From Tridacna crocea (lineage: Eukaryota; Mollusca; Bivalvia; Cardiida; Cardiidae): DNA of 64,000 bases. The notes under the pieces are model-generated. The model saw only the letters and a list, made by a program, of their open reading frames with translations. It made no database searches and was not told the origin of the DNA. Made by a program: the position numbers and the translations under genes. Positions 1 through 64,000 of this stretch are shown here, piece by piece. The DNA is taken from contig OX031073.1 of the NCBI GenBank assembly GCA_943736015.1, positions 27,121,210 to 27,185,209 of the forward strand, written 5' to 3'. The number at the start of each line of letters is the position of its first letter. Position 1 is the stretch's first letter.

Positions 1-24
1 TGTTTTAACCTTTTCCCACATGAA

Positions 25-234
25 AAAATTGTAGACTGGTCCATATTGAAAGCATTTGCATACAACGAAATAAATGTGACTGAAAAATTGAAATTTGATT
101 TGGGAAGGGTAGAAAACATTGTGGGAAAAGGAGAAAATGCTGGTGATCAGCATTTTCTCCTTTTTTCCACAACGTTTTGACAAGGCTTTTTTTCTTAATA
201 TCATTAAAGTCGTCATTGTGTGGTAAAGAGTTAA
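25..234 (-). repeat. MITE-like element with GGAGAAAATGCTGG hairpin, inverse orientation
   Basis: The hairpin at 111-178 (agaaaacattgtgggaaaag then a 31-base palindrome around ctggtgatcag) is preceded by the inverse of the 'caatttttgagttatggtc' block. It ends tgtgtggtaaagagttaa. Related copies occur at 2101-2230, 3560-3735, 4310-4540, 5085-5202 and 25733-25930; a decayed hairpin lies at 240-312. Nothing was recognised from 313 to 660. Confidence 0.7.
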
Positions 235-676
235 AAAGGTAGAAAACACTCTGTGAAAAAGATTTTATTCTAGCAATTAGTATTTTCTCCTTTTCCTACA
301 TTGTTTTATAAAGCCTTCATTTTAGTTTAAGTCATTAAATTTGATCTTTCGATAATATGTTTTGTATGTAGATCTATCAGAATGTCATTTTGAATATTAA
401 AACATTTTCACTTCATACTTGTGTTCTTTCTTCCATCTTGATCTCTGAAAAGAGAAAAGTTCTACTAGAAATTACAAGAAAAACAAAATAATTTCTATAA
501 AACACCTCTGTAATAAAGTTGATAATGTCCAATACACAGAGTAGTAAAAGGTAATTTCCCTGGGTCCCCCCATCGCCTACCCAAGTGTCTTTCTTTCCCG
601 TTCTCTATCCGGCTGTTGTTTCTCTATCCAAGTGTCTTTCTCTATTTTCCCCCCTCTCTATGTGCATTTTTTTCTG

Positions 677-752
677 ATGGGAGGTATCGATCTCGGTTCG
701 CCGAGTTCCAAGTCGACTTCCACTACCATTTGACCACTTTGGAGCCTACTAT
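677..752 (-). mobile_element. tRNA-like SINE head
   Basis: On the minus strand: AGGCTCCAAAGTGGTCAAAT (A-box-like region), a central CGACTTGGAACTCGG, then GAGATCGATACCTCC (B-box-like). The order and spacing are tRNA-like; no body is obvious. A decayed hairpin follows at 895-975. Nothing else was recognised up to 1340. Confidence 0.55.
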
Positions 753-1353
753 ATACAGGTTGTACTTTATATTTGAATACAATGTCTTGTGAAAACATTG
801 AAAAAATAAAAGTTCTACCGGAAGTCTCATCATAAATAGCACGTGAGTTAAGTTCTTCAATCAAAGCTACCAAACTGACCCCTGTAAAAACCTGTAATGA
901 CACTTTTGAAAACAATGTAGAAAAGGGTAAAATGCTTAATTGTAACCAATACTTTCTCAACTGCCACACTGTTTTCTCACTTAATTTTTTGTCTGCAACT
1001 ATTGACGATTCTTCATTTTGTTTTCCTAGACTTCAGAGTTCGCTTTCTCTGAAATTGCAAAACGCTGTACCTCCACGGTCAAACATGTATGCATCTGGTA
1101 ACTTTAAAAAATATTACTTTAAAATACTAATGGTGATGATACCATGAAAAACATGAAAAGATTGTGACAAAAGGAGCTGTTCAGTTGGGGTCCAGGGGCA
1201 AACTTAATCAGTATTTATCACAGTCGACAGTGTAAACTGGTTTTCTCACACCAGTAATGACACTAGTGTCAATCGAACTTACAGACTACTTCTCTCATAT
1301 ATGCATCAGATGTGTGAGGCCGAAAATCAGCGGACAGAAAGTTCGCTTCAACT

Positions 1354-1407
1354 TGGTGTCGAACCCGTAACCACCAGGTCACGAGTCATTATCTCCCGCT
1401 AGATGGC
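1354..1407 (-). mobile_element. tRNA-like fragment with an intact B box
   Basis: The minus strand has GGTTCGACACC, which fits the pol III B-box consensus, preceded by TAGCGGGAGATAATGACTCG. Only a weak A box, so a SINE or tRNA relic. Confidence 0.4.
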
Positions 1408-1668
1408 ATTCTATAAATACTCATCTATCTGATATGGGCATCCTGGGTACAGAACCGAACCACTTTCCTACGCGACAACCGTTACTTTGAATTTAAAACA
1501 AAAAAAAAAGGTTTACCCAATAAAACGCTGCCTCGTGCAATTCATTCAACTATGATCAACAGTTTAGAGAAATCTGTTACTAAAGCAGGTCTCATTTCTC
1601 CTCAAACGTATTGATACGTAAAAGCTATTTTCAACATTGCTACTTTATAGAGCGTAATATTTACAGTC
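1400..1668. repeat. Duplicated block, partner at 4825-5090
   Basis: Shared words in the same order: gggcat.ctgggtacagaa, cgacaac.gttactttgaattt, aaacgctgcctcgtgcaatt / aaacgctacctcaagcgattt, actatgatca.ca.tttagagaaatctg and cattgctactttatag. Roughly 75-80% alike by eye. The region 1670-2100 shows only a half copy of the gtagatcaagatcag hairpin (1874-1910). Confidence 0.75.
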
Positions 1669-2100
1669 AGCCCGCTTTCGGGGCTAGTAGTGATGCGTCA
1701 TATAAGACAGTCGAATCTTCGAGGAATATGACATGCGCAGACAACGGGTCACGAATCAGATACGCTCGTCACTTGGCTACCGGGTTGAACCAAATATTGT
1801 TGTACACAGTTGAAAGCAACATAAAATATCCATTAACTTATAAGCCTCTAAGGGCGACTCACTGACCTTTTGTGGACAGCGTAGATCAAGATCAGCCTCG
1901 GCCTACATAGTCCGATTATGAAATACTTTTTTACCCCAAAACAAAAAAAAAAAAGTTTAAAATAACATTATTTGGATTTAAATACTATCGGCTTGAACTA
2001 AGTTTCCTTTAGGTTATTTCGCCGGTTACATATTTATCAAAAGACAAAAATATAGACTTGTCCAAATTGACAGCAACTGCAGACGACAATTTAAATTTCT

Positions 2101-2230
2101 TAACCCTTTACCAAACAATCCATGGGTTTCACGACCCTGCGAGAGAAGGCTTTTGAACACTTTGTAGGAAAAAGAGAAAAACCAACATTTTCTCCTTTTC
2201 CTACAAGGTTTCTACACCTCCACTGGCAAG
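2101..2230 (+). repeat. MITE-like copy starting ttaaccctttaccaaacaatcc
   Basis: The start, gtttcacgaccctg block and aacattttctccttttcctacaa arm are present; the hairpin's first arm is shortened and the right half of the element is missing. Confidence 0.65.
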
Positions 2231-2288
2231 TAGTATCAATTAACCCTTATCTTGCTGAATAACGATAAGAAAGTTTTCAATTCCATGA

Positions 2289-2517
2289 TTAACCCTTTAC
2301 CCCATAAGGCATTTCTATGGTATCTCTAATTGACCCTAAATAAAAGCAAGGATGAAGCCATTTCTTATGTGTATACAACACATTCTGATAGCATAGAAAA
2401 CATTGTGGCAAAAGGTGAAATTGCTCGTAACGAGCAATTTCACCTTTTGCCACAATGTTTTCTAAAGGCTCCTACAAGCAATGCGTAGAAATGAGTATCT
2501 AAGGAGTAATGGGTTAA
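2289..2517. mobile_element. TTAA-flanked MITE (piggyBac-like ends), copy 1
   Basis: It begins TTAACCCTTTACCCCATAAGG and ends GGAGTAATGGGTTAA, with a perfect central hairpin (catagaaaacattgtggcaa... around ctcgtaacgag). TTAA targets plus CCCTTT termini are the signature of piggyBac-type elements. 229 bases, no coding capacity. Confidence 0.78.
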
Positions 2518-2570
2518 AACTTAAATAATGCTATTCCAATGTTATGTTTTGAGTAAGGACATCTCCCTAT

Positions 2571-2635
2571 CGGACAGTGTAGATCCAAGATCAGACTGCA
2601 CATTCTGTGCAGTCTGATCTTGATCTACACCGTCC
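2571..2635. repeat. Hairpin repeat, 29-base arms
   Basis: ggacagtgtagatccaagat continuing to cagactgcac, five-base centre, then the inverse complement with few mismatches. Other copies: 16931-16994 and a half at 1874-1910. Confidence 0.85.
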
Positions 2636-2731
2636 ACAAAAGGTCAGTGTGTAGCGCTTAAGGGCTCAGCTACATTTAATATGTCATCTGCAAATTCTTT
2701 TCAATTTAGATCAGTCTAAAATTTTGTTGTT

Positions 2732-2896
2732 TCAGCTACGGGGCTCAGCTATCCAAGTCACAACTCCTAAAAAAATTTAACCACTAATGTTACAGACAAC
2801 CCATCACGATAGTCACCTTTTAACTTAGTTGGAGGTGGGATGAAAACAATGGGCGAAGATAACATATTTAGTATGATTATTATACTGCATATAAAG
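2732..2896. repeat. Duplicated block, partner at 5612-5783
   Basis: Both start tcagctac.gggctcagct, share ccaagtcacaactcctaaa, gttggagg..ggatgaaaacaatg.gcgaagat, and end actgcatataaa. Nothing was recognised between 2897 and 3495. Confidence 0.8.
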
Positions 2897-3498
2897 GATG
2901 ACATTAAAATAATGAAAGGAAAAAGAACAGATTCACCTACCTCGATGCTATTTATTTCCAAGAATTTATCCATTTATTTAAAATAAATCCACCAAATTTA
3001 AACAAACTGTCTCGTAAACAATCACAAAATACCTAAATTGACTAACACACGAAATACAAAACATGTCTAAATTAAGCACGTGGAAAAGCTGCAAATTTGG
3101 TGTGTTGTTTGTTGAAAGGTGGGTTAAATGGGTCTTTTGCTGTACAGGTCCCACTGTCGTGTACAATAGACAGAAAATCTTTATCTGATCATGTCATGTG
3201 CAGTCGAATCTTGGTCTACATTATTCTCTCCTATTGCTATTAAATGACATAGTTCTAGAAGAGAAATATATTTCTCAGTTTTCTATTCGACAGGAAGTAA
3301 CGTACATTTTGGCAACAAGGCGTATGATCTGAACCGTAAAATAATGTGTTTCCCCTATTTTATAATTTGAAAGTGTATCAGATACATGTAGTATAAAACA
3401 TCATTGACATTCTTTACTTTGATATGCACAAAATTTAAAGATAGCGAAAAGTTTCGGCCATTTCAGGCTGCGCGGACCGGGCAGGCTAACATGGGTCG

Positions 3499-3811
3499 AG
3501 ATTTTTTGAAATACATTAACTTCCTTTAAACGAAGCAATACTCAATTTTATTCCATTATCTTATAATTTGAACACCTTGTGAGAAAAGGTGAAAATGCTG
3601 GTAACCAGCATTTTCTCCTTTTTCCTACATTTTCTACCCTGCTGGAAACAAATTTCAATTTTTGAGTTATGGTCATTTCGTCATCTACGAATGCTACAAT
3701 TTGGACTGGTCTACATTTTTTTCGTTTGGTAACGTATTGATAGGTCAAGATTTTTTGAAATGCATTGACTTCCTTTAAACGCAGCAATACTCAATTTTAT
3801 TCCATTATCTT
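3499..3811. repeat. MITE-like copy bracketed by a 63-base direct repeat
   Basis: The sequence attttttgaaat.cattgacttcc through attccattatctt occurs at 3499-3562 and again at 3749-3811. Between them sits a hairpin element (3560-3735) with ggtgaaaatgctggtaaccagc. The start of another copy (ccctataccacacaatcctg) follows at 3812-3900. Confidence 0.75.
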
Positions 3812-4062
3812 GCACTGTAACCCTATACCACACAATCCTGAGTTTCAACGACCCTAGAGGAGAAGCCCTTTGAAAATACTGAGGGAGAAGAAAATGGGGG
3901 TAAACAGCAGCGCAGTCGTAGTACAAACATGGGGACAGTGCACGTATTCACCAACCATGCTTGAGAATATTCTTAGACTTATTGTCCAAGGTTTTCTACA
4001 TTTGTAAGTAACACAACTTCTGATTGGCTAAACCGAACTCTGGTATTTAAGATCACATGACC

Positions 4063-4293
4063 TTAACCCTTTACCCCATAAGGCATTTCTATGGTATCTC
4101 TAATTGACCCTAAGTAACAGCAAGGATGAAGCAGTTTCTTATGTGTATATATGACACTTTTTGATAGCATAGAAAAAATTGTGGTAAAAGGTGAAATTGC
4201 TCGTCACGAGCAATTTCACCTTTTGCCACAATGTTTTCCACAGGCTCCTACAAGCAATGCGTAGAAATGAGTATCTGTGGAGTAAAGGGTTAA
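4063..4293. mobile_element. TTAA-flanked MITE (piggyBac-like ends), copy 2
   Basis: 231 bases, TTAACCCTTTACCCCATAAG to GGAGTAAAGGGTTAA. It is the same element as 2289-2517, with the central ctcgtcacgag hairpin. Here the inverted ends match over the first 11 bases after TTAA except one. Confidence 0.8.
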
Positions 4294-4309
4294 CTCCCCA
4301 CTGCCTTAA

Positions 4310-4540
4310 CCGTTTACTATAGACACTCCCCGGTTTGTACGATCTTGAGACAGAAACCTTTTGAAAAAAAAAACTTGTGGGAAAAGGTGAATTGCTGGTA
4401 ACCAGCATTTTCTCCTTTTCCCTACAATATTTTCTACCCTGCTGGAAACAAATTTCAATTTTTGAGTTATGTTCATTTTGTCGTCTACAAATGCTACAAT
4501 TTGGACAGTCTACATTTTTTTCGTTTGGTAACGTATTAAT
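4310..4540 (+). repeat. MITE-like copy, most complete of the ctggtaaccag family
   Basis: taaccgtttact start, hairpin around ctggtaaccagcattttctcc, ctaccctgctggaaacaaat, tttttgagttatg.tcatttt, and gtctacatttttttcgtttg. This order defines the family used for the other copies. Nothing was recognised from 4541 to 4824. Confidence 0.75.
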
Positions 4541-4824
4541 ATGACCTATGAGTTCATCTATTCTAAACATCAGCACTGCATTTTCACAAGATACATATAA
4601 GTAATGCCCATGGAAGAGGAGGCTTAATGCATCGGCGAAAAGTATTGACACAGTCCGCCCAGGCTAACCTAGGCCGAAACCTTTTGCTCTTGGTCAATTT
4701 TCTGTATGTCCACTGACCAGTTAATTTAATGATTAAGTTTTTTTTTTTCCTAAAAAAAGTGGATATAAGGGATCCATAGGTATGTGATGGCTTACGTGGT
4801 ATCATGGATCACGGCATTTTCTCC

Positions 4825-5090
4825 TGTTAGTGGCCTTCTACAAATATACATGAATCTAATTTGGGCATTTTTGGTACAGAAGCGGACTACTTTTTCAAAA
4901 CGACAACTTTTACTTTGAATTTCACAATGAAATAAACGCTTACTCAATGAAACGCTACCTCAAGCGATTTACTCAGCTATGATCAGCACTTTAGAGAAAT
5001 CTGGAGCTGAACAGGCCCGATTTTTCCTCATACGTATTGAAAAAAGCCATTTTCTCCATTGCTACTTTATGGCGCGTATTTACTACAGTC
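4825..5090. repeat. Duplicated block, partner at 1400-1668
   Basis: Second copy of the block described at 1400. A MITE end in inverse orientation (5085-5202, finishing gcgtggtaaagggttaa) directly follows. Confidence 0.75.
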
Positions 5091-5384
5091 TCGAGGTAAA
5101 AGGGCAAAATTCTGGTCTGACTAGCAATTTCTCCCTTCCCCCATTTTAAGCCTTCTGCATCAAGGTCCTTTTAATTAGGGATTGCGTGGTAAAGGGTTAA
5201 CTGTCTAGACCTTCCACACAATTTACACTTTATCCTGGACCAAAAATTATAAATTTATGCGCACTTGAACAAGTATCTTATAAATTCGTCTAACTTGCGT
5301 CTGCTAACGATTTCAGTTTGGTCAAGTCTAACATTTTGTCGATGGTGATTAAGTGTTTGATGTCTTCCTTGGTCCCACAGGCAC

Positions 5385-5500
5385 AAGCTATGGCTTTTAA
5401 GTGTTTTACCATAGGGCACTCGTGCTAAACTCCAATCTATCTCGTGGATACCGAACCAACGACTGGCAGACTATGACCCGATACATAATCTACTTGGCCA
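5385..5500 (-). mobile_element. Decayed relative of the SINE at 27125-27258
   Basis: Keeps gtgttttaccatagggcactcgtgctaaac, comparable to gtgccttgcccaagggcactcctgtgaaa, followed by a decayed tRNA-like part. Confidence 0.4.
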
Positions 5501-5611
5501 TGCTGAAACCTTTAAGCTAACCAGGAATCTAACTCATGTTTATCTTAAATCATTGACTGCACCAAGGGGCTTTGGATCAACCCTTAGTTTCTAGGTACTT
5601 TTGTCATCAGC

Positions 5612-5783
5612 TCAGCTACCGGGCTCAGCTACCCAAGTCACAACTCCTAAATAAATTATCTAATCACTAATGGTACAGACAACCCACCACGATAGTCAAC
5701 TTTTAACCTAGTTGGAGGAAGGATGAAAACAATGAGCGAAGATGACGAAATCGAGTATGATGACGATTAAACTGCATATAAAA
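5612..5783. repeat. Duplicated block, partner at 2732-2896
   Basis: Second copy of the block described at 2732, about 85% alike by eye. Confidence 0.8.
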
Positions 5784-5849
5784 TCAAAGCGTTGAGAACG
5801 CTGATGTGGCATTTGTCAAAGAAACCACTGTGTGGAATTAATAATTTGA

Positions 5850-7369
5850 AAACACGAGGGCCATAATGGCCCTGGATCCCTCACCTGTATCAATAGGCGA
5901 AATTCACTCCTCGAGCGTAATTCAAGTTCTGACCAATTGTCCGGTCGATTGTGCATGAAATATGGCTTCTAGAGCGTCCACAAGGAATTTTCTGAAGTTG
6001 ACCTAATTTATCACACGACCGACCAAATTTAGAATTCATCAAAAATTGTCAAGACAAATATTCTGAACGGTTTTCAAGTTTATTGAGCAATATATGCGGC
6101 ATCTAGAGTGCCCACAAGGTATTTCCTAAATTTAACCAAGTGACCTAGTTTATGGCCCTAGGTGACCCAATTCCACACTTACTCAACATTTTATAAAGAC
6201 AAACATTCTGATCAGTTTACTAATTTCCTAAAGTTGACCTAATTTGTCACCGGACTGACACAATTTAGAACACATTAAAAATAATCTAGAAAAACATTCT
6301 GAAAAGTTACAAGTCAATTGAGCAAGAAATGTAGCCTCTCGACTGCCCACAAGGAATTTCTTTAATTTGACCTAGTAACCTAGATTATGATCCCAGGTGA
6401 CCCAGTTTTGAACTTATCCTAGATTTTATCAAGGTAAACATTCTAATTAATTTTCATGTCAAGTGAGTAAAAAATGTGACCTCTAGAGTGCCCACAAGGT
6501 ATTACTTTAATTTGACATTGAGACCTAGTTTATGACCTCAGGTGACCAAAAATTAAACTGAGTAAACATGTGGTGCTCAGGTCGGCTAACAAGATTTGAA
6601 CAGGTTCACTACTTACCAAATAACAAAGCTTTATGCTTTCCAGTTTTAGAAAAGAAGAACTTAAAAGTTTTCCTTCTTTTTTGGAACTTGTGATCCCCAG
6701 GGGCGGGGCCGGTTTTAACGCCAGCGACATCATTTGAACGAACTTGGTAGAGGTCTACTCGGAGATGCTACATACCAAATATAAAAGCTAAACACCTTCC
6801 AGTTTAAGAGAATGAGAATTTCAAAGTTTTCCGTTTTGTTCCTTTGTTTGAACTTGTGAACCCTGGGCCGGGGCCAGTTTGGACCCCAGAACCATCACAT
6901 GAACAAAATTGGTAGAGGTCCTTTAGGAGATGCTAGATGCTAAATATCAAAGCTGTACGCGTTCAATTTTCAGAGATGAAGACTTTTTAAAGTTTTCCTT
7001 TTTCGTTCCTTTGTTCGAACTTGTGATCCCTAGCTTTGACCCCAGGGGCATCACATGAACAAACTTGGTAGAGGTCCACTAGGAGATGCTACATGACAAA
7101 TATCAAAGCTCCACGCTTTTTAGTTTCAGCAAAGATTTTCGAAGATTTTGCCATTTCTTCCTTTCAGTTAAGGGTGGAATTAAATTATCTTGAACAAGTT
7201 TGGTAGAACTTCACCAAAGAAACATCCCTATCAAGTTTCCTCAAGATTGGCCCAGGAGTTTAGGAAGAGAACATGTTTAAAGGAATTCTGAACAGACGGA
7301 TAGATGTACGACGGACAATGACCGATCACAATTCCTCACCTTAGCACTAAGTGCTAAGGCGAGCCCAAT
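5850..7369 (+). mobile_element. ~1.5-kb internally repetitive element with poly-A end
   Basis: It starts cgagggccataatggccctg and ends ctcaccttagcactaagtgc taaggcgagcc followed by aataaaaaaaaaa. The first half has diverged repeats of 'ctagagtgcccacaaggtatt..tttaatttgacc'. The second half has 3-4 diverged repeats (~150 bases) of 'gaacttgtgatcccc...catgaac.aacttggtagaggtc'. No long ORF. The poly-A end suggests a retrotransposed, non-autonomous element; classification is open. Nothing was recognised in 7381-7655. Confidence 0.55.
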
Positions 7370-7659
7370 AAAAAAAAAAGAGAAATATTGTTTAAATATT
7401 AACTTGAAAATCAACCTCCTAAGCAAATTGATATGTCTCTTGGGTTAAAGGGAGATTACTGGTGCCTAAGTTTGCATCATTAGTGTATTGATGGTCTCCC
7501 TTGATCTTTCAAGAGGAGTCAGAAGTAACGTCCCTTAAGGCATCGACATTTGGTTCGGGAACTACTTGTACCTTTAGGAAACAAATAAAAACCTCCGTTT
7601 TAGTTGCCTAAACATTGATCGCTCGGTGCGAATAGCCAGATTTTCCTTTATAAGTGACT

Positions 7660-7830
7660 GCTTACTAGAAGGTGGCTACCATTAGCTGGCTACAAATAAT
7701 CAATTTTACCAGCGCAAGAAGCTGGCTACTAGTACCTGGCTACTAATGGGTAACTTTACCTGAAAAAGTAGCTGGCTACAAGCACCTGGCTACTAGCACC
7801 TAGCTACTTGTAGCTAACTTTGCCTCTCTT
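7660..7830. repeat. Short tandem repeat rich in agctggctact
   Basis: Words agctggctac and cacctggctact recur in three ~60-base blocks ending in taactttacc or its variants. Confidence 0.7.
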
Positions 7831-7854
7831 CTCTACTCCTGAATGTAACAAATA

Positions 7855-8345
7855 TGTGAAATGTAGCTCTCAAACATCTCAAACGTAAAATGTAGCTCTA
7901 ACAACAAATGCAGCTCAAATCTGAAATGTGTCTTGAATATGGAATGTAGCTCAACTTAAAAATTTAGCTCAAATTAAAAAAATAGCTCAAATGTGAAATA
8001 TAGCTCAGATGTCAAGCATGGCTCAAATGTGAAATGTGTCTCAAATCGAAAAAGCAGCTTAAGAATAAAACGTATCTCAAACATAAAATGTAGCTCAAGC
8101 GTTTATTGCAGCTCAAATATCAAATGTAGATTAAGTAAAAAATGCAACTTAAACGAAAGATGTGTAGCTAAAACGTCAAATGCAGCTGAAAGCTTATGGT
8201 TAGCTTGAATATGAAATGTAATTATGTAACATGTAGTTCAAATGTGACATGAATCTCAAATATGAAGTGTAGGTCAAATATAGTTCATATGTGAAATGTT
8301 ACTCGAATATGAAATGTAAGAGAAATATGAAATATAGGTCACATG
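7855..8345. repeat. 18-bp minisatellite
   Basis: Consensus gctcaaatgtgaaatgta, diverged, in register through roughly 7990-8170 and looser on each side. Because 18 is a multiple of three, one frame stays open and reads S-S-N-I-K-C-like hexapeptides; there is no sign of real coding. Confidence 0.85.
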
Positions 8346-8564
8346 TTGCGATCCAACTTCAATTCGAAAGAAAGGTGGCCGGGAATCAGAATAAGATTCA
8401 CTTTAACGATGCTTTTTTGGTCATTGATTCTTAAGACCCTCTTCCGAAGGAGTGGTAACTTGGGACCTTTCGGAAGTTTATTCCTCGGATTCTTTCTAGT
8501 CATTAAAGTATATGTCAAAAATTTGTAAACAGTGAATATCCGTGATCAGACAATATTATTTTCG

Positions 8565-8662
8565 TGAGAGAGAGAGAGAGAGAGAGGGAGAGAAGAAAAA
8601 GAAGAAGAAATTTAAAAAAAAACAAACAAAAAAAACAAAAAAAAAACACACACACACAAATA
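8565..8662. repeat. (GA)n, A-rich and (CA)n low-complexity tract
   Basis: About 14 GA units, then an A-rich stretch with aaacaaac words, then a short cacacacaca run. Confidence 0.95.
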
Positions 8663-8901
8663 TGCAAGCAAATCCGATTATCTTCATTTATTTATATATG
8701 CCAGTAATTACAAAATTTGTGTTTCATATCAAGACCACTACACAAAATTTTTGGATGGGTTGGAAGCTAAGTGTTGTAAAACCCGTGATTTTTTAGGGCT
8801 CGAGTTAAATCATTTCAGTGGAAAATTTTGCTTGGCCGGGCATCCTCACGAATTTCGCAAAAAGTTCTGATGGTTCAAGAACACTACTGCATTATTCTCT
8901 A

Positions 8902-8975
8902 GCCCGGTTGGGAAGCTCAGTGGTTAGTGTATCTCACTTGTGTCCCTGTGGTTTCGGGATCGATACCTTGTTAAG
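8902..8975 (+). mobile_element. tRNA-derived SINE head
   Basis: GCCCGGTTGGGAAGCTCAGT then GGTTAGTG (A-box region), and GGGATCGATACC (B-box region) at tRNA-like spacing. It cannot be a functional tRNA: the acceptor stem has no partner. The stretch 8976-9893, up to the gene's stop, shows nothing recognisable. Confidence 0.65.
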
Positions 8976-9893
8976 GCAAATTTTCCTTCCGGTGAGTTTG
9001 CCTCTCAAAACTCTCATGCATATGAGAAAGGTAGTTAGCCAAAGGACCATACCACATCACGACGAAGCCGCTTTACACTAAGCATGTCATCATACAATTA
9101 TGGATCCATGACATTCATTTTGTCTAACAAGCGGCTTGATTGTGATGTATGTATGTTCCTTGCTATATTCGTGGCACATAGATTTTTTCTACTCGGTCTC
9201 TATAAAAACATAAAAAATATGCCTTCGTTCTTCTTTTACGTATTTAACTTTGAATGCATAAGCTTTCACTACATATAGGAGCGCTTTTCGATAAACAGTT
9301 AGATTTTTTTGTGAAAACCAGACAACCAGTTACAATCATATTTTGCAAACATACTGACAAATCTATACTAGACCAATATTCAAAGTTTCAAACAAATATA
9401 TACAGAAATATATATCTTTAACAGACAATTACAAAACAAATATAAACGTATATTTCCGGGCTCCGGACGTGAAAAAGTAACATCAACGTACAAACTTACA
9501 TGTATGAATCTATAAACGTAAAAAGGTTTGCAATATGCGATCGAGTTGGGTAAATTTTTCAGTTCTTTAATAACCATTTTCGTGGTAAAGGTCTTTATCG
9601 AAAAATAAGTCAAAACACACTGAAAAAAAAAAAGAAACAAATGCTGGTAATCAGTTTTATCCGGAAATAAAACTGCTCGTTTAAATCGATTTCGAATTTG
9701 TGTTGTGCAAATTCCGTAACTTTGGAATCATAAAATATTCATTCTGATCTTGGAAGGATTAAGTGTTATTGTCGCTTGCGCTTAACACAAAGAAAGAAAA
9801 GATACTAAAGGTAATAAGAGAAGACTTTGCCTAAATTGGTGAGGGAACTTGACCCTTGTAAAACACTAATACAGAGCATTCGCTAATTTGCCA

Positions 9894-9900
9894 TTTATTA
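9894..9900 (-). terminator. Possible polyadenylation signal overlapping the stop codon (TAATAAA)
   Basis: On the minus strand the stop reads TAATAAA, so AATAAA begins on the second base of the stop codon. No other AATAAA was seen in the next ~110 bases downstream on that strand. If it is used, the 3' UTR would be only some 10-30 bases long. This is a motif match only; the cleavage site is not visible. Confidence 0.4.
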
Positions 9901-10070
9901 AGAAAGACTGATTTCACACAAGGCGAAAGCAGTGCGCTGCTCTGTCTCGGTAGTTGTAATGTTATTTACACAATTGATATCGGCTTGTTGGTACGAAAAC
10001 GACCTGAAAAACATCGTACAAGACTGAGTTCCACCCGCGTCATCTGGTTGGTTATTTCGCCAATCTGAAA
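9898..10070 (-). CDS. Last exon: C-terminal part of the C-type lectin domain, stop codon
   Basis: The acceptor is a strong pyrimidine tract ending TTCCTTCCAG; the exon enters in phase 1 and runs 57 codons to TAA. It codes W-R-N-N-Q-P-D-D, the long-loop region of a C-type lectin fold with a QPD triplet at the usual EPN/QPD calcium-sugar site. Three conserved cysteines follow (SCTM, DINC and the terminal ALCE). The usual WND triplet before the fifth cysteine is replaced by Q-A-D, keeping only the Asp. N-N-I-T is a possible N-glycosylation site. The protein ends five residues after the last conserved Cys-Glu, with no tail or membrane anchor. The stop overlaps an AATAAA hexamer. Confidence 0.88.
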
Positions 10071-12477
10071 CTGGAAGGAAAAGGATACATTAAGTTAATA
10101 TTTGAAAAATGATCTGTAAAAGTAGTAGTATAGGGGCCGGTTTGCTTTTAAACAGAAATGACATAATCGGCGGCCCTTTACACCTACTTTCGGTTATCGT
10201 GTTACTATAAATAGTAGCCATTTTGAATAACTTAATTTTGGCAGTCATTCTAGATGACGAATTTTTTTTTGTTTTCAGACGACCCCTTTTTTCCTCGCAC
10301 TAATATTCGTTTTTCTTTTGATTATAAATTTGGAGAGAAATAGCTTTTAAAATGAGTCATATAAGTGAGTACACTAAGAGTTTACAGAGCTGACGCGTAT
10401 ACTCTATAGATCTAGTAATGTTCGCGGGCATCAAAGGTCAAGCCCTTTTACAACATAGAGATTTTCCCACTAAGACCCATCTTTAACGCCACACAAAGTC
10501 AAATAACCAATTTCTAACCGTTCTACGACCCTCAACCAACTTAATACAGTTAAGTCAGTCCATTTCCATTTAGGACGTTGAAGAGATCACATCGAAGGTA
10601 GCATTTTATAATCACTTCCGTATTTTACTTTTGTAATATTTTCTGAGCTACTTCAAAGAGCATGGATGTGTCGTTAGACAGACTTAACCGTATAGTATTG
10701 GTTGAGGGTCGTAGTACGGTTCGGAACCGGTTCTTTGACTTGGTTTGGCGTTAAAGGTGAGTCTCTGTGGGAAAATCTCTATCTTGTACCCGTCTTAGTG
10801 CAAAGAAAATACAGGTCGTCTGAAAAAAAAAAATGCAAAATTAAGTTATCCAAAATGGCTTCTAGTCTATAAATGAAAATCATTCAAAATAGCCGCTGAT
10901 CTAAAAATAAACAATACGTCATCCAAAATTTCTGCTGGTCTAAACATAGTAACATCGTTTTATGCAAACGAGTTACCATTTATAGTTACACGATAACCGA
11001 AAGTAGGTCAAGATGGCCGCCAATTACGTTATAAAGCAAACAGGCGCCTATACTACTTGTTAGAAAAAGAAGTCTAAAGCATCACGCACAAAGTATGTAC
11101 TAGTCTACACATGCTGACCTGGGTGGAAACTAAAACGTGCAGTTTTGTGCATAAACGTGCAGTCTGGTGATCGATCGACGCCGCCATTTTGGATATTGTG
11201 TTGCAAGTGTAGTGATGTTTATGGGGCACTCTAACGGGAAACTGGCTTTACTAGGATTTTGCTACAGTACATGATATACATGTATATGTTCCCGGCATGT
11301 TTACCTATCAGATCACGAGGAATTTCTTTGCAGTACAATAGAATTGCTTGGACTGTTTTCTAACTCAATACTTAATACGTTCATTCAATGAAATTGTCTA
11401 TATGTGTAATAATAAAATTTTGGTGCAGCGGTAATTCATTGTTGCTCGACTTTTTCTGAGGAGCATATCTGCTAAGGGACAGATTTTTCTTCAAATTTCC
11501 ATACATACGGCATTCGTGATTTTTAACTTTAAGAAAAAAAAGGTGCCTGACAGTGCCAATATTGAAGGCTACCGTGGAAGTTAATTTTTTCCAGGAGAAA
11601 AATAGGACAAAAACTCAGCAGACAGAGTTGGAAAAGGAGAAAATGCTCAGTAGGAGCAATGTCTCCTTTTCCAAAAATAATTTCTCGTGTGGAAACGGCT
11701 TAACTTCGACAGCTATTTTTTGTGCTTTTGTTTGATTGTTAGGTGGTATTATTCGATTAAATTGACTTGAAATTGATCTTTATGCACAGAATAATTAAAG
11801 AGTGATTATTTATATCTTCGGTATAATCAGACGGTACGAAAATTCCATTGATAGTAAATATCTGATTTGACCCTTACTGTGCCACTACTAAAAAAATAAT
11901 GGAAAAGGCTAAGATCAGACTGCTCAGAAAGTGCATCTTAGATGTCACCCGCCTCATAATTTCCTTTGAAATCAACAAAATAATGTTTATGTCAGGTATT
12001 TTACGTATTTTTTGAAGACACTATAAATCTATTAGCAACCTAAAGAGTTGAAAAACGTGAACATAGCTTCTCAAGCAGACGGCATTAGCCGAAGCTAAAT
12101 TTAGACAATAATTCAAGAGTGTAATATATGGAAATAGAGGTAATTTATTTCATGTTAATTTGCCGTGACAATAGTTAAATTATTTCACGGTGGCAGTTTA
12201 TAGTCTTTTTTTCTCTCTCTCTCGTAATACCACCCGAAGAAAGTACTATCTGTTTCAAACCATTAATAATGTTACCATATGTGCGAAAAATACATAGGTG
12301 CACTTTTGATCATCCATGACAAAAATACATGGGGTTCATATGAACTTCAAACTACTTATACCAATTGCGCGCAGTCTGGGCTGAACAAACACTACTTACC
12401 GAGTAGTGGGTCTCCAGTATTTCGCCAGACCTCGTTACCATTTGTGGTTGTTTGGAAAAGATCATTCCAGTAGCCTG

Positions 12478-12517
<40 letters not shown>

Positions 12518-15500
12518 CGGACAGACAGATAGGGTTTGCTTTTTGAAGGATAGAAAACATGGTGACCGAAGAAGACTAAAGGTTCTTCAATTCATAATGC
12601 AAAAAAGGAAAATGACAAAAGCTCACAAAAAAGTTTTGGGTGAGGGTTGTTGTAACATTGCTTGCACATACTTTGATAGCATATTACGCGGGCATGGTGA
12701 ATTTAACAAATAGTGAAATAATTGAAGTTAAACCTCTCAAACCAAGTATTGCTAATTCGGGCATGCATATTCGATACGAATTTAGTACTCATTGTATGAA
12801 AAGTCCCTTCAAGTTTCAACGAGATCGGTACCAATAAGTGGACTTTAACTATCAGAATGAAGAAATTTCAGAGACCATTTTAAGAGCAGAGCCATTTGAT
12901 GACTTCGTCTTGCTTACTTGATGAAGTAAGCAAGATTGAGTCATCAGATGGCTACTGCTCTTAAAATGGTCTCTGGAATTGCTTCATTCTGATAGTTACC
13001 TCTTCTTTTCTAGTTGCCTTTTTTTTCGAAATCAATATTGTCTATGATTTTAATGATACAAAGAAACTGTACACGTTTTACAAAAACTATAACTACAAAT
13101 GCAGACTTTATCACATAAATTAGACTAACAGACGGACGGATAACGGAAACCAAACCATGACCATACCATTGGCTTTGGCAAGAAGACCTGTTATCCTTTC
13201 TAACCATGTTTTTAATCAAGAATAGTTTTTTTTCGGTGGAAGATCGAAATTCATTGCATCGGTAATCATCGGTATTATTTTCACGAAAGGCGCTGCGACT
13301 TAATAAAAAAACAAACAAAAAAACTGTTATTCAATTTATTTTTTGCTTCTACTCCGGTTTTTGTTGAGGCTTTGTAATTCCCCATGGCCAGGCCCCCTGC
13401 CCTTATAGGAACGAATTAGGTTATTAAATAAAGCTCGAGAAATGTAGGAAATATATGCGTGAATTACGATAATATTTCCGTAATAGTTTATTCTCATAGT
13501 CGCAATCGTATCTTTTCTACTTAGGTAAATCCACATACCAACTTAGACATGCCACACATTGTGCTTCTGTTTCATTTTTGTCATTTTTTTCTCTGTGTTC
13601 ATCTTTTTTTTTCCCACAATGATTACATAATTAACATATTACTTCATGTCATCTGTGTATCTTTCCATTATCTACTGGGAAAAGAACCAAATAAGCTATG
13701 CTGTTTGTTCCTATCCTATTGACTTGTGTTGTATTTTGATAACTATTCTAACATGGCTCGTGAAATCGGCTCTACAAAAACAGTGAAACGAAATCGTGAT
13801 AAAATCTGCGTCATTTTATGCAGACTGACGTCATTCTACAAACGGTCGAGTCAATCAGTGTAAAGTAAGTAAGTTATTCTATGGAATACATAATCTTCAT
13901 TCGCGTTTTCACTCTTAGTATGAACTTGTTTTTTTTTTATTAAGAGTTAGTCATTTTAAAATACAAATTTCTTTCTATTGTGGTTTATCGTTCAATAAAC
14001 CACATTGTAAGTTTTGAGGTGCAATGAATAAACCACTCAGGCTTTCACCCTCGTGGATTAGTTATTGCGCCTCATAACTCACTACTAAGGTTTAATTATT
14101 AAGAAATAATCTTATTTCTATCGCGATTTATTATTCATTCTAATATGACAAGTGAATTTGGTTGTATAACTTTGTCAGTGCAAAAGAAGCGTGGTAAAAT
14201 CCACGTTATTCTCTGTAGAGTGACGTCATTCTATATGGAGTGACGTCAATCTGTATGAAGTAAGTAAGTAAGTTAGTTTTTCGATAGAATATGATCTGCG
14301 CTCGCGTTTTTACTCTGAAAATGAACTTGTTTTCCTTTGATGAAGACTTGCTCATGTTAGAATCGAAAAAATCTTTCTATCGTGGTTTATCGTTCAATAA
14401 ATCATGTTGTGAGTTATATGGCTCAATGAATAAATTACATGGGCTATCACCCTTGCGGATGATTTATTTTGCCTCATAACTCACAAGTGCAATTTAATGA
14501 ACGATAAACCACAACAGTGAAAAGCTTATTTCTTAAGTAAATCACAGTTTTGAGTAATGATTCACAATAAATAATCCACGAGGGCAATAGTCGATGTGAT
14601 TTATTCATTGCGCTTCATTACTCACAACGTGGTTTACTGAACGATAACTACGACAGAAAGAAGATTATTTCTATTCTAACATGAACAACTCTCGTTGAAA
14701 GGAAAACAATTTCATACCTAGGGTAAAGACTCAGATGCAGATTACATTTCATTGAAAAACTTACTTACTTTTTACAAAATAATGTCACTCTATCTAAAAT
14801 GACGTCACTCCACGAAGGAAAAAAAGTAGATTTTACCACACTTTCTTTGCACTGTCTTTATTTCTATCTATGACTTCACGTGTCATATTAGAATAAACGA
14901 TAAACAACTATTCATTCCACGACGTAATTCCATATAAGTGACGTCTTGCTGTACAAATCAAATTATTCGATGAATTTAATCTGCATCAGCGTTTTTACTC
15001 GAAGTATGAACTTGTTTTCCTTTAATAAAGAGTCGGTCATATTAGAATCGAAACAATCTTCTTTCTATCATGCTTTATTTAAGAAATAATCTTTCTTTCG
15101 TGGTTAATATTTAATTCTAAAATGGCACGCGACTTTGGCTCTATAAACACAGTGCAAGGAAAACGTGGTAAAATCTGCAACAATCCATGTAGAGTGACGT
15201 CATCCTATATCGAGTGACGTCATTTAATGAGTGAGTTATTCAATGGACCATTATTTTCATCCGCATTTTTCTTTAAGGTTGAACTTGTTTTCCTTTCACT
15301 GAAAATTGGCCATGTTAGGATCGAAATAATCTTCTTTCTATCGTGGTTTATCGTTCAATAAACCACGTTGTGATTTATGAGGCGCAATGAATAACCCACT
15401 CGGGCTATCGCCCTCGTGGATTATTTATTGTGCCTCATAACTCACAACTGTGGTTTATTGAACGATATACCACGATAGAAAGAAGATTATTTCTTAAATG

Positions 15501-18500
15501 AACCACAGTTGTCAGTTTGGGGGTAAAATAAAAAAATTCACGAGAGCGATAATGAATGAATGAATGAATGAATGTTGTTTTATGGCGCATCGACAGCTTT
15601 GGTCATTTAGCGCGCATATCTATGTTAAAAGATAATAAACGTGGAGTTGTTTAAACTGAATAAAGTTTGAATGACAATAAAAGAATTGAATTAATAAAAT
15701 TTAATGCATAAAGGGCATCATCGAGTTACAGGGCAATCCCTATACTCAAATGTTTTAAATGATAAGAACTGAATTAAGAAGAATGCATAAAGGGCATTAT
15801 CGAGTTACAGGGCAATCCCTATATACTCAAAAGTTTTAAATGATAAGATTTAAGAATGTGATAAAAAGGTTTAAAGTCAATGCTGGTTTGATAGAAAGAA
15901 GTTTTTTAAATGAAAAAGAAATATGTGTCATTTATAATGTGCATAAAATATGATATTGAGTGGCTGGGCATTCCCTGCCTACTCAACAGTTTTAGATATC
16001 GAGTTACAGGGTAATCACGAGAGCGATAGCCCGACTGGTTTATTCATTGAGCCTCATAACTAACAACGTGGTTTATTTAATGATAAATAACGGTAGAAAG
16101 ATGATGATTTTGATTCCAAGATGGCCAAGTCTTAATCAAAGCAAACAAGTTCCTACTTCAACTAAAAGCACGGATGCAGATTATATTCCATTGAATAACT
16201 CAAAGACTTACATTATAACGAATGACGTCACTCTAAACAGAATGACGTACTTCTACATAGAATAGTATAGATTTTACCATGCTTTCTTTGCACTGTTTAT
16301 AAAGCCGAATTCACGTGCCATATTACAATGTTCAATAAACCACGTTGTGAGTTATGGGGTTAAACGAATAAACCACTGGGGCTATCACCCTTGTGGATTA
16401 TTTATTGTGCCTCATAACTCATATCTCTGGTTTATTGAACGATAAACCGCTATAGAAAGATTTTTTTTCTGATCGAATGGCACGTACTGTTTACCTAGGT
16501 AACCTTTGAGAGGGAACTACTGTTTTCGCCTTCAGTTGAAGAGTTACAAAAATACCTACGGTCAATTTCACTTATAAACCAAGAATTACCCGCCCTTATC
16601 ATCCACCAATATTTCTCGATAAATTATCGTATGGTAAAGGGTGAATTAAGATAAACTCGCCTTGAGGCCTTTCTTACCATGGGTTGGTTGAATGTTGCGA
16701 CTTGTCATAAAATCCTTTAAGAAATTCAATTCTGGAACGGTATCGACCTGGACCAAAGTGCTCGAATCTTCCGCATTATCGAAAGTATCACAGAAAGTCT
16801 GAAATGATATTGAGTAACTTTATAATAACTGCTGATTAAATAAAACATGAAATACATGTAAATTTCATTTCTACGCTATATTGTGTTACTCTAACCCTCA
16901 GGCTGCGAAGTGTGACTGATGGACCTTTTGCAGATAACGTAGATCAAGGTCATACTGCACTTTACGTGCATTCTGATCTTTATCTACATCGTCCGGTGAT
17001 GAAGAGCGGTTTCTCTCCCCTCCCCGAAAAAAGTTTCAGTTTTAGTAGGATAGGGATCACGACTGCCAACTATATGAAATATATTTCGACGGCTGCAATA
17101 CGTGACTCTTAGTGGACGATATAGATTCAAGATCAACACAATGACACTTTAAATTCCTTAGGGAATAATTAAGACACTATGAAAAATAATAGTCTAATGT
17201 TAAATATTTCGGCTATTGCCTTTTTCAAGAGTTAGAAACACTTTATCCTGCTCGAACATTTTTTTAAGCGTGTATCATGCAGCTATATTTATTGTTATAC
17301 TGTGTTTATAGTTCTGAATTAACGTGTCATGTTAGAATGGAAAATTAGTAACGAGCCGTACTCTGGGAACACCGAGGTTTAACACATCTCCCTGAATCAG
17401 TATACCAAGCGAGTCATCACATAATTATACAACCATAAAATCCATTCAGTCTAAAACAACGACTGGATTCGGAGGAAAAATGATTCTTTGACATGCAGAG
17501 AATTTACAAATAAAAAAAAAGTTTCGACTCATGTCAGCCTGCGCAGATTGCGCAGGCTGACATAAGTCATTACTTTTTGCAGATGCTTTTAGCCCCCCTT
17601 TTTTCTATTTGGAGTGCAACACGCGAAAAGGGTCATTCGGACATTTGCGTAAAGTGTCGTCTCTGATCAGCGTGTGCAGTCCGTACAGGCTAATCCGAAA
17701 CGACACTTTCCGATTTTATGTGATTTTCTGTGTTACGCAAGTCGACTGTAGCACAAAATCTAATGTAGTCGTAAAGTGCCGTCCCGGATTAGCCTGCGCG
17801 GACTGCGCAGGCTAATCCGGGACGACACTTTACGCAAATGTCCGAATACACCTTTTCGCGTGTTGCACTCCATTTAAGGTAGTAGACCCTTCAAATGCAG
17901 TATGGCATAAAATGTTTTGATTGTTGAACTGTACAGATTTATACAGATATAAAACTTAGCTCATATTTAACCGACCAGAAATGCCTTTGATGTCTGTCTT
18001 GAAACTATTTGTTGATACTTTTGTTAGTTTCCAGAACAGGGAGGTAATTATTATTCCCCTTTGTAATGAGAATATAGTAGTTTTTAATTTTTAAATGAAA
18101 ATTCTAAAAAGGACAAAAGGGAAAAAGTGGCTCGATCAAATAGTACAATGATACTCATTTTAATCATAGCAAATTTTGTAGGATAATATTATAGTGAAAA
18201 CAGCTCTTTTCTATTACGGGTCCACAACCTTAATCTATTGTTACAAATGATATCATGCACAATGTGTAACTTACCACTGCAGCGGCGTAAAAGAGCTCAC
18301 TTTGTCCAAACAAATAACAACTGCTGCCGAATTCCTCCCAGTTTGCGGGGCATGCTGAAACATAAATGCGAATGTTAAAGGTTCAATATCTCTGAAGGCT
18401 GAAAGACGAACAAACCAAAATTGTGTATGAAAACCTCAATGATAGCTAAGAACTGAATATGTACCGCATGAAAACGTATAACAAGCTTCATTTTGTAAGC

Positions 18501-21500
18501 TGAAGAAACAGTCTTCTTTCTATCGTGGTCTATCGTTCAATAAACCACAGTTGTGAGTTATGAGTTGCAATAAATAATCCACGAGGGCGATTTTTTCCGG
18601 TGATTATTTGCCTCTCACCTCTGATACATTGAGAAAAGTGTTCAGTGACTTGGACAGAAAGTTGTGCCAGCACTGGTTTGGGAAAGGCATGAAACATATG
18701 CCACCTACCGCTGTGAAGCCATGGTCATATACACGGTCATGCACGTTGTTGTCCGTAGTTGACTTTTAACGTAGTCTGCGGTAGTGTTACTACGTTCAAC
18801 TAGGTTGAAGTACGTTTGAGGTAGGCTCAAAATCGACAGAAAGGGAAAACAGAGAAAGTCTAGGGATGTTTAACTACGTGTAAGTACGGTCAACTTTATT
18901 CAATTTTATCATTTATCATTTATTGGTGTTTTATGGCGCATCGACAGCTGTGGTCATTTAGCGCGCATGAAGGTAATATTTAGAAACAGTAAAATAAAAT
19001 GCTAATTTGAAAATCTATATTTTATCATAAAAATCTATCTCTTTTAAGTAATCTAAAATGTTATTTTGTTTTACATGTAAAAATAATTTTTGCAAACTAT
19101 CAACATTAAAATGTTTTGACCGTATACGGTCGAAGTTTTTACAGTTTAATAAAACATGTTTTATAGTTAAAGGTTCATTACAGTTTATACATTGTGGTGC
19201 TCTCTCATTATTTAAAAGATGTAAATGGGAAAACCTTGAGTGTCCCACACGACATCTTGTTAAAATTACCTGATCTTTTCGGTTACAATAAAATTCATAT
19301 TTATCATTAAAATTTGGCTTGATCGCTAAAAGCTTGTTGTTAAAACATTGTTGCCATTTCATTTGACATTCTGATTTTATAAATTCATTTATTTGTTGTT
19401 TTTTGTCAGTATAAGGAATTTTTATGTTGGCTATGTTCATTTTTATAGCATCCTTTGCTTCTTGATCAGCTATTTCATTACCTTTTATATCAATGTGGCT
19501 GGGTACCCAGCAGAATATTATTGTCTTTGACCTACATAAATAATTATATTTTCTTAAAAATTGTTGAATCAATGGATTTGGGTTATCAGGATGTTTCAAA
19601 GATTGTAAAACTGACATTGAGTCAGAAAAAATTATGAATTTCTTGTTATTATTGTTTTGTATTGAACAGAGAGCAATGTTTAAAGCTACAGCTTCTGCTG
19701 AAAAAATAGAGCTATAATCTGGTAATCTTAATTTGACAGTTTCTTGCTTGTGTACTGAAGCACAACCAACTTTGTTATCTTGTTTCGAACCATCAGTATA
19801 TATTGAAATGTAATCTTTATACAGTGATTTGATTTCTAAAAATTTATTTTGATAAAATAATGGATTTGTAACCGATTTCTTATTTACATTGAGATCAAAA
19901 ATAATATTTGGTGGATCTATGGTCCACGGCTCTTTCACAGGAAGTTTAAAGGGCTTAATATTCTTTACATTTATATTTGATTCATTAAGAAGAGGTTCAA
20001 CTCGTAGACCAAGTGGTTTGATAAAATTAGGTTTATTTTGAAAGAGTATTTTGTTTAGTGGATTAAAAATGTCACTGTAAACAGGATTCTTTGCATTTGA
20101 AGCTAGTTTAGTTACATACTGTAATGATAGTTTTTTCCTTCTATCATATAAGGATGGTTCCTGAGCCTCTGAATATAAACTTGTGACAGGTGACGTACGG
20201 AAAGCCCCTAAAGCTAACCGAAGACCCTGATGATGAATAGTATCCAACTTTTTTAGATAACTTTTACGTGCAGAGCCATATATAATACATCCATAATCCA
20301 GTTTTGAGCGAATTAAAGATCTGTATAGATTTAAAAGAGTTTTCTTATCTCCTCCCCAATCAGAGTGAGAAAGTACTTTTAAAACATTTAAAGCTTTTTG
20401 ACATTTCAGTTTCAAAGCATTTATATGTGGGATGAAAGAAAGTTTTTTGTCAAAGATAACTCCTAAAAACTTTGCTTGATCTACAATTGGAATTGGACTA
20501 TTATATATTTTTAGTGATGGATCCAAGTGCCATCTGCGCTCTTGGCAGAAGTGTACACAGTTTGTCTTTGTCTTGGAAAATTTAAAACCATTTTCTATAG
20601 TCCATTTCTCAATTTTATCTAAATTATTTTGAAGCTTAGTTTCAATTGTTTTCATATCTTTGGACCTGTAACATATTAAAAAGTCATCTACATATAAGGA
20701 ACAGTTCACATCGTCATCTAGACATTTTACAATATTGTTAATCTTGATGTTGAACAGAGTAGGTGAGAGGATACTTCCTTGAGGAACTCCCTGTTCTTGT
20801 TCATAGTCATCAGAAAAAGATGTGCCAACCTTAACTTTGAAACATCTATTTGATAAAAAGTTAGAAATAAACTTTGGTAGATTTCCCCTTAATCCAATTT
20901 TATGAATATCTTTTAAGATGCCATGTTTCCAGGTGGTATCATAAGCTTTTTCTAGATAAAAAAATATGGCAACTACATGTTGTTTCTTTACAAAAGCATT
21001 TCTGATAAAAGATTCCAATCGTACCAGTTGATCTGTGGTGCTTCTGTTTTTTCGGAATCCTGATTGATGTTCCGATATAATATTATTGGATTCAAGGTAA
21101 AAATTAAGTCTGTTGTTAATCATTCTCTCCATGGTCTTACATATACAACTAGTTAAAGCTATGGGTCTATAATTTGTTGGATTTGTATGATCTTTATTTG
21201 GCTTAGGAATTGGAATGATTGTAGCTTTGGACCAACTTTTCGGGAAGGTGCCTTTTTCCCATATAATGTTAAAAATGTCTAACAGGGTTTGTAATGAAAT
21301 AAGAGGTAAATGTTGTAAAAGTTGATAGTGTACTTCGTCTGCACCTGCAGCAGAATCGTGAGCATTTTTTAGAGAATTTTCAAGTTCCGATAGTGTGAAA
21401 GGTAAGTTGTAGTTTTCATTTGTATCAGTTTCGAAATTAAGATCTGCCATTTCTGCTTCTTGCTTATGTCTTTTAAATTGTGGTTTATAATTTGCAGAGG

Positions 21501-24500
21501 AAGAGTTTGTTTTGAAAGTTTTACCAAGGATATTAGCGATTTCTTCTTTACTTTCGTAGTTTCTGTCGTCTACTTTAATATGTGAGTGTTTCATGGTTTG
21601 ATTTTTTCCATTTATTTTCCTTAACATATTCCAAATGGTTGTCATGGGAGTTCTAGAATTAAGTTTAGAAATAAAATCTTTCCAAGAAGATCGTTTTGCT
21701 TGCTTGATAGTGCGTCGAGCCTTAGCTCTCATAATTTTGCAAACATTTAAATTTGTTTTTGTTGGATATTGTTTGAAACGTTTTAAACTATCTTTTCGTT
21801 TTTTAATAGCCTCTTTACAATCATCATTAAACCATGGCTTTTTCTTCTTTGAAGTATTTGTTGAAATCTTTGGGATGCACTGATTCGATACATCAATTAA
21901 AGTTTCCGTGAAAGAAAGCATTGGATCTTCTAAATTTTCAAAATTGTCAATCAGTAATTTTTCATGGCAAAGAATATTGAATTTTTCCCAGTTAGCTTTT
22001 TTAAAATTCCATTTTGGAATTTTCTCATCTTCTATTGTCTCAGTTTCTTGTATAATGATAGGAAAATGGTCACTTCCATGAGAATCTTCACATACTTTCC
22101 ATGCATAATCAAGGTACAAAGAAGGATGGCAAATTGAAAGATCTATTGCTGTAAAAGAACCTGATCCCGGATGCAGGTATGTATGTTGATTGGAATTTAA
22201 TAACATAGATTATTCTCTGCAATGAAATCTTCAATAATTTTACCTCTATCATTGGTATCTGAACAACCCCATAATTCGCTATGTCCATTAAAATCACCAC
22301 ATATGATGTAAGGTTGAGGTAGTTGTAGTAAAAGATTTTCTAAATCATTCTGATCTATTCTTTTATTTGGTGGGATATAAATAGAGCATATAGTTATAGT
22401 TTTATTTAAAGATGCTTTTATTGCTATTGCTTGTAGATTTGTGTTTAAGTCTATCTTCCGATGAGGTATCGTAGAATGTATTATGATAGAAGAACCACCT
22501 GATGCTCTTTGGCAATCATTATGTATGTAGTGATAGGATGAATAATTGCGAATTTCCAAGTTGTCATTGGGGGTTATAAAAGTTTCTTGAAGACAACAAA
22601 TTTGTGGATTTAATAAAGATAAAAGAATTAGTAGTTCATTAAAGTTGGCTTTTAGACCTCTACAATTCCACTGTAAAATTGAGTTTTGACCCATTATACT
22701 TGTATATTGGGAGATTGAATTAACTTAAAAGTTATTTGACTGAGGAGTCTATTTCTAATTCCATAGCTTCTAAATTTTCATATTTATTTGCCAGCTTAAT
22801 AGGATCCTGTGACCCTTTCTTCTGTCTGTTTGATTGTTGTTTGTCTTTTTCTTTTTTATCTGGTTTATTTTTCTGGCTTTTATTTGGTGATGTAGGGCAA
22901 GAATTAGATCTAGAAGCTGATCTTGGTCTGCTAGAGTTCTTTGTTTGGTTAGTCTTTGAACCTGTTTCAGAAGTTTGAGGTGGTTTGACAGATGGAGACG
23001 TGGACTTCGAGGAAGATTTAGCGCCTCCCTCAAAATCCACGGGATCATACTGCGTTCCACATGTTCTCGTCAAAGGTTTTGCTGTTGCTGACTGAACTAT
23101 CTTAGAGTATCTAGGTTCAAAAGCTGTCTCATATTGTTTTTTTGCCTCAAAGTATGAAATCTTTCTGACTCTTTTAATTCTCATAATTTCTTTTTCTCTT
23201 TTCCAGACTTCACAGTCTGTTGATCTTGCACTGTGATCTTTACCACAATTTACACATTTGAATGCTCTTTGGCAGATGCTAGATGTGTGTTTGGATTCAC
23301 CACATCTATCACAGATTACTGCATCTGTGAGCTTGCAGTTGTCTTCATGGTGTCCAAATTTCTGACAATTAAAACAGCGTAGAGGATTTGGGATGAACTG
23401 TTCCACTGGTACTGTACGATAAAAGATTCTAATACTCTGAGGCAAAGTGGTCGTGTTAAAAGTGAGGAGTAGTGTATTTGTTTCAACTTGAACATTGTCT
23501 TTTTTAATTTTGAATCTCTTGCACGCAACAACTCCTTGCGGTGCAAGATATTCAACAATTTTTTCTTCTGTTTCTCCTTTCAGGACTCTGTCTTTCACAA
23601 TTCCTCTGGACTTGTTAAGTGAGTTATGTTCTGAAACTGAGACTTTCAAGTTGTAAAACTTTTTAATTTTCAACAAAGATTCAGTTTGACTTGCTCTTGA
23701 TGTTTCAATGAGTAGAAGTTCGTTTTTTAATTTTTTGACTGATTTTGGAGTGCCTATTAAACTTTCAATTTGTTTTTCTATTATGAAAGGAGACAGAGAT
23801 GTAATGGGCTTTGACTCCTCACTTTTGATAACTAAGAACTTTGTACTGTTTACGTAAGATGTTTCGTTTTCGTTATTCGGTCGGGGTCTTTTGTTTTGGG
23901 AAGCCATGATTTTGACATTTTAATTTCAATAGTTATGCGGTCCACCCTCCTCGGAGCCCTACAAGGGGACGTCTAATGGAAATGGGTTTCCTATTTCCGA
24001 CGCCAGAGCTACATAGCTATCATACTTAACAAACCTTAAGTGAAGAGAAACTACAGGTCTATTAATTAGCCCATCTGCCGCCGCTTTATAAAGGAAAACA
24101 ATGTAAAAGATAAGAAAAAAGAAAAAATCTAACCCGGTTGGTATCATAAGATACAAAGAAAGAAATATAGATAAAAGTATGTAATCCTAAAAGCTAGACA
24201 CGACCGAGCCGATTGAGACGGGTCGGGCCTAACCCATCCCTCTCGTCTATCCGAGGCCAGGGCCAAAGCAGTGTGTTGAGTGCTGGAGATCCCTGGGCAC
24301 TCTCAACTACCAGGTTCCCCTTTTCCGGCATACGAGATGCCACCCACGGCAAACAAGTGGCTTCTGAATCAAAGATAGAAATCTTTTATCAGAAGAAAGT
24401 TTGCTCAATGTAATATTTTCAATGTAGAAAGCTTTTAGATATAGAGTGTTAGCATGATATCTTTAATGATTAGATCTAGTAACTTAGAGCTTACCAAAAT

Positions 24501-27500
24501 TCCTATTATCGATTTCTATTTGAACGTAAGGTTCTAAATTCAAGTGCTTCAAGTTCTTTAAACATATAGTGCTAGAGATTGGAAAAGGTGTTGACGAATA
24601 CAAGAACAAAACATAGATGTTATACACAGATGATGTTATATTCTTCGTCCAGTGTGCTACCCACTGGCACAGATGATACACACACAAATGAGCATGTTAG
24701 TATATGAGATAGGAAAGTATATAGGAAAGATATGTCATCAAAAAATGAAAAATAAAAAATCATTTTTGGAATTAAATTGTTTTGGAAATCCTTTGATCTG
24801 AATTTGTATTGTTCTTTAGTCACTTTTATGTTTAATTTTGGGTTTGTTTATTTTATCTGGAAATATTTAACTGTACTGAATTTAGTGTTTTGTTTTCATA
24901 ATTAAGGTTTATCTTGTTATTTATTTTTTTTTACTTTTGTTTGGATTATTTTGGACCTGTTTTATTATTTTTAGTTCTATTTATTATCGGTCTCCTCTGT
25001 TTCTGGGGACTTTTACCACCCATATGCCACAGAGGCGAAGGCAGCCACCAATTTCTAAGGCCCCGAGTGGCGGGGGCCCACTTTATTCAACTGCGAGCAA
25101 AGTGGCAATGGGTAACTAAGGTATCAGTACGTCTAACTAAGTCCTTAGTAAGTACAACCACGGTTAGATAGTGTCAACTACCTGAAGCGACGTAAACGTT
25201 GTGGTTTCGTCTGCTTAGTACGGGTAAGCTGCAATCATAGAAGTTGTGAAGTTGATAAGACTGAAACTGCAGATTGCATATTCTGGCTCATGCAGCCTTG
25301 GAGTCCTTGGAGGAAAAGATGTTCTTCTAAAACTACAATCAACTGAAGTACACACTACGATTATGTAGGGATAATTAAGGTCTATTAATGTCAACTACTT
25401 TCAAATTAAGGTCACAGTACGGCCACAACACTGTAGTTGACCATTACCAATTTTTGAACATGTTAAAAAATGATGTACTTCCTACGGGCAAATCATAAGT
25501 TCAAGCTCCGTTCATTACTACTTCGAACTACGGTTATCTACGTATAAGTACGTTAAACTGCCTTTGATACGTTCAACTACGTAAGGTATGACTACGGTTT
25601 TAGCTGTTAAAACTCCAATAAAATCAATCTGCAGGTTCAGATAAGACTGCATGTATGCACAGGCTGATCATGGTCCAAGATATTTGAAAACGCCCTGACT
25701 GTCGTCTACGTCCGAGAAGGTTAAGCTGACGCTACTTAATCCTTTTCCAAACAATCCGTTAGGAAAAAGGCTTTTTGAAAACATTGTTTATAAAAAAAAA
25801 GACGGTTACCAGCCTTTTCTACCTATCCCACTATGTTTTCTACCCTTTGAAAGAAACATTTTAGATTTTGAGTTACTATTAATTTGACGGCTGCAAATAC
25901 TTTCAAATTTTGTCATTTGATAATGATTTAAAGACACAGATAAGAAACGGAGATACAGAACATGGATAAACATACCTGGGACACAGACGCTATTGTTAAC
26001 CCTAAAGCCGGTGGTGCATTCACATACATTGGTACTGGGTAGGCAAACGGCGTTGGCATCTAAGCACTGTCCCCTCTCACAAGTCTCATTAATAGCAAGC
26101 TCTTTAAAAAATAAAATAAAGAAGATATGCTCTTTACCAAAGAGGGCAATAAATTGAGTATGGTTAAAGGGATAAAATTCATATTTTAAAGCGTAGGAAA
26201 AAAAAAACCTGCGTTTTTTATCTTTCATTTAATGTGTTGAAACAAGGGATCTTACATGACTGTTGATTTATTATCATTTTTATGATCATTTTTATAGAAC
26301 GAGTTAACTACAATAATAAGAAGCGAGCCTTTGCGAGCGTCATATATATATGGTAGTGAACGGGTTCGATAAAAATAATAGTACATAACCACGAAGGTGA
26401 GATTCAATTTATCACATAAAACGAATAACAGACAAAAAGGTATTGTGCATTATTACCTTCATCCTATGTACCGTTCATGGTTTCATGTTTACAAATTTAA
26501 TTCAGTTTAAAATGTTTACATACAAAACAAGATAGCTGTGTGACATTTACATCGAAAATGGAATGAAACAATCCATTGGGATAAAAATCGAAATAATCAC
26601 AATGGTGTTGGTTTTAAACATCTAATGATGTATTTCTGGCAGTTGTATTACATGAAAATGATAACATTTTCCAAGCATAGACGTCCTTGCAACAACGACG
26701 TCATTTTTCCCACAAACTGGCGAATTACTACGAATTCTGGAACGTGCCTACTTCAGGCATTTGTAACTACAAAGCTTTCCAGTACCGGGACCCTAAAAAC
26801 GACAATACACCAGTGTATTATAAAAATAAGTCATAGATTTATTCCACCGCTGGAGCAGGTTTTATGTGACAAAAAGCACTCTTCCCTAGGTTTGGACAAG
26901 CACGCACATTCTCTAAAGGGTCAGTTGACAAGCATAGCACCATAGGGTAATTTTTTTCATGACAATGATCAATTTCGTGTGCCGGTCCTTATATAGAGAA
27001 ATTTACACTCTTTTTCATATGAAATCGATACGATTTGTTTGTTTGAACGGTATTTTACGCCGCTTTCAGCATTATTCCAATCATATCACTGTGACAGCTT
27101 ACATGTTTTACTGGGTTTCACCAGTACTAGTCTGGGGAGCTAAAGTGCCTTGCCCAAGGGCACTCCTGTGAAAAACCAAGTGGAGCCAGTGAGGCTCAAG
27201 CCTGGATCTTCCAGGTTACATGTCCTACACTTTACCACTGAGCCACACAGGACCCCCATATTTTATTGAATGTAATAACCTTTTACTAAGTAAATTACCT
27301 TAGAAAACGCAGAAAATGTGGAAAAGAGAGACAATACTGGGTGCCATGACGATTTAAAAGCCTTTTTATAATAAAAGATCTGTAAACCACGAGATTGTTT
27401 AGTAAAGGGTTAATATTATATTAAATTTATATGTCCATTACTCTTTGTCTCCCTTTTCACTTTCCCAAGACAGTTTACTTCATTAGAGCCACAGTTGTTT

Positions 27501-30500
27501 TGTCACTTGCAAATGCCTTCATTTAGGAATTCCATTTTCATTTCTTTTATTTTTTTGGTACATAAAGGCTTCAACGAATTGCCTTTTCATACCTAATAAG
27601 ATTATGCAGGGTAGAAACCGTCTTTGCAGTGAATAATATCATTGGACATATCATGCTAACGAATAGTTTTACGTTCGTGCAGCTATATGCTTCACAGTGC
27701 AGAAATACATAGAGGATATTTGTTTTTTTCGGTGAAAGATCGAAATTTATTTCATCGAGTGGACACCATCGGTAATATTTTCACGAGTGGCGCAGCCACG
27801 AGTGAAAATATTACCGATGGTGTTCACGAGATGAAATAAAATTCGATCTTTCACCGAAAAAAACAAATATTCTATTTATTTCATGCTTTTAACCCTTTCT
27901 GGGAGGAGCTTTATCAAAATTCAGTACAGTTCTTTTCCGTTATTCCCCGTGGCGTACCCCTCCCGCATAGCAACGTTACGTCAAGCGCGAGAAATGTAAG
28001 GTATATGACGTCATATTTCCCATCTGGTTGTTAGGCACGCGCAATTTACCTAGGCGACAAGAACGTGAAAATCGGTATTTTCACTGGTGGTACCAGTGTA
28101 AGATCGAAAAATATTTTCACTGCTATTTCTCGATATCCTACCGGAAAGCAGGAAATAAAGGAGTATAGTTTTCTATTACATAAGCTTAGCATCGACAAAT
28201 TCTTACATGGTGCCACAAACGGATTTTCGGTCTTCCGGACATAGCTCGATGAGCTAACCGTTACTTTCTAAGGAAGAAAAGAGTAGTGTGACAACATCAA
28301 TAAAGAACATAAAACAGCCTTACTCTGTACACAATCTCCGGTACTACTGTCTAGATAACGATCAGATGAACATCTGCATGTTGCAGGAGAACCAGAACAT
28401 TCAACATTGCTTCCTCTACATTGGTCCGTTCCGGTGCAGTTCTCCCCAACACATTTCACTGAAATAAAATGATTATTCCTTTCATAATTTTTTCTTATTT
28501 TTCCTGTAACTTCAATTTTTCTTTTGCTTCAAGTAACACTTTAAACGATAGGCAACGAAATTAAAAAAAAGATATCTAGAAAAGCTTAAGAAACTACAAG
28601 ATGGCTACAAGGGTTCAAATAGAAAAATTCGCACTTTTCATTACAGCATGATTAGCATAAAACGCTTTACACATCCGAAGTTCATTAAGGGTTTAAAAGT
28701 TAATAAAAAAACGGTATCTGTTTTTAATTTCAAGCTTAAGACAGAATTCTACTCCTAAATTAACTCATGCAAACAATAACATGTAAAACAATAACATATA
28801 AAAGAACCATTCAATCATTCCTGCTTTTTTAATATCTTTTGATAAGACAAAAACGGACCTAACCTTTACAAGACATGCTTCAATTTGAGCTACATTGAAG
28901 TCTTTTTAATAGAAAAAGGTACGATTAATTTCTGATCTTAACTACTGAGGGTACAGAATATATAGGCACATTAAAGAAACGTCTGATCGAAGTTGTTGAA
29001 AAAAAAGCCTAAGGGTATCTTACATGGCTCGCAGGTTCCGCTGTTTTCATAATAATCCGAGTCACATGCGCAAGTCCCACTGCAAACTGCATTTGGATCT
29101 GAACAAGCGTCTGGCTGTGGACACGTAGCGTTGAGAGCGACCTCTGTCAATGTAACACAAAAGTCACGATTAATCATTTTCCTTTCTTAAACAAACACTT
29201 TTTGTTGAATGCAATGCATCTGGCTTCTACGCCTTACAGTGAGAATATTTAAAAACAAGAATGCTTCCACTACTCTAAGTTATTCTATAAACTGATTTTC
29301 ACATGGAACCCTTGTTCTGTGAGTTTTCTTTATCTCTTTACGATAACTCGCTAGTGTGAGTGAATTACCCTGACATAAAAACACAAATGACATTATTGTT
29401 CACCTAGTCATTTGAAAACGAGAAAAAGAATATCAAAAACGACACACATACTTGCTGAACAGTTTCCACCCGCGGTTGCCCCATTGCTATCGTAAAACCC
29501 TTCTTGGCATTCACACACATTCGTGGTAGAGTCACATACAGAGTCGGAAGGCCCACATTGACCAGGCTCGCAACTAGATCCAAGGTCTTTATCTGCAAAA
29601 ATTAACATAAATGTATCCAGTTCTATTATTCATAGTTTAAGAATGCAGACCTACTCCAACCTTGTCGCTAATATGACGTTTCTCACGTCTGAAATAAGAA
29701 GAACAGTTGCTTTTATCACAGAAAACAGTTTTGCAGATTATCTTCATCGCCACGTGTAAAACAGCGCTTCTCCAAAGCATCCATACTTTGGTCGATTTGA
29801 GTCATCGATAAGCAATGGGCCGTCAAACAACTTCGCCTATATAAGATTGATTTTTGTTCAACTATCAAACCAAGCATTGCTACTGCTGTGTCTCAGCCCG
29901 TGAAAGAAGAATTGAATCGAAGCACGATGACGGTATCATTCAGGCAACCAAATCCAACGAGATTATTTCGAAATTTCAATACAAGTACGCTACTTACTCA
30001 GGACACAGTCTCCGGTTCCAATGTCTAAATAACGATCAGATGGACATCTGCATGTTGAAGGAGAACCAGAACATTCAACATTGCTTCCTCTACATTGGTC
30101 CGTTCCGGTGCAATTCTCCCCAACACATTTCACTGAAAATAGAATTATTTGTATTCCTAAAGTACGAACTTATCCTCAAATTGTGAAAGAGACATTTTAC
30201 ATAAATGGGTCATGTTTGTACTGTATACTTCAATATTCCCCTGCGTTAAAAAATCATGAATAACACGGCTTTCAAACCCTGAAATCTTCTAAAAAATCTG
30301 GAAAGGATTATAAGGAGGCTTCAAGTGTTATTGCTCTGATACATTTAACATCTTTTTTTTCTCCAGTTCCCATAGAAAAGACTTCTCTACTCCTTCATTA
30401 GCAGTATTAAGCAGCCTTCCAGAGATTGAGGTAACAATCTAAACAAGACATGACTTTCATTTCTAAGTGACTTTCTGAATACCTGAAAATGCTGTTTTCA

Positions 30501-33500
30501 TTCGTGTACTGCAATCGATAACGTAGATACGGGTAAATGATAATTCAATTTTCATTCTATCTGTAAAACTGCGATGAAGAGAAAGGTACAGCAACTTGAA
30601 ATCCTAACCACACCCGTTTCAATACTTTTTGGGGTACTGAAAACTTTTATTAGTTTATCAGTCAAAAAGTTCCAATTGATCTTGGTCACTCCTTACAGAA
30701 AATGCAGACTTAGAGCATTATTTAGGAATAGCTTAAGCAAAAATCTCTGTCCATGCAAGAAAAAGAATACACGTAACAGAGGGTATCTTACATGGCTCGC
30801 AGGTTCCGCTGTTTTCATAATAATCCGAGTCACATGCGCAAGTCCCACTGCAAACTGCATTTGGATCTGAACAAGCGTCTGGCTGTGGACACGTAGCGTT
30901 GAGAGCGACCTCTGTCAATGTAACACAAAAGTCACGATTAATCATTTTCCTTTCTTAAACAAACACTTTTTGTTGAATGCAATGCATCTGGCTTCTACGC
31001 CTTACAGTGAGAATATTTAAAAACAAGAATGCTTCCACTACTCTAAGTTATTCTATAAACTGATTTTCACATGGGACCCTTGTTCTGTGAGTTTTCTTTA
31101 TCTCTTTACGATAACTCGCCAGTGTGAGTGAATTACCCTGACATAAAAACACAAATGACATTATTGTTCACCTAGTCATTTGAAAACGAGAAAAAGAATA
31201 TCAAAAACGACACACATACTTGCTGAACAGTTTCCACCCGCGGTTGCCCCATTGCTATCGTAAAACCCTTCTTGGCATTCACACACATTCGTGGTAGAGT
31301 CACATACAGAGTCGGAAGGCCCACATTGACCAGGCTCGCAACTAGATCCAAGGTCTTTATCTGCAAAAATTAACATAAATGTATCCAGTTCTATTATTCA
31401 TAGTTTAAGAATGCAGACCTACTCCAACCTTGTCGCTAATATGACGTTTCTCACGTCTGAAATAAGAAGAACAGTTGCTTTTATCACAGAAAACAGTTTT
31501 GCAGATTATCTTCATCGCCACGTGTAAAACAGCGCTTCTCCAAAGCATCCATACTTTGGTCGATTTGAGTCATCGATAAGCAATGGGCCGTCAAACAACT
31601 TCGCCTATATAAGATTGATTTTTGTTCAACTATCAAACCAAGCATTGCTACTGCTGTGTCTCAGCCCGTGAAAGAAGAACTGAATCGAAGCACGATGACG
31701 GTATCATTCAGGCAACCAAATCCAACGAGATTATTTCGAAATTTCAATACAAGTACGCTACTTACTCAGGACACAGTCTCCGGTTCCAATGTCTAAATAA
31801 CGATCAGATGGACATCTGCATGTTGAAGGAGAACCAGAACATTCAACATTACTTCCTCTACATTGGTCCGTTCCGGTGCAATTCTCCCCAACACATTTCA
31901 CTGAAAATAGAATTATTTGTATTCTTAAAGTACGAACTTATCCTCAAATTGTGAAAGAGACATTTTACATAAATGGGTCATGTTTGTACTGTATACTTCA
32001 ATATTCCCCTGCGTTAAAAAAATCATGAATAACACGGCTTTCAAACCCTGAGATCTAAAAAATCTGGAAAGGATTATAAGGAGGCTTCAAGTGTTATTGC
32101 TCTGATACATTTAACATCTTTCTTTTCTCCAGTTCCCATAGAAAAGACTTCTCTACTCCTTCATTAGCAGTATTAAGCAGCCTTCCAGAGATTGAGGTAA
32201 CAATCTAAACAAGACATGACTTTCATTTCTAAGTGACTTTCTGAATACCTGAAAATGCTGTTTTCATTCGTGTACTGCAATCGATAATGTAGATACGGGT
32301 AAATGATAATTCAATTTTCATTCTATCTGTAAAACTGCGATGAAGAGAAAGGTACAGCAACTTGAAATCCTAACCACACCCGTTTCAATACTTTTTGGGG
32401 TACTGAAAACTTTTATTAGTTTATCAGTCAAAAAGTTCCAATTGATCTTGGTCACTCCTTACAGAAAATGCAGACTTAGAGCATTATTTAGGAATAGCTT
32501 AAGCAAAAATCTCTGTCCATGCAAGAAAAAGAATACACGTAACAGAGGGTATCTTACATGGCTCGCAGGTTCCGCTGTTTTCATAATAATCCGAGTCACA
32601 TGCGCAAGTCCCACTGCAAACTGCATTTGGATCTGAACAAGCGTCTGGCTGTGGACACGTAGCGTTGAGAGCGACCTCTGTCAATGTAACACAAAAGTCA
32701 CGATTAAACATTTTCCTTTCTTAAACAAACACTTTTTGTTGAATGCAATGCATCTGGCTTCTACGCCTTACAGTGAGAATATTTAAAAACAAGAATGCTT
32801 CCACTACTCTAAGTTATTCTATAAACTGATTTTCACATGGGACCCTTGTTCTGTGAGTTTTCTTTATCTCTTTACGATAACTCGCCAGTGTGAGTGAATT
32901 ACCCTGACATAAAAACACAAATGACATTATTGTTCACCTAGTCATTTGAAAACGAGAAAAAGAATATCAAAAACGACACACATACTTGCTGAACAGTTTC
33001 CACCCGCGGTTGCCCCATTGCTATCGTAAAACCCTTCTTGGCATTCACACACATTCGTGGTAGAGTCACATACAGAGTCGGAAGGCCCACATTGACCAGG
33101 CTCGCAACTAGATCCAAGGTCTTTATCTGCAAAAATTAACATAAATGTATCCAGTTCTATTATTCATAGTTTAAGAATGCAGACCTACTCCAACCTTGTC
33201 GCTAATATGACGTTTCTCACGTCTGAAATAAGAAGAACAGTTGCTTTTATCACAGAAAACAGTTTTGCAGATTATCTTCATCGCCACGTGTAAAACAGCG
33301 CTTCTCCAAAGCATCCATACTTTGGTCGATTTGAGTCATCGATAAGCAATGGGCCGTCAAACAACTTCGCCTATATAAGATTGATTTTTGTTCAACTATC
33401 AAACCAAGCATTGCTACTGCTGTGTCTCAGCCCGTGAAAGAAGAACTGAATCGAAGCACGATGACGGTATCATTCAGGCAACCAAATCCAACGAGATTAT

Positions 33501-36500
33501 TTCGAAATTTCAATACAAGTACGCTACTTACTCAGGACACAGTCTCCGGTTCCAATGTCTAAATAACGATCAGATGGACATCTGCATGTTGAAGGAGAAC
33601 CAGAACATTCAACATTGCTTCCTCTACATTGGTCCGTTCCGGTGCAATTCTCCCCAACACATTTCACTGAAAATAGAATTATTTGTATTCCTAAAGTACA
33701 AACTTATCCTCAAATTGTGAAAGAGACATTTTACATAAATGGGTCATGTTTGTACTGTATACTTCAATATTCCCCTGCGTTAAAAAATCATGAATAACAC
33801 GGCTTTCAAACCCTGAGATCTTCTAAAAAATCTGGAAAGGATTATAAGGAGGCTTCAAGTGTTATTGCTCTGATACACTTAACATCTTTCTTTTCTCCAG
33901 TTCCCATAGAAAAGACTTCTCTACTCCTTCATTAGCAGTATTAAGCAGCCTTCCAGAGATTGAGGTAACAATCTAAACAAGACATGACTTTCATTTCTAA
34001 GTGACTTTCTGAATACCTGAAAATGCTGTTTTCATTCGTGTACTGCAATCGATAACGTAGATACGGGTAAATGATAATTCAATTTTCATTCTATCTGTAA
34101 AACTGCGATGAAGAGAAAGGTACAGCAACTTGAAATCCTAACCACACCCGTTTCAATACTTTTTGGGGTACTGAAAACTTTTATTAGTTTATCAGTCAAA
34201 AAGTTCCAATTGATCTTGGTCACTCCTTACAGAAAATGCAGACTTAGAGCATTATTTAGGAATAGCTTAAGCAAAAATCTCTGTCCATGCAAGAAAAAGA
34301 ATACACGTAACAGAGGGTATCTTACATGGCTCGCAGGTTCCGCTGTTTTCATAATAATCCGAGTCACATGCGCAAGTCCCACTGCAAACTGCATTTGGAT
34401 CTGAACAAGCGTCTGGCTGTGGACACGTAGCGTTGAGAGCGACCTCTGTCAATGTAACACAAAAGTCACGATTAATCATTTTCCTTTCTTAAACAAACAC
34501 TTTTTGTTGAATGCAATGCATCTGGCTTCTACGCCTTACAGTGAGAATATTTAAAAACAAGAATGCTTCCACTACTCTAAGTTATTCTATAAACTGATTT
34601 TCACATGGAACCCTTGTTCTGTGAGTTTTCTTTATCTCTTTACGATAACTCGCCAGTGTGAGTGAATTACCCTGACATAAAAACACAAATGACATTATTG
34701 TTCACCTAGTCATTTGAAAACGAGAAAAAGAATATCAAAAACGACACACATACTTGCTGAACAGTTTCCACCCGCGGTTGCCCCATTGCTATCGTAAAAC
34801 CCTTCTTGGCATTCACACACATTCGTGGTAGAGTCACATACAGAGTCGGAAGGCCCACATTGACCAGGCTCGCAACTAGATCCAAGGTCTTTATCTGCAA
34901 AAATTAACATAAATGTATCCAGTTCTATTATTCATAGTTTAAGAATGCAGACCTACTCCAACCTTGTCGCTAATATGACGTTTCTCACGTCTGAAATAAG
35001 AAGAACAGTTGCTTTTATCACAGAAAACAGTTTTGCAGATTATCTTCATCGCCACGTGTAAAACAGCGCTTCTCCAAAGCATCCATACTTTGGTCGATTT
35101 GAGTCATCGATAAGCAATGGGCCGTCAAACAACTTCGCCTATATAAGATTGATTTTTGTTCAACTATCAAACCAAGCATTGCTACTGCTGTGTCTCAGCC
35201 CGTGAAAGAAGAACTGAATCGAAGCACGATGACGGTATCATTCAGGCAACCAAATCCAACGAGATTATTTCGAAATTTCAATACAAGTACGCTACTTACT
35301 CAGGACACAGTCTCCGGTTCCAATGTCTAAATAACGATCAGATGGACATCTGCATGTTGAAGGAGAACCAGAACATTCAACATTGCTTCCTCTACATTGG
35401 TCCGTTCCGGTGCAATTCTCCCCAACACATTTCACTGAAAATAGAATTATTTGTATTCCTAAAGTACGAACTTATCCTCAAATTGTGAAAGAGACATTTT
35501 ACATAAATGGGTCATGTTTGTACTGTATACTTCAATATTCCCCTGCGTTAAAAAATCATGAATAACACGGCTTTCAAACCCTGAGATCTTCTAAAAAATC
35601 TGGAAAGGATTATAAGGAGGCTTCAAGTGTTATTGCTCTGATACATTTAACATCTTTTTTTTCTCCAGTTCCCATAGAAAAGACTTCTCTACTCCTTCAT
35701 TAGCAGTATTAAGCAGCCTTCCAGAGATTGAGGTAACAATCTAAACAAGACATGACTTTCATTTCTAAGTGACTTTCTGAATACCTGAAAATGCTGTTTT
35801 CATTCGTGTACTGCAATCGATAACGTAGATACGGGTAAATGATTATTCAATTTTCATTCTATCTGTAAAACTGCGATGAAGAGAAAGGTACAGCAACTTG
35901 AAATCCTAACCACACCCGTTTCAATACTTTTTGGGGTACTGAAAACTTTTATTAGTTTATCAGTCAAAAAGTTCCAATTGATCTTGGTCACTCCTTACAG
36001 AAAATGCAGACTTAGAGCATTATTTAGGAATAGCTTAAGCAAAAATCTCTGTCCATGCAAGAAAAAGAATACACGTAACAGAGGGTATCTTACATGGCTC
36101 GCAGGTTCCGCTGTTTTCATAATAATCCGAGTCACATGCGCAAGTCCCACTGCAAACTGCATTTGGATCTGAACAAGCGTCTGGCTGTGGACACGTAGCG
36201 TTGAGAGCGACCTCTGTCAATGTAACACAAAAGTCACGATTAATCATTTTCCTTTCTTAAACAAACACTTTTTGTTGAATGCAATGCATCTGGCTTCTAC
36301 GCCTTACAGTGAGAATATTTAAAAACAAGAATGCTTCCACTACTCTAAGTTATTCTATAAACTGATTTTCACATGGGACCCTTGTTCTGTGAGTTTTCTT
36401 TATCTCTTTACGATAACTCGCCAGTGTGAGTGAATTACCCTGACATAAAAACACAAATGACATTATTGTTCACCTAGTCATTTGAAAACGAGAAAAAGAA

Positions 36501-39500
36501 TATCAAAAACGACACACATACTTGCTGAACAGTTTCCACCCGCGGTTGCCCCATTGCTATCGTAAAACCCTTCTTGGCATTCACACACATTCGTGGTAGA
36601 GTCACATACAGAGTCGGAAGGCCCACATTGACCAGGCTCGCAACTAGATCCAAGGTCTTTATCTGCAAAAATTAACATAAATGTATCCAGTTCTATTATT
36701 CATAGTTTAAGAATGCAGACCTACTCCAACCTTGTCGCTAATATGACGTTTCTCACGTCTGAAATAAGAAGAACAGTTGCTTTTATCACAGAAAACAGTT
36801 TTGCAGATTATCTTCATCGCCACGTGTAAAACAGCGCTTCTCCAAAGCATCCATACTTTGGTCGATTTGAGTCATCGATAAGCAATGGGCCGTCAAACAA
36901 CTTCGCCTATATAAGATTGATTTTTGTTCAACTATCAAACCAAGCATTGCTACTGCTGTGTCTCAGCCCGTGAAAGAAGAACTGAATCGAAGCACGATGA
37001 CGGTATCATTCAGGCAACCAAATCCAACGAGATTATTTCGAAATTTCAATACAAGTACGCTACTTACTCAGGACACAGTCTCCGGTTCCAATGTCTAAAT
37101 AACGATCAGATGGACATCTGCATGTTGAAGGAGAACCAGAACATTCAACATTACTTCCTCTACATTGGTCCGTTCCGGTGCAATTCTCCCCAACACATTT
37201 CACTGAAAATAGAATTATTTGTATTCTTAAAGTACGAACTTATCCTCAAATTGTGAAAGAGACATTTTACATAAATGGGTCATGTTTGTACTGTATACTT
37301 CAATATTCCCCTGCGTTAAAAAAATCATGAATAACACGGCTTTCAAACCCTGAGATCTTCTAAAAAATCTGGAAAGGATTATAAGGAGGCTTCAAGTGTT
37401 ATTGCTCTGATACATTTAACATCTTTCTTTTCTCCAGTTCCCATAGAAAAGACTTCTCTACTCCTTCATTAGCAGTATTAAGCAGCCTTCCAGAGATTGA
37501 GGTAACAATCTAAACAAGACATGACTTTCATTTCTAAGTGACTTTCTGAATACCTGAAAATGCTGTTTTCATTCGTGTACTGCAATCGATAACGTAGATA
37601 CGGGTAAATGATAATTCAATTTTCATTCTATCTGTAAAACTGCGATGAAGAGAAAGGTACAGCAACTTGAAATCCTAACCACACCCGTTTCAATACTTTT
37701 TGGGGTACTGAAAACTTTTATTAGTTTATCAGTCAAAAAGTTCCAATTGATCTTGGTCACTCCTTACAGAAAATGCAGACTTAGAGCATTATTTAGGAAT
37801 AGCTTAAGCAAAAATCTCTGTCCATGCAAGAAAAAGAATACACGTAACAGAGGGTATCTTACATGGCTCGCAGGTTCCGCTGTTTTCATAATAATCCGAG
37901 TCACATGCGCAAGTCCCACTGCAAACTGCATTTGGATCTGAACAAGCGTCTGGCTGTGGACACGTAGCGTTGAGAGCGACCTCTGTCAATGTAACACAAA
38001 AGTCACGATTAAACATTTTCCTTTCTTAAACAAACACTTTTTGTTGAATGCAATGCATCTGGCTTCTACGCCTTACAGTGAGAATATTTAAAAACAAGAA
38101 TGCTTCCACTACTCTAAGTTATTCTATAAACTGATTTTCACATGGAACCCTTGTTCTGTGAGTTTTCTTTATCTCTTTACGATAACTCGCCAGTGTGAGT
38201 GAATTACCCTGACATAAAAACACAAATGACATTATTGTTCACCTAGTCATTTGAAAACGAGAAAAAGAATATCAAAAACGATACACATACTTGCTGAACA
38301 GTTTCCACCCGCGGTTGCCCCATTGCTATCGTAAAACCCTTCTTGGCATTCACACACATTCGTGGTAGAGTCACATACAGAGTCGGAAGGCCCACATTGA
38401 CCAGGCTCGCAACTAGATCCAAGGTCTTTATCTGCAAAAATTAACATAAATGTATCCAGTTCTATTATTCATAGTTTAAGAATGCAGACCTACTCCAACC
38501 TTGTCGCTAATATGACGTTTCTCACGTCTGAAATAAGAAGACCAGTTGCTTTTATCACAGAAAACAGTTTTGCAGATTATCTTCATCGCCACGTGTAAAA
38601 CAGCGCTTCTCCAAAGCATCCATACTTTGGTCGATTTGAGTCATCGATAAGCAATGGGCCGTCAAACAACTTCGCCTATATAAGATTGATTTTTGTTCAA
38701 CTGTCAAACCAAGCATTGCTACTGCTGTGTCTCAGCCCGTGAAAGAAGAACTGAATCGAAGCACGATGACGGTATCATTCAGGCAACCAAATCCAACGAG
38801 ATTATTTCGAAATTTCAATACAAGTACGCTACTTACTCAGGACACAGTCTCCGGTTCCAATGTCTAAATAACGATCAGATGGACATCTGCATGTTGAAGG
38901 AGAACCAGAACATTCAACATTGCTTCCTCTACATTGGTCCGTTCCGGTGCAATTCTCCCCAACACATTTCACTGAAAATAGAATTATTTGTATTCCTAAA
39001 GTACAAACTTATCCTCAAATTGTGAAAGAGACATTTTACATAAATGGGTCATGTTTGTACTGTATACTTCAATATTCCCCTGCGTTAAAAAATCATGAAT
39101 AACACGGCTTTCAAACCCTGAGATCTTCTAAAAAATCTGGAAAGGATTATAAGGAGGCTTCAAGTGTTATTGCTCTGATACACTTAACATCTTTCTTTTC
39201 TCCAGTTCCCATAGAAAAGACTTCTCTACTCCTTCATTAGCAGTATTAAGCAGCCTTCCAGAGATTGAGGTAACAATCTAAACAAGACATGACTTTCATT
39301 TCTAAGTGACTTTCTGAATACCTGAAAATGCTGTTTTCATTCGTGTACTGCAATCGATAACGTAGATACGGGTAAATGATTATTCAATTTTCATTCTATC
39401 TGTAAAACTGCGATGAAGAGAAAGGTACAGCAACTTGAAATCCTAACCACACCCGTTTCAATACTTTTTGGGGTACTGAAAACTTTTATTAGTTTATTAG

Positions 39501-42500
39501 TCAAAAAGTTCCAATTGATCTTGGTCACTCCTTACAGAAAATGCAGACTTAGAGCATTATTTAGGAATAGCTTAAGCAAAAATCTCTGTCCATGCAAGAA
39601 AAAGAATACACGTAACAGAGGGTATCTTACATGGCTCGCAGGTTCCGCTGTTTTCATAATAATCCGAGTCACATGCGCAAGTCCCACTGCAAACTGCATT
39701 TGGATCTGAACAAGCGTCTGGCTGTGGACACGTAGCGTTGAGAGCGACCTCTGTCAATGTAACACAAAAGTCACGATTAATCATTTTCCTTTCTTAAACA
39801 AACACTTTTTGTTGAATGCAATGCATCTGGCTTCTACGCCTTACAGTGAGAATATTTAAAAACAAGAATGCTTCCACTACTCTAAGTTATTCTATAAACT
39901 GATTTTCACATGGAACCCTTGTTCTGTGAGTTTTCTTTATCTCTTTACGATAACTCGCCAGTGTGAGTGAATTACCCTGACATAAAAACACAAATGACAT
40001 TATTGTTCACCTAGTCATTTGAAAACGAGAAAAAGAATATCAAAAACGACACACATACTTGCTGAACAGTTTCCACCCGCGGTTGCCCCATTGCTATCGT
40101 AAAACCCTTCTTGGCATTCACACACATTCGTGGTAGAGTCACATACAGAGTCGGAAGGCCCACATTGACCAGGCTCGCAACTAGATCCAAGGTCTTTATC
40201 TGCAAAAATTAACATAAATGTATCCAGTTCTATTATTCATAGTTTAAGAATGCAGACCTACTCCAACCTTGTCGCTAATATGACGTTTCTCACGTCTGAA
40301 ATAAGAAGAACAGTTGCTTTTATCACAGAAAACAGTTTTGCAGATTATCTTCATCGCCACGTGTAAAACAGCGCTTCTCCAAAGCATCCATACTTTGGTC
40401 GATTTGAGTCATCGATAAGCAATGGGCCGTCAAACAACTTCGCCTATATAAGATTGATTTTTGTTCAACTGTCAAACCAAGCATTGCTACTGCTGTGTCT
40501 CAGCCCGTGAAAGAAGAACTGAATCGAAGCACGATGACGGTATCATTCAGGCAACCAAATCCAACGAGATTATTTCGAAATTTCAATACAAGTACGCTAC
40601 TTACTCAGGACACAGTCTCCGGTTCCAATGTCTAAATAACGATCAGATGGACATCTGCATGTTGAAGGAGAACCAGAACATTCAACATTGCTTCCTCTAC
40701 ATTGGTCCGTTCCGGTGCAATTCTCCCCAACACATTTCACTGAAAATAGAATTATTTGTATTCTTAAAGTACGAACTTATCCTCAAATTGTGAAAGAGAC
40801 ATTTTACATAAATGGGTCATGTTTGTACTGTATACTTCAATATTCCCCTGCGTTAAAAAAATCATGAATAACACGGCTTTCAAACCCTGAGATCTTCTAA
40901 AAAATCTGGAAAGGATTATAAGGAGGCTTCAAGTGTTATTGCTCTGATACATTTAACATCTTTCTTTTCTCCAGTTCCCATAGAAAAGACTTCTCTACTC
41001 CTTCATTAGCAGTATTAAGCAGCCTTCCAGAGATTGAGGTAACAATCTAAACAAGACATGACTTTCATTTCTAAGTGACTTTCTGAATACCTGAAAATGC
41101 TGTTTTCATTCGTGTACTGCAATCGATAACGTAGATACGGGTAAATGATAATTCAATTTTCATTCTATCTGTAAAACTGCGATGAAGAGAAAGGTACAGC
41201 AACTTGAAATCCTAACCACACCCGTTTCAATACTTTTTGGGGTACTGAAAACTTTTATTAGTTTATCAGTCAAAAAGTTCCAATTGATCTTGGTCACTCC
41301 TTACAGAAAATGCAGACTTAGAGCATTATTTAGGAATAGCTTAAGCAAAAATCTCTGTCCATGCAAGAAAAAGAATACACGTAACAGAGGGTATCTTACA
41401 TGGCTCGCAGGTTCCGCTGTTTTCATAATAATCCGAGTCACATGCGCAAGTCCCACTGCAAACTGCATTTGGATCTGAACAAGCGTCTGGCTGTGGACAC
41501 GTAGCGTTGAGAGCGACCTCTGTCAATGTAACACAAAAGTCACGATTAAACATTTTCCTTTCTTAAACAAACACTTTTTGTTGAATGCAATGCATCTGGC
41601 TTCTACGCCTTACAGTGAGAATATTTAAAAACAAGAATGCTTCCACTACTCTAAGTTATTCTATAAACTGATTTTCACATGGAACCCTTGTTCTGTGAGT
41701 TTTCTTTATCTCTTTACGATAACTCGCCAGTGTGAGTGAATTACCCTGACATAAAAACACAAATGACATTATTGTTCACCTAGTCATTTGAAAACGAGAA
41801 AAAGAATATCAAAAACGATACACATACTTGCTGAACAGTTTCCACCCGCGGTTGCCCCATTGCTATCGTAAAACCCTTCTTGGCATTCACACACATTCGT
41901 GGTAGAGTCACATACAGAGTCGGAAGGCCCACATTGACCAGGCTCGCAACTAGATCCAAGGTCTTTATCTGCAAAAATTAACATAAATGTATCCAGTTCT
42001 ATTATTCATAGTTTAAGAATGCAGACCTACTCCAACCTTGTCGCTAATATGACGTTTCTCACGTCTGAAATAAGAAGACCAGTTGCTTTTATCACAGAAA
42101 ACAGTTTTGCAGATTATCTTCATCGCCACGTGTAAAACAGCGCTTCTCCAAAGCATCCATACTTTGGTCGATTTGAGTCATCGATAAGCAATGGGCCGTC
42201 AAACAACTTCGCCTATATAAGATTGATTTTTGTTCAACTGTCAAACCAAGCATTGCTACTGCTGTGTCTCAGCCCGTGAAAGAAGAACTGAATCGAAGCA
42301 CGATGACGGTATCATTCAGGCAACCAAATCCAACGAGATTATTTCGAAATTTCAATACAAGTACGCTACTTACTCAGGACACAGTCTCCGGTTCCAATGT
42401 CTAAATAACGATCAGATGGACATCTGCATGTTGAAGGAGAACCAGAACATTCAACATTGCTTCCTCTACATTGGTCCGTTCCGGTGCAATTCTCCCCAAC

Positions 42501-45500
42501 ACATTTCACTGAAAATAGAATTATTTGTATTCCTAAAGTACAAACTTATCCTCAAATTGTGAAAGAGACATTTTACATAAATGGGTCATGTTTGTACTGT
42601 ATACTTCAATATTCCCCTGCGTTAAAAAATCATGAATAACACGGCTTTCAAACCCTGAGATCTTCTAAAAAATCTGGAAAGGATTATAAGGAGGCTTCAA
42701 GTGTTATTGCTCTGATACACTTAACATCTTTCTTTTCTCCAGTTCCCATAGAAAAGACTTCTCTACTCCTTCATTAGCAGTATTAAGCAGCCTTCCAGAG
42801 ATTGAGGTAACAATCTAAACAAGACATGACTTTCATTTCTAAGTGACTTTCTGAATACCTGAAAATGCTGTTTTCATTCGTGTACTGCAATCGATAACGT
42901 AGATACGGGTAAATGATTATTCAATTTTCATTCTATCTGTAAAACTGCGATGAAGAGAAAGGTACAGCAACTTGAAATCCTAACCACACCCGTTTCAATA
43001 CTTTTTGGGGTACTGAAAACTTTTATTAGTTTATTAGTCAAAAAGTTCCAATTGATCTTGGTCACTCCTTACAGAAAATGCAGACTTAGAGCATTATTTA
43101 GGAATAGCTTAAGCAAAAATCTCTGTCCATGCAAGAAAAAGAATACACGTAACAGAGGGTATCTTACATGGCTCGCAGGTTCCGCTGTTTTCATAATAAT
43201 CCGAGTCACATGCGCAAGTCCCACTGCAAACTGCATTTGGATCTGAACAAGCGTCTGGCTGTGGACACGTAGCGTTGAGAGCGACCTCTGTCAATGTAAC
43301 ACAAAAGTCACGATTAATCATTTTCCTTTCTTAAACAAACACTTTTTGTTGAATGCAATGCATCTGGCTTCTACGCCTTACAGTGAGAATATTTAAAAAC
43401 AAGAATGCTTCCACTACTCTAAGTTATTCTATAAACTGATTTTCACATGGAACCCTTGTTCTGTGAGTTTTCTTTATCTCTTTACGATAACTCGCCAGTG
43501 TGAGTGAATTACCCTGACATAAAAACACAAATGACATTATTGTTCACCTAGTCATTTGAAAACGAGAAAAAGAATATCAAAAACGACACACATACTTGCT
43601 GAACAGTTTCCACCCGCGGTTGCCCCATTGCTATCGTAAAACCCTTCTTGGCATTCACACACATTCGTGGTAGAGTCACATACAGAGTCGGAAGGCCCAC
43701 ATTGACCAGGCTCGCAACTAGATCCAAGGTCTTTATCTGCAAAAATTAACATAAATGTATCCAGTTCTATTATTCATAGTTTAAGAATGCAGACCTACTC
43801 CAACCTTGTCGCTAATATGACGTTTCTCACGTCTGAAATAAGAAGAACAGTTGCTTTTATCACAGAAAACAGTTTTGCAGATTATCTTCATCGCCACGTG
43901 TAAAACAGCGCTTCTCCAAAGCATCCATACTTTGGTCGATTTGAGTCATCGATAAGCAATGGGCCGTCAAACAACTTCGCCTATATAAGATTGATTTTTG
44001 TTCAACTATCAAACCAAGCATTGCTACTGCTGTGTCTCAGCCCGTGAAAGAAGAACTGAATCGAAGCACGATGACGGTATCATTCAGGCAACCAAATCCA
44101 ACGAGATTATTTCGAAATTTCAATACAAGTACGCTACTTACTCAGGACACAGTCTCCGGTTCCAATGTCTAAATAACGATCAGATGGACATCTGCATGTT
44201 GAAGGAGAACCAGAACATTCAACATTGCTTCCTCTACATTGGTCCGTTCCGGTGCAATTCTCCCCAACACATTTCACTGAAAATAGAATTATTTGTATTC
44301 CTAAAGTACAAACTTATCCTCAAATTGTGAAAGAGACATTTTACATAAATGGGTCATGTTTGTACTGTATACTTCAATATTCCCCTGCGTTAAAAAATCA
44401 TGAATAACACGGCTTTCAAACCCTGAGATCTTCTAAAAAATCTGGAAAGGATTATAAGGAGGCTTCAAGTGTTATTGCTCTGATACACTTAACATCTTTC
44501 TTTTCTCCAGTTCCCATAGAAAAGACTTCTCTACTCCTTCATTAGCAGTATTAAGCAGCCTTCCAGAGATTGAGGTAACAATCTAAACAAGACATGACTT
44601 TCATTTCTAAGTGACTTTCTGAATACCTGAAAATGCTGTTTTCATTCGTGTACTGCAATCGATAACGTAGATACGGGTAAATGATAATTCAATTTTCATT
44701 CTATCTGTAAAACTGCGATGAAGAGAAAGGTACAGCAACTTGAAATCCTAACCACACCCGTTTCAATACTTTTTGGGGTACTGAAAACTTTTATTAGTTT
44801 ATCAGTCAAAAAGTTCCAATTGATCTTGGTCACTCCTTACAGAAAATGCAGACTTAGAGCATTATTTAGGAATAGCTTAAGCAAAAATCTCTGTCCATGC
44901 AAGAAAAAGAATACACGTAACAGAGGGTATCTTACATGGCTCGCAGGTTCCGCTGTTTTCATAATAATCCGAGTCACATGCGCAAGTCCCACTGCAAACT
45001 GCATTTGGATCTGAACAAGCGTCTGGCTGTGGACACGTAGCGTTGAGAGCGACCTCTGTCAATGTAACACAAAAGTCACGATTAATCATTTTCCTTTCTT
45101 AAACAAACACTTTTTGTTGAATGCAATGCATCTGGCTTCTACGCCTTACAGTGAGAATATTTAAAAACAAGAATGCTTCCACTACTCTAAGTTATTCTAT
45201 AAACTGATTTTCACATGGAACCCTTGTTCTGTGAGTTTTCTTTATCTCTTTACGATAACTCGCCAGTGTGAGTGAATTACCCTGACATAAAAACACAAAT
45301 GACATTATTGTTCACCTAGTCATTTGAAAACGAGAAAAAGAATATCAAAAACGACACACATACTTGCTGAACAGTTTCCACCCGCGGTTGCCCCATTGCT
45401 ATCGTAAAACCCTTCTTGGCATTCACACACATTCGTGGTAGAGTCACATACAGAGTCGGAAGGCCCACATTGACCAGGCTCGCAACTAGATCCAAGGTCT

Positions 45501-48500
45501 TTATCTGCAAAAATTAACATAAATGTATCCAGTTCTATTATTCATAGTTTAAGAATGCAGACCTACTCCAACCTTGTCGCTAATATGACGTTTCTCACGT
45601 CTGAAATAAGAAGAACAGTTGCTTTTATCACAGAAAACAGTTTTGCAGATTATCTTCATCGCCACGTGTAAAACAGCGCTTCTCCAAAGCATCCATACTT
45701 TGGTCGATTTGAGTCATCGATAAGCAATGGGCCGTCAAACAACTTCGCCTATATAAGATTGATTTTTGTTCAACTATCAAACCAAGCATTGCTACTGCTG
45801 TGTCTCAGCCCGTGAAAGAAGAACTGAATCGAAGCACGATGACGGTATCATTCAGGCAACCAAATCCAACGAGATTATTTCGAAATTTCAATACAAGTAC
45901 GCTACTTACTCAGGACACAGTCTCCGGTTCCAATGTCTAAATAACGATCAGATGGACATCTGCATGTTGAAGGAGAACCAGAACATTCAACATTGCTTCC
46001 TCTACATTGGTCCGTTCCGGTGCAATTCTCCCCAACACATTTCACTGAAAATAGAATTATTTGTATTCCTAAAGTACAAACTTATCCTCAAATTGTGAAA
46101 GAGACATTTTACATAAATGGGTCATGTTTGTACTGTATACTTCAATATTCCCCTGCGTTAAAAAATCATGAATAACACGGCTTTCAAACCCTGAGATCTT
46201 CTAAAAAATCTGGAAAGGATTATAAGGAGGCTTCAAGTGTTATTGCTCTGATACACTTAACATCTTTCTTTTCTCCAGTTCCCATAGAAAAGACTTCTCT
46301 ACTCCTTCATTAGCAGTATTAAGCAGCCTTCCAGAGATTGAGGTAACAATCTAAACAAGACATGACTTTCATTTCTAAGTGACTTTCTGAATACCTGAAA
46401 ATGCTGTTTTCATTCGTGTACTGCAATCGATAACGTAGATACGGGTAAATGATAATTCAATTTTCATTCTATCTGTAAAACTGCGATGAAGAGAAAGGTA
46501 CAGCAACTTGAAATCCTAACCACACCCGTTTCAATACTTTTTGGGGTACTGAAGACTTTTATTAGTTTATTAGTCAAAAAGTTCCAATTGATCTTGGTCA
46601 CTCCTTACAGAAAATGCAGACTTAGAGCATTATTTAGGAATAGCTTAAGCAAAAATCTCTGTCCATGCAAGAAAAAGAATACACGTAACAGAGGGTATCT
46701 TACATGGCTCGCAGGTTCCGCTGTTTTCATAATAATCCGAGTCACATGCGCAAGTCCCACTGCAAACTGCATTTGGATCTGAACAAGCGTCTGGCTGTGG
46801 ACACGTAGCGTTGAGAGCGACCTCTGTCAATGTAACACAAAAGTCACGATTAATCATTTTCCTTTCTTAAACAAACACTTTTTGTTGAATGCAATGCATC
46901 TGGCTTCTACGCCTTACAGTGAGAATATTTAAAAACAAGAATGCTTCCACTACTCTAAGTTATTCTATAAACTGATTTTCACATGGAACCCTTGTTCTGT
47001 GAGTTTTCTTTATCTCTTTACGATAACTCGCCAGTGTGAGTGAATTACCCTGACATAAAAACACAAATGACATTATTGTTCACCTAGTCATTTGAAAACG
47101 AGAAAAAGAATATCAAAAACGATACACATACTTGCTGAACAGTTTCCACCCGCGGTTGCCCCATTGCTATCGTAAAACCCTTCTTGGCATTCACACACAT
47201 TCGTGGTAGAGTCACATACAGAGTCGGAAGGCCCACATTGACCAGGCTCGCAACTAGATCCAAGGTCTTTATCTGCAAAAATTAACATAAATGTATCCAG
47301 TTCTATTATTCATAGTTTAAGAATGCAGACCTACTCCAACCTTGTCGCTAATATGACGTTTCTCACGTCTGAAATAAGAAGAACAGTTGCTTTTATCACA
47401 GAAAACAGTTTTGCAGATTATCTTCATCGCCACGTGTAAAACAGCGCTTCTCCAAAGCATCCATACTTTGGTCGATTTGAGTCATCGATAAGCAATGGGC
47501 CGTCAAACAACTTCGCCTATATAAGATTGATTTTTGTTCAACTATCAAACCAAGCATTGCTACTGCTGTGTCTCAGCCCGTGAAAGAAGAACTGAATCGA
47601 AGCACGATGACGGTATCATTCAGGCAACCAAATCCAACGAGATTATTTCGAAATTTCAATACAAGTACGCTACTTACTCAGGACACAGTCTCCGGTTCCA
47701 ATGTCTAAATAACGATCAGATGGACATCTGCATGTTGAAGGAGAACCAGAACATTCAACATTGCTTCCTCTACATTGGTCCGTTCCGGTGCAATTCTCCC
47801 CAACACATTTCACTGAAAATAGAATTATTTGTATTCCTAAAGTACAAACTTATCCTCAAATTGTGAAAGAGACATTTTACATAAATGGGTCATGTTTGTA
47901 CTGTATACTTCAATATTCCCCTGCGTTAAAAAATCATGAATAACACGGCTTTCAAACCCTGAGATCTTCTAAAAAATCTGGAAAGGATTATAAGGAGGCT
48001 TCAAGTGTTATTGCTCTGATACACTTAACATCTTTCTTTTCTCCAGTTCCCATAGAAAAGACTTCTCTACTCCTTCATTAGCAGTATTAAGCAGCCTTCC
48101 AGAGATTGAGGTAACAATCTAAACAAGACATGACTTTCATTTCTAAGTGACTTTCTGAATACCTGAAAATGCTGTTTTCATTCGTGTACTGCAATCGATA
48201 ACGTAGATACGGGTAAATGATAATTCAATTTTCATTCTATCTGTAAAACTGCGATGAAGAGAAAGGTACAGCAACTTGAAATCCTAACCACACCCGTTTC
48301 AATACTTTTTGGGGTACTGAAAACTTTTATTAGTTTATCAGTCAAAAAGTTCCAATTGATCTTGGTCACTCCTTACAGAAAATGCAGACTTAGAGCATTA
48401 TTTAGGAATAGCTTAAGCAAAAATCTCTGTCCATGCAAGAAAAAGAATACACGTAACAGAGGGTATCTTACATGGCTCGCAGGTTCCGCTGTTTTCATAA

Positions 48501-51500
48501 TAATCCGAGTCACATGCGCAAGTCCCACTGCAAACTGCATTTGGATCTGAACAAGCGTCTGGCTGTGGACACGTAGCGTTGAGAGCGACCTCTGTCAATG
48601 TAACACAAAAGTCACGATTAATCATTTTCCTTTCTTAAACAAACACTTTTTGTTGAATGCAATGCATCTGGCTTCTACGCCTTACAGTGAGAATATTTAA
48701 AAACAAGAATGCTTCCACTACTCTAAGTTATTCTATAAACTGATTTTCACATGGAACCCTTGTTCTGTGAGTTTTCTTTATCTCTTTACGATAACTCGCC
48801 AGTGTGAGTGAATTACCCTGACATAAAAACACAAATGACATTATTGTTCACCTAGTCATTTGAAAACGAGAAAAAGAATATCAAAAACGACACACATACT
48901 TGCTGAACAGTTTCCACCCGCGGTTGCCCCATTGCTATCGTAAAACCATTCTTGGCATTCACACACATTCGTGGTAGAGTCACATACAGAGTCGGAAGGC
49001 CCACATTGACCAGGCTCGCAACTAGATCCAAGGTCTTTATCTGCAAAAATTAACATAAATGTATCCAGTTCTATTATTCATAGTTTAAGAATGCAGACCT
49101 ACTCCAACCTTGTCGCTAATATGACGTTTCTCACGTCTGAAATAAGAAGAACAGTTGCTTTTATCACAGAAAACAGTTTTGCAGATTATCTTCATCGCCA
49201 CGTGTAAAACAGCGCTTCTCCAAAGCATCCATACTTTGGTCGATTTGAGTCATCGATAAGCAATGGGCCGTCAAACAACTTCGCCTATATAAGATTGATT
49301 TTTGTTCAACTATCAAACCAAGCATTGCTACTGCTGTGTCTCAGCCCGTGAAAGAAGAACTGAATCGAAGCACGATGACGGTATCATTCAGGCAACCAAA
49401 TCCAACGAGATTATTTCGAAATTTCAATACAAGTACGCTACTTACTCAGGACACAGTCTCCGGTTCCAATGTCTAAATAACGATCAGATGGACATCTGCA
49501 TGTTGAAGGAGAACCAGAACATTCAACATTGCTTCCTCTACATTGGTCCGTTCCGGTGCAATTCTCCCCAACACATTTCACTGAAAATAGAATTATTTGT
49601 ATTCCTAAAGTACAAACTTATCCTCAAATTGTGAAAGAGATATTTTACATAAATGGGTCATGTTTGTACTGTATACTTCAATATTCCCCTGCGTTAAAAA
49701 ATCATGAATAACACGGCTTTCAAACCCTGAGATCTTCTAAAAAATCTGGAAAGGATTATAAGGAGGCTTCAAGTGTTATTGCTCTGATACACTTAACATC
49801 TTTCTTTTCTCCAGTTCCCATAGAAAAGACTTCTCTACTCCTTCATTAGCAGTATTAAGCAGCCTTCCAGAGATTGAGGTAACAATCTAAACAAGACATG
49901 ACTTTCATTTCTAAGTGACTTTCTGAATACCTGAAAATGCTGTTTTCATTCGTGTACTGCAATCGATAACGTAGATACGGGTAAATGATAATTCAATTTT
50001 CATTCTATCTGTAAAACTGCGATGAAGAGAAAGGTACAGCAACTTGAAATCCTAACCACACCCGTTTCAATACTTTTTGGGGTACTGAAAACTTTTATTA
50101 GTTTATCAGTCAAAAAGTTCCAATTGATCTTGGTCACTCCTTACAGAAAATGCAGACTTAGAGCATTATTTAGGAATAGCTTAAGCAAAAATCTCTGTCC
50201 ATGCAAGAAAAAGAATACACGTAACAGAGGGTATCTTACATGGCTCGCAGGTTCCGCTGTTTTCATAATAATCCGAGTCACATGCGCAAGTCCCACTGCA
50301 AACTGCATTTGGATCTGAACAAGCGTCTGGCTGTGGACACGTAGCGTTGAGAGCGACCTCTGTCAATGTAACACAAAAGTCACGATTAATCATTTTCCTT
50401 TCTTAAACAAACACTTTTTGTTGAATGCAATGCATCTGGCTTCTACGCCTTACAGTGAGAATATTTAAAAACAAGAATGCTTCCACTACTCTAAGTTATT
50501 CTATAAACTGATTTTCACATGGAACCCTTGTTCTGTGAGTTTTCTTTATCTCTTTACGATAACTCGCCAGTGTGAGTGAATTACCCTGACATAAAAACAC
50601 AAATGACATTATTGTTCACCTAGTCATTTGAAAACGAGAAAAAGAATATCAAAAACGATACACATACTTGCTGAACAGTTTCCACCCGCGGTTGCCCCAT
50701 TGCTATCGTAAAACCCTTCTTGGCATTCACACACATTCGTGGTAGAGTCACATACAGAGTCGGAAGGCCCACATTGACCAGGCTCGCAACTAGATCCAAG
50801 GTCTTTATCTGCAAAAATTAACATAAATGTATCCAGTTCTATTATTCATAGTTTAAGAATGCAGACCTACTCCAACCTTGTCGCTAATATGACGTTTCTC
50901 ACGTCTGAAATAAGAAGAACAGTTGCTTTTATCACAGAAAACAGTTTTGCAGATTATCTTCATCGCCACGTGTAAAACAGCGCTTCTCCAAAGCATCCAT
51001 ACTTTGGTCGATTTGAGTCATCGATAAGCAATGGGCCGTCAAACAACTTCGCCTATATAAGATTGATTTTTGTTCAACTATCAAACCAAGCATTGCTACT
51101 GCTGTGTCTCAGCCCGTGAAAGAAGAACTGAATCGAAGCACGATGACGGTATCATTCAGGCAACCAAATCCAACGAGATTATTTCGAAATTTCAATACAA
51201 GTACGCTACTTACTCAGGACACAGTCTCCGGTTCCAATGTCTAAATAACGATCAGATGGACATCTGCATGTTGAAGGAGAACCAGAACATTCAACATTGC
51301 TTCCTCTACATTGGTCCGTTCCGGTGCAATTCTCCCCAACACATTTCACTGAAAATAGAATTATTTGTATTCCTAAAGTACAAACTTATCCTCAAATTGT
51401 GAAAGAGACATTTTACATAAATGGGTCATGTTTGTACTGTATACTTCAATATTCCCCTGCGTTAAAAAATCATGAATAACACGGCTTTCAAACCCTGAGA

Positions 51501-54500
51501 TCTTCTAAAAAATCTGGAAAGGATTATAAGGAGGCTTCAAGTGTTATTGCTCTGATACACTTAACATCTTTCTTTTCTCCAGTTCCCATAGAAAAGACTT
51601 CTCTACTCCTTCATTAGCAGTATTAAGCAGCCTTCCAGAGATTGAGGTAACAATCTAAACAAGACATGACTTTCATTTCTAAGTGACTTTCTGAATACCT
51701 GAAAATGCTGTTTTCATTCGTGTACTGCAATCGATAACGTAGATACGGGTAAATGATAATTCAATTTTCATTCTATCTGTAAAACTGCGATGAAGAGAAA
51801 GGTACAGCAACTTGAAATCCTAACCACACCCGTTTCAATACTTTTTGGGGTACTGAAAACTTTTATTAGTTTATTAGTCAAAAAGTTCCAATTGATCTTG
51901 GTCACTCCTTACAGAAAATGCAGACTTAGAGCATTATTTAGGAATAGCTTAAGCAAAAATCTCTGTCCATGCAAGAAAAAGAATACACGTAACAGAGGGT
52001 ATCTTACATGGCTCGCAGGTTCCGCTGTTTTCATAATAATCCGAGTCACATGCGCAAGTCCCACTGCAAACTGCATTTGGATCTGAACAAGCGTCTGGCT
52101 GTGGACACGTAGCGTTGAGAGCGACCTCTGTCAATGTAACACAAAAGTCACGATTAATCATTTTCCTTTCTTAAACAAACACTTTTTGTTGAATGCAATG
52201 CATCTGGCTTCTACGCCTTACAGTGAGAATATTTAAAAACAAGAATGCTTCCACTACTCTAAGTTATTCTATAAACTGATTTTCACATGGAACCCTTGTT
52301 CTGTGAGTTTTCTTTATCTCTTTACGATAACTCGCCAGTGTGAGTGAATTACCCTGACATAAAAACACAAATGACATTATTGTTCACCTAGTCATTTGAA
52401 AACGAGAAAAAGAATATCAAAAACGATACACATACTTGCTGAACAGTTTCCACCCGCGGTTGCCCCATTGCTATCGTAAAACCCTTCTTGGCATTCACAC
52501 ACATTCGTGGTAGAGTCACATACAGAGTCGGAAGGCCCACATTGACCAGGCTCGCAACTAGATCCAAGGTCTTTATCTGCAAAAATTAACATAAATGTAT
52601 CCAGTTCTATTATTCATAGTTTAAGAATGCAGACCTACTCCAACCTTGTCGCTAATATGACGTTTCTCACGTCTGAAATAAGAAGAACAGTTGCTTTTAT
52701 CACAGAAAACAGTTTTGCAGATTATCTTCATCGCCACGTGTAAAACAGCGCTTCTCCAAAGCATCCATACTTTGGTCGATTTGAGTCATCGATAAGCAAT
52801 GGGCCGTCAAACAACTTCGCCTATATAAGATTGATTTTTGTTCAACTATCAAACCAAGCATTGCTACTGCTGTGTCTCAGCCCGTGAAAGAAGAACTGAA
52901 TCGAAGCACGATGACGGTATCATTCAGGCAACCAAATCCAACGAGATTATTTCGAAATTTCAATACAAGTACGCTACTTACTCAGGACACAGTCTCCGGT
53001 TCCAATGTCTAAATAACGATCAGATGGACATCTGCATGTTGAAGGAGAACCAGAACATTCAACATTGCTTCCTCTACATTGGTCCGTTCCGGTGCAATTC
53101 TCCCCAACACATTTCACTGAAAATAGAATTATTTGTATTCCTAAAGTACAAACTTATCCTCAAATTGTGAAAGAGACATTTTACATAAATGGGTCATGTT
53201 TGTACTGTATACTTCAATATTCCCCTGCGTTAAAAAATCATGAATAACACGGCTTTCAAACCCTGAGATCTTCTAAAAAATCTGGAAAGGATTATAAGGA
53301 GGCTTCAAGTGTTATTGCTCTGATACACTTAACATCTTTCTTTTCTCCAGTTCCCATAGAAAAGACTTCTCTACTCCTTCATTAGCAGTATTAAGCAGCC
53401 TTCCAGAGATTGAGGTAACAATCTAAACAAGACATGACTTTCATTTCTAAGTGACTTTCTGAATACCTGAAAATGCTGTTTTCATTCGTGTACTGCAATC
53501 GATAACGTAGATACGGGTAAATGATAATTCAATTTTCATTCTATCTGTAAAACTGCGATGAAGAGAAAGGTACAGCAACTTGAAATCCTAACCACACCCG
53601 TTTCAATACTTTTTGGGGTACTGAAAACTTTTATTAGTTTATCAGTCAAAAAGTTCCAATTGATCTTGGTCACTCCTTACAGAAAATGCAGACTTAGAGC
53701 ATTATTTAGGAATAGCTTAAGCAAAAATCTCTGTCCATGCAAGAAAAAGAATACACGTAACAGAGGGTATCTTACATGGCTCGCAGGTTCCGCTGTTTTC
53801 ATAATAATCCGAGTCACATGCGCAAGTCCCACTGCAAACTGCATTTGGATCTGAACAAGCGTCTGGCTGTGGACACGTAGCGTTGAGAGCGACCTCTGTC
53901 AATGTAACACAAAAGTCACGATTAATCATTTTCCTTTCTTAAACAAACACTTTTTGTTGAATGCAATGCATCTGGCTTCTACGCCTTACAGTGAGAATAT
54001 TTAAAAACAAGAATGCTTCCACTACTCTAAGTTATTCTATAAACTGATTTTCACATGGAACCCTTGTTCTGTGAGTTTTCTTTATCTCTTTACGATAACT
54101 CGCCAGTGTGAGTGAATTACCCTGACATAAAAACACAAATGACATTATTGTTCACCTAGTCATTTGAAAACGAGAAAAAGAATATCAAAAACGACACACA
54201 TACTTGCTGAACAGTTTCCACCCGCGGTTGCCCCATTGCTATCGTAAAACCTTTCTTGGCATTCACACACATTCGTGGTAGAGTCACATACAGAGTCGGA
54301 AGGCCCACATTGACCAGGCTCGCAACTAGATCCAAGGTCTTTATCTGCAAAAATTAACATAAATGTATCCAGTTCTATTATTCATAGTTTAAGAATGCAG
54401 ACCTACTCCAACCTTGTCGCTAATATAACGTTTCTCACGTCTGAAATAAGAAGAACAGTTGCTTTTATCACAGAAAACAGTTTTGCAGATTATCTTCATC

Positions 54501-57500
54501 GCCACGTGTAAAACAGCGCTTCTCCAAAGCATCCATACTTTGGTCGATTTGAGTCATCGATAAGCAATGGGCCGTCAAACAACTTCACCTGTATAAGATT
54601 GATTTTTGTTCTACTATCAAACCAAGCATTGCTACTGCTGTGTCTCAGCCCGTGAAAGAAGAACTGAATCGAAGCACGATGACGGTATCATTCAGGCAAC
54701 CAAATCCAACGAGATTATTTCGAAATTTCAAGACAAGTACGCTACTTACTCAGGACACAGTCTCCGGTTCCAATGTCTAAATAACGATCAGATGGACATC
54801 TGCATGTTGAAGGAGAACCAGAACATTCAACATTGCTTCCTCTACATTGGTCCGTTCCGGTGCAATTCTCCCCAACACATTTCACTGAAAATAGAATTAT
54901 TTGTATTCCTAAAGTACAAACTTATCCTCAAATTGTGAAAGAGACATTTTACATAAATGGGTCATGTTTGTACTGTATACTTCAATATTCCCCTGCGTTA
55001 AAAAATCATGAATAACACGGCTTTCAAACCCTGAGATCTTCTAAAAAATCTGGAAAGGATTATAAGGAGGCTTCAAGTGTTATTGCTCTGATACACTTAA
55101 CATCTTTCTTTTCTCCAGTTCCCATAGAAAAGACTTCTCTACTCCTTCATTAGCAGTATTAAGCAGCCTTCCAGAGATTGAGGTAACAATCTAAACAAGA
55201 CATGACTTTCATTTCTAAGTGACTTTCTGAATACCTGAAAATGCTGTTTTCATTCGTGTACTGCAATCGATAACGTAGATACGGGTAAATGATAATTCAA
55301 TTTTCATTCTATCTGTAAAACTGCGATGAAGAGAAAGGTACAGCAACTTGAAATCCTAACCACACCCGTTTCAATACTTTTTGGGGTACTGAAAACTTTT
55401 ATTAGTTTATCAGTCAAAAAGTTCCAATTGATCTTGGTCACTCCTTACAGAAAATGCAGACTTAGAGCATTATTTAGGAATAGCTTAAGCAAAAATCTCT
55501 GTCCATGCAAGAAAAAGAATACACGTAACAGAGGGTATCTTACATGGCTCGCAGGTTCCGCTGTTTTCATAATAATCCGAGTCACATGCGCAAGTCCCAC
55601 TGCAAACTGCATTTGGATCTGAACAAGCGTCTGGCTGTGGACACGTAGCGTTGAGAGCGACCTCTGTCAATGTAACACAAAAGTCACGATTAATCATTTT
55701 CCTTTCTTAAACAAACACTTTTTGTTGAATGCAATGCATCTGGCTTCTACGCCTTACAGTGAGAATATTTAAAAACAAGAATGCTTCCACTACTCTAAGT
55801 TATTCTATAAACTGATTTTCACATGGAACCCTTGTTCTGTGAGTTTTCTTTATCTCTTTACGATAACTCGCCAGTGTGAGTGAATTACCCTGACATAAAA
55901 ACACAAATGACATTATTGTTCACCTAGTCATTTGAAAACGAGAAAAAGAATATCAAAAACGATACACATACTTGCTGAACAGTTTCCACCCGCGGTTGCC
56001 CCATTGCTATCGTAAAACCCTTCTTGGCATTCACACACATTCGTGGTAGAGTCACGTACAGAGTCGGAAGGCCCACATTGACCAGGCTCGCAACTAGATC
56101 CAAGGTCTTTATCTGCAAAAATTAACATAAATGTATCCAGTTCTATTATTCATAGTTTAAGAATGCAGACCTACTCCAACCTTGTCGCTAATATGACGTT
56201 TCTCACGTCTGAAATAAGAAGAACAGTTGCTTTTATCACAGAAAACAGTTTTGCAGATTATCTTCATCGCCACGTGTAAAACAGCGCTTCTCCAAAGCAT
56301 CCATACTTTGGTCGATTTGAGTCATCGATAAGCAATGGGCCGTCAAACAACTTCGCCTATATAAGATTGATTTTTGTTCAACTATCAAACCAAGCATTGC
56401 TACTGCTGTGTCTCAGCCCGTGAAAGAAGAACTGAATCGAAGCACGATGACGGTATCATTCAGGCAACCAAATCCAACGAGATTATTTCGAAATTTCAAG
56501 ACAAGTACGCTACTTACTCAGGACACAGTCTCCGGTTCCAATGTCTAAATAACGATCAGATGGACATCTGCATGTTGAAGGAGAACCAGAACATTCAACA
56601 TTGCTTCCTCTACATTGGTCCGTTCCGGTGCAATTCTCCCCAACACATTTCACTGAAAATAGAATTATTTGTATTCCTAAAGTACAAACTTATCCTCAAA
56701 TTGTGAAAGAGACATTTTACATAAATGGGTCATGTTTGTACTGTATACTTCAATATTCCCCTGCGTTAAAAAATCATGAATAACACGGCTTTCAAACCCT
56801 GAGATCTTCTAAAAAATCTGGAAAGGATTATAAGGAGGCTTCAAGTGTTATTGCTCTGATACACTTAACATCTTTCTTTTCTCCAGTTCCCATAGAAAAG
56901 ACTTCTCTACTCCTTCATTAGCAGTATTAAGCAGCCTTCCAGAGATTGAGGTAACAATCTAAACAAGACATGACTTTCATTTCTAAGTGACTTTCTGAAT
57001 ACCTGAAAATGCTGTTTTCATTCGTGTACTGCAATCGATAACGTAGATACGGGTAAATGATAATTCAATTTTCATTCTATCTGTAAAACTGCGATGAAGA
57101 GAAAGGTACAGCAACTTGAAATCCTAACCACACCCGTTTCAATACTTTTTGGGGTACTGAAAACTTTTATTAGTTTATCAGTCAAAAAGTTCCAATTGAT
57201 CTTGGTCACTCCTTACAGAAAATGCAGACTTAGAGCATTATTTAGGAATAGCTTAAGCAAAAATCTCTGTCCATGCAAGAAAAAGAATACACGTAACAGA
57301 GGGTATCTTACATGGCTCGCAGGTTCCGCTGTTTTCATAATAATCCGAGTCACATGCGCAAGTCCCACTGCAAACTGCATTTGGATCTGAACAAGCGTCT
57401 GGCTGTGGACACGTAGCGTTGAGAGCGACCTCTGTCAATGTAACACAAAAGTCACGATTAATCATTTTCCTTTCTTAAACAAACACTTTTTGTTGAATGC

Positions 57501-60500
57501 AATGCATCTGGCTTCTACGCCTTACAGTGAGAATATTTAAAAACAAGAATGCTTCCACTACTCTAAGTTATTCTATAAACTGATTTTCACATGGAACCCT
57601 TGTTCTGTGAGTTTTCTTTATCTCTTTACGATAACTCGCTAGTGTGAGTGAATTACCCTGACATAAAAACACAAATGACATTATTGTTCACCTAGTCATT
57701 TGAAAACGAGAAAAAGAATATCAAAAACGACACACATACTTGCTGAACAGTTTCCACCCGCGGTTGCCCCATTGCTATCGTAAAACCTTTCTTGGCATTC
57801 ACACACATTCGTGGTAGAGTCACATACAGAGTCGGAAGGCCCACATTGACCAGGCTCGCAACTAGATCCAAGGTCTTTATCTGCAAAAATTAACATAAAT
57901 GTATCCAGTTCTATTATTCATAGTTTAAGAATGCAGACCTACTCCAACCTTGTCGCTAATATGACGTTTCTCACGTCTGAAATAAGAAGAACAGTTGCTT
58001 TTATCACAGAAAACAGTTTTGCAGATTATCTTCATCGCCACGTGTAAAACAGCGCTTCTCCAAAGCATCCATACTTTGGTCGATTTGAGTCATCGATAAG
58101 CAATGGGCCGTCAAACAACTTCACCTGTATAAGATTGATTTTTGTTCTACTATCAAACCAAGCATTGCTACTGCTGTGTCTCAGCCCGTGAAAGAAGAAC
58201 TGAATCGAAGCACGATGACGGTATCATTCAGGCAACCAAATCCAACGAGATTATTTCGAAATTTCAAGACAAGTACGCTACTTACTCAGGACACAGTCTC
58301 CGGTTCCAATGTCTAAATAACGATCAGATGGACATCTGCATGTTGAAGGAGAACCAGAACATTCAACATTGCTTCCTCTACATTGGTCCGTTCCGGTGCA
58401 ATTCTCCCCAACACATTTCACTGAAAATAGAATTATTTGTATTCCTAAAGTACAAACTTATCCTCAAATTGTGAAAGAGACATTTTACATAAATGGGTCA
58501 TGTTTGTACTGTATACTTCAATATTCCCCTGCGTTAAAAAATCATGAATAACACGGCTTTCAAACCCTGAGATCTTCTAAAAAATCTGGAAAGGATTATA
58601 AGGAGGCTTCAAGTGTTATTGCTCTGATACACTTAACATCTTTCTTTTCTCCAGTTCCCATAGAAAAGACTTCTCTACTCCTTCATTAGCAGTATTAAGC
58701 AGCCTTCCAGAGATTGAGGTAACAATCTAAACAAGACATGACTTTCATTTCTAAGTGACTTTCTGAATACCTGAAAATGCTGTTTTTATTCGTGTACTGC
58801 AATCGATAACGTAGATACGGGTAAATGATTATTCAATTTTCATTCTATCTGTAAAACTGCGATGAAGAGAAAGGTACAGCAACTTGAAATCCTAACCACA
58901 CCCGTTTCAATACTTTTTGGGGTACTGAAAACTTTTATTAGTTTATCAGTCAAAAAGTTCCAATTGATCTTGGTCACTCCTTACAGAAAATGCAGACTTA
59001 GAGCATTATTTAGGAATAGCTTAAGCAAAAATCTCTGTCCATGCAAGAAAAAGAATACACGTAACAGAGGGTATCTTACATGGCTCGCAGGTTCCGCTGT
59101 TTTCATAATAATCCGAGTCACATGCGCAAGTCCCACTGCAAACTGCATTTGGATCTGAACAAGCGTCTGGCTGTGGACACGTAGCGTTGAGAGCGACCTC
59201 TGTCAATGTAACACAAAAGTCACGATTAATCATTTTCCTTTCTTAAACAAACACTTTTTGTTGAATGCAATGCATCTGGCTTCTACGCCTTACAGTGAGA
59301 ATATTTAAAAACAAGAATGCTTCCACTACTCTAAGTTATTCTATAAACTGATTTTCACATGGAACCCTTGTTCTGTGAGTTTTCTTTATCTCTTTACGAT
59401 AACTCGCCAGTGTGAGTGAATTACCCTGACATAAAAACACAAATGACATTATTGTTCACCTAGTCATTTGAAAACGAGAAAAAGAATATCAAAAACGACA
59501 CACATACTTGCTGAACAGTTTCCACCCGCGGTTGCCCCATTGCTATCGTAAAACCCTTCTTGGCATTCACACACATTCGTGGTAGAGTCACATACAGAGT
59601 CGGAAGGCCCACATTGACCAGGCTCGCAACTAGATCCAAGGTCTTTATCTGCAAAAATTAACATAAATGTATCCAGTTCTATTATTCATAGTTTAAGAAT
59701 GCAGACCTACTCCAACCTTGTCGCTAATATGACGTTTCTCACGTCTGAAATAAGAAGAACAGTTGCTTTTATCACAGAAAACAGTTTTGCAGATTATCTT
59801 CATCGCCACGTGTAAAACAGCGCTTCTCCAAAGCATCCATACTTTGGTCGATTTGAGTCATCGATAAGCAATGGGCCGTCAAACAACTTCGCCTGTATAA
59901 GATTGATTTTTGTTCAACTATCAAACCAAGCATTGCTACTGCTGTGTCTCAGCCCGTGAAAGAAGAACTGAATCGAAGCACGATGACGGTATCATTCAGG
60001 CAACCAAATCCAACGAGATTATTTCGAAATTTCAATACAAGTACGCTACTTACTCAGGACACAGTCTCCGGTTCCAATGTCTAAATAACGATCAGATGGA
60101 CATCTGCATGTTGAAGGAGAACCAGAACATTCAACATTGCTTCCTCTACATTGGTCCGTTCCGGTGCAATTCTCCCCAACACATTTCACTGAAAATAGAA
60201 TTATTTGTATTCCTAAAGTACAAACTTATCCTCAAATTGTGAAAGAGACATTTTACATAAATGGGTCATGTTTGTACTGTATACTTCAATATTCCCCTGC
60301 GTTAAAAAATCATGAATAACACGGCTTTCAAACCCTGAGATCTTCTAAAAAATCTGGAAAGGATTATAAGGAGGCTTCAAGTGTTATTGCTCTGATACAC
60401 TTAACATCTTTCTTTTCTCCAGTTCCCATAGAAAAGACTTCTCTACTCCTTCATTAGCAGTATTAAGCAGCCTTCCAGAGATTGAGGTAACAATCTAAAC

Positions 60501-63500
60501 AAGACATGACTTTCATTTCTAAGTGACTTTCTGAATACCTGAAAATGCTGTTTTCATTCGTGTACTGCAATCGATAACGTAGATACGGGTAAATGATAAT
60601 TCAATTTTCATTCTATCTGTAAAACTGCGATGAAGAGAAAGGTACAGCAACTTGAAATCCTAACCACACCCGTTTCAATACTTTTTGGGGTACTGAAAAC
60701 TTTTATTAGTTTATCAGTCAAAAAGTTCCAATTGATCTTGGTCACTCCTTACAGAAAATGCAGACTTAGAGCATTATTTAGGAATAGCTTAAGCAAAAAT
60801 CTCTGTCCATGCAAGAAAAAGAATACACGTAACAGAGGGTATCTTACATGGCTCGCAGGTTCCGCTGTTTTCATAATAATCCGAGTCACATGCGCAAGTC
60901 CCACTGCAAACTGCATTTGGATCTGAACAAGCGTCTGGCTGTGGACACGTAGCGTTGAGAGCGACCTCTGTCAATGTAACACAAAAGTCACGATTAATCA
61001 TTTTCCTTTCTTAAACAAACACTTTTTGTTGAATGCAATGCATCTGGCTTCTACGCCTTACAGTGAGAATATTTAAAAACAAGAATGCTTCCACTACTCT
61101 AAGTTATTCTATAAACTGATTTTCACATGGAACCCTTGTTCTGTGAGTTTTCTTTATCTCTTTACGATAACTCGCCAGTGTGAGTGAATTACCCTGACAT
61201 AAAAACACAAATGACATTATTGTTCACCTAGTCATTTGAAAACGAGAAAAAGAATATCAAAAACGATACACATACTTGCTGAACAGTTTCCACCCGCGGT
61301 TGCCCCATTGCTATCGTAAAACCCTTCTTGGCATTCACACACATTCGTGGTAGAGTCACATACAGAGTCGGAAGGCCCACATTGACCAGGCTCGCAACTA
61401 GATCCAAGGTCTTTATCTGCAAAAATTAACATAAATGTATCCAGTTCTATTATTCATAGTTTAAGAATGCAGACCTACTCCAACCTTGTCGCTAATATGA
61501 CGTTTCTCACGTCTGAAATAAGAAGAACAGTTGCTTTTATCACAGAAAACAGTTTTGCAGATTATCTTCATCGCCACGTGTAAAACAGCGCTTCTCCAAA
61601 GCATCCATACTTTGGTCGATTTGAGTCATCGATAAGCAATGGGCCGTCAAACAACTTCGCCTATATAAGATTGATTTTTGTTCAACTATCAAACCAAGCA
61701 TTGCTACTGCTGTGTCTCAGCCCGTGAAAGAAGAACTGAATCGAAGCACGATGACGGTATCATTCAGGCAACCAAATCCAACGAGATTATTTCGAAATTT
61801 CAATACAAGTACGCTACTTACTCAGGACACAGTCTCCGGTTCCAATGTCTAAATAACGATCAGATGGACATCTGCATGTTGAAGGAGAACCAGAACATTC
61901 AACATTGCTTCCTCTACATTGGTCCGTTCCGGTGCAATTCTCCCCAACACATTTCACTGAAAATAGAATTATTTGTATTCCTAAAGTACAAACTTATCCT
62001 CAAATTGTGAAAGAGACATTTTACATAAATGGGTCATGTTTGTACTGTATACTTCAATATTCCCCTGCGTTAAAAAATCATGAATAACACGGCTTTCAAA
62101 CCCTGAGATCTTCTAAAAAATCTGGAAAGGATTATAAGGAGGCTTCAAGTGTTATTGCTCTGATACACTTAACATCTTTCTTTTCTCCAGTTCCCATAGA
62201 AAAGACTTCTCTACTCCTTCATTAGCAGTATTAAGCAGCCTTCCAGAGATTGAGGTAACAATCTAAACAAGACATGACTTTCATTTCTAAGTGACTTTCT
62301 GAATACCTGAAAATGCTGTTTTCATTCGTGTACTGCAATCGATAACGTAGATACGGGTAAATGATAATTCAATTTTCATTCTATCTGTAAAACTGCGATG
62401 AAGAGAAAGGTACAGCAACTTGAAATCCTAACCACACCCGTTTCAATACTTTTTGGGGTACTGAAAACTTTTATTAGTTTATCAGTCAAAAAGTTCCAAT
62501 TGATCTTGGTCACTCCTTACAGAAAATGCAGACTTAGAGCATTATTTAGGAATAGCTTAAGCAAAAATCTCTGTCCATGCAAGAAAAAGAATACACGTAA
62601 CAGAGGGTATCTTACATGGCTCGCAGGTTCCGCTGTTTTCATAATAATCCGAGTCACATGCGCAAGTCCCACTGCAAACTGCATTTGGATCTGAACAAGC
62701 GTCTGGCTGTGGACACGTAGCGTTGAGAGCGACCTCTGTCAATGTAACACAAAAGTCACGATTAATCATTTTCCTTTCTTAAACAAACACTTTTTGTTGA
62801 ATGCAATGCATCTGGCTTCTACGCCTTACAGTGAGAATATTTAAAAACAAGAATGCTTCCACTACTCTAAGTTATTCTATAAACTGATTTTCACATGGAA
62901 CCCTTGTTCTGTGAGTTTTCTTTATCTCTTTACGATAACTCGCCAGTGTGAGTGAATTACCCTGACATAAAAACACAAATGACATTATTGTTCACCTAGT
63001 CATTTGAAAACGAGAAAAAGAATATCAAAAACGACACACATACTTGCTGAACAGTTTCCACCCGCGGTTGCCCCATTGCTATCGTAAAATCCTTCTTGGC
63101 ATTCACACACATTCGTGGTAGAGTCACATACAGAGTCGGAAGGCCCACATTGACCAGGCTCGCAACTAGATCCAAGGTCTTTATCTGCAAAAATTAACAT
63201 AAATGTATCCAGTTCTATTATTCATAGTTTAAGAATGCAGACCTACTCCAACCTTGTCGCTAATATGACGTTTCTCACGTCTGAAATAAGAAGAACAGTT
63301 GCTTTTATCACAGAAAACAGTTTTGCAGATTATCTTCATCGCCACGTGTAAAACAGCGCTTCTCCAAAGCATCCATACTTTGGTCGATTTGAGTCATCGA
63401 TAAGCAATGGGCCGTCAAACAACTTCGCCTGTATAAGATTGATTTTTGTTCAACTATCAAACCAAGCATTGCTACTGCTGTGTCTCAGCCCGTGAAAGAA

Positions 63501-63724
63501 GAACTGAATCGAAGCACGATGACGGTATCATTCAGGCAACCAAATCCAACGAGATTATTTCGAAATTTCAATACAAGTACGCTACTTACTCAGGACACAG
63601 TCTCCGGTTCCAATGTCTAAATAACGATCAGATGGACATCTGCATGTTGAAGGAGAACCAGAACATTCAACATTGCTTCCTCTACATTGGTCCGTTCCGG
63701 TGCAATTCTCCCCAACACATTTCA
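9898..63724 (-). CDS. Giant EGF/EB-module protein with C-terminal C-type lectin domain; 3' part, 66 exons, 5' end outside window
   Basis: Exons were found by reading the minus strand for cysteine-rich open segments bounded by AG and GT. In transcription order: 20 cassettes of exons C-B-A (coordinates under each unit), then C0 28324-28458, Z 25976-26101 and lectin exons 18275-18354, 16678-16798, 12400-12474 and 9898-10070, ending in TAA. Every cassette exon starts and ends in phase 1 and every junction gives a sense codon (A-C Leu, C-B Asn, B-A Lys, C0-Z Lys, Z-lectin Ala). This yields about 2,875 residues: 62 small disulphide modules followed by one lectin domain. Modules of this type are extracellular. 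No membrane segment follows the lectin domain, so the protein is secreted or anchored by a part outside the window. The signal peptide, promoter and first exons are not visible. It could be an adhesive, mucus or immune-recognition lectin; nothing in the sequence decides this. The exon model is firm; the name and function are unknown. Confidence 0.85.
10071..12399 (-). other. Intron between lectin exons 3 and 4
   Basis: Canonical GT/AG intron of 2,329 bases. It holds a long inverted-repeat element (10124-11057) and a small palindrome at about 11625-11690 with the GGAGAAAATGCT arm found in MITE-like repeats elsewhere in the window. Nothing else was recognised between 11060 and 12399. Confidence 0.7.
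10124..11057. mobile_element. Long foldback (inverted-repeat) element, ~0.93 kb, non-autonomous
   Basis: The ends are inverted copies of agtagtatagg, and homology continues inward through almost the whole element. Matching blocks on opposite strands include aataacttaattttg, ttttcagacgacc, agattttcccac, tttaacgcca and ctacgaccctcaacc. The arms are roughly 80% alike by eye and meet near 10590-10660. There is no coding capacity. This fits a foldback/MITE-type DNA element; no clear target duplication was found, so superfamily is open. Confidence 0.7.
12400..12474 (-). CDS. Lectin exon 3 (core strands of the C-type lectin domain)
   Basis: The acceptor is CTTCAG after a (TATC)n microsatellite and the donor is GTAAGT; phase 1 to phase 1, 75 bases. 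With the flanking exons it reads G-Y-W-N-D-L, then N-E-V-W-R-N-T-G-D-P-L-L, leading into S-D-W of the last exon. Y-W-N-D-L sits where lectins usually have WIGL, and the V-W...G-D-P stretch sits where they have the 'W.W.dG' strand. Without this exon the fold would lose its core. The short length explains why no long ORF marks it. Confidence 0.82.
12479..12516. repeat. (GATA)n microsatellite directly upstream of lectin exon 3
   Basis: About nine uninterrupted GATA units, followed by degenerate GACG/GACA units up to ~12533. On the gene strand this is (TATC)n ending at the CTTCAG acceptor, so it serves as the pyrimidine-rich tract of that splice site. Confidence 0.95.
12847..12997. repeat. Near-perfect 151-base palindrome
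   Basis: The arm aactatcagaatgaag...cagagaccattttaagagcag...cttgctTACTT is repeated in inverse on the other side of a four-base centre (gatg) near 12918. Only a few mismatches interrupt ~73-base arms. The transcript would form a long hairpin. It lies in an intron of the lectin gene and looks like a small foldback element. Confidence 0.85.
13210..13540. repeat. Diverged copy of the interspersed repeat at 27716-28100
   Basis: It shares, in the same order, ttcggtg.aagatcgaaatt, a catcggta..attttcacga block followed by ggcgc.gc, and gagaaatgta.g.atat...atatttcc. In this copy the hairpin at the left end is lost. Confidence 0.6.
13736..16480. repeat. Cluster of nested foldback elements carrying TGACGTCA octamers
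   Basis: Two modules recur in both orientations. One is a palindromic core: tatcgtggtttatcgttcaa on one side, a centre close to ccacgaggGCGATAgcccg, and the inverted arm ending ttgaacgataaaccac. Cores lie at about 13968-14125, 14370-14520, 14540-14680, 15330-15500, 15500-16110 (interrupted) and 16325-16465. The other is a ~230-base arm running from 'ttctaacatggc' through 'gtgacgtcattctatatggagtgacgtca' to 'cctttgatgaagagt'. Seven perfect TGACGTCA octamers occur: 13826, 14221, 14241, 14800, 15195, 15215 and 16223. There is no ORF of note. It is best read as repeated insertion or duplication of a foldback MITE. Confidence 0.8.
15552..16014 (-). mobile_element. 463-bp non-autonomous retroelement or 5'-truncated LINE end, with 14-bp target duplication
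   Basis: It is flanked by a perfect direct duplication, tcacgagagcgata, at 15538-15551 and 16015-16028. Removing the insert restores the palindromic core of the host foldback element. On the minus strand the 3' end is a (CATT)n tail preceded by a motif at 15577-15617 that matches 40 of 41 bases of the 3' end of the large retroelement (18928-18968). The body has a ~65-base tandem repeat, 'gcataaagggcat.atcgagttacagggcaatccctata', twice, plus a degenerate third copy. There is no ORF. Either it is a SINE-like parasite of the LINE or a truncated relative. Confidence 0.8.
16678..16798 (-). CDS. Lectin exon 2 (helix 1 to helix 2 of the C-type lectin domain)
   Basis: The acceptor is ATCATTTCAG and the donor GTAAGA; phase 0 to phase 1, 121 bases. 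It codes T-F-C-D-T-F, then S-T-L-V-Q-V-D-T-V-P-E-L-N-F-L-K-D-F-M. This is the conserved 'A...C....a.Lv.v.s..E..fl..f' segment: a helix with the first fold cysteine, the L-V strand, then the E..FL helix. Phase 0 at its start matches the phase 0 end of lectin exon 1. Confidence 0.88.
16931..16994. repeat. Hairpin repeat, diverged copy of 2571-2635
   Basis: Inverted arms of the form acgtagatcaaggtcatactgcac and its complement surround a short centre. The same palindrome occurs nearly perfectly at 2571-2635, and a half copy lies at about 1874-1910. Confidence 0.75.
17526..17568. repeat. Short palindrome with GCGCAGGCTGACAT arms
   Basis: The 20-base arm gactcatgtcagcctgcgca and its inverse complement flank a three-base centre, with one mismatch. 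The GCGCAGGCT core is also the centre of the neighbouring foldback element. Confidence 0.8.
17611..17871. mobile_element. 261-bp foldback MITE with 21-bp perfect terminal inverted repeats
   Basis: The termini are ggagtgcaacacgcgaaaag and its exact complement, flanked by a possible 4-base direct repeat ATTT. Inside each arm lies 'gtgtcgtc..ggattagcctg', and a second, perfect palindrome (ggattagcctgcgc centre) occupies 17775-17835. It has no coding capacity and is a typical non-autonomous DNA element. Confidence 0.85.
18275..18354 (-). CDS. Lectin exon 1 (N-terminal hairpin of the C-type lectin domain)
   Basis: The acceptor is ATGTTTCAG and the donor GTAAGT; phase 1 to phase 0, 80 bases. It codes C-P-A-N-W-E-E-F-G-S-S-C-Y-L-F, the hallmark opening 'CP..W..f..sCY.f' of long-form C-type lectin domains, whose two cysteines pair with each other. 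It ends F-Y-A-A-A-V at the start of helix 1. The first base of its first codon comes from exon Z and gives Ala. Confidence 0.9.
18508..18596. repeat. Half copy of the palindromic foldback core of 13736-16480
   Basis: Reads cttctttctatcgtgg.ctatcgttcaataaaccac, then gtgagttatgag..gcaataaataatccacgagggcgat, and then stops. The second arm is missing. Confidence 0.8.
19015..22694 (-). pseudogene. Retrotransposon ORF2: endonuclease-RT-RNase H polyprotein, frameshifted, RT active site lost
   Basis: The first part (22694-22197, 165 aa) opens with the AP-endonuclease motif Q-W-N-C-R-G-L, followed by C-L-Q-E-T and G-D-F-N-G-H. It ends prematurely at a one-base shift near 22197-22206. The second part (22206-19015, 1,063 aa) starts inside the endonuclease and keeps its S-D-H motif. 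Next come the RT with Y-V-D-D (residues 505-508), the RNase H residues D805, E838, D862, H904 and D914, and a C-terminal C..C...H....C motif. RT motif A reads F-F-Y-L-E-K-A-Y-D: the first catalytic Asp is Tyr at residue 417 (codon 20956-20958). The shift and this substitution are independent disabling changes, although the rest of the long frame is intact, so decay is recent. Confidence 0.9.
22732..23907 (-). CDS. Retrotransposon ORF1: nucleic-acid-binding protein with three zinc knuckles
   Basis: 391 residues, intact. The middle holds three Cys/His knuckles in a row: C-F-N-C-Q-K-F-G-H-H..C, C-D-R-C-G...H....C and C-V-N-C-G-K-D-H....C. This is the gag-like arrangement of ORF1 proteins in RNase-H-bearing LINEs, which coat the element RNA. 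The C-terminal third is low-complexity Ser/Lys/Asn-rich and very basic. The first Met (MASQNKR) follows the 5' UTR, and ORF2 starts 37 bases past the stop in another frame. Confidence 0.88.
   Translation of the reverse strand: MASQNKRPRPNNENETSYVNSTKFLVIKSEESKPITSLSPFIIEKQIESLIGTPKSVKKLKNELLLIETSRASQTESLLKIKKFYNLKVSVSEHNSLNKSRGIVKDRVLKGETEEKIVEYLAPQGVVACKRFKIKKDNVQVETNTLLLTFNTTTLPQSIRIFYRTVPVEQFIPNPLRCFNCQKFGHHEDNCKLTDAVICDRCGESKHTSSICQRAFKCVNCGKDHSARSTDCEVWKREKEIMRIKRVRKISYFEAKKQYETAFEPRYSKIVQSATAKPLTRTCGTQYDPVDFEGGAKSSSKSTSPSVKPPQTSETGSKTNQTKNSSRPRSASRSNSCPTSPNKSQKNKPDKKEKDKQQSNRQKKGSQDPIKLANKYENLEAMELEIDSSVK
23908..25079 (-). promoter_or_regulatory. 5' UTR / internal promoter region of the retrotransposon
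   Basis: 1.17 kb between ORF1 and the target duplication with no coding signal. The element's first bases on its strand are GGGCCCCCGCCACTCGGGGCC, a GC-rich self-complementary start. LINEs of this type carry their promoter in the 5' UTR; no individual element was identified here. Confidence 0.55.
25733..25930 (+). repeat. MITE-like copy of the GGAGAAAATGCTGG palindrome family
   Basis: Starts ttaatccttttccaaacaatcc, has a decayed hairpin (ggttaccagcc...ttctacc) and continues with ttagattttgagtta...tttgacggctgcaaat. This is the same order as copies at 3560-3735 and 4310-4540. Confidence 0.65.
25976..26101 (-). CDS. Module Z exon: last EGF/EB-like module before the lectin domain
   Basis: The acceptor is a T-rich tract ending TTTAAAG and the donor is GTATGT; phase 1 to phase 1, 126 bases. 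It codes L-A-I-N-E-T-C-E-R-G-Q-C, then a six-cysteine module with N-V-C-E-C-T-T-G-F, ending C-V-P. Spacing resembles array module B, but the residues differ throughout, so it is an old, non-homogenised module. N-E-T and N-N-S are possible N-glycosylation sites. Confidence 0.85.
27125..27258 (-). mobile_element. tRNA-derived SINE
   Basis: On the minus strand the head at 27258-27192 reads GGGGGTCCTGTGTGGCTCAG, continuing TGGTAAAGTG (A-box-like), then GATCCAGGCTTGAGCC (B-box-like). Folded, it resembles a tRNA. The body holds the hairpin gtgccttgcccaagggcac. A decayed relative lies near 5385-5500. Confidence 0.8.
27300..27412 (-). repeat. Short MITE end ending in agtaaagggttaa
   Basis: Contains aaaatgtggaaaagagag, then taaaagcctttttataat, and ends gattgtttagtaaagggttaa. 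This is the inverse of the ttaaccctttacc start seen in the MITE-like family. The hairpin core is mostly gone. Confidence 0.5.
27716..28100. repeat. Interspersed repeat with a near-perfect 155-base hairpin
   Basis: The hairpin 27716-27871 has ~70-base arms (atatttgtttttttcggtga...) around the centre gtggcgcagccac. The following stretch contains a TGACGTCA octamer at 28006 and a ttacctaggcgac end. A diverged copy without the hairpin is at 13210-13540. Confidence 0.8.
28324..28458 (-). CDS. Module C0 exon: single diverged copy of array exon C
   Basis: Phase 1 to phase 1, 135 bases, the same length as every array exon C. It differs from C1 at 10 positions by eye, most at the 3' end, giving P-A-T-C-R-C-S-S-D and S-S-T-G-D-C-V-Q. 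It keeps the seven-cysteine pattern. Both flanking introns are unalignable with the array introns, so this exon marks the edge of the homogenised array. Confidence 0.87.
28459..29023 (-). other. Intron between array exon A1 and C0
   Basis: 565-base GT/AG intron with sequence of its own. Homology to the other A-to-C introns (659 bases in unit 1) ends about ten bases past the A1 donor, so the array boundary is near 29014. No repeat recognised. Confidence 0.75.
29024..30791 (-). repeat. Array unit 1 (exons C1, B1, A1)
   Basis: Exons: C 29998-30132, B 29452-29592, A 29024-29143. In every complete unit the introns are about 405 (C-B), 308 (B-A) and 659 (A to next C) bases. Exon A codes V-A-L-N-A-T-C...G-T-C-A-C...C-E-P (six Cys). 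Exon B codes L-G-S-S-C-E-P-G-Q-C...C-E-C-Q-E-G-F...N-C-S-A (six Cys). Exon C codes K-C-V-G-E-N-C-T...C-R-C-P-S-D...C-V-L (seven Cys). The A-to-C intron is of type I (tacgaac and catttaac). Confidence 0.9.
30792..32557 (-). repeat. Array unit 2 (exons C2, B2, A2)
   Basis: Exons: C 31766-31900, B 31220-31360, A 30792-30911. 1,766 bases: one extra A in an A-run and three bases missing after gagatct in the A-to-C intron. Exon C has a silent AGC to AGT change shared only with unit 5. Type I intron. Confidence 0.9.
32558..34325 (-). repeat. Array unit 3 (exons C3, B3, A3)
   Basis: Exons: C 33532-33666, B 32986-33126, A 32558-32677. It carries type II intron markers (tacaaac, cacttaac) between type I neighbours, and a T-to-A change upstream of exon A (gattaaacat) shared with units 6 and 8. 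Confidence 0.9.
34326..36093 (-). repeat. Array unit 4 (exons C4, B4, A4)
   Basis: Exons: C 35300-35434, B 34754-34894, A 34326-34445. Type I intron, with the uninterrupted T-run (catctttttttt) seen also in unit 1. No amino-acid change. Confidence 0.9.
36094..37862 (-). repeat. Array unit 5 (exons C5, B5, A5)
   Basis: Exons: C 37068-37202, B 36522-36662, A 36094-36213. 1,769 bases (one extra A). It shares the silent exon C change with unit 2 and has type I introns, suggesting the 2-3 and 5-6 pairs are related blocks. Confidence 0.9.
37863..39630 (-). repeat. Array unit 6 (exons C6, B6, A6)
   Basis: Exons: C 38837-38971, B 38291-38431, A 37863-37982. Type II intron, A at position +9 of the B donor intron, gattaaacat before exon A, and ctgtcaaac in the C-B intron. 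All four marks recur in unit 8. Confidence 0.9.
39631..41399 (-). repeat. Array unit 7 (exons C7, B7, A7)
   Basis: Exons: C 40605-40739, B 40059-40199, A 39631-39750. 1,769 bases, type I intron, the last type I unit seen. It keeps the ctgtcaaac mark of its two neighbours. Confidence 0.9.
41400..43167 (-). repeat. Array unit 8 (exons C8, B8, A8)
   Basis: Exons: C 42374-42508, B 41828-41968, A 41400-41519. It is a marker-for-marker match to unit 6, including an accagttgc change in the C-B intron. From here rightwards every unit has the type II intron. Confidence 0.9.
43168..44935 (-). repeat. Array unit 9 (exons C9, B9, A9)
   Basis: Exons: C 44142-44276, B 43596-43736, A 43168-43287. Type II intron, G at B donor +9. 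No amino-acid change. Confidence 0.9.
44936..46703 (-). repeat. Array unit 10 (exons C10, B10, A10)
   Basis: Exons: C 45910-46044, B 45364-45504, A 44936-45055. Type II. Its A-to-C intron has ttattagtc in place of ttatcagtc, as in units 6, 8 and 13, plus a private gaagac change. Confidence 0.9.
46704..48471 (-). repeat. Array unit 11 (exons C11, B11, A11)
   Basis: Exons: C 47678-47812, B 47132-47272, A 46704-46823. Type II, A at B donor +9. Confidence 0.9.
48472..50239 (-). repeat. Array unit 12 (exons C12, B12, A12); conserved Gly to Trp in module B
   Basis: Exons: C 49446-49580, B 48900-49040, A 48472-48591. A private change at 48948 turns GGG into TGG, so C-Q-E-G-F becomes C-Q-E-W-F. This Gly is the conserved turn residue of EGF-type modules. 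Confidence 0.9.
50240..52007 (-). repeat. Array unit 13 (exons C13, B13, A13)
   Basis: Exons: C 51214-51348, B 50668-50808, A 50240-50359. Type II, A at B donor +9, and the ttattagtc mark. Confidence 0.9.
52008..53775 (-). repeat. Array unit 14 (exons C14, B14, A14)
   Basis: Exons: C 52982-53116, B 52436-52576, A 52008-52127. Type II, A at B donor +9. No amino-acid change. Confidence 0.9.
53776..55543 (-). repeat. Array unit 15 (exons C15, B15, A15); conserved Gly to Arg in module B
   Basis: Exons: C 54750-54884, B 54204-54344, A 53776-53895. A change at 54252 gives C-Q-E-R-F. It shares with unit 17 this change, gttctactatc and cttcacctgtataag. The mark ttcaagaca is shared with units 16 and 17. 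Confidence 0.9.
55544..57311 (-). repeat. Array unit 16 (exons C16, B16, A16); structural Cys lost in module B
   Basis: Exons: C 56518-56652, B 55972-56112, A 55544-55663. A change at 56056 turns TGT into CGT, so S-V-C-D-S becomes S-V-R-D-S and the module is left with five cysteines. Everything else matches its neighbours. Confidence 0.9.
57312..59079 (-). repeat. Array unit 17 (exons C17, B17, A17); conserved Gly to Arg in module B
   Basis: Exons: C 58286-58420, B 57740-57880, A 57312-57431. It carries the same Gly to Arg change (57788) and linked intron marks as unit 15, so the two are recent duplicates two units apart. Confidence 0.9.
59080..60847 (-). repeat. Array unit 18 (exons C18, B18, A18)
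   Basis: Exons: C 60054-60188, B 59508-59648, A 59080-59199. Type II, G at B donor +9, gcctgtataag in the C-B intron (shared with unit 20). Confidence 0.9.
60848..62615 (-). repeat. Array unit 19 (exons C19, B19, A19)
   Basis: Exons: C 61822-61956, B 61276-61416, A 60848-60967. Type II, A at B donor +9, gcctatataag in the C-B intron: the alternate form to units 18 and 20. Confidence 0.9.
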
Positions 63725-64000
63725 CTGAAAATAGAATTATTTGTATTCCTAAAGTACAAACTTATCCTCAAATTGTGAAAGAGACATTTTACATAAATGG
63801 GTCATGTTTGTACTGTATACTTCAATATTCCCCTGCGTTAAAAAAATCATGAATAACACGGCTTTCAAACCCTGAGATCTTCTAAAAAATCTGGAAAGGA
63901 TTATAAGGAGGCTTCAAGTGTTATTGCTCTGATACACTTAACATCTTTCTTTTCTCCAGTTCCCATAGAAAAGACTTCTCTACTCCTTCATTAGCAGTAT
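62616..64000 (-). repeat. Array unit 20 (exons C20, B20, A20), cut by the window edge
   Basis: Exons: C 63590-63724, B 63044-63184, A 62616-62735. One silent change in exon B (GGG to GGA near 63090). The intron upstream of C20 is cut at 64000 with no sign of the array ending, so more units or the gene's 5' part lie to the right. Confidence 0.88.

Follow-up and report, generated by a model that had tools for sequence, protein, structure and literature searches.

Introduction

The nearest precedents for the locus described here are the human LPA KIV-2 repeat and the abalone VERL gene. In LPA, each kringle is encoded by two short exons, with a within-domain intron that is mostly 4 kb and a between-domain intron of 1.2 kb, and the kringles flanking the array have exon sequence in common with it (PMC11201333). 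In the abalone, a mollusc, the array size of the egg-coat protein VERL differed between two individuals that were blotted (PMC2704960). As for lectins, the C-type lectin domain-containing proteins (CTLDcps) of bivalves are expanded and show bivalve-specific architectures, in which the lectin is joined to other domains (PMC10140915); 'EB domain' and 'EGF' are not mentioned in the main text of that paper. In the literature searched, no paper paired 'EB module' with 'C-type lectin'; the terms 'EB domain' and 'EB module' do not occur in the text of the Mercenaria genome paper (PMC8905726), nor does 'gene conversion' in that of PMC6314250. Here we describe a stretch of 64,000 nucleotides from Tridacna crocea (the window), in which a coding array appears to be joined to lectin-domain exons.

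Results

Layout of the array

An earlier note on this DNA had reported twenty near-identical head-to-tail units starting at 29014 and not ending in the window. The same number was counted in the assembled sequence, with an anchor spacing of 1766, 1768 or 1769 bp in all 19 intervals; the measured start is 29013, one nucleotide away, and the units indeed run off the window end at 64000. The coding strand, which the note had left unstated, is the minus strand, and the three-exon cassette adding 132 aa that had been proposed was recovered in 20 of 20 units (135 + 141 + 120 nt = 396 nt). Units 1–19 are complete, whereas unit 20 (1396 bp) has all three exons and lacks about 370 bp of intron because of the window end. 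The features are as follows:

29013–64000, minus strand: tandem array, 19 complete units and the cut unit 20, unit of about 1768 bp
29013–30780, minus: unit 1; exons C 29998–30132, B 29452–29592, A 29024–29143
30781–32546, minus: unit 2; exons C 31766–31900, B 31220–31360, A 30792–30911
32547–34314, minus: unit 3; exons C 33532–33666, B 32986–33126, A 32558–32677
34315–36082, minus: unit 4; exons C 35300–35434, B 34754–34894, A 34326–34445
36083–37851, minus: unit 5; exons C 37068–37202, B 36522–36662, A 36094–36213
37852–39619, minus: unit 6; exons C 38837–38971, B 38291–38431, A 37863–37982; sequence identical to unit 8
39620–41388, minus: unit 7; exons C 40605–40739, B 40059–40199, A 39631–39750
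41389–43156, minus: unit 8; exons C 42374–42508, B 41828–41968, A 41400–41519; sequence identical to unit 6
43157–44924, minus: unit 9; exons C 44142–44276, B 43596–43736, A 43168–43287
44925–46692, minus: unit 10; exons C 45910–46044, B 45364–45504, A 44936–45055
46693–48460, minus: unit 11; exons C 47678–47812, B 47132–47272, A 46704–46823; sequence identical to units 14 and 19
48461–50228, minus: unit 12; exons C 49446–49580, B 48900–49040, A 48472–48591; exon B Gly to Trp
50229–51996, minus: unit 13; exons C 51214–51348, B 50668–50808, A 50240–50359
51997–53764, minus: unit 14; exons C 52982–53116, B 52436–52576, A 52008–52127
53765–55532, minus: unit 15; exons C 54750–54884, B 54204–54344, A 53776–53895; exon B Gly to Arg
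55533–57300, minus: unit 16; exons C 56518–56652, B 55972–56112, A 55544–55663; exon B conserved EB Cys to Arg
57301–59068, minus: unit 17; exons C 58286–58420, B 57740–57880, A 57312–57431; exon B Gly to Arg
59069–60836, minus: unit 18; exons C 60054–60188, B 59508–59648, A 59080–59199
60837–62604, minus: unit 19; exons C 61822–61956, B 61276–61416, A 60848–60967
62605–64000, minus: unit 20, truncated within an intron where the window stops; exons C 63590–63724, B 63044–63184, A 62616–62735

Each unit also contains one AATAAA, about 140 nt past exon A (position checked in unit 1). Rfam at gathering scores gave no match over the window.

Variation among units

The identity of the other units to the reference, unit 2, ranged from 98.98 to 99.77%. 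Variation was found in 31 of 1769 columns, with 27 gap-free substitutions among units 1–19, and the mean pairwise diversity was 0.34%. That introns are conserved as tightly as exons, as had been noted, holds roughly: 4 of 396 sites were variable in exons versus 23 of 1373 in introns (pi 0.0017 versus 0.0039), a depletion that is not significant (Fisher p = 0.49), and neither is purifying selection on the exons within the array. Three of the five distinct exon changes alter the protein, and one of them removes a conserved cysteine (unit 16).

The uniformity had been ascribed to very recent amplification or continual homogenisation. Our results support a coding array that is kept homogeneous, whereas a single very recent burst, with no later exchange among units, fits poorly. 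Such a burst, which would rival only the mode of evolution and not the gene model, is in keeping with the low mean divergence, with the sharp left edge of the array (the 20–200 bp flanks share only 25–33% identity) and with the finding that no unit-like intron sequence occurs elsewhere in the window. However, it predicts mostly private variants and zero four-gamete conflicts, whereas the variants were distributed as a mosaic: 17 of the 27 sites were biallelic and shared by two or more units, and conflicts occurred in 34 of the 136 informative site pairs (Rmin 5). A Mantel test gave r 0.30 (p 0.004). Among seven lags tested, units two apart (mean differences 4.47, p 0.0012) and three apart (4.56, p 0.003) differed less than in random order, but neighbours did not (lag 1, 5.72, p 0.24). 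Because the variants are mosaic and similarity peaks at two and three units, not at neighbours, the sequence favours repeated unequal exchange and/or conversion, although both this and a burst can be true; a burst alone we consider improbable.

Somewhat less probable still is an assembly artefact, in which the assembler would have looped a few real units into twenty or more. The very high identity, with some units identical (6 and 8; 11, 14 and 19), could be produced in this way, but the 19 complete units comprise 16 distinct haplotypes, the exact blocks at whole-unit offset stop at 1.88 units (lag 2), none reaching two, and the substitutions are transition-rich (22 to 6), which we took as a normal mutation spectrum and not as sequencing error. 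An assembly loop is, on these grounds, an unlikely source of the array.

EB modules encoded by the units

Each 132-aa unit consists of three EB modules (PF01683), one per exon; on two joined units the profile gave 74.4 bits (E 7.5e-21) versus a curated cut-off of 24.3. The EB module is described in Pfam with eight cysteines; exons C, B and A encode 7, 6 and 6, respectively, that is 19 per unit, and five cysteine columns are invariant across exons C, D, B, A and E (exons D and E are described below). Three N-glycosylation sequons and a pI of about 4.05 were predicted per unit. A search of PDB sequences with the 132-aa unit gave no match at E ≤ 1.

Exons downstream of the array

In a part that the note had not described, the open frame runs on past the array via two further EB exons, then through four C-type lectin-like exons, to a TAA at 9898, with GT-AG borders throughout:

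28324–28458, minus strand: exon D, an older exon-C copy that departs from unit 1 at 10 of its 135 nt
25976–26101, minus: exon E, a single diverged EB module, in frame
18275–18354, minus: lectin-domain exon L1
16678–16798, minus: lectin-domain exon L2
12400–12474, minus: lectin-domain exon L3
9898–10064, minus: lectin-domain exon L4, ending in TAA

The product encoded in the window amounts to 2874 aa, its N-terminus lying outside, and the gene holds 62 or more EB modules, three from each of the 20 units and one each from exons D and E. The homology between exons D and C ends at about the exon edges, and 8 of the 10 differences fall in the last 60 nt of exon D. Exon D is thus not simply the remnant of an entire unit, since the introns leading from exon A to D and from exon A to C have only their first 12 bp in common (E < 0.1). 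Exon E has an untypical acceptor, AAAG; on the D-E-lectin stretch PF01683 gave 25.0 bits, with the best stretch at exon E.

Exons L1–L4 were first chosen by eye, following a tblastn piece (E 8.0, 18317–18355), and the joined domain was then tested. The 147-aa lectin part alone exceeded the cut-off of Pfam Lectin_C (PF00059) by 0.2 bits (22.8 versus 22.6, E 1.6e-4), and PF00059 was not listed at E ≤ 1 when D and E were attached. Against PDB, the lectin part matched 84 distinct sequences at E ≤ 1, the best being an N-acetylglucosamine-specific lectin (3.8e-6). Most of the 60 matches listed among these 84 are named C-type lectins or lectin-like receptors; the others listed, such as type II antifreeze proteins and the snake proteins botrocetin and convulxin, have the same fold as C-type lectins. 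The Ca2+/sugar site of C-type lectins is marked by QPD or EPN, plus WND; the translation shows QPD within WRNNQPDD, and ADINC near the place expected for WND. A Pfam search of the three minus-strand frames of 1–29029 (E ≤ 0.1) returned only a retroelement and missed the short exons D, E and L1–L4, whereas scanning 1–29030 on both strands for the cysteine pattern detected nothing but exons D and E. NCBIfam gave no match.

The continuation into recognisable lectin-domain exons with their own stop also bears on the view that the array is a non-coding satellite, or a decayed exon array no longer expressed as one protein. The non-significant depletion of variants in exons and the cysteine lost in unit 16 would agree with decay; on the other hand, there are no stops in 2640 codons, every unit has its 396 exon bases, and the AG/GT splice borders are intact around 60 of 60 array exons, so that we give this view very little probability. 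The least probable alternative is that every unit is a small EB gene of its own, or that the units form an array of mutually exclusive exon cassettes for diversity: tandem EB 'gene' expansions of 31 and 11 copies are reported in Ostrea edulis (PMC9679249) and each unit has its AATAAA, a hexamer not rare in AT-rich DNA, but the array exons are all of internal type, in phase 1 on both sides, reading on between units, and a choice among nearly identical exons would yield almost no diversity.

Discussion

On the sequence evidence, we put at roughly 70% the probability that the array forms the central part of a single minus-strand gene for a giant EB-stalk lectin, whose units are kept alike by exchange or conversion. 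The product would be a very large secreted stalk, acidic, rich in disulfides and probably glycosylated; we infer secretion, since the N-terminus and the 5′ edge of the array lie outside the window. The stalk may hold the lectin head off its anchor, or tie the lectin into extracellular matrix or mucus. Introns as well as exons would be homogenised by gene conversion and/or by repeated unequal crossing-over, frequently with a shift of two or three units. Since the array exons are all multiples of three nucleotides and in phase 1, any gain or loss of units would leave the frame intact, and protein length could drift in 132-aa steps. It is plausible, by the precedent of LPA KIV-2 and abalone VERL, that array length, and hence protein length, differs between individuals. 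More tentatively, and in our opinion doubtfully, the reach of the lectin could be heritable and vary in length: 60 or more near-identical disulfide modules would form a growing and shrinking stalk, the odd cysteine per 132-aa unit would permit cross-linking, and recombination at exon edges would feed exon pieces between the array and the flanking modules.

Among coding VNTRs whose introns are duplicated along with the exons, the array is an additional, invertebrate and lectin-capped case, and its at least 60 near-identical symmetric exons offer a clean natural system for unequal exchange, conversion and splicing fidelity. Moreover, the oyster tandem EB-gene expansions may be partly exons of single giant genes.

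Homologue searches revealed at least four EB-module relatives, none of them internally near-identical and none with a lectin match. A 366-aa construct found none at E ≤ 0.001 among 403 candidates; a 762-aa construct found at least two at E ≤ 0.01 among the 7992 scored, which were those sharing most words; residues 1181–1554 of a 1554-aa construct found two among 2728 candidates. The absence of closer relatives is weak evidence, because the searches depend on five-residue words in common and restrict length. IMG/VR contigs gave no match, and three matches to phage records at E 0.4 were taken as chance; both of these collections may exclude records from the genome of the window itself. The proteins P0001 (Mercenaria mercenaria), P0002 (Mya arenaria), P0003 (1700 aa) and P0004 (Mytilus edulis) have runs of EB modules as here, and the stretches matched by the 132-aa unit (E ≤ 0.001) are about 23–39% identical to it. 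They differ in that their internal modules have diverged (median pairwise identity 0.32–0.46, maximum 0.62) and three of the four bear FN3 or Ig domains instead of a lectin; the lectin part had no match to them better than E 0.4.

With the CTLDcps, the gene would share a C-type lectin domain combined with other domains. In LPA KIV-2, too, multi-exon, disulfide-rich modules form an array inside a gene and are repeated along with their introns; as in intron-containing coding VNTRs of that type, near-identical multi-exon units lie here in one open reading frame, and the flanking kringles of LPA parallel exon D. The two differ in the domain, kringle in LPA and EB here, where each 1.77 kb unit has three exons and as many modules, and in the end of the gene, which here is a C-type lectin-like cap and in LPA the protease domain that it carries. 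Compared with abalone VERL, each module here sits between introns, which are homogenised too.

Tandem array and coding units

The 20 near-identical tandem units claimed in the earlier note are a real feature of this DNA. Three anchor motifs from separate parts of the unit were each found 20 times, as was a shorter motif contained in the third, all with the same spacings of 1766, 1768 or 1769 bp, which agrees with the 1766–1769 bp first described, and a BLAST search of the window with unit 2 returned 20 matches from 29013 on, itself and 19 others, at 98.98–99.77% identity. An extra match (157 bp, 91%) lay outside the array at 28319–28474. The unit alignment had 1769 columns, 31 of them variable, and G+C along the array was even (0.379–0.389 in 2-kb steps, from 30001 on). 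The array does run off the window, as had been stated: unit 20 is cut at 64000, despite which all its exons are present.

The coding strand is the minus strand, and the description of each unit as a three-exon coding cassette was borne out. In gene order a unit consists of exon C (135 nt), an intron of 405 bp, exon B (141 nt), an intron of 308 bp and exon A (120 nt), and 659 bp of intron lead to the following unit's exon C (lengths measured at units 1 and 2). All 60 exons are preceded by AG and followed by GT, the junctions are in phase 1, and translation of the 20 units gives 2640 aa without stops. Pfam found the EB module (PF01683) in six stretches of two joined units (E 7.5e-21), and five cysteine columns are invariant across the window's five EB exon types (C, D, B, A and E; D and E lie beyond the array). 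One AATAAA hexamer was noted at 30651 (minus strand), 141 nt into the intron that follows exon A in unit 2 (unit 1 sequence checked); it could permit intronic polyadenylation, and base composition alone makes such a hexamer not unexpected.

The predicted 3′ part of the gene

Towards lower coordinates the open frame runs on through the following exons, all with GT-AG borders and matching phases:

28324–28458, minus strand, exon D (EB)
25976–26101, minus strand, exon E (EB)
18275–18354, minus strand, exon L1 (lectin-like)
16678–16798, minus strand, exon L2 (lectin-like)
12400–12474, minus strand, exon L3 (lectin-like)
9898–10064, minus strand, exon L4 (lectin-like), ending in TAA

The product of L1–L4 (147 aa) narrowly passed the Pfam cut-off of Lectin_C (PF00059; 22.8 vs 22.6 bits). 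At E up to 1 it matched 84 distinct PDB sequences; an N-acetylglucosamine-specific lectin came first (E 3.8e-6), and the names among the 60 listed are mostly C-type lectins or lectin-like receptors. Since Lectin_C was absent from the Pfam results at E up to 1 once D and E were attached, the L1–L4 product is a divergent C-type lectin-like member; it contains QPD, a motif associated with galactose-type binding. These exons were first picked by eye and the domain tests came afterwards, which makes the exon chain a prediction. We read the array as VNTR-like, coding and intron-containing, and as the stalk of what is predicted to be a giant C-type lectin.

Further elements were noted in this part of the window. 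A non-LTR retroelement (19015–23907, minus strand) lies between E and L1, on the same strand as the gene:

19015–22206, minus strand, reverse transcriptase and RNase H (Pfam)
22197–22694, minus strand, endonuclease (Pfam), in a separate frame overlapping the reverse transcriptase
22732–23907, minus strand, ORF without Pfam match

The D–E intron holds a near-perfect palindrome (27713–27873; two 79-nt arms, 91% complementary, 3 nt between). Many related inverted repeats with arms of 44–187 nt occupy 13823–18591, mostly in the L1–L2–L3 introns (from a listing of 25 of the 34 pairs in 1–29000). An inverted repeat at 17610–17872 (two 121-nt arms, 83% complementary, separated by 21 nt) resembles a miniature element. 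Two 69-nt stretches, 2396–2464 and 4170–4238, are 96% alike in inverted comparison and both contain a palindrome.

Proposed exchange among units

Among units 1–19 there are 27 gap-free substitution columns, 17 of which are biallelic and common to at least two units, and of the 136 pairs that these 17 form, 34 show all four gametes (Rmin 5). Substitutions comprise 22 transitions and 6 transversions. The 19 units carry 16 distinct haplotypes (6 equals 8; 11, 14 and 19 are the same), and no exact block at a whole-unit offset is longer than 1.88 units. The number of differences between two units rose slightly with their distance (Mantel r 0.30, p 0.004). Units two apart (mean 4.47 differences, p 0.0012) or three apart (4.56, p 0.003) were the most alike; the mean was not low for neighbours (5.72, p 0.24) and borderline at an offset of five (5.07, p 0.049), the p values being uncorrected for the seven offsets tested. 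An assembler loop would not readily produce such a mosaic of variants, nor would a single burst of amplification. We read the pattern as unequal exchange that has recurred, two or three units at a time, accompanied by crossover or conversion inside units. The earlier interpretation was partly right. Of the "recent amplification or continual homogenisation" proposed earlier, repeated exchange fits the four-gamete mosaic and a single burst fits it poorly.

At the array edge, homology stops at 29013, 11–12 bp beyond where exon A ends, and the flanks (20–200 bp compared) are 25–33% identical. Between exon D and exon C of unit 1 there are 10 mismatches in 135 positions, and 8 of these fall within the final 60 nt. 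The clustering gave Fisher p 0.023, with the split placed after inspection, and p 0.006 by permutation across splits. Sequence on either side of exon D matches the array introns over no more than a few bases. This clustering, with surroundings unlike the array introns, suggests, without proving, that exon pieces were exchanged between exon D and the array.

Variation in exons and introns

That introns are conserved as tightly as exons held roughly, with 4/396 variable sites in exons vs 23/1373 in introns (Fisher p 0.49) and pi of 0.0017 vs 0.0039. Five distinct changes were seen in exons. Two are silent; the other three alter the protein, unit 12 having Gly to Trp, units 15 and 17 Gly to Arg, and unit 16 Cys to Arg. 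Given these replacements and the Fisher result, the data do not demonstrate constraint within the array. The lack of stops and exonic indels is compatible with constraint and also with the youth of the array. One exon B Gly codon (29498–29500 in unit 1) shows three kinds of change (Trp, Arg, silent) in units 12, 15, 17 and 20; no other codon in the array has more than one kind.

Predicted product and known systems

The in-window protein has 2874 aa (about 294 kDa). Each unit contributes 19 cysteines and three N-glycosylation sequons, with a calculated pI of about 4.05, and the 20 units together 379 cysteines and 60 sequons. As 19 is odd, each unit may leave one or more cysteines unpaired, or joined to a partner in another unit or molecule. 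AlphaFold modelled exon C confidently (pLDDT 91.6), and in fold comparisons the matches, to EGF-like and small disulfide-rich folds, were all weak. The protein's likely role is that of a long stalk tipped by a lectin, within mucus or matrix or on a surface.

Sequence search found four EB relatives among the matches listed: P0001 (Mercenaria mercenaria, EB and FN3), P0002 (Mya arenaria, EB and Ig), P0003 (a 1700-aa EB protein) and P0004 (Mytilus edulis, EB and FN3). Unlike the near-identical array units, their own modules have diverged from one another (median identity 0.32–0.46), and the lectin part matched none of the four better than E 0.4. The three named species are all bivalves; together with repeats known from heterodont bivalves, this makes a bivalve the probable source. 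In Ostrea edulis, EB-domain genes are reported to be expanded in tandem, in 31 and 11 copies (PMC9679249). No account of an EB-array gene with a C-type lectin end was found in the largely open-access literature searched. By architecture the closest case is human LPA KIV-2 (PMC11201333; PMC11462820), and the closest mollusc case is abalone VERL (PMC2704960).
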